Source: a virus
Length of the DNA stretch: 26,296 nt
Virus record (IMG/VR): IMGVR_UViG_3300020470_000180
Span: 1-26,296 of that record
Strand: one strand, 5' to 3'
Positions 1 to 26,296 of this stretch are shown here, in pieces. A program made the position numbers and the translations under genes. The number at the start of each line of letters is the position of its first letter. The first letter of the stretch is position 1. The notes beneath the pieces were generated by a model, which did no database searches, was not told the origin of the DNA, and saw only the letters and a program-made list of their open reading frames with translations.

Positions 1-2
1 AA

Positions 3-431
3 CCATTAAAACGGCAATTCTTAGCTGATTTAAAAAAATTAGGCGGTGTAGAACATATCGCTAATCGTATATCGGATGGCGATACTTTTACGGCGATTGC
101 GAAGGAATTTGGTTTAAGCCGTAATTTTATGACGACAGTATTATATAAAGACCCAGAGGCGAAGGCATTATTACAATCCGCTAAAAAGGAACGCTCTAAC
201 ACTTTAGCCGAGCAGTGCCTCGATATAGTCGATAATGTAGACCCATCCCCCAATGAGATAAGTAAGGCGCGTGAGCAGGCATCTGTTCGTAAATGGCTTG
301 CGTCTTGTGAGAATCCGGAAACGTATGGTCAAAAACAATCGGCGGTGACGATAAATATAGGTGATTTGCATTTAGATGCGTTGAGGAATGCGAAGGCAGT
401 CGGTAATGCAAAAATTATCGAAAACGAATAA
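3..431 (+). CDS. terS: Terminase small subunit (5' end outside window)
   Basis: The frame is open from the left edge, so the true start lies upstream; 142 residues are visible. An N-terminal helix-turn-helix-like stretch (ISDGDTFTAIAKEFGLSRNF, about residues 24-43 of the visible part) is followed by a helical region and a C-terminal RKWLASCENPETYGQK. That last motif is typical of Sf6 gp1-like terminase small subunits, which recognise the packaging site and feed DNA to the large subunit. The large subunit gene follows about 170 bases later, which supports the call. An internal ATG at 129 would cut the helix-turn-helix and is unlikely to be the start. Family assignment is from motif and context, not a search. 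Confidence 0.8.
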   Translation, partial: PLKRQFLADLKKLGGVEHIANRISDGDTFTAIAKEFGLSRNFMTTVLYKDPEAKALLQSAKKERSNTLAEQCLDIVDNVDPSPNEISKAREQASVRKWLASCENPETYGQKQSAVTINIGDLHLDALRNAKAVGNAKIIENE

Positions 432-609
432 ATTAGAAGAATTTCTAAAGGTTAAGTATGACTCCATTATTATGCTTGGAGTTAGGCAGGGGGATATTAC
501 GATTATGTCGACTAAAGACGAAATATTTACCACCGCTATATTGGATTGGGCGACTAATGAATGCTTGTTAGAGGTATTCCCAGAAATGAGGAGTGGTTAT
601 GTCCACTAA
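406..609 (+). CDS. Small hypothetical protein between the terminase genes
   Basis: A 67-residue mixed-charge protein of unknown function. It overlaps the end of the small terminase gene by 26 bases and the start of the large terminase gene by 11, as expected for a translationally coupled gene. I chose the ATG at 406 because AAGG at 393-396 lies 9 bases upstream. An in-frame ATG at 388 has GAGG only one base away, which is too close to serve. No signal peptide, membrane segment or known motif is visible. The gene is supported by position and start signals rather than by recognised homology. Confidence 0.55.
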   Translation: MQKLSKTNKLEEFLKVKYDSIIMLGVRQGDITIMSTKDEIFTTAILDWATNECLLEVFPEMRSGYVH

Positions 610-2017
610 TCCTTTTGAAGATTTCATGGAGAGGTATGGGGACGACCCTGTATTATTTGTAAAAGAGGTTATAGGTGTTGAGCCATTTGATTATCAAGCC
701 GAGTTATTAAACGCGGTTAATGAGGGAACACGCAGATTATCTGTCCGCAGTGGTCATGGCACTGGGAAATCAAGTTGCGCGAGTTGGTTAATGTTATGGT
801 TCTTATTAACCAGATATCCGGTTAAGATAGTGACAACTGCGCCTTCGTCGACCCAACTATTTGATGCACTTTTTGCCGAGTTGAAAGCGAACACAACCAA
901 ATTACCGGACACACTTCGCTCTTTGATTAACGTAAAATCGGACAGGATTGAATTAGTTTCCGCACCGAGTGAGGCTTTTATATCGGCAAAAACCTCTCGT
1001 CCGGAACAACCAGAGGCATTAGCCGGTGTTCACGCATCCGGCGGTAATAGGGCATCCGTATTATTAGTCGTCGACGAGGCAAGCGGTGTCCACGAAAAAA
1101 CCTTTGAGGCGAGTGCCGGTTCTATGTCCGGACATAATTGTGTAACCTTATTATTATCCAACCCAACTAAAAATTCCGGTACTTTTTACGAAACGCATAT
1201 GAGTCCGACTTCAAGTTGGTGGCGACGTAAATGGTCGTGTATGGATAGTCCGTTAGTAACGGATGAATTTATCGAGGAAATGAAAGAGCGATATGGCTCT
1301 GAGAGTACGCAGTTTGCGGTTAGAGTTTTAGGTGAATTTCCTAAAGTCGATGATGATACGATAATACCTTATCATTTATGCGACTCGGCTCGTAATAGGG
1401 ATGTCGAGGAAAGTCCGGTCGCGACAGTTGTCTGGGGATTAGATGTATCGCGATTTGGTAACGATTCATCCGCTTTATGTAAAAGGCGCGGTAATACTAT
1501 AATCGAGGTTATGACTTGGAAGGGACTTGATTTAATGGAGTTATGCGGTCGAGTAAAAGCCGAATATGACGCTATTATGTCGCCGACTGATTTACCGGAA
1601 ACAATATTTATAGATTCAATAGGATTAGGTTCTGGATGTGTAGACCGATTAGCTGAGTTAGGATTACCGGCGGTCGGTATAAATGTTTCTGAGTCACCGG
1701 CTATGAAATCTAATTATACTAATTTAAGAGCCGAATTATGGTTTAAATTAAAATCCTTTTTAGAAAACCGCGACTGTAAATTACCACGCGATGATAAGTT
1801 AATTAATGAGATGATTGCGGTTAAATATAGTTTTGCCTCGAATGGTAAGGCAAAAATAGAGAGCAAAGATGAGATGCGTAAACGAGGATTAAGTTCTCCG
1901 GATAGGGCAGATGCTCTTTGCTTAACAATGGCTCACGATAATGTGGTGGCTTTAAAAGGCGGTCATAGAAGTCGTTGGTCAAAACCACTTAAACGAAACT
2001 TGAGAGGAGTAGCATAA
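599..2017 (+). CDS. terL: Terminase large subunit
   Basis: ATP-driven packaging motor and DNA-cutting nuclease, 472 residues, within the usual range. Visible motifs: Walker A RSGHGTGKSS at about residues 50-59, Walker B VLLVVDEASG at about 154-163 (catalytic Asp159-Glu160), and the coupling motif LLLSNPT at about 184-190. The C-terminal RNase H-like nuclease follows, with GLDVSRFGND at about 280-289, an acidic FIDSIGLGSG near 340 and DRADAL near 435. The ATG at 599 is preferred over the in-frame GTG at 593 because GAGGAG (588-593) ends 5 bases before the ATG. The stop overlaps the next start (TAATG). All key residues are present and the gene looks intact. Confidence 0.96.
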   Translation: MSTNPFEDFMERYGDDPVLFVKEVIGVEPFDYQAELLNAVNEGTRRLSVRSGHGTGKSSCASWLMLWFLLTRYPVKIVTTAPSSTQLFDALFAELKANTTKLPDTLRSLINVKSDRIELVSAPSEAFISAKTSRPEQPEALAGVHASGGNRASVLLVVDEASGVHEKTFEASAGSMSGHNCVTLLLSNPTKNSGTFYETHMSPTSSWWRRKWSCMDSPLVTDEFIEEMKERYGSESTQFAVRVLGEFPKVDDDTIIPYHLCDSARNRDVEESPVATVVWGLDVSRFGNDSSALCKRRGNTIIEVMTWKGLDLMELCGRVKAEYDAIMSPTDLPETIFIDSIGLGSGCVDRLAELGLPAVGINVSESPAMKSNYTNLRAELWFKLKSFLENRDCKLPRDDKLINEMIAVKYSFASNGKAKIESKDEMRKRGLSSPDRADALCLTMAHDNVVALKGGHRSRWSKPLKRNLRGVA

Positions 2018-2091
2018 TGCCAAGAGGGACAGGAACTTATGGGACTAAAAAAGGACGTCCACCTAAACCAAAAGGCGGTAAAAAGAAGTGA
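2017..2091 (+). CDS. 24-residue basic AT-hook-like peptide
   Basis: The ATG overlaps the terminase stop (TAATG at 2015-2019) and the TGA overlaps the next GTG start (GTGA). GAGAGGAGT just upstream supplies a Shine-Dalgarno sequence. The product contains KKGRPPKPKGGKKK, whose basic GRP core resembles an AT-hook, a short minor-groove DNA-binding motif. From memory, very short proteins of this type occur after the terminase in other marine phages, but this could not be checked. Seen: tight coupling on both sides, a ribosome site and a motif-like sequence. Inferred: the product binds DNA. It could instead be a leader peptide that couples translation to the next gene. Confidence 0.6.
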   Translation: MPRGTGTYGTKKGRPPKPKGGKKK

Positions 2092-3197
2092 GCCTATTAA
2101 ATCTATTTGGTGACGACGCTGATTTTTTTACCGGTAAAACACCGGAGTCACGCGCAAGAGGTGTTGGTCAAATTGCTTGGGAGTCTATTCCGTTAATTTC
2201 TGAGGCGGTCACCTTTAGAGATATTAAAAACGAATTAAGTAAAAAAAATCCAAATTGGGGTGTTATCGCTATGTTAGGCGGTGCAGGATTATTAGGTTTA
2301 GTGCCTTTAATCGGAGATGCGTTAGGCACTACAGTAAAGAAAAGTATTAAAAAAGCTAATAAGGTTGAATTAACAGAAAAGCAAAAAAACGCGCAGGAAA
2401 TAATCGACCTTTTAAAATCTGGTGATGCTAAAAAAGTAACAAATGAAATGCTTAAAAACGCAGACCAGAGATATTTATTTGAAAACTATGATTTGCCTAT
2501 GGATACTCAATCACGCATGGAAAGAGCAAAAGAAATGGGTTTTGATGAAGATGCTTTTCATGGTACGGATTACGATTTTAAATCCTTTTCAAATTTTCCT
2601 ACATTTATGTCAGACCAACCGGCAGTCGCAGATACTTATACAAATTTTTCAGATATAGATAGTGGTGCAACCGGATTGATTTTACCATTAAGAGTACCAG
2701 AGGCTAATAAAGACCTGCCTTATTTGGAAGTATTTGGGAAAGGAGAAAATTGGAGTAATTTAGATAAAAATCTTGAAGTATATGACCCTAGTCTTGGAGA
2801 AACAGATTTAGATACAGTTGTAAGTATGCGTAATCCACAAATGAGTGAGGGATTTTTGGGTGCTACTGATGGCACTTACACTACTAAAGATATTACATTT
2901 ACTGAAAGAGAAGGCAGAGCAAATGCAGTTATGCCATCCACAAATAAGGGTGTAATATTTCATGATATTGTAGACAGAGGTGGTTTTGGTTATTCTCATT
3001 TATATGATGACAAATTACATAATGCACCATCTCAAGTAAGAGTGGAATTTGACCCAAAAAATATAAGGTCAAAATTTGCTCGTTTTGACCCTAGATTAGC
3101 ACATCTTAAAGATTTATCCGCAGGAATACCGATAGGACTTCTTCCATTTATAGATATGGAGAAACTATTAGAAGAAAAAGAGGTTAAAGATGATTGA
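2088..3197 (+). CDS. ADP-ribosyltransferase-like (polyvalent protein type) phage protein
   Basis: A 369-residue protein starting with GTG that overlaps the preceding stop. Residues about 56-80 form a Gly/Leu-rich hydrophobic segment (VIAMLGGAGLLGLVPLIGDA), possibly a membrane-active hairpin. The second half resembles the ADP-ribosyltransferase fold found in phage polyvalent proteins: DAFHGTDYDFKSF (His158-Gly-Thr), FMSDQPAVADTY (Tyr184) and a closing QVRVEFDPKNIRSKF (about 316-330). The family transfers ADP-ribose from NAD+ to a target. Here the third catalytic position is not obvious, so activity is uncertain. It lies between the terminase and the lysis and portal genes, in the late operon. 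The target is unknown, and the product may be packaged or act late on the host. Confidence 0.65.
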   Translation: MSLLNLFGDDADFFTGKTPESRARGVGQIAWESIPLISEAVTFRDIKNELSKKNPNWGVIAMLGGAGLLGLVPLIGDALGTTVKKSIKKANKVELTEKQKNAQEIIDLLKSGDAKKVTNEMLKNADQRYLFENYDLPMDTQSRMERAKEMGFDEDAFHGTDYDFKSFSNFPTFMSDQPAVADTYTNFSDIDSGATGLILPLRVPEANKDLPYLEVFGKGENWSNLDKNLEVYDPSLGETDLDTVVSMRNPQMSEGFLGATDGTYTTKDITFTEREGRANAVMPSTNKGVIFHDIVDRGGFGYSHLYDDKLHNAPSQVRVEFDPKNIRSKFARFDPRLAHLKDLSAGIPIGLLPFIDMEKLLEEKEVKDD

Positions 3198-3663
3198 CCC
3201 TATTTCAGCTATTTCTGTAATAACCGCGAGTGCTAACGCAATATCTACCTCTATAAAAGCCGGTAAGGATGTTGCGTCATTATCCACTCCATTATCGAGA
3301 TACGCAAAGGCAGAGGCGGAGTTAAATTTTGGTGCTAACAGAAAAAAAAATTCTTTCCTCGCTAAGTTTACCGGTGCGGAGTCAACTGCGATAGATAGGT
3401 TTTTTAAACAAGAGGAGTTGAAACAAGCTCGCGATAAATTGAGGGAGACGTTTATGCTACACGGAAAACATAGCCAATGGCAAACTTTACAAAAAATGAT
3501 TGCAGAGGAGCGTGCCTTACATCGTGAAGAGTTACAACGCAAAGCCGAATTAAGAGACACGCTCTATACAATATTTGGAGTGGTAGTTTTAGGAATATTT
3601 TTCATAGCCGGTTCATTAGGAATTATCTTTTTAGCAAAATATCTAAAGGAGCAACAAGCATGA
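3190..3663 (+). CDS. Helical membrane protein with C-terminal transmembrane segment
   Basis: A 157-residue protein. The N-terminus is Ser/Ala-rich and mildly hydrophobic (SAISVITASANAIS). Residues about 60-120 are charged and probably helical or coiled coil. A strong membrane segment sits at about 126-150 (FGVVVLGIFFIAGSLGIIFL), followed by a short basic tail. AGAGG at 3179-3183 is the ribosome site, and the start overlaps the previous gene by 8 bases. The codons contain a run of nine A (about 3344-3352). It lies in a cluster of small membrane proteins beside the holin, so a lysis or envelope role is plausible, but the family is not recognised with confidence. Confidence 0.75.
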   Translation: MIDPISAISVITASANAISTSIKAGKDVASLSTPLSRYAKAEAELNFGANRKKNSFLAKFTGAESTAIDRFFKQEELKQARDKLRETFMLHGKHSQWQTLQKMIAEERALHREELQRKAELRDTLYTIFGVVVLGIFFIAGSLGIIFLAKYLKEQQA

Positions 3664-3854
3664 GTTTTATATTAGATGAGTGGCGCGTAATTCCGCGTCT
3701 AATGATGTTAGCGATTACAGTAATGTGCTTTTACGTTACTTGGTGGATGATAGGTTTACCAGACCCATCGATTAATCAGACTTCATTCGCGTCGATTATA
3801 TTTGGATGTTTCAGCGGTTGTTTTGCCGTATGGCTTGGTAATGAAAATAAATGA
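3660..3854 (+). CDS. Two-helix membrane protein, holin-like candidate
   Basis: A 64-residue protein with two hydrophobic stretches, about residues 14-31 (LMMLAITVMCFYVTWWMI) and 43-59 (FASIIFGCFSGCFAVWL), separated by LPDPSINQT. AAGGAG lies 8 bases before the ATG, and the ATGA overlap couples it to the gene before. The N-terminal DEWRVIPRLMML is a pattern I recall from small marine phage proteins, often placed near the lysis genes. Two membrane helices and tiny size fit a class II holin or a holin modulator. A 3-TM holin is also present nearby, so this may be an accessory protein. The function is inferred. Confidence 0.75.
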   Translation: MSFILDEWRVIPRLMMLAITVMCFYVTWWMIGLPDPSINQTSFASIIFGCFSGCFAVWLGNENK

Positions 3855-3937
3855 ATTGGTTAATTAATTTATTAGATAAATTATTTGCAAAAAATAAAGT
3901 TTTTTATTTGAGCGGAAAAAGGAAAAAAAATGGTTGA
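3851..3937 (+). CDS. 28-residue putative peptide bridging two membrane genes
   Basis: The ATG overlaps the previous stop (ATGA) and the TGA overlaps the next start, so it fills the gap exactly. The product begins with an amphipathic MNWLINLLDKLFAKNK and ends in a basic KRKK. There is no clear Shine-Dalgarno sequence, so expression would rely on coupling to the gene before. The region is A/T-rich, and chance open frames of this length are common, so this is a tentative call. Its neighbours are all small membrane proteins. Confidence 0.35.
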   Translation: MNWLINLLDKLFAKNKVFYLSGKRKKNG

Positions 3938-4148
3938 GCATATATTTTCTTATATAGTCCTGCCGGTAGGTGGATTTGTATGGCTACTTCATAGAAATCA
4001 AACAAAACATCAAACGCAGATAACTGTATTAGAGAAAATGTTTGAAACTATAAATGCTCAACATGATAGAGAAATTAATGAAATTAAGGAAACAGTAAAA
4101 GCAATATTTAAAAAGTTAGACAGTATCGAGCAAGAACTTAGAAAATAA
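3930..4148 (+). CDS. Small protein with N-terminal membrane segment and coiled coil
   Basis: A 72-residue protein. Residues about 4-20 are hydrophobic (HIFSYIVLPVGGFVWLL) and the rest is a charged helical coil (VLEKMFETINAQHDREINEI onward, with LDSIEQEL at the end). AGGA about 7 bases before the ATG serves as ribosome site. One N-terminal membrane anchor followed by a helix matches the topology of an inner-membrane spanin or a holin accessory protein. No lipoprotein partner typical of an outer-membrane spanin is seen nearby. The lysis role is inferred from topology and from the holin and endolysin 0.4-0.9 kb downstream. Confidence 0.7.
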   Translation: MVEHIFSYIVLPVGGFVWLLHRNQTKHQTQITVLEKMFETINAQHDREINEIKETVKAIFKKLDSIEQELRK

Positions 4149-4151
4149 ATT

Positions 4152-4562
4152 ATGTCTAATAATAACTTTGAGCATGGTAAACTTGGCGAGTTTATCTGTG
4201 CCACTCATTTACTTAAAATGGGTGAAAAAACAGAAATAGTTAATTTATCGACTATTGATTTAATAGTGCATAGAGATAGTCGTCTTATTAGAATCCAAGT
4301 AAAATCTAGTAGATATAAATTAAAAGATAATATGTCTAAGTTTAGAGGTTATCAGTTTTCTACTGTACACGGCGGAATAAAAAGACCCTTAACCGAAAAA
4401 GAGTGCGATGTTTTAGGATTTGTGGCTACTGACTTAGAACGAGTAATATTTAAACCGGCTAAAAACTTTAATCAAATAACTAAAAGGTTTGCAAAAAAAC
4501 ACTTCTTGCAAAATGACGTGGAACAAGCATCTTGGAATGAAACTATGGAGTCTATTCTATGA
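4152..4562 (+). CDS. PD-(D/E)XK nuclease-like protein
   Basis: A 136-residue protein whose first half has the order of active-site residues of the PD-(D/E)XK fold. GKLGEF carries Glu13, STIDLIV carries Asp36, and IRIQVKSSRY carries Gln49-x-Lys51 with the final strand. Gln in place of Glu in the [E/Q]xK motif is known in this superfamily, for example in Holliday-junction resolvase-like and PDDEXK_5-type proteins. The C-terminal half is basic and helical. There is little Shine-Dalgarno sequence, and the gene begins 3 bases after the previous stop. It sits among lysis genes, an unusual place for a nuclease. Possible roles are branched-DNA resolution for packaging, degradation of host or rival DNA, or a mobile insertion. 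Confidence 0.65.
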   Translation: MSNNNFEHGKLGEFICATHLLKMGEKTEIVNLSTIDLIVHRDSRLIRIQVKSSRYKLKDNMSKFRGYQFSTVHGGIKRPLTEKECDVLGFVATDLERVIFKPAKNFNQITKRFAKKHFLQNDVEQASWNETMESIL

Positions 4563-4972
4563 GTCTTATAACTACATTAATAGAACCGGTTAGCAAAATA
4601 TTAGATAAAGCTATACCGGATATAGATTTAAAAAGAAAATTAAGTCACGAAATATCAACTTTAGCTGAAAAATCGGCTTTAGAGGTAGCTAAAGGACAAA
4701 TGCAGGCTAATGTTGAACAAGCTAAACATCCTAGTCTATTTGTAGCCGGCGCAAGACCCTCAATAATGTGGATTTGCGCTTTAGGATTATTAACTCAGTT
4801 TTTTTTGATGCCGATTGCTGAATGGATAACAGTTATTTGGTATCCGGATATTACTTTACCAAATTTAAATACCTCTGAATTAACAACTTTAACATTATCT
4901 ATTTTAGGACTCGGAGGAATGCGGTCGTGGGAAAAAAGCAAAGGAGTCGCAAGAGAAAATATGAAAAAATAA
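4559..4972 (+). CDS. Holin, 3-TM family
   Basis: A 137-residue protein resembling the 'holin of 3TMs' family (PF11351), first described in gene-transfer agents. A helical N-terminal half (about residues 1-55) precedes FVAGARPSIMWICALGLL, then hydrophobic segments at about 68-85, 89-100 and 113-122, and the characteristic closing LSILGLGGMRSWEKSKGVA. Holins form inner-membrane lesions that release endolysin to the cell wall and time lysis. The start overlaps the nuclease stop (ATGA), with GGAG 9-10 bases upstream. The M15 endolysin follows, completing a holin-endolysin pair. Confidence 0.87.
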   Translation: MSLITTLIEPVSKILDKAIPDIDLKRKLSHEISTLAEKSALEVAKGQMQANVEQAKHPSLFVAGARPSIMWICALGLLTQFFLMPIAEWITVIWYPDITLPNLNTSELTTLTLSILGLGGMRSWEKSKGVARENMKK

Positions 4973-5106
4973 AACTATTAAAGTATAAAAGACGATTTTT
5001 GGGAGAAAGACATATGCTGATTGATAGAATAGGAGAGAAAAGAAGTGTTTATTTTCGGCAAAAAGTCTTTATCAAGGCTAGAAGGAGTCCATCCGGACTT
5101 AGTTAA
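4927..5106 (+). CDS. Candidate overlapping gene spanning the holin-endolysin junction (59 aa, very basic)
   Basis: A GTG at 4927, preceded by GGAGG at 4913-4917 (9-base spacer), opens a frame that runs through the end of the holin, the 72-base gap and the first 62 bases of the endolysin. The product is strongly basic at its N-terminus (GKKQRSRKRKYEKIK) and continues RRFLGERHMLIDRI. An internal ATG at 5014 also has its own GGGAG at 5001-5005. Two good ribosome sites and the fact that it fills the only gap in this stretch argue for a real gene. The A-rich sequence, which makes Lys/Arg by chance, and the out-of-frame overlaps argue against. Function unknown; it lacks the lipobox of a nested spanin. 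Confidence 0.35.
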   Translation: MGKKQRSRKRKYEKIKLLKYKRRFLGERHMLIDRIGEKRSVYFRQKVFIKARRSPSGLS

Positions 5107-5521
5107 AATATTTAAAAAGGCGATAGGTTATTCAGCTATCGATTTTGGAATTTCTGAAGGTGTAAGAAGTAAAAGTCGGCAGGCTCAACTTGTTAAAGCC
5201 GGTGCGTCGACCACTTTAAATTCAAAACATATTATCCAAGAGAGTACCGGTTTTTCTCATGCGGTCGATATGTACACAATAGTCGATGGTCGTGCTTGTT
5301 GGGAGTTGGATACTTATGCGGTAGCAGGCGAGTCTATAGTCAAATCGGCTAAAGAGTTAGGAATTAATAATTTATCATGGGGTGCTTGTTGGCATATTAA
5401 AGATGTAGCCGGTTGCGAAATGGGTTGTATGGATATGATACAGGATTACATATCGACACGCGCAAAACAAGGCAGGAAAGTTTTCATGGACGCTCCTCAT
5501 TGGCAACTTAATATAAACTAA
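5045..5521 (+). CDS. Endolysin, M15-type L-Ala-D-Glu peptidase
   Basis: A zinc peptidase of the VanY/M15 group that cuts peptidoglycan stem peptides, 158 residues. GTG start with AGGAG at 5031-5035. Family features: GVHPDLVKIFKKAI near the N-terminus, EGVRSKSRQAQLV (38-50), NSKH (His62) and SHAVDM (Asp75) as zinc ligands, a central LSWGACW, and APHWQL at the C-terminus (His152). His62 and Asp75 are 13 residues apart, longer than the compact SxHxxGxAxD form, but phage variants with an insert here are familiar. There is no signal peptide, consistent with export through the holin encoded just upstream. Confidence 0.9.
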   Translation: MFIFGKKSLSRLEGVHPDLVKIFKKAIGYSAIDFGISEGVRSKSRQAQLVKAGASTTLNSKHIIQESTGFSHAVDMYTIVDGRACWELDTYAVAGESIVKSAKELGINNLSWGACWHIKDVAGCEMGCMDMIQDYISTRAKQGRKVFMDAPHWQLNIN

Positions 5522-5718
5522 TGTGGATTCCTATTCTAATAGTCTGTCAATCTATTATGGCAGACTCTTGTTTAGTTATAACCGGCAGGGAGTTATTCCC
5601 AACTAAAGAAGAATGTTTTGAGGTATCGATACAAAAAGGCGAATTAGCTTATTCCCATCCTCAAGTTACAATGGTTAAACCTTTATGTCAGATAATTCCA
5701 GAAGGAGAAAAAACTTAA
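5521..5718 (+). CDS. Small secreted or membrane-anchored cysteine protein
   Basis: A 65-residue protein overlapping the endolysin stop (TAATG). The N-terminus MWIPILIVCQSIMA is hydrophobic and may act as a signal or anchor, but it has no basic n-region and no proper lipobox (Val precedes Cys9). Four cysteines (positions 9, 17, 32 and 56) suggest disulfides in an extracytoplasmic domain containing FPTKEECFEV and PLCQIIP. Similar short proteins after the endolysin are familiar from marine phages, but the function is not known. A role in lysis is inferred from its place only. Confidence 0.7.
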   Translation: MWIPILIVCQSIMADSCLVITGRELFPTKEECFEVSIQKGELAYSHPQVTMVKPLCQIIPEGEKT

Positions 5719-5858
5719 CTATAAAAAAAGTTAATCCGGTGGCGCGTGCTATGTTAATGAACCGGCAATCGCCGAAGATTGTAAAATCAAAAAAAGTTTA
5801 CTCAAGAAAACGATTTAAACGTCAAGATAAATTAATGGATGTAAAGGACACACTATAG
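5685..5858 (+). CDS. Small basic phage protein with NPVARAM and VKSKKVYSRK motifs
   Basis: A 57-residue, very basic protein beginning at ATG 5685, inside the end of the preceding gene (34-base overlap), and ending in TAG 5856-5858. It contains VNPVARAML, then a spacer and KIVKSKKVYSRKRFKRQDK. Short proteins with a near-N-terminal NPVA motif followed by a Lys/Arg-rich tail recur just before the portal or head genes in many podoviruses, as far as I recall; their role is unknown. The start lacks a good Shine-Dalgarno sequence, so translation may be coupled. The motif pair makes a real gene likelier than chance. Confidence 0.65.
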   Translation: MSDNSRRRKNLTIKKVNPVARAMLMNRQSPKIVKSKKVYSRKRFKRQDKLMDVKDTL

Positions 5859-5892
5859 TATTGATGCCACATTTGGTTCGTGGAGTAATTAT

Positions 5893-7974
5893 TTGGCAAA
5901 ATTAACTCCTTTAGAGGATGGTCAGCTAGAAAGTCTGGTCAGCGAGGCGATAAAGGACGCAGTAGACTTTATTGACAGTGAAATAGTCCCAGAAAGAGTA
6001 CTATCTCAGCAATATTATGATGGAAAAACACGACTTGGAGTCGAAGAAGGTCGTAGTAAAGTAGTTGCGACCAAGTGCAGAGACGCAGTTCGTTCACTTA
6101 AACCTTCACTTCTTCGTGTTTTTCTAGGACAAGCCCCACCGGTAGAATTTACACCTAATATGGCGGAAGATGTACCGGTCGCAGAGCAAATGACCAAATA
6201 CGTTCACTACAAATTAAATAAACTAAACTATTTCAAGCTATTAAGTAATGCTTTTCAAGATTGTTTAGTTAAAAGATTGGGGATTTTAAAGGTATATTAT
6301 GAAGATTTTAGCAAAACTGAAACACATACATATAGCGGTCTTTCAGATATTGAGTTTAATTATCTGGTTGCCGATGAAAATGTTACAGTACTTAACCATA
6401 ATCAGACAGTTTCTATGGAAATGGATAAAGCAACTGAGCAGGAAATTGAAAAATCTGTTCACGATGTCAAAATCCAAAGAATAACACCGGCAGGCGACTG
6501 TAGAATTGACTCTGTCCCACCAGAAGAGTGGTTTTGCGATAGAAATGCTAAAGATGTTGAAACTGCCTATATAGTAGGGCATCGAGTAAATAAAACAGTC
6601 GGTGAATTAGTTGAACAAGGATTTAATTTTGACGATATTCACCATTTGGACGCTATTAATGATGATTCATTAAATGATGCTGAATTATTTGCTAGAACCG
6701 GTTTTACAGAGGATAAAAAAGATTCTGAAAATAACATAGATATTACTTCTAAAAAAATAGGCATAACTGAGTGCTATATGAAAGTGGATGTAGACGGCAC
6801 TGGAGTGCCGGTTTTACACCAATTTATTATGGGCGGTAGTAATTACAAATTGTTAAATTATATGCCATGCGACCAACAACCTTTTGCGGTTTTCGAGTGT
6901 GACCCAGAGCCTCATACTGTTTGGGGTCGAAGTGTGGTCGCTATGCTATTTGACGACCAAGACGCGAGTACTTCTTGTTTAAGAGGAGTTTTAGATAATA
7001 TAGCATTATGTAATTCACCTAGATTAAGTGTAGTTGATAGCCAAGTTAATCTCGATGATGTACTAAATAATGAAATTGGTGCGGTTATCCGTACACGACA
7101 ACCTAATACAATTTCTCCTATATCGATACCATTTACTGCCGGTAATACTTTAGGTGCTATGCAGTACCTAGACCAAACCATCGACCAAAAAGTCGGTGTT
7201 AGTGCGTCTAGTGTAGGATTAAATCCAGATGTTTTACAATCAACTACAAAAACGGCGGTCGACCATCATATAGCAACGGCTCAAGGGCAAGTAGAAACTA
7301 TAGCTCGTAATTTAGCTGAAGGCGGTATGACTCAGTTATTTAAAAAAATGATGAACCTCATTATTAAGCATAGAAAAGGTGATGAGGTTATGCGGATGAA
7401 TAATAATTATATACCGGTAGACCCTAAATCATGGAATGCCCATTTAGATTTACAAGTTTCGGTCGGATTAGGGACTGGTAAAATTGAAGAAAAGCAAATG
7501 ACTCTTCAGCAAATATTACAAATACAACAGACTATTTATCAAGGATATGGCGCAGGAAATGGATTAGTAAATTTAAGCGGAATAAGGAATTGTTTAACGG
7601 ACATATTAGCTAATAGCGGTATAAGAAATGCTGATAGATATTTTAGTCCAATGACCCCAGAAATAGAGCAACAGATGATGGCGATGGCTCAACAACAAGC
7701 ACAAAATCAGCCTCAACCAATCGACCCTGCGCAGGCAGTTATGCAAACTGAACAAATAAGAGCGCAGGCAAAAATGCAAAGCGATATGGCTAAGTTAGGA
7801 CTAGAAAGAGAAAAAATGATGCTAGCCGACGATTTAAAACGAGATGAGTTAGACCAAAATCTATTATTAAAAGCAGGCGAATTATTATCCAAGCACGGAT
7901 ATCAAGTAGACGTAAATGAAATTAAGCGAATGCAGGCGCAGGAAAGAAATAATGGACAAGTCGCTAGAAATTAG
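5893..7974 (+). CDS. Portal protein, P22-like
   Basis: A 693-residue portal, the dodecameric ring at the capsid vertex through which DNA is packaged and ejected. It starts with TTG: GGAG at 5882-5885 lies 7 bases upstream and no ATG or GTG is in frame between the last upstream stop (5842) and this site. Portal-like stretches include SVVAMLFDDQDASTSCLRGV, LNPDVLQSTTKTAVDHH and ARNLAEGGMTQLFKKMM. A Gln-rich, then charged helical C-terminus (about residues 590-690) follows, as in P22-type portals whose tails form a barrel. It sits directly upstream of the scaffold and capsid genes. Confidence 0.92.
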   Translation: MAKLTPLEDGQLESLVSEAIKDAVDFIDSEIVPERVLSQQYYDGKTRLGVEEGRSKVVATKCRDAVRSLKPSLLRVFLGQAPPVEFTPNMAEDVPVAEQMTKYVHYKLNKLNYFKLLSNAFQDCLVKRLGILKVYYEDFSKTETHTYSGLSDIEFNYLVADENVTVLNHNQTVSMEMDKATEQEIEKSVHDVKIQRITPAGDCRIDSVPPEEWFCDRNAKDVETAYIVGHRVNKTVGELVEQGFNFDDIHHLDAINDDSLNDAELFARTGFTEDKKDSENNIDITSKKIGITECYMKVDVDGTGVPVLHQFIMGGSNYKLLNYMPCDQQPFAVFECDPEPHTVWGRSVVAMLFDDQDASTSCLRGVLDNIALCNSPRLSVVDSQVNLDDVLNNEIGAVIRTRQPNTISPISIPFTAGNTLGAMQYLDQTIDQKVGVSASSVGLNPDVLQSTTKTAVDHHIATAQGQVETIARNLAEGGMTQLFKKMMNLIIKHRKGDEVMRMNNNYIPVDPKSWNAHLDLQVSVGLGTGKIEEKQMTLQQILQIQQTIYQGYGAGNGLVNLSGIRNCLTDILANSGIRNADRYFSPMTPEIEQQMMAMAQQQAQNQPQPIDPAQAVMQTEQIRAQAKMQSDMAKLGLEREKMMLADDLKRDELDQNLLLKAGELLSKHGYQVDVNEIKRMQAQERNNGQVARN

Positions 7975-8215
7975 AGCAAATCAATGCAAAGAATTATTAA
8001 ATTCTGAGGCTTTTAGAGATGCTATGCAGAAAGTCAAAGATGCACAAATACACGCATTTTTGTCCTCGAGCAAAGATGATACCGAGACCAGAGAAAAGGC
8101 ACACTCTATCATTTTAGCTCTTTCATCCATTGAGTATGAACTTATCAACGTAATTACAGATAAGGAAATGCTCGATAAAAGAGAAACCAAAAGAAAAGGA
8201 TTAGCACCTCGATGA
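7952..8215 (+). CDS. Small helical head-region protein
   Basis: An 87-residue charged, all-helical protein (MDKSLEIRANQCKELLNSEA onward, ending KRETKRKGLAPR). I chose ATG 7952, which has GGAAAG 5-6 bases upstream; a further in-frame ATG at 7916 lacks such a signal and would lengthen the overlap with the portal to 59 bases. The start overlaps the portal by 23 bases and the stop overlaps the scaffold start (ATGA). Proteins of this size between portal and scaffold are common in podoviruses. A role in head assembly is inferred from position only. Confidence 0.7.
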   Translation: MDKSLEIRANQCKELLNSEAFRDAMQKVKDAQIHAFLSSSKDDTETREKAHSIILALSSIEYELINVITDKEMLDKRETKRKGLAPR

Positions 8216-9174
8216 CAGAGACTAATTTTGAAGAAGGTTCAGTAGAAGAGGCAACCGCGTCACTTTTAGGTGAGCCGAAAGTAGAAGATAATCAGACTGC
8301 CGAAAATGAAAGTGTTGAGGCAACTGATGAAACGACTCCGGACGTAGCCGTTGATGATAACGTCCAAGCAGAGAATACTAACGAGGAAAACATTACACCG
8401 GAAGTTGAAGAACCGGCTGAACCTCAAACATATACTGTTAAGGTAGATGGTAAAGAGGAACAGTGGACACTCGACCAACTTACCCGAAGTGCTAGTGGTC
8501 AATCATATATTCAGAAAAAAATGGGTGAAACTGCTCAAATTCGTAAAGAGGCAGAGGAGATTCACAATCAATTAAAATTAGAGCGTGAGCAACTTCAACA
8601 AGCTATGGAGACTTACAAAAACCAACTTGCTCAAAACCAATTAGAAAAGCCGGATATTGCTTTAGCTAAAACTGACCCTATTAAGTATATGACTCAGCAG
8701 GCTGAATACAATGATGCTATGGAAAGGCAGAAAGTATTAGCTGAAGAAACTGAGAAATTACAAGTGGAACAGACTAAGCAAAACAAACAAGTTATGGAGG
8801 CATATTTAAAGGAACAAGCCACCATACTTCAAAAGCATATTCCAGAATTTTCTAAGTCGGAATCGGCTACCGCATTAAGAGGTAAGTTAATATCGACCGG
8901 TGGAGAGTACGGATTTACTGAGCAGGAGATTGCAAGCATAGTTGATAATCGTGCTATACGAATATTAAACGATGCTCGAAAATGGCAGGAGTTACAAAAA
9001 TCTCAAGGTAAGATTGAGGAAAAAGTCAGCCAAGCAAGACCTCTTACTATTAAAGCCGGCTCTAAACAAGTTGGGACAGTTGGTAAGTCACAAAGAATAA
9101 AAGAGGCGACCGCTAATCTTCAAAAGTCTGGAAGTGTCGATGACGCTACCAAATGGCTTTTGGCAACATCTTAA
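8212..9174 (+). CDS. Scaffolding protein (putative)
   Basis: A 320-residue protein immediately before the capsid gene, where podovirus scaffolds lie. The first 80 or so residues are very acidic and low in complexity (Glu, Asp, Thr, Asn). A short beta-like YTVKVDGKEEQWTLDQLTRS follows, then a long Gln/Glu/Lys-rich coiled coil at about 110-210 and a basic C-terminal part (PLTIKAGSKQVGTVGKSQRI). This acidic-coil-basic plan is typical of scaffolding proteins, whose basic C-terminus binds the coat protein. No protease motif is visible. The start overlaps the previous stop (ATGA). Assigned by composition and synteny. Confidence 0.82.
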   Translation: MTETNFEEGSVEEATASLLGEPKVEDNQTAENESVEATDETTPDVAVDDNVQAENTNEENITPEVEEPAEPQTYTVKVDGKEEQWTLDQLTRSASGQSYIQKKMGETAQIRKEAEEIHNQLKLEREQLQQAMETYKNQLAQNQLEKPDIALAKTDPIKYMTQQAEYNDAMERQKVLAEETEKLQVEQTKQNKQVMEAYLKEQATILQKHIPEFSKSESATALRGKLISTGGEYGFTEQEIASIVDNRAIRILNDARKWQELQKSQGKIEEKVSQARPLTIKAGSKQVGTVGKSQRIKEATANLQKSGSVDDATKWLLATS

Positions 9175-9186
9175 AATGAGGAAAAT

Positions 9187-10155
9187 ATGGCTCAAAATGC
9201 AAATGCCGTAGAAACATATGATGTAACCACTATCAGAGAAGATATCAGTGACCTTCTGAAATCTATCTCACCAACGGATACACCGATATATTCTATGGCG
9301 AAACAAAGGTCAGCAGGAAATACATATGTAGAATTTGCTGAATTAGATTTGGCAACCGCAGTAAACAACAATGCGGTGGCTGAAGGTGATAACCCAACCA
9401 ACGATGCCGGAACATTGCCGGTCAGAAAAGGCACTTACACACAGATAGCAGATAAGCTAGTTGAAGTGACTTCAACTGATGAGGCAGTCAATGGTGTTGC
9501 AGGCGCACAAAAATTAGCATCTCAAATTGCGTTCAAAGTGAAGGAGCTAAAAAGAGACATTGAGATGAGCTTGACGAAAAATGCGATTGGTAACGCAGGT
9601 GCAGGGAACGGCGCGACAGCCAGAGTGACTGCCGGATTACCGGCATGGCTCTCGTCAAATTCTTCGCGAGGTACTTCTGGTGCAGACCCAACAGTAAGTG
9701 GCGGTGTACCAAATGCAGGTGCTACCGACGGAACGCAAAGGAACATCAGTGAGACTTTGCTTTCAGATGTAGTAGCTAGTTGTTGGGAAAATGGCGCAGA
9801 CCCAAAACAGATTGTCTGCGGTAGCGCGGTAAAACAAGCTATTTCCGGATTTAGCGGAAATGCAAGTAAATACCTCGATTACGCAGGACAAGGTATGGGT
9901 GAGAGGGCAATTATTGCCGGCTTCTCAGTTTATGAATCTGATTTTGGAAGAATGACAGTTTCTCCTAACAGATTTCAGAGAGGGCGCGATTGTTTTGTAC
10001 TCGACCCAGAACATATCCATGTGGCTACACTACAACCACTAACTCAGAAACCACTAGCGAAAACCGGTCACGGCTCTCGCACGCTAATAGCAACTGAATA
10101 TGGTTTTTATGCATATCACAAAGCTAACGGCATAGTGGCAGACCTTAACACCTAA
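9187..10155 (+). CDS. Major capsid protein, SU10-like
   Basis: A 322-residue HK97-fold coat protein of the SU10 type (DUF5309, PF17236). Characteristic stretches are REDISDLLKSISPTDTPIYS near the N-terminus, EGDNPTNDAG, a TYTQIADKLVEVTSTDEAVN block, VKELKRDIEMSLTKN and TAGLPAWL. The C-terminal half has ISGFSGNASKY and the closing TLIATEYGFYAYHKANGIV. Codon use here is slightly more GC-rich than in its neighbours, as is common for highly expressed coat genes. GAGGA lies 5 bases before the ATG. The stop overlaps the next start (TAATG). Confidence 0.93.
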   Translation: MAQNANAVETYDVTTIREDISDLLKSISPTDTPIYSMAKQRSAGNTYVEFAELDLATAVNNNAVAEGDNPTNDAGTLPVRKGTYTQIADKLVEVTSTDEAVNGVAGAQKLASQIAFKVKELKRDIEMSLTKNAIGNAGAGNGATARVTAGLPAWLSSNSSRGTSGADPTVSGGVPNAGATDGTQRNISETLLSDVVASCWENGADPKQIVCGSAVKQAISGFSGNASKYLDYAGQGMGERAIIAGFSVYESDFGRMTVSPNRFQRGRDCFVLDPEHIHVATLQPLTQKPLAKTGHGSRTLIATEYGFYAYHKANGIVADLNT

Positions 10156-10376
10156 TGGGTGTGAAAGTCACCATCACCACAGAGGCTCGGCCAGTCTATA
10201 ATGGCCGACCCTCAAATGTGGGTGAGACCATCGAGGTAAGTCAAGCAGAGGCTGACCAAATCGTAGAGAGAGGATGGGGAGAAGTAACTTCATCCAAAAA
10301 AAAAAGAGCAAGGAATGAAAAAGGACACTATGTCAAAGATAATCCGGAAACTCCCCAAAATGAGGCTTGGGAGTAA
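10155..10376 (+). CDS. Small head protein of unknown function
   Basis: A 73-residue protein beginning at the TAATG that ends the capsid gene. The first half looks like a small beta domain (VKVTITTEARPVYNGRPSNV, then GETIEVSQAEADQIVERGWG). The second half is basic, then acidic (SSKKKRARNEKGHYVKDNPE, then an ending NEAWE). Proteins ending in a DxPxTPxxNEAW-like tail follow the capsid gene in several phages I can recall; they are probably minor head or completion proteins. The only two GGCC sites in the window are within this gene (10189 and 10203), a slight hint of different history. Confidence 0.72.
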   Translation: MGVKVTITTEARPVYNGRPSNVGETIEVSQAEADQIVERGWGEVTSSKKKRARNEKGHYVKDNPETPQNEAWE

Positions 10377-10658
10377 GTGACAATAAAAACTAATATCACG
10401 GAAGATGAGGGCAAATTAATTGTTAATAAAACTCAAGACGTTGAGCCATTATTAAATCATATTAATCATCTTAGAAATGCGGATTTGAAAGATAGTAAAG
10501 AAATGGGCATGAGGTATGTCGGAGAAATACCTCTAATATTAGCCGAGCAATGGGCATTTGAATGTGGCGCAAGATTAGGTTCGCAAGAGCATATGGAATA
10601 CTGCGCTAAAAAATTAAAAGACCCAGATTTTAAAAAATTATTAGTTAAGGGATTTTGA
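10377..10658 (+). CDS. Conserved small protein downstream of the capsid gene
   Basis: A 93-residue protein that starts with GTG directly after the previous TAA; GGGAG lies 3-4 bases upstream. It opens with MTIKTNITEDEGKLIVNKTQ and has QDVEPLLNHINHLRN, then a helical IPLILAEQWAFECGA and KDPDFKKLLVKGF. The TEDxGKLIVxKTQDVEP opening is one I recall from podovirus genes between the capsid and adaptor genes. The function is unknown; a role at the head vertex is inferred. It overlaps the adaptor start (TGATG). Confidence 0.75.
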   Translation: MTIKTNITEDEGKLIVNKTQDVEPLLNHINHLRNADLKDSKEMGMRYVGEIPLILAEQWAFECGARLGSQEHMEYCAKKLKDPDFKKLLVKGF

Positions 10659-11278
10659 TGGCTCTCGATAGTTACGCAAATTTAAAAACTAGTATAGCAG
10701 ATTGGCTTAATAGGTCAGACTTAACGACTGTAATTCCAGATTTTATAACTTTAGCAGAGGCTCAATTAAATCGCGAGTTACGGCACTATAAGATGATTGG
10801 TAAAAGCACCGCAATCATTGAAACCCAATATTCTGCGACTCCCCCAGATTGGTTGCAGACTGTTAGGTTTCATTTAAATAACGCATCTTTAACATTATTA
10901 AAGCAAACCTCTCCGGAAGAGATTGCTAAATATAGAGATGATAATGATAACGCAACCGGAGTACCGGAATATTATGCTCATGTTGGAGATTTAATAGAAG
11001 TACATCCAACTCCCAACGCAGACTTTACCGGAGAAATTTTGTACTATCAAAAGATTCCGGCTCTTAGCGATACTAATACAAGTAATTGGCTATTAGCTAT
11101 GTCCCCAGACGCATATCTTTATGGGTCTTTATTACAAGCCTCGCCATATATCGGAGAGGACGAAAGATTAGCAGTTTGGGGGTCTGCTTATCAAAATTCA
11201 ATAAACGCAATTCGAGGAGAGTCAGATTCTACAAGGCACTCCGCGAGTAATTTACAACTTAGAATAAGGAGTTTTTAG
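10658..11278 (+). CDS. Head-tail adaptor protein, SU10/P22 gp4-like
   Basis: A 206-residue protein starting with ATG at 10658, overlapping the previous stop, with AAGGG 6 bases upstream. The N-terminus YANLKTSIADWLNRSDLTTV and IPDFITLAEAQLNRELR is typical of phage adaptor proteins that bind under the portal ring and seal it. PPDWLQTVRFHLN and YYQKIPALSDTNTSNWLL follow the same family pattern. A C-terminal helix holds YLYGSLLQASPYIGEDERLA. Position right after the capsid cluster and before the tail genes supports the assignment. An in-frame TTG at 10655 would add only one residue. Confidence 0.83.
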   Translation: MALDSYANLKTSIADWLNRSDLTTVIPDFITLAEAQLNRELRHYKMIGKSTAIIETQYSATPPDWLQTVRFHLNNASLTLLKQTSPEEIAKYRDDNDNATGVPEYYAHVGDLIEVHPTPNADFTGEILYYQKIPALSDTNTSNWLLAMSPDAYLYGSLLQASPYIGEDERLAVWGSAYQNSINAIRGESDSTRHSASNLQLRIRSF

Positions 11279-11281
11279 AAG

Positions 11282-11680
11282 ATGAGCGACGCGCTGACTG
11301 ATTTGTTTGAGACATCTACCCTTCAATATTTGTTCACTACCGGAACACCAAGTCCGGCAAGACCGACTTCATGGTATGTCGGTTTATTCGCGAGTGGGAA
11401 CGCGCCAACAGATAGCGCAAGCGGTACGGAAATATCCGGAAACAACTACGCGAGAGTCTCAGCTACATTTAGTGTTTCTGGTAATCAAGCCTCAAACACG
11501 GCGACATTAACATTTCCGACTGCATCTGGTTCATGGGGTTCTGTGACGACGGCAGGGATATTCGACGCACAAACCTCCGGAAATTTAATCGCATATGCTA
11601 ATTTATCAAATGCCAAGACAATACAGAATACAGATATTTTGCAGATAGCAAGTGGGACATTAACAGTGACCTTAACGTAG
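11282..11680 (+). CDS. Small tail/fibre structural protein
   Basis: A 132-residue Ser/Thr/Ala-rich beta protein. It contains TSWYVGLFASGNAPTDS, a GNNYARVSATF motif, TLTFPTASGSWGSVTTAGIF and a repetitive strand-rich end (LQIASGTLTVTLT). The pattern YVGLF - NNYARV - FPxAxGxWGxVxxxGIFDA is shared by small phage proteins encoded next to tail fibres. AAGGAG lies about 10 bases before the ATG. A virion role, perhaps a fibre-attached or decoration protein, is inferred. Confidence 0.73.
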   Translation: MSDALTDLFETSTLQYLFTTGTPSPARPTSWYVGLFASGNAPTDSASGTEISGNNYARVSATFSVSGNQASNTATLTFPTASGSWGSVTTAGIFDAQTSGNLIAYANLSNAKTIQNTDILQIASGTLTVTLT

Positions 11681-11688
11681 GATAAATA

Positions 11689-14142
11689 ATGGGTTTTAAT
11701 GTAAAAGACCGAGTAAACCAACCCTCTACCACCACCGGCACAACTAATATGGTTGTATCCGGTACAAGCGCAGGCTTTCAAACATTTGCGAGTGCTTTAA
11801 CAGACGGCGATACTACAACATATGCTATTACAGATGAAAGTGGTGAATGGGAAACCGGTTTAGGTACTTGGTCATCAAGTAATAGTACACTAACTAGGAC
11901 AACAGTTTACGAATCCTCAAATAGTAATAATGCGGTTAATTTTGGGTCTGGTACTAAATCAGTATTTATAACAAGTCCTGCAAGTAGGTCGGCGATAGCT
12001 GACCAAGATGGCAAAACTGTTTTTGTTGGTGATATTGAAGTTGATGGTATAAAAGTTTATAAATCTACTGACCCAGTCATCACTTTAAGAAATACAACTG
12101 CACCAAGTAGTACAGTAGTACAAGTTCAAGGTGACTCATCCGGCACTTTATGGCTATTAGCTGATGGTATGAACCAAGCTAATAATAGCCGAATTGTTAT
12201 GGCAGTCGATGGACTTGAAAAGTTTAGGATTGAAGGCGGTGGCTCTGGAAATGGAGCATGGGGACTTGGTGGTGCAAATTATGGGTCATCTGGACAAGTT
12301 ATAACATCTAATGGCTCAACCTCTGCACCGACTTGGCAAACTCCAACTGTAGATTTGAGTGCTTATTCAACTACTACATCAATATCTAATACATACGCGC
12401 CTCTAAGCTCTCCGAGTTTAACCGGCAACCCAACTGTTCCAACTCAGACTGCCGGTAATAGCACAACACGGATAGCGAGTACGGAATTTGTATCAACGGC
12501 AATAAGTAATTTAGTAGATTCAGCACCATCGACTTTAGATACATTAAATGAATTAGCATCTGCGCTAGGTGATGATGCAAACTTCTCAACTACAGTAACT
12601 AATTCAATAGCAACCAAATTACCATTAGCCGGCGGTACGATGACCGGTGATTTGGATATGGGGAGCAATGACATTACAACAACCGGCACAATGTTATACG
12701 CGAATATGTACGCAAATAGCACCGCATATCCTAATGCGAGTACATATCATGGTTGTTTCATACATGACCACTCTTTAGGCGCAGGATTATTTTCTCATAA
12801 TGGAAATTGGGTTCGACTTGCTAACCATAGCGACCTAAGTAATTATCTAACAACATCTTCCGCGTCTAGTACATATCTGCCTTTAGCCGGTGGAACAGTA
12901 AGTGGTAATTTAGATTTAAATGGTAATGAGTTAATTTTAGATGTTGACGCGGATACAAGCATAACTGCTGATACTGATGATAGAATAGATTTTAAAATAG
13001 GTGGTGACGACAATCATCAATTTACTAATTCTGGAAGTATTAATACTTTCTCTTATCATACTAATAATTCTGCACTACCTCAATTTAGGCAGTATTGGTT
13101 ACCTTCTGACAGTTCAACAACTGCTTGGGATTACGTTGGTGGGTGGACGACTAATGGATTAGATAGTGCTAATAATAGTCAAACTTGGACAGGAATGTAT
13201 CCAAGAATCGGAAGTGCTACATCTGGCTCAGAAATCGGTACAATGGAAGTTTGGTTGTCTGGTGCAGGCACAAGTGGTGCATTTGCGTTAAGTCAAAGAT
13301 GGCGACCAGATAGAATAGAATTAATGGGTAATCAGTACATAGAATGGCAAGACCATACAAGTACATATGAATATATTTTACAAACTCCATCTTCTATTAG
13401 TACCGCTAGAACAGTTACTCTACCAGATGCAAGCGGTACAATACTAACAACCGGAAATGCGGATGTAGGGACAACTACTACATCAAGCAGTGACGCAGAC
13501 CATGTACTAATAAATGATGGTGGAGTTTTAAAGAAAATTACACCGGCTAATTTAGGAATAGGTAGCGGTGGTAGTGGCGGAATGCCAACAAGCGGTGGAA
13601 CTTTTACCGGCGCAGTGACTTTCAATAATAGTGCGAATGTCCATATGGACTCCTCGTTTTCATTTGATGGAGCGAATAATTCCGGCATAGATTTTCAATT
13701 AAAAGGTGCTAGTTATAATGCCACTTTTTATAGTGCTAGTGACAGATTTAGATTTGATGACCATGCGAAAATTTCATTAGGGACAAATGACGATGTAGAT
13801 ATTTACCATAATGGAAATGCAAATTATTTTAAAACTAATACAGATATAGCTATAGAATTTATAGATGCCGGTGCTGATAAAATAGCAGTATTTACACCGA
13901 ATGGTTCGGTAGAATTATACCATAATCATACTAAAAAATTAGAAACTACATCAACCGGTATTCAAACAAGCGGTACAGTAAATGTTAATGGGGCATTTAC
14001 ATTACCAACCTCAGATGGTGTGGCTAATCAAGTTTTACAGACCAACGGAAGTGGCACTGTTTCATGGGGGACAGTTTCATCCGGCGGAAGTAGTGGAGTT
14101 TCAGTATCAGACGCAACGGCACTCGCATTTCAATGTGGATAG
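11689..14142 (+). CDS. Large tail fibre protein
   Basis: An 817-residue fibre. The N-terminal domain (MGFNVKDRVNQPSTTTGTTN, followed by YAITDESGEWETGLGTW and TLTRTTVYESSN) is the type found in many marine phage fibres and probably attaches to the tail. The shaft holds repeats of the form LPLAGGTMTGDLDMGSNDI and LPLAGGTVSGNLDLNGNEL, a TEFVSTAISNLVDSAPSTLD linker and several QVLxxNGSxxxxW-like units. The C-terminal part has YHNGNANYF and KKLETTSTGIQTSGTVNVNG. There is no visible self-cleaving chaperone domain. Receptor contact is inferred. AGGA precedes the ATG by 6-7 bases. Confidence 0.87.
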   Translation: MGFNVKDRVNQPSTTTGTTNMVVSGTSAGFQTFASALTDGDTTTYAITDESGEWETGLGTWSSSNSTLTRTTVYESSNSNNAVNFGSGTKSVFITSPASRSAIADQDGKTVFVGDIEVDGIKVYKSTDPVITLRNTTAPSSTVVQVQGDSSGTLWLLADGMNQANNSRIVMAVDGLEKFRIEGGGSGNGAWGLGGANYGSSGQVITSNGSTSAPTWQTPTVDLSAYSTTTSISNTYAPLSSPSLTGNPTVPTQTAGNSTTRIASTEFVSTAISNLVDSAPSTLDTLNELASALGDDANFSTTVTNSIATKLPLAGGTMTGDLDMGSNDITTTGTMLYANMYANSTAYPNASTYHGCFIHDHSLGAGLFSHNGNWVRLANHSDLSNYLTTSSASSTYLPLAGGTVSGNLDLNGNELILDVDADTSITADTDDRIDFKIGGDDNHQFTNSGSINTFSYHTNNSALPQFRQYWLPSDSSTTAWDYVGGWTTNGLDSANNSQTWTGMYPRIGSATSGSEIGTMEVWLSGAGTSGAFALSQRWRPDRIELMGNQYIEWQDHTSTYEYILQTPSSISTARTVTLPDASGTILTTGNADVGTTTTSSSDADHVLINDGGVLKKITPANLGIGSGGSGGMPTSGGTFTGAVTFNNSANVHMDSSFSFDGANNSGIDFQLKGASYNATFYSASDRFRFDDHAKISLGTNDDVDIYHNGNANYFKTNTDIAIEFIDAGADKIAVFTPNGSVELYHNHTKKLETTSTGIQTSGTVNVNGAFTLPTSDGVANQVLQTNGSGTVSWGTVSSGGSSGVSVSDATALAFQCG

Positions 14143-14150
14143 GATAAAAT

Positions 14151-14480
14151 ATGGCAAATGCATTTAAGAATAAAGGTTTAACAAATATTTATAGTAAACA
14201 GACTTTTTACACCACACCATCTTCAACTGTTACCACTATACTAGGTTTAACAATAGCTAACGTAACATCTTCAGATATTACGGCATCTGTTTTTGCGTAT
14301 GATAGTTCTGGTTCGCTAGAAGTCCATTTAGTTAAAAATGCGGATATTCCAGTGGGTGGTAGTTTAGTAGTTATAGGCGGAAATCAAAAAGTAATTCTAG
14401 AGGCATCTGACGAAATACGCGTCGAAACAAGCGCGTCTAATTCTGGAGATGCTTTTATTTCTTATTTAGAGCAAACATGA
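14151..14480 (+). CDS. Small beta-rich tail protein
   Basis: A 109-residue protein, Ser/Thr/Val-rich, likely a small beta sandwich. It starts MANAFKNKGLTNIYSKQTFY and contains LGLTIANVTSSDITASVF and a closing DEIRVETSASNSGDAFISYL. The layout (an opening surface, then IANVTSSDITASVF) resembles small virion proteins of marine phages that sit between fibre genes. AGGA lies about 6 bases upstream of the ATG. The exact role is unknown; placement between two fibre genes suggests a fibre-associated part. Confidence 0.72.
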   Translation: MANAFKNKGLTNIYSKQTFYTTPSSTVTTILGLTIANVTSSDITASVFAYDSSGSLEVHLVKNADIPVGGSLVVIGGNQKVILEASDEIRVETSASNSGDAFISYLEQT

Positions 14481-14493
14481 GGATAAAAGAAAT

Positions 14494-15402
14494 ATGAGTT
14501 ATATAGGTAAAGACCCAAATACAAGTTCCACACCATTTACGCTGACTGTCCAAGATGAAGGTTCGAGTTTATCAACGTCTGCCACAACATTAAATTTTAC
14601 CGGCTCTGGAGTAACTGCATCTGGGACTGGTGCTACTAAAACTATAAATATCGCAGGGGGTTCTTCTTATGCCAATAGTGATGTTGATTCACATTTAAAT
14701 CAATCGAATCCGACAAGTGGGTATGTGTTGAGTTGGAATGGCTCAGATTATGCTTGGGTCTCAAATGCCGGATATACGGATTCAGATGTCAATACCCATT
14801 TAAATCAAAGTTCTGCATCTTCTGGTCAAGTTTTATCTTGGAATGGAAGTGATTATTCTTGGATTGCATCTGGTGGCGGTGGCGGTGGATATGATTGGGA
14901 ACACATATCTGACGAGCATACCGGTGGTAATTCTATCGGTGGGACTGGTGGCACTGGTAACTCGCAATCTACTATAATAGATATTTCAAGTTTTAAAAAT
15001 GTTAAGGCAAAATGTTGGGATTATTCTTCAGCGAATTCAGATGTTTATGGTTTAATTGCATTAGTAACGAGTAATTCATCATCCGGCTCTGGTGTGGCGA
15101 CAGAAGGTTACGCGCAACAATGGAATTGGGCAGGCACTATGTATCATGGGTCGGCAACCGGTAACACCTCAAACGGCTTTCAAGTTTTTGGACAAGGCAC
15201 AAGCCACGATGGTAATGGGTCGTGTAATACTCTTCATCTATATGGTTTAGACCAGACTAAAGTATATTACGAGGCTAATTCGACTGGGATGTATAATGGT
15301 ATCATAGCAAATGGAGCCGGCTTTACAACTTCTGGGTCGAGTAGTTGGTATCTCTTTTTCACCGGTAATATACAAGCTTGGCAAGTAGCAGGGAGTAAAT
15401 AA
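14494..15402 (+). CDS. Tail fibre protein with tandem 35-residue repeats
   Basis: A 302-residue protein. The N-terminus MSYIGKDPNTSSTPFTL is a common fibre opening. Two tandem units follow (residues 59-89 and 94-124), each of the form SDVxxHLNQSxxxSGxVLSW then NGSDYxWI/V, with a 35-residue period. A Gly-rich hinge (about 127-133) leads to a C-terminal domain beginning YDWEHISDEHTGGNSIGG, which may be the receptor-binding head; it holds AKCWDYSSANSDVYGLIALV and ends AWQVAGSK. It precedes a gene resembling an assembly chaperone, so the two probably form one fibre-chaperone pair. Confidence 0.82.
   Translation: MSYIGKDPNTSSTPFTLTVQDEGSSLSTSATTLNFTGSGVTASGTGATKTINIAGGSSYANSDVDSHLNQSNPTSGYVLSWNGSDYAWVSNAGYTDSDVNTHLNQSSASSGQVLSWNGSDYSWIASGGGGGGYDWEHISDEHTGGNSIGGTGGTGNSQSTIIDISSFKNVKAKCWDYSSANSDVYGLIALVTSNSSSGSGVATEGYAQQWNWAGTMYHGSATGNTSNGFQVFGQGTSHDGNGSCNTLHLYGLDQTKVYYEANSTGMYNGIIANGAGFTTSGSSSWYLFFTGNIQAWQVAGSK
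14668..14865 (+). repeat. Two tandem 105-base coding repeats in a fibre gene
   Basis: Two copies at about 14668-14760 and 14773-14865, encoding residues 59-89 and 94-124 of the fibre. The proteins match at SDV, HLNQS and SGxVLSWNGSDYxW, while the DNA has diverged at many silent positions. The duplication is therefore not recent and is probably kept by selection on the protein. Confidence 0.8.
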
Positions 15403-15806
15403 TGGCTGATTTAAAAATAATAGCATTTAAAAATGAAAACAGGTTTTCTTATGTGATGGCGGATGCGGATGGAAATGCTCAAAGCATAATTCCAGAAACT
15501 GCGACTATACAATTTCCGGCAACCATTTCTGGATTGAGTAATTGGGAAATTAAAAATTTTAGGACTGATTGCATTGATTTCGATGAAAGCAAAAAAACCG
15601 CAACTTGGAATAAAACCAATTTTGCTAATATTGTCGGAAGTGAACCGAGTGCAGATACTTTAGCATTAAATTCAGTCCACCAAGCAAGAAGAATGGAATA
15701 CCCATATATTGGCGACCAACTAGACGACTTATATAAGCAGGGAGTTTTCTCCTCAGATATGACGGCAAAAATAAAAGCAGTGAAAGATAAACATCCAAAA
15801 CCATAG
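15402..15806 (+). CDS. Fibre assembly chaperone-like protein
   Basis: A 134-residue protein overlapping the fibre stop (TAATG) with AGGGAG 6 bases upstream. The C-terminal part, RRMEYPYIGDQLDDLYKQG followed by AKIKAVKDKHPK, is a motif widespread in phage proteins encoded just after tail fibres (XkdW-like or DUF4376-like), thought to aid fibre folding. The N-terminal domain (LKIIAFKNENRFSYVMADAD) is probably the fibre-specific part. The assignment rests on this motif and on the fibre directly upstream. Confidence 0.72.
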   Translation: MADLKIIAFKNENRFSYVMADADGNAQSIIPETATIQFPATISGLSNWEIKNFRTDCIDFDESKKTATWNKTNFANIVGSEPSADTLALNSVHQARRMEYPYIGDQLDDLYKQGVFSSDMTAKIKAVKDKHPKP

Positions 15807-15821
15807 GAATATAATTAATTA

Positions 15822-16607
15822 ATGTATGGCATAGGCGCATATTCACAATCACCATTTAGCTCACTCGCCGGTGGAATACAATTAGCCGTCGTTAATATGA
15901 ATATCCAATCATCTATGTCCTCTAGTATTTCTGTAACTAGATTTACTCAACCTTCCTTTAATATACAATCTACATTATCTGGCTCTTTTCAGCGTAAAAG
16001 ATTTGCCGAGAGTGATTTTGCATCTCAGTCTAGTTTAAGTGTTGAGGGAACAAGAGTTAGATTAGATAACGCAAATTTATTTAGTAATATTACGATGAAT
16101 GTTAGTGCTACGAGAATACGCACTTCAGCAGTTTTACCAACTATTACAACTACAATGGATGCCGGTGATTACTTTAGAACAGTTAAAGCGGTTATCCCAT
16201 ACACATCTCAATCCTCTTTATCTGCGTCTGCTATAAGAAGGCAATTTGCCGTATCGAGTATGTCGTCGCAAACTACAATGAACGTTGACGCAAAAAGATT
16301 GCAAGTTGCATCAGTACCTATGAATATATCCACCGGTATGGTCGCAAATGCATCCGGTATATTTAAAGCGGTTATTCCATGCGAAATTAATACGACATTA
16401 TCCGGCTCATTTAATAAAGTACATTTTACAACTTGCCCAATGGCTATGCAGACCACCATCGTAGTAGACGCAAAACTATATTGGGAATCTATACCGGATA
16501 TTACTGAAAATTGGACTGTAATAACTAACCCAACGACAAATTGGTCAACCATATCAAAACCAACAGAGGTTTGGACAGATGCTTGGGATTTTGACGAGGT
16601 AGCATAA
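15822..16607 (+). CDS. Structural protein made of about ten 21-residue repeats with a Trp-rich tail
   Basis: A 261-residue protein opening MYGIGAYSQSPFSSLAGG. From about residue 18 to 233 it is a run of roughly ten units of 20-22 residues, for example VVNMNIQSSMSSSISVTRF, PSFNIQSTLSGSFQRKRF and SSMSSQTTMNVDAKRLQV. Each has a Q/T-S/T-S/T-M/L core and a following small-residue stretch. The last 30 residues hold three Trp motifs (ENWTVITNPT, NWSTISKPTEVW). Such repeats often form beta-solenoids, but no family is recognised. It is probably a tail or fibre part, given its neighbours. The Shine-Dalgarno sequence (AGGA, 13 bases upstream) is weak. Confidence 0.75.
   Translation: MYGIGAYSQSPFSSLAGGIQLAVVNMNIQSSMSSSISVTRFTQPSFNIQSTLSGSFQRKRFAESDFASQSSLSVEGTRVRLDNANLFSNITMNVSATRIRTSAVLPTITTTMDAGDYFRTVKAVIPYTSQSSLSASAIRRQFAVSSMSSQTTMNVDAKRLQVASVPMNISTGMVANASGIFKAVIPCEINTTLSGSFNKVHFTTCPMAMQTTIVVDAKLYWESIPDITENWTVITNPTTNWSTISKPTEVWTDAWDFDEVA
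15873..16520 (+). repeat. About ten degenerate 60-66 base coding repeats
   Basis: The repeats lie within the gene at 15822-16607. The units share the protein pattern [QT]-[ST]-[ST]-[ML]-x-[VAG]-x-[AS], often followed by Arg or Phe four to six residues on. They are degenerate at the DNA level, so they are visible mainly in translation. Unit edges are approximate, set by eye. Confidence 0.65.
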
Positions 16608-16617
16608 GGAGTAATTA

Positions 16618-17445
16618 ATGGCACAAACCACAAATTATAATATACAAAAACCAGATGTTGGAGCGAGTGAGAATACTTGGGGAAGTACGATAAACACTGC
16701 ATTTGATTTAATAGACACCACTATTAAAACTGTATCGGACACAGTCCCAACAACTATAACCTCAACCACACTAACGGATACTCCCTCGAGTCTAGGAACG
16801 GCTAAACAAGTATTAAGAGTTAATTCTGGAGCTACCGCAACTGAGTTTGCAACACCATCGATAATAGATTTAAGCGATACTCCATCGGCTCTAGGGACTA
16901 GCGGTCAAATATTAAAAATGAATTCTGGGGGAACTGCCTTAGAGTGGGGGACGGATGCCTCTGGGGGTGGTGGTATAACTTTAACAGAGGCGAGGAACGG
17001 AATTTCCGTAACTCAATATTCTCCAAGCGGTGGGCAAAATGGACAATTAGCCTATACACCATCGACTGGTAATTTTAGCTACGTTCCACCAGATTTAAGT
17101 GGTTATGCAAGTTCTTCAAATGGTACTGCAACTAGAAGTGGTTATGTGCAAGGCTATGTATCAAATACTGCTTTTAATGGAGTTGGCACATATATTTTTG
17201 CGCAAGGTACAACCGGCAATACTTCTACGGAATATGATAATGGGATAGATGTAGCCGGTTCAAGCATTTATCCATCTGGTGCAATTACTGCCGATACAAG
17301 TGGTGGTAATGTAATTTTAATGCCAAATACAACCGCGCTTGGGACTGGCACTTGGAAATGTATGGGACAAATAGACAACGCAAGTGTTACCGGTTCAAAT
17401 AACTACATGGCTCATAGAACAACACTCTGGTTAAGGATTATTTAA
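16618..17445 (+). CDS. Tail fibre protein with tandem repeats
   Basis: A 275-residue fibre. The opening TTNYNIQKPDVGASENTWG and INTAFDLID is a widespread N-terminal signature of phage fibres. Two tandem units at residues 52-77 and 85-110 (LTDTPSSLGTAKQVLRVNSG and LSDTPSALGTSGQILKMNSG, each ending in an aromatic) have a 33-residue period. A Gly-rich hinge at about 115-119 leads to a C-terminal domain with YVQGYVSNTAFNGVGTYIFA, ending NYMAHRTTLWLRI. A chaperone-like gene follows without a gap. GGAG sits 6-7 bases before the ATG. Confidence 0.83.
   Translation: MAQTTNYNIQKPDVGASENTWGSTINTAFDLIDTTIKTVSDTVPTTITSTTLTDTPSSLGTAKQVLRVNSGATATEFATPSIIDLSDTPSALGTSGQILKMNSGGTALEWGTDASGGGGITLTEARNGISVTQYSPSGGQNGQLAYTPSTGNFSYVPPDLSGYASSSNGTATRSGYVQGYVSNTAFNGVGTYIFAQGTTGNTSTEYDNGIDVAGSSIYPSGAITADTSGGNVILMPNTTALGTGTWKCMGQIDNASVTGSNNYMAHRTTLWLRII
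16771..16947 (+). repeat. Two tandem 99-base coding repeats in a second fibre gene
   Basis: The copies encode residues 52-77 and 85-110 of the fibre and share L[ST]DTPSxLGT, then Q[VI]L and NSGxTAxE followed by F or W. They resemble, at the motif level, units in the two other fibre genes of this window. Confidence 0.75.
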
Positions 17446-17856
17446 ATGATAGAAATTACAGAATTTAGAAATGCAAAATATTTTAATGAAACCATAATTG
17501 ATTGTGAGATAAATCATCCAGAATATGGGTGGATGCCTTTTTCATGCAATCCAATTGACAAGGGGTCTACAGTCGATGTTGAAAAACTATATAAAGAATT
17601 AAAAGCATCAAATCCAACCGCATATACTCCCCCAACAGAAAAAGAAATAAATGACCAAAAAGCCATTGAGATAAGACAACAAAGAGATTTACTTTTAGTT
17701 AGGGACGTAGACCCTATAGTTGCTAATCCATTAAGATGGGATAGCCTATCAACAGAAGTTCAAAATAAAATAAAAACTTATCGGAATGCTTTATTAGATA
17801 TTCCAGAACAAGCCTCTTTTCCAACGACAGTTACATTTCCAACGAAAGATTTTTAA
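17446..17856 (+). CDS. Tail fibre assembly chaperone, APC/TfaE-like
   Basis: A 136-residue protein beginning directly after the previous TAA, with AAGGA about 8 bases upstream. The C-terminal region has the chaperone pattern: IRQQRDLLLVRDVDPIVANP, then LRWDSLS, a YRNALLDIPEQASFP stretch and a final TVTFPTKDF. The form (R)DxLLxxxDx...YRxALxDIPxQxxFPxxxxxP is widely seen in phage tail fibre chaperones. The N-terminal domain ends with LYKELKASNPTAYTPPTEKE. It is paired with the fibre just upstream. Confidence 0.82.
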   Translation: MIEITEFRNAKYFNETIIDCEINHPEYGWMPFSCNPIDKGSTVDVEKLYKELKASNPTAYTPPTEKEINDQKAIEIRQQRDLLLVRDVDPIVANPLRWDSLSTEVQNKIKTYRNALLDIPEQASFPTTVTFPTKDF

Positions 17857-20057
17857 TGGCACTATTACCTCTAAATATTCCTGCCGGAGTTTATAAAAAC
17901 GGAACGGATTTGCAAGCCACCGGTAGATGGGCGGACTCTAATCTTGTTAGATGGCACGATGACTCTTTACAACCGGTAAAAGGGTGGAGAGCTAAATCTG
18001 GGAGAGGTTTTACATATCCGTTGAGAGGTTTACTAGGGTGGAAAAGTAACACCGGCTCTCGATACTTAGCTACCGGTGATTATAAAAATTTATTTGTAGT
18101 TTTACCTAATGACTCCGTATTTGATATTACACCAACCGGTTTTACGAGTGGTAGAGTTGACGCTAGTCAAATGACCGGATACGGAGCAGGCTTTTATGGT
18201 CAAGGCATATACAACGCACCGCCGATTTCAACCTCATCTGTTTTAGAAGATGCCACTTCATGGTCTTTAAATGCATGGGGAGAGAATTTAATAGCTAATA
18301 CTAAAGACGATGGAAAAGTCTATGAATGGGCATTAAATACCTCAAATCCTGCGTCTTTATTAACTAACGCACCTACCTCAGTAGTAGCTACGATAGTTAG
18401 TGATGAGCGATTTTTATTCGCATTTCAAACAAGGACAGTATATTGGAGTGACCAAGAAAATAATAATGTATGGACTTCTACCGCAACCAATCAAGCCGGC
18501 AACATAACTCTAGAAACTCAAGGAAGTATTAAAACTGCGGAAAAAATTAAAGGCGGTATTATAATATTAACAGATGAGGATGCTCATACCTCAACATATA
18601 TAGGCTTGCCATTTGTCCACTCGATACAGAGAGTTGGTTCTAAATGCGGTATATTTTCAAAACAAGCCTCAGTATCAATAGATATAGGTGTGGTATGGAT
18701 GGGCGACTCCGGTTTTCATATTTATAGCGGTGGTAGAGTCCAAGAGCTAAAATGCGATGTAGCAGACCATGTTTACGGCGAAATGAATATGACTCAAAAA
18801 TCAAAAGTCTGCGCCGTAGCAAATTCTAAATATGATGAGATAATTTGGTATTATCCGGTGGCTACAGAAAATGATAGATATGTAGCTTGGAATTACAAAA
18901 ACAATACTTGGTCTATAGGTCAGATAGGTAGGACAACCGGTATAGATACCGGCATATTTGAGTTTCCAATACACGCCTCATCTGAATTTCATACAAGTAA
19001 TATCGGCAGAGGAAGATTTACTATGCCGGTTACATTTACCGGCACTTCACCAGATAAAGACTCTGCTTGCGATGACGTAGGTGAATTTGTAAGGCAACGG
19101 CACGACATAAGTGGATTGAATGGCAACGGAACATTTGCCACCGGTGTTTTGACAAAAAGTTTAATGAGTACCGATACTAATAATGTTAATGCAAGTAGTT
19201 TAGGATTTTTAGCTAAACTTGAGAATGGCTCTAGTACAGAATATGAAACTCCAGTTTTTCCGGTACAAAGATTATTATATAGAGTGCAAAATTTAGGGAG
19301 TACAAATCATTTATCAAATTATACTTTAACTATTACCGGATTAGACGCTAACGAAGTTTCAGCTACAGACTCATATACTATTAATGCTAACGGCACTTTT
19401 TATACTACTACTACATGGACTAAAGTTACTAACATACAATTAACTAGGGACGTGAGTGCAACCCAACCAAATTATGATTTAGGAGTTGGATTAGAAAGTT
19501 ATACCACCGGTTACAGTAAAGCTGAAATAAAAAATAGTTATAATGGAATTACAACATCTGGTGCTGATAGTAATACTGTAATAGACGCGGAAATAACTAC
19601 CGGAACTTTTATAAAAGATGCGTTAATAGAGTTTGTAACTGACTCCGCAGGGAATAGCCATCCAACCGGAACGGATAACACAATACAATTATTCACAAGA
19701 AATAAAGAATTTTTAACTCCTAATGAATATATGTTATTAGAACACGAGGTGGGAGAGTCCAGAGATGGGAATGTACCTTATGCCGAAACCGGTGCTATAC
19801 AATTAGGGAATGGCGACCGGTTAATGAAGGTTAATAAATTAATTCCGGATGAACGGACGCAGGGTCAAGTTACCGCCACTTTCAAGACAAGATTATATCC
19901 TAATGGCTCGGAAACCAATCAAGGCACTTTTACGTTAGCTAATCCTACCTCAGTAAGGTTTCAAGGTAGAGAAATAAGAATGAGAGTTAATAACGTGTCC
20001 GGTGATTGGAGAGTCGGTGTTATGCGTCTTAATGCAATAAACGGCGGTACAAGATGA
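17856..20057 (+). CDS. Tail protein, P22 gp10-like (DNA stabilisation) with extra beta segment
   Basis: A 733-residue protein. The N-terminal LPLNIPAGVYKNGTDLQATG and RWADSNLVRWHDDSLQPVKG pattern and the closing FQGREIRMRVNN, then WRVGVMRLNAINGGTR, match the gp10-like tail proteins that plug and extend the podovirus neck. YAETGAIQLGNGDRLMKVNK and IPDERTQGQVTATFKTRLYP also fit. Between about residues 435 and 560 lies a Thr/Asn-rich segment (LSNYTLTITGLDANEVSATD among others) that looks like an inserted beta domain compared with the family as I remember it. It overlaps its neighbours at both ends (TAATG and ATGA). Confidence 0.83.
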   Translation: MALLPLNIPAGVYKNGTDLQATGRWADSNLVRWHDDSLQPVKGWRAKSGRGFTYPLRGLLGWKSNTGSRYLATGDYKNLFVVLPNDSVFDITPTGFTSGRVDASQMTGYGAGFYGQGIYNAPPISTSSVLEDATSWSLNAWGENLIANTKDDGKVYEWALNTSNPASLLTNAPTSVVATIVSDERFLFAFQTRTVYWSDQENNNVWTSTATNQAGNITLETQGSIKTAEKIKGGIIILTDEDAHTSTYIGLPFVHSIQRVGSKCGIFSKQASVSIDIGVVWMGDSGFHIYSGGRVQELKCDVADHVYGEMNMTQKSKVCAVANSKYDEIIWYYPVATENDRYVAWNYKNNTWSIGQIGRTTGIDTGIFEFPIHASSEFHTSNIGRGRFTMPVTFTGTSPDKDSACDDVGEFVRQRHDISGLNGNGTFATGVLTKSLMSTDTNNVNASSLGFLAKLENGSSTEYETPVFPVQRLLYRVQNLGSTNHLSNYTLTITGLDANEVSATDSYTINANGTFYTTTTWTKVTNIQLTRDVSATQPNYDLGVGLESYTTGYSKAEIKNSYNGITTSGADSNTVIDAEITTGTFIKDALIEFVTDSAGNSHPTGTDNTIQLFTRNKEFLTPNEYMLLEHEVGESRDGNVPYAETGAIQLGNGDRLMKVNKLIPDERTQGQVTATFKTRLYPNGSETNQGTFTLANPTSVRFQGREIRMRVNNVSGDWRVGVMRLNAINGGTR

Positions 20058-20263
20058 GGTTAAGTTTACCGCCAGATGAGTATGACGTAGGACACGAAAT
20101 AGAACGCAACCGCGAACTAGAGGCGGAAGATTTGATGAATAGAAAAAAGAGGCAAGACGTTGAAATAGCTTTACCGGAAAGACTTATTTTATCGAGTCCA
20201 AATGGAAACCGATACTCAATAACAGTATCTAACGCAGGAAGTATAGTGGTGACGCAAATATGA
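20054..20263 (+). CDS. Small conserved tail-module protein
   Basis: A 69-residue protein overlapping the genes on both sides by four bases (ATGA). It has an acidic, helical N-terminal half (LPPDEYDVGHEIERNRELEA) and a beta-rich C-terminal half (ERLILSSPNGNRYSITVSNA, then GSIVVTQI). The ending RLILxSPNGxRYxxxVxNxG is familiar from small genes after gp10-like genes, with no known function. It is probably a virion or assembly protein. Confidence 0.72.
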   Translation: MRLSLPPDEYDVGHEIERNRELEAEDLMNRKKRQDVEIALPERLILSSPNGNRYSITVSNAGSIVVTQI

Positions 20264-20616
20264 TAGATTTAAATAAATGTAAAAAATTAATAGAGCAGGC
20301 ATTGGAGTACGCAAATGGGACACATACAACGGATGATATTTTTAGAGGGATTGAGAAGAGGCAATACCAATTATGGGATGCAGAAAAATCATGCCTTATT
20401 ACCGAAATTCTGGAATATCCTCAGAAAAAAGTTTGCCATGTGTTTTTAGGAGCAGGCGATTTAGAAGAAATAATGGGGATGCACGAGTCTGTTATAACTT
20501 GGGCAAAAGCGTGCGGATGTACAGAGTTGACTGTTAGTGGACGAGCCGGATGGCAAAAACCATTAAAGAAAGAAAATTGGAAACACGCATATACTACATT
20601 ATACAAGGAGATTTAA
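20260..20616 (+). CDS. Conserved phage protein, possibly GNAT-like
   Basis: A 118-residue protein with THTTDDIFRGIEKRQYQLWD, a strand pair CLITEILEYPQKKVCHVFLG, and EIMGMHESVITWAKACGCTE, then LTVSGRAGWQKPL. Proteins with this order (DDIFxGIxxGxYQLW ... RKxxHVFLxGG ... WAKxxGCxxxxxxGRxGW) occur next to ejection protein genes in many podoviruses. The alternation of strands and helices suggests a small acetyltransferase-like fold, but no acetyl-CoA motif can be pointed to with confidence. It overlaps the previous gene (ATGA). Confidence 0.7.
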   Translation: MIDLNKCKKLIEQALEYANGTHTTDDIFRGIEKRQYQLWDAEKSCLITEILEYPQKKVCHVFLGAGDLEEIMGMHESVITWAKACGCTELTVSGRAGWQKPLKKENWKHAYTTLYKEI

Positions 20617-21276
20617 ATGGGTAAGGGTTCATCACAAACAACAGAAGTTAAAATACCTAAATGGCAGGAAGATGAAATTAAATCAGCTTTAGAAAAAGCT
20701 AAAGGATTAAACTTACCTTATGCGCCTTATATGGGCATTACCTCAGTAGCACCAAGAGAGGGCAGGGATGCAAGTTTAAATATGGCTCGAAGTGCATTTG
20801 GTTTACCGCAATATAAAAGCGCATTACCGACTCCGACAGAGATGGGTGGGATGAGAGGATATAGAGCCTATGACGTTTATGCGGATGCTTTAGAAAGATT
20901 TAAGCAACAAAACCCAGACCACTACGCTCGTATCGTGGCTCAAACTGCTCCTCAAGGAACTATTAATCCGGTTAGTGGTATGCCTTTAACCGCAGGAGAT
21001 ACCTCTGCGACACCGGTTAATGCAACTCCACAAAACGCAGTAACAACCGCTGATGTTGTTAGGAATACCGGAAGTGATGATAATTGGTCAGCACCGGCTC
21101 ATACCGGCATGGATTTATTAGATTGGATTAGTGGGACTAACAATGAACAAGATACAGAAACTTTAGATGCTATGAGTGGATATAATACAGATAATAGGTC
21201 ACAAAGTGAAAAATGGGACGATAAAGATACCGCACCAGATAAACCTAAATCATTAATTGATTACTTTTTTGGATAA
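20617..21276 (+). CDS. Putative internal virion protein, N-terminal type
   Basis: A 219-residue protein starting directly after the previous TAA with AAGGAG 7-8 bases upstream. It opens MGKGSSQTTEVKIPKWQEDE, the form seen at the N-terminus of larger podovirus internal proteins, followed by LPYAPYMGITSVAP and a RGYRAYDVYADALERF segment. The C-terminal third is Asp/Thr/Asn-rich and low in complexity (SDDNWSAPAHTG among others). In relatives the matching N-terminus and the next gene's content can lie in one protein, so this pair may be a split form. A DNA ejection role is inferred. Confidence 0.65.
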   Translation: MGKGSSQTTEVKIPKWQEDEIKSALEKAKGLNLPYAPYMGITSVAPREGRDASLNMARSAFGLPQYKSALPTPTEMGGMRGYRAYDVYADALERFKQQNPDHYARIVAQTAPQGTINPVSGMPLTAGDTSATPVNATPQNAVTTADVVRNTGSDDNWSAPAHTGMDLLDWISGTNNEQDTETLDAMSGYNTDNRSQSEKWDDKDTAPDKPKSLIDYFFG

Positions 21277-21286
21277 GGAGACGTAA

Positions 21287-21997
21287 ATGGCAACCGCAGG
21301 AAATAATATATATAATCAAGTCGCCGGTGGGATGACGGATGCTCAAAAGGGCATACAAAACTCGATGGCATACCAACCTGCACAGTTTTCGCAGGATGCT
21401 TTAAATCAGTATATGAATCCATTTACATCTCAAGTAATAGATAACTCGTTAGCTAATTTGGACACTGCGAGGCAAAAGGCAATAACCGGTGGTCAAGCTA
21501 AAGCCATGAGTAGTGGTGCATATGGTGGTTCTCGTCACGGAGTAGCGGACTCACTTACAAATGAGGCATTTGGAAGACAGGCAAGTGACTTAGCATCTAA
21601 TTTAAATATGGCGAATTACAACCAAGCTCTAAACCAATTTAATACTGCAAATCAAGTAGGATTTCAGAATGCTCAAAATCAATTAGCCGGTGCAGGAGCG
21701 ATGAGTCAGTTAGCTAATTTAGGATTCGGAATGGGTCAGAATTTAGACAATCAAGAATATCAAAGGTCATTACAAGACCAAATGGTGCAACAGAATTTAG
21801 TAAATCAAGCTCAGCAAATGTTTAGCGGATTTACTAATCAAGGGACGCAAAACTTATCAACTCTATTATCCACGTTAGGCATAGTTCCAAGTCAAGGCTC
21901 AACCACTCAATCACAACAACACGGATTGTTTGATTATTTAACTTTATTAGCCACGAGTCTCGGTGGGATGAATAGGGCAGGAGTTAAACTCTGGTAA
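21287..21997 (+). CDS. Putative DNA ejection (internal virion) protein
   Basis: A 236-residue, Gln/Asn/Ala-rich helical protein. QYMNPFTSQVIDNSLANLDT and the following GAYGGSRHGVADSLTNEAF are hallmarks of podovirus ejection-type proteins, which leave the head with the DNA and form a channel across the envelope. The middle is a long run rich in NQAxxQ. The C-terminus is more hydrophobic (HGLFDYLTLLATSLGGMNRA). AAGGAG precedes the ATG by 7 bases; the stop overlaps the next start (TAATG). Confidence 0.75.
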   Translation: MATAGNNIYNQVAGGMTDAQKGIQNSMAYQPAQFSQDALNQYMNPFTSQVIDNSLANLDTARQKAITGGQAKAMSSGAYGGSRHGVADSLTNEAFGRQASDLASNLNMANYNQALNQFNTANQVGFQNAQNQLAGAGAMSQLANLGFGMGQNLDNQEYQRSLQDQMVQQNLVNQAQQMFSGFTNQGTQNLSTLLSTLGIVPSQGSTTQSQQHGLFDYLTLLATSLGGMNRAGVKLW

Positions 21998-23604
21998 TGG
22001 CTTATGTACCGGCACAAAACGTAACGAATAACATAGCTTTCTTAATGGAAGAAATGAATATGCCTTATGAGTTTGCCGTTGGTTACACCGCTAATCAAAT
22101 GGCTGAAAGTGGTAATTTACTCGACCCATTTGCGAGGAATCCAAAAGGCGGTGCATATGGTATAAGTCAATGGCTCGGTGGCAGGCAAAAAAAATTAAAT
22201 GCTTTTAGAAAAACATTACCGGCGAATACTCCAGAATTTATAGTTCAACAAAAATTCTTTCAACAAGAATTAACACCGAATAGTCCTTATGCCGATACTT
22301 TATCTATTAAGAGGCATAACGAATTATTAAATCGTTATTACGCAAGTCAAGGTATGACTATGCCGGATATTGTGCAGGGATTAGAAAAAGCATTTTTTCG
22401 CTCTAGACCTAGAGGCTATGAAAGTGAATTAACTCCAGAGGAAGAAGAGGCATTTTTTAACTCTATGGGTCAACGAATGAAATTCGCAGAATTATTAACC
22501 GGTAAAAATTTAGGAGCAGGATATTATAAAATGATGAAAAATAGAGATATAAACCCAATGGATTTAATGAATTTTGTGAATGCACCGCGTAAAACATTAA
22601 TGGGTTCATTAAGTGATTTATTTAGCGATAATCAAGGAAAACAAGATAGGTCATTAGATAGAGCCGGATTATTTAATGATTTAGCTTTAGCATTTAATTC
22701 TATGCGTCTAAAACCAGACCAAAATTTGGCGATGGGTTTAACAGAGCAAAGGAAGGCTGATACTGAATTAGGATTATTTAGAGATAATAATAATAAAACA
22801 ATTGATTATTTAAGAAGAACCGGCAGAGCGGATTTAATGCCACTAGTTGGCACTATGGACGCAGATGATTTAATTGAGTTAGCTCAAACTAATCCTAATG
22901 AATACTCAAAAGAACAACAACAATCTATAATGGCATTAAGCAAGCAGGCTTATGATGTATTAGAGTCATATAAAGAAAGACGAGATGCTTATAAAACAAT
23001 TATGTTGGGATTCGAGCAAGGTGGTGGTATTTCAGACTTCACGCTTGTAACACAATATGCAAAAATATTAGACCCACGCTCAGCGGTAACAGATGGTGAG
23101 GCAAGTGCGATAGCAGGAGCAGGCGGTGTTACTAGACAAGTTATTCAAGATATAGCTCAAAATGTAGCTATAGGAAAAGCCGACCCAAGCAAAAGAAATA
23201 TAGGCTTTTTGCCACCATCTGTAAGAAGGGATATAGCAAATTTAACTATAAAAGCATATAAGTCTGCGTCTGAAGAGGCGATTAATTTATTAGAAGGCTT
23301 TTATGAACAAGGCAGAGCATTTGGTGTTAAAGCCGGCGATGAATCATTTATTTATAGAAATACTAATCCACAAGGAACGGACTGGCGGTCGGCTTGGACA
23401 AATGTTGAGGGCATGGATGAAACATTTAGATTGACCCCATTTATTGATATAAATGCAAAATACCCAGAGGCTCCAGAAGAATTTATCAAGAAATCTACAA
23501 CCGGTGAAAATGCGGTAACAGTAGAGCGAGCAAAAGAAAAGTGGACTGAATTAAGTGTTGCCGAAAAGAGAGCAATATTAAGAAGTTTAGGATTACCAAA
23601 TTAA
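21997..23604 (+). CDS. Internal virion protein with N-terminal lysozyme domain
   Basis: A 535-residue protein. Residues about 20-80 resemble the phage tail lysozyme family (PF18013): FAVGYTANQMAESGNLLDPF, where Glu37 of MAESG is the likely catalytic acid, followed by GGAYGISQWLGGRQKKL (GISQW at 55-59). Such domains open the peptidoglycan during DNA entry, as with T7 gp16, a different fold. The remainder is helical and contains FTLVTQYAKILDPRSAVTDG, a motif seen in other podovirus internal proteins. It overlaps the previous stop (TAATG), with another ejection protein candidate on each side. Confidence 0.82.
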   Translation: MAYVPAQNVTNNIAFLMEEMNMPYEFAVGYTANQMAESGNLLDPFARNPKGGAYGISQWLGGRQKKLNAFRKTLPANTPEFIVQQKFFQQELTPNSPYADTLSIKRHNELLNRYYASQGMTMPDIVQGLEKAFFRSRPRGYESELTPEEEEAFFNSMGQRMKFAELLTGKNLGAGYYKMMKNRDINPMDLMNFVNAPRKTLMGSLSDLFSDNQGKQDRSLDRAGLFNDLALAFNSMRLKPDQNLAMGLTEQRKADTELGLFRDNNNKTIDYLRRTGRADLMPLVGTMDADDLIELAQTNPNEYSKEQQQSIMALSKQAYDVLESYKERRDAYKTIMLGFEQGGGISDFTLVTQYAKILDPRSAVTDGEASAIAGAGGVTRQVIQDIAQNVAIGKADPSKRNIGFLPPSVRRDIANLTIKAYKSASEEAINLLEGFYEQGRAFGVKAGDESFIYRNTNPQGTDWRSAWTNVEGMDETFRLTPFIDINAKYPEAPEEFIKKSTTGENAVTVERAKEKWTELSVAEKRAILRSLGLPN

Positions 23605-23614
23605 GGAGAAAAAA

Positions 23615-25786
23615 ATGAGTGATGCCTTAGAAGATGATTCCGTACTTAACCAAGTTATCAAACAGATGCAGGAAGACGCTAAAAAAGAGATGGATTTGGA
23701 AGTGGAGAGGGGGGAATTAAGAGAAGAATATAATCCATTACAAACTATTATTAGAGGTTTTGGAGATATGCTTACATTTGGTAATATAGATGATATCGCC
23801 GGAACAGTAACAAATTTAAAATCTTTATACGATAAAGCCGGAGCGAGTGGTTTTTTAAATCCCACTACATGGAGCAGTGTTGGGGACGAAGGAGAAAAAG
23901 TTAAAGCATTGTCTCAACAAAAAAGCGAGGACTTACAAAAAGCATATCCAAATTATTATATGACAGGACAAGCCGGCGGTGTGGTAGCACCTATGGTTGT
24001 TCCATATGCAGGACAGATTAGAATTGCTAATGCTTTAAAAGAGGGAGTTAAATCTTGGAAGGCTTGGGCAACTGCTACTTCATTAGGAGTTACCGCCGAG
24101 TCATTAAATTTAATGGGACAAGATAAATTTAATTATGTAGAGGCTCTGCGAGACGGCACGATGATGGGTATTTTAGGATGGTCTATAGGCGGAGTGGGTA
24201 ATAGAATTGCACCGCCGGTCATGGATTTTATAAAAAGAACATTCGGAGATACTCTAAGCAACCGAGCTAGTGAAATGTTACTAGATGCTATTAAAAGAGA
24301 TGGAGTTTCTCCAGACCAAGCAATTGTGGATGTTATAAGAACTATGAAAAAAGAGGGATTAAGTCCGGTTGAGGCTAGTAAGGATTTAACGGATATGCTT
24401 GATAGTATAGCGAACAGTAATCCGGCAGTTATGAAACTAGTTAAATCATTACTTGAAGGGGACGAGTTATTAAGTACCTCTAAAATCAAATCTCGATTAC
24501 AAGGTGAATTAGCACCTAGTACAACTCCATTAACTAATATCGATAAATATTTTAATGATATAAAAAAGGAGATAGGGCAAAAACAAAAAGAGCAATATAG
24601 CAAAATTTTTACAACTTGGACTCAAAACGGAAATGTCCCACCTCAAGATTTAACAAATGCGGTGCATCACATACTTAAAAATGACCCAGATTTAGCTCAG
24701 ATATTATTAGGTAAAATTAAACGTAATAAACTTTATGAAAATGAAAAAGGTTATAGAAAAGTTAATGAATTTTTTAAAATAGGTGAAAAGGGCGAAATAG
24801 AATTTTTAGAGCCACCTAGTTTAGAGGCTATGGAAATAATGCGAAGGGCGATGGCAAAAAGAGCCACTAAAATATTTAAAAATCAATCGGACGCATTTGA
24901 TACAGATGATGCTAATATTTTTAACGATATTGAAAAATCATTAAGAGCTAAAATAGACGACGCATCTGAGCAAGCATCTAAAAAAGATAAAATAGACTTA
25001 ACTATAGGTGGAATTAGAAAAAACACCGCCAATGAAAAGTTTGCATTAGAGCAATACGAAATTGGCAGAAAGTTATTTTCATCTGGAAATACAGATATAG
25101 AAAAAACAATGAATACTATTCAAGATGTAATAGATTCCGGTAACGAGCAGGCACTCAATTATTTAAAATTAGGTGTAATGAATAGAATTAATAATATGTT
25201 TTATAAGGCGCAATCATCTGCCGGAAGTGATTTAACAGAGCTAGATAAGTTTTTAGCTAAATTAGGAAAAACAAAAGATGGAGAGGCGCAATCAAGTGAG
25301 AGGTTAATTTACGAGGCTTTATTCCCAGACGCAGATATTACTAGCACCATGAAAATTGCAAAAAGAGCTTTGGAGTCTCGCAGAGTTTCTGGTGCTATAT
25401 TAGGAAATTCAGCAACCGCTAAAAGATTAAAAGGCGGTGAATTTTTAACTGCCGGTAATAAAATAAGTAGCGATATAACAGAGGCGGTAATTGATACGGC
25501 AACAATGGGCGCGCCGGTTAGAACATTATTTAATAAATTAACCGGATTAAAGAAAAAATATGGCGGTCAAATCAAAACAAGTGAATTATTAGATTTAGCT
25601 CGTTTTTCATTATCTAGGAATCCAGAATATGTAGAAAGAGTTTTAGGAATGTCTGATAAAAAAGCATGGGAGTCTATAACTCGATTAGCTAATAAAATAT
25701 ATGGTACTGCACCGGTAACTGTAGGAATGCTTGGTTCAAGTGCGGATTTTGATGTAGGACAGACTATGCCGATGAGAATGTTTTAA
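23615..25786 (+). CDS. Large internal virion/ejection protein candidate
   Basis: A 723-residue protein with GGAG 8 bases upstream of the ATG. An acidic N-terminus leads into FGDMLTFGNIDDIAGTVTNL. Then come Gly/Ala-rich, mildly hydrophobic segments (QAGGVVAPMVVPYAGQI at about 115-135 and LRDGTMMGILGWSIGGVGNR at about 175-195), which may be membrane-active, followed by long charged helices to the end. Large size, helix content, hydrophobic patches and position at the end of the virion operon fit an ejection protein. No enzymatic motif is recognised. Confidence 0.72.
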   Translation: MSDALEDDSVLNQVIKQMQEDAKKEMDLEVERGELREEYNPLQTIIRGFGDMLTFGNIDDIAGTVTNLKSLYDKAGASGFLNPTTWSSVGDEGEKVKALSQQKSEDLQKAYPNYYMTGQAGGVVAPMVVPYAGQIRIANALKEGVKSWKAWATATSLGVTAESLNLMGQDKFNYVEALRDGTMMGILGWSIGGVGNRIAPPVMDFIKRTFGDTLSNRASEMLLDAIKRDGVSPDQAIVDVIRTMKKEGLSPVEASKDLTDMLDSIANSNPAVMKLVKSLLEGDELLSTSKIKSRLQGELAPSTTPLTNIDKYFNDIKKEIGQKQKEQYSKIFTTWTQNGNVPPQDLTNAVHHILKNDPDLAQILLGKIKRNKLYENEKGYRKVNEFFKIGEKGEIEFLEPPSLEAMEIMRRAMAKRATKIFKNQSDAFDTDDANIFNDIEKSLRAKIDDASEQASKKDKIDLTIGGIRKNTANEKFALEQYEIGRKLFSSGNTDIEKTMNTIQDVIDSGNEQALNYLKLGVMNRINNMFYKAQSSAGSDLTELDKFLAKLGKTKDGEAQSSERLIYEALFPDADITSTMKIAKRALESRRVSGAILGNSATAKRLKGGEFLTAGNKISSDITEAVIDTATMGAPVRTLFNKLTGLKKKYGGQIKTSELLDLARFSLSRNPEYVERVLGMSDKKAWESITRLANKIYGTAPVTVGMLGSSADFDVGQTMPMRMF

Positions 25787-25854
25787 TGGGAATATGGGAG
25801 ATATTTGGGAGTCTGTTATTAATCATCTGTGTTATACTCGTATTACTCTTGTAA
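25786..25854 (+). CDS. 22-residue hydrophobic membrane peptide
   Basis: The ATG overlaps the stop of the large internal protein (TAATG at 25784-25788), and the frame ends at TAA 25852-25854. After MGIWEIFGS the product is almost purely Leu/Ile/Val with a single Cys, enough for one membrane helix. It has no obvious Shine-Dalgarno sequence and depends on coupling. It is the last gene before the terminator. Chance is possible at this size, but the TAATG junction and the uninterrupted hydrophobic run favour a real peptide. Confidence 0.5.
   Translation: MGIWEIFGSLLLIICVILVLLL
25830..25838 (+). promoter_or_regulatory. Possible extended -10 promoter element
   Basis: TGTTATACT matches an extended -10 (TG, one base, TATACT), but no good -35 is present at 16-18 bases upstream. 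If active it would start near 25845 and end at the hairpin 70-90 bases on, making a short RNA. It may equally be chance in AT-rich coding sequence. Confidence 0.2.
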
Positions 25855-25914
25855 AAAATGGTTTCAAGATAAATTAGAAATACGTTAAGTATATTTCATT
25901 CTCCCTTATATTAG

Positions 25915-25938
25915 AAAAGCCACGCAAGTGGCTTTTTT
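25915..25938 (+). terminator. Rho-independent terminator of the late operon
   Basis: A perfect 9-bp stem, AAAAGCCAC (25915-25923) and GTGGCTTTT (25928-25936), closes a GCAA tetraloop of the GNRA type and runs into a T tract (25933-25938). It lies 61 bases after the last late gene. On the opposite strand the stem is followed by four T only, so it could also slow transcription coming from the right, though less well. Confidence 0.92.
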
Positions 25939-25991
25939 ATTGCAGAATCAAGTATTTAGAGTTATTTGTTAAAAAGGAAGGAATATATGAT

Positions 25992-26162
25992 ATGCCCAAT
26001 ATAACTAGATATAAAGCTAATAAAATGTGGAAAGAGTGGCTTAATGAACCTCGTAATTCCGGTGCTAAAAGATTAGTAAATCGAGAGGGAACTAATGTTA
26101 GACCGCTTAAAGAATTATTTACTATGAGTCTTAAATCTAAAGGTTTTAAAATAGTTAAATAA
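25992..26162 (+). CDS. Small basic protein after the terminator
   Basis: A 56-residue basic protein (opening MPNITRYKANKMWKEWLNEP, ending LKSKGFKIVK) with GGAAGGA 9 bases before the ATG. It is the only plus-strand gene past the terminator, so it needs its own promoter or read-through; no convincing promoter is seen in the 53 bases between. Its stop abuts the stop of the minus-strand gene. No family is recognised. The good ribosome site and intact frame support a real gene. Confidence 0.55.
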   Translation: MPNITRYKANKMWKEWLNEPRNSGAKRLVNREGTNVRPLKELFTMSLKSKGFKIVK

Positions 26163-26279
26163 TCATTTAATAAAAGCTATATAAATACATAATCCTATAA
26201 TTATTAGCTTTCCATAATCTAAGTCCCATTTCGTGCCTTCTCCGATTTTACTATTTATTTTCTCTTGTATTGTTTTCAT
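26163..26279 (-). CDS. Small membrane protein on the opposite strand
   Basis: A 38-residue protein reading leftwards: start at 26279, TGA at 26163-26165. AGGAG on the minus strand (26286-26290) is 6 bases upstream, a good ribosome site. The first half is charged (KTIQEKINSKIGEGTKWDLD) and the second is a single membrane helix (LIIIGLCIYIAFI) with a final Lys. It converges with the plus-strand gene at zero spacing. It is probably the last gene of a leftward operon beyond the window. Function unknown. Confidence 0.6.
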   Translation of the reverse strand: MKTIQEKINSKIGEGTKWDLDYGKLIIIGLCIYIAFIK

Positions 26280-26296
26280 TGCAAACTCCTATCTTG

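Follow-up and report, generated by a model that had tools for sequence, protein, structure and literature searches.

Recent loss of all GATC sites, with depletion of about 15 further short words, in a probable marine phage

The DNA analyzed here (the window) is the whole of IMG/VR record IMGVR_UViG_3300020470_000180, and a string search of its 26,296 bp found no GATC. Comparison with closely related phages showed that the loss of this site is recent, directional, selective, and confined to the window lineage. Depletion of the same degree was found for about 15 other short words. GATC and these words were probably lost by restriction-site elimination under host restriction-modification, and there is strong evidence that the purge is an adaptation of the virus to hosts cutting them.

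The record is an incomplete genome. The contigs of relatives reach about 36–41 kb, and the window is about two-thirds of a tailed-phage genome, with about a third lying outside the record. We take the sample numbers of several relatives to be those of ocean surveys, which makes the phage likely marine, and the window is a probable marine virus of bacteria. The following genes, all on the plus strand, were recognized:
3–431 (+), Sf6-like terminase small subunit, truncated 5′ at the contig end (Pfam PF20901, 1.7e-14)
593–2017 (+), terminase large subunit (phrog_2)
4152–4562 (+), small PD-(D/E)XK endonuclease-like protein upstream of the holin (PDDEXK_5 domain match)
4559–4972 (+), holin (phrog_3427)
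5045–5521 (+), endolysin (phrog_465)
5893–7974 (+), portal protein (phrog_1216, 5e-133)
8212–9174 (+), head scaffolding protein (phrog_3927)
9187–10155 (+), major capsid protein (phrog_1328)
11689–14142 (+), tail fibre; about 92% DNA identity to sister L003 as far as about 12878, with a different C-terminal part
17856–20057 (+), virion structural protein (phrog_3287)
21997–23604 (+), virion protein with a phage tail lysozyme domain (Pfam PF18013)

No integrase or anti-restriction protein was recognized in the window. Likewise, neither the window nor the 7.3 kb preceding the terminase in sister L016 contains a recognized methyltransferase gene, as would be expected if the phage is protected by avoidance. 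The upstream region of L016 encodes a LexA-type DNA-binding protein, and it also has a recombinase-like ORF for which neither a Pfam match nor a plasmid or phage match hinting at a host was obtained. The window DNA found no match in the phage collection searched, and a search of 84,980 genomes with portal and terminase profiles returned no close relative, only distant terminases of at most 52% identity (Paraburkholderia, Reyranella, and other Proteobacteria).

The absence of GATC reported in the initial annotation was confirmed against three nulls. The Markov expectation was 71–77 sites, dinucleotide shuffles (n = 100) gave a mean of 75.2 (SD 8.7), and codon shuffles keeping the proteins and the total codon usage (n = 150) restored GATC to a mean of 72.8 (SD 7.0), with a minimum of 53. 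Codon choice is indeed bent against the site, as had been noticed earlier. When Asp codons were split by the next base, those before C were GAC in 54 cases and GAT in none, while before other bases GAT (344) outnumbered GAC (102). Similarly, GGA was used for none of the 41 Gly residues before TC but for 200 of 605 elsewhere, ATC for none of the 64 Ile residues after a codon ending in G, and AGT for all 19 Ser residues after GA. Other palindromes are present as stated in that annotation (CATG 43, GTAC 58, AGCT 72, GCGC 42, CTAG 56, and TCGA 71). Its conclusion that the effect is specific to GATC was nevertheless wrong, as shown by the equal depletion of about 15 other words, for example GGCC (2 observed/47 expected), GCNGC (0/58), and CCCG (1/75).

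The comparison with close relatives that had been suggested earlier was made with five IMG/VR contigs that are 92–93% identical to the window in DNA over 4–12 kb. Each of these sisters carries 13–48 GATC, a count between about half and three quarters of that expected. Aligned with L003 (92.1% nucleotide identity), the window keeps none of the 32 GATC of L003, while 74% of tetramers overall are conserved. The changed positions are as follows:
63–12769, 41 positions homologous to a GATC of a 92–93% identical sister, all changed (sister alignments); examples are 63, 193, 918, 941, 946, 1643, 3498, 3675, 4333, 4923, 6424, 6871, 6901, 7171, 7420, 7723, 7831, 7852, 8473, 9799, 10003, 10713, 11987, 12070, and 12766
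14382–25737, 15 further positions in the right half homologous to a relative's GATC, all changed

When the right-half relatives are included, GATC is kept at 0 of the 70 window positions homologous to any relative's GATC. Most of the 41 sister sites were lost through one base; 32 of the changes are synonymous and nine alter an amino acid. All four positions of the site are affected by eleven types of change, of which T to C is the commonest (16; GAT to GAC for Asp), and the other types include A to G (8), C to A, C to T, and G to T. This spread, together with the predominance of synonymous changes, argues against a single mutational process, and many kinds of mostly silent single-base change are what selection by a sequence-specific nuclease predicts.

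The direction of the change was established with the more distant phage L019 as an outgroup. Where L003 and L019 agree on GATC, the ancestor very probably had GATC, and all 11 such sites were lost in the window lineage, where the loss among other ancestral 4-mers was 16% (binomial P = 2e-9). On the L003 branch, a comparable loss was seen for no word. CCCG likewise fell from 15 copies in L003 to one in the window. The divergence from the window at fourfold sites is only 18.7% for L003 and 13.6% for L115, indicating that the purge of GATC is recent rather than long-standing. The initial annotation had proposed long selection by a GATC-cutting host restriction system. That GATC has been selected against is well supported, a host enzyme cutting it being the simplest agent, but long selection is wrong for this site, as the 92–93% identical sisters keep GATC at homologous positions.

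To describe the other depleted words, each word was scored only where no stronger word explains it, and the list was not built from a greedy IUPAC motif search, which over-merged words. In the window, 19 words were found at P < 1e-5 with at most 12% of the expected count observed, the highest number among 66 sequences compared over the first 26.3 kb of each with a second-order Markov null, word counts being dependent on length and composition. In addition to those given above, the observed and expected counts were 0/47 for CCNGG, 0/45 for GGNCC, 0/42 for CCNNGG, 2/44 for GGNNCC, 0/40 for ACSGT (likewise 0/40 for ACCGT), and 0/23 for RCATGY. The non-palindromic words comprise CCCG, CCTGA (0/25), CCAGC (0/27), ACAGC (1/24), GAAGC (1/27), CCTCC (3/27), and ACGCC (1/18), while GANTC is at expectation (78/84). 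The set includes known Type II enzyme specificities, namely GGCC, GCNGC, CCWGG, GGWCC, GGNCC, RCATGY, and GGNNCC. About 16 of the 19 words are strong, and those put to the codon shuffle hold there too (observed versus mean: CCCG 1 vs. 54, CCTGA 0 vs. 43, ACCGT 0 vs. 33, and GGNNCC 2 vs. 33). Codon context may account for the remaining, weaker words CYTARG, GARYTC, and AGCCC.

The few surviving copies of two of these words are located as follows:
10189–10206, the only two GGCC (at 10189 and 10203); sisters L003 and L115 read GTCC/GCCC and GGAC/GGGC there
8483–8486 (+), the only CCCG/CGGG, also present in L003, L115, L016, and L019

The two GGCC are separated by 14 bases, and both are missing in L003 and L115; judged from these alignments they are probably new gains, perhaps reflecting relaxed selection on GGCC.

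Taken as restriction-site elimination, the data would be accounted for by an encounter of the window lineage, after its split from the sisters, with a GATC-cutting restriction-modification system. Selection would then have removed every GATC, mostly via synonymous single-base changes, while encounters with other specificities, at an earlier time or in different hosts, would account for the removal of about 15 more words, the majority of them missing in the sisters too. The phage would thus evade restriction by having no sites. We infer that restriction is the selecting agent, that a real enzyme stands behind each missing word, and that the hosts have or exchange many such systems. Site elimination is a recognized anti-restriction strategy of phages, typically of non-temperate ones, and the most avoided sites include GATC (PMC6286503). 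Against this explanation, several of the eliminated words are non-palindromic, a class that was rarely or never avoided in a survey of about 3,400 phages, in which only orthodox Type II sites were commonly avoided (PMC6286503).

Another GATC-directed defence, such as DpnI-like cutting of methylated GATC, phosphorothioation-linked restriction, or a BREX-like system, would equally select against the site, and the DpnI, DpnII, and DpnIII cassettes all target GATC (PMC12707154). Such defences are less common than Type II systems and nothing in the present data singles one out, so we regard this alternative as unlikely. Slightly less likely still is that methyl-directed mismatch repair by Dam/MutH selected against GATC, as proposed for enterobacteriophages. 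Phage phiX174 resembles the window in its complete loss of GATC, and adding sites alters its mutation rate (PMC5014478); T7 has only 4 GATC of 93 expected in its first 26 kb. However, Dam/MutH, the agent proposed for phiX174, covers GATC alone and is unable to explain the drop of CCCG from 15 copies in L003 to one, or the elimination of about 14 more words that are used by no repair system. Moreover, most of the relatives for which a host is named belong with Alphaproteobacteria, which usually lack Dam/MutH.

A site-specific nuclease of the phage itself, for which the PDDEXK_5 domain protein would be the candidate, could cut its own GATC. This is very improbable and was rejected, as the region of that gene is common to the window and GATC-bearing sisters: L003, L016, and L002, each with 27–48 GATC, match it collinearly at about 92% identity. 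Finally, a bias in mutation or composition, or an artefact of assembly or library, has a negligible chance of explaining the absence of GATC. Although Markov nulls can be misleading when words are GC-rich and degenerate, this explanation is refuted by the agreeing codon shuffle, by homologous positions that are substituted in many ways rather than deleted or broken, with intact reading frames, and by sisters of the same composition that have GATC.

Elimination by restriction, the explanation we prefer, has been defined numerically for lytic phages as an observed/expected ratio below 0.1 with an expected count above 15 (Rusinov et al. 2018, PMC6286503). By this definition GATC (0/77) and at least 15 other words are eliminated in the window. 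Elimination is uncommon per site, concerning 3.9–7.5% of phage-site pairs (PMC6286503). Compared with that survey, the window differs in having 16–19 words eliminated at once, non-palindromic ones included, and in that the purge is caught in progress between 92%-identical phages. Staphylococcus phage K also has no GATC (30-kb sample, 61 expected) but only three eliminated words (26-kb sample), in contrast to the 19 of the window. Escherichia phage T7, besides its GATC count of 4/93, is similar in its depletion of CCWGG (2/54), but has seven eliminated words and an anti-restriction protein. The numbers of eliminated words were seven in Helicobacter phage KHP30, six in Sinorhizobium phage phiM5, 14 in Pelagibacter phage HTVC106P, and 13 in Microcystis phage MJing1. 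The phenomenon is known, while the breadth and freshness of the purge and the fast turnover between relatives are unusual. No direct precedent for a complete site loss that separates closely related phages was found in the literature searched, which is not proof of absence.

The turnover of avoided words is evident from the relatives. The sisters also lack CCWGG, GGWCC, GCNGC (nearly), ACCGT, GGYRCC, RCATGY, and GGNNCC, but GATC and CCCG are not absent there. In L019, the terminase protein of which is 92% identical, only GCNGC, GGWCC, and one weaker word are eliminated, and GGCC, CCWGG, and CCCG are near expectation. L134 and L135 lack CCCG, CCTGA, CCAGC, ACAGC, GAAGC, and ACCGT and have CCWGG and GCNGC at or above expectation; for several words L131, L139, and L140 show the reverse. 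In the distant group L004–L015, GANTC and CCNGG are eliminated. It is quite possible, though tentative, that the clade has been selected by an unusually large and fast-changing set of site-specific defences, with at least 16 specificities including non-palindromic words of 4–5 bases and full elimination within less than about 19% fourfold-site divergence, and that the avoidance profile is a fast-changing record of the restriction systems met. If true, such profiles would tell which restriction systems a phage lineage has encountered, and the differing word sets of relatives could help to match uncultured phages to hosts via bacterial methylomes. Site avoidance is old knowledge, normally inferred from a single genome against a statistical null; with a purged genome and near-identical unpurged sisters, it can be measured how fast, in which direction, and at what cost in amino-acid-changing as opposed to synonymous changes a restriction site is purged from a wild phage.

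Several further observations were made among the relatives. The identity to L003 DNA stops at about 12878, within the gene for the tail fibre, as is typical of recombination breakpoints affecting host range. That phages with the window's tail fibre are also GATC-free was not supported, as L131, L135, L136, L139, and L140 have normal GATC. CCTGA, CCAGC, ACAGC, and GAAGC vary together across lineages (L016, L017, L088, and L135 versus L115, L024, and L131), while TCAGC and GCAGG remain common; the four words represent either a single degenerate specificity or a set inherited together. Unlike the window, phiM5 (L126; 0/86) and L004–L014 have eliminated GANTC, which is the word methylated by CcrM in Alphaproteobacteria. 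The words eliminated in HTVC106P (L128) include GCNNGC, CGAG, and CACG, although SAR11 bacteria are not known for many restriction systems. RCATGY is near-absent in most of the marine relatives examined, whatever other words they avoid, and its depletion may not reflect one restriction system.
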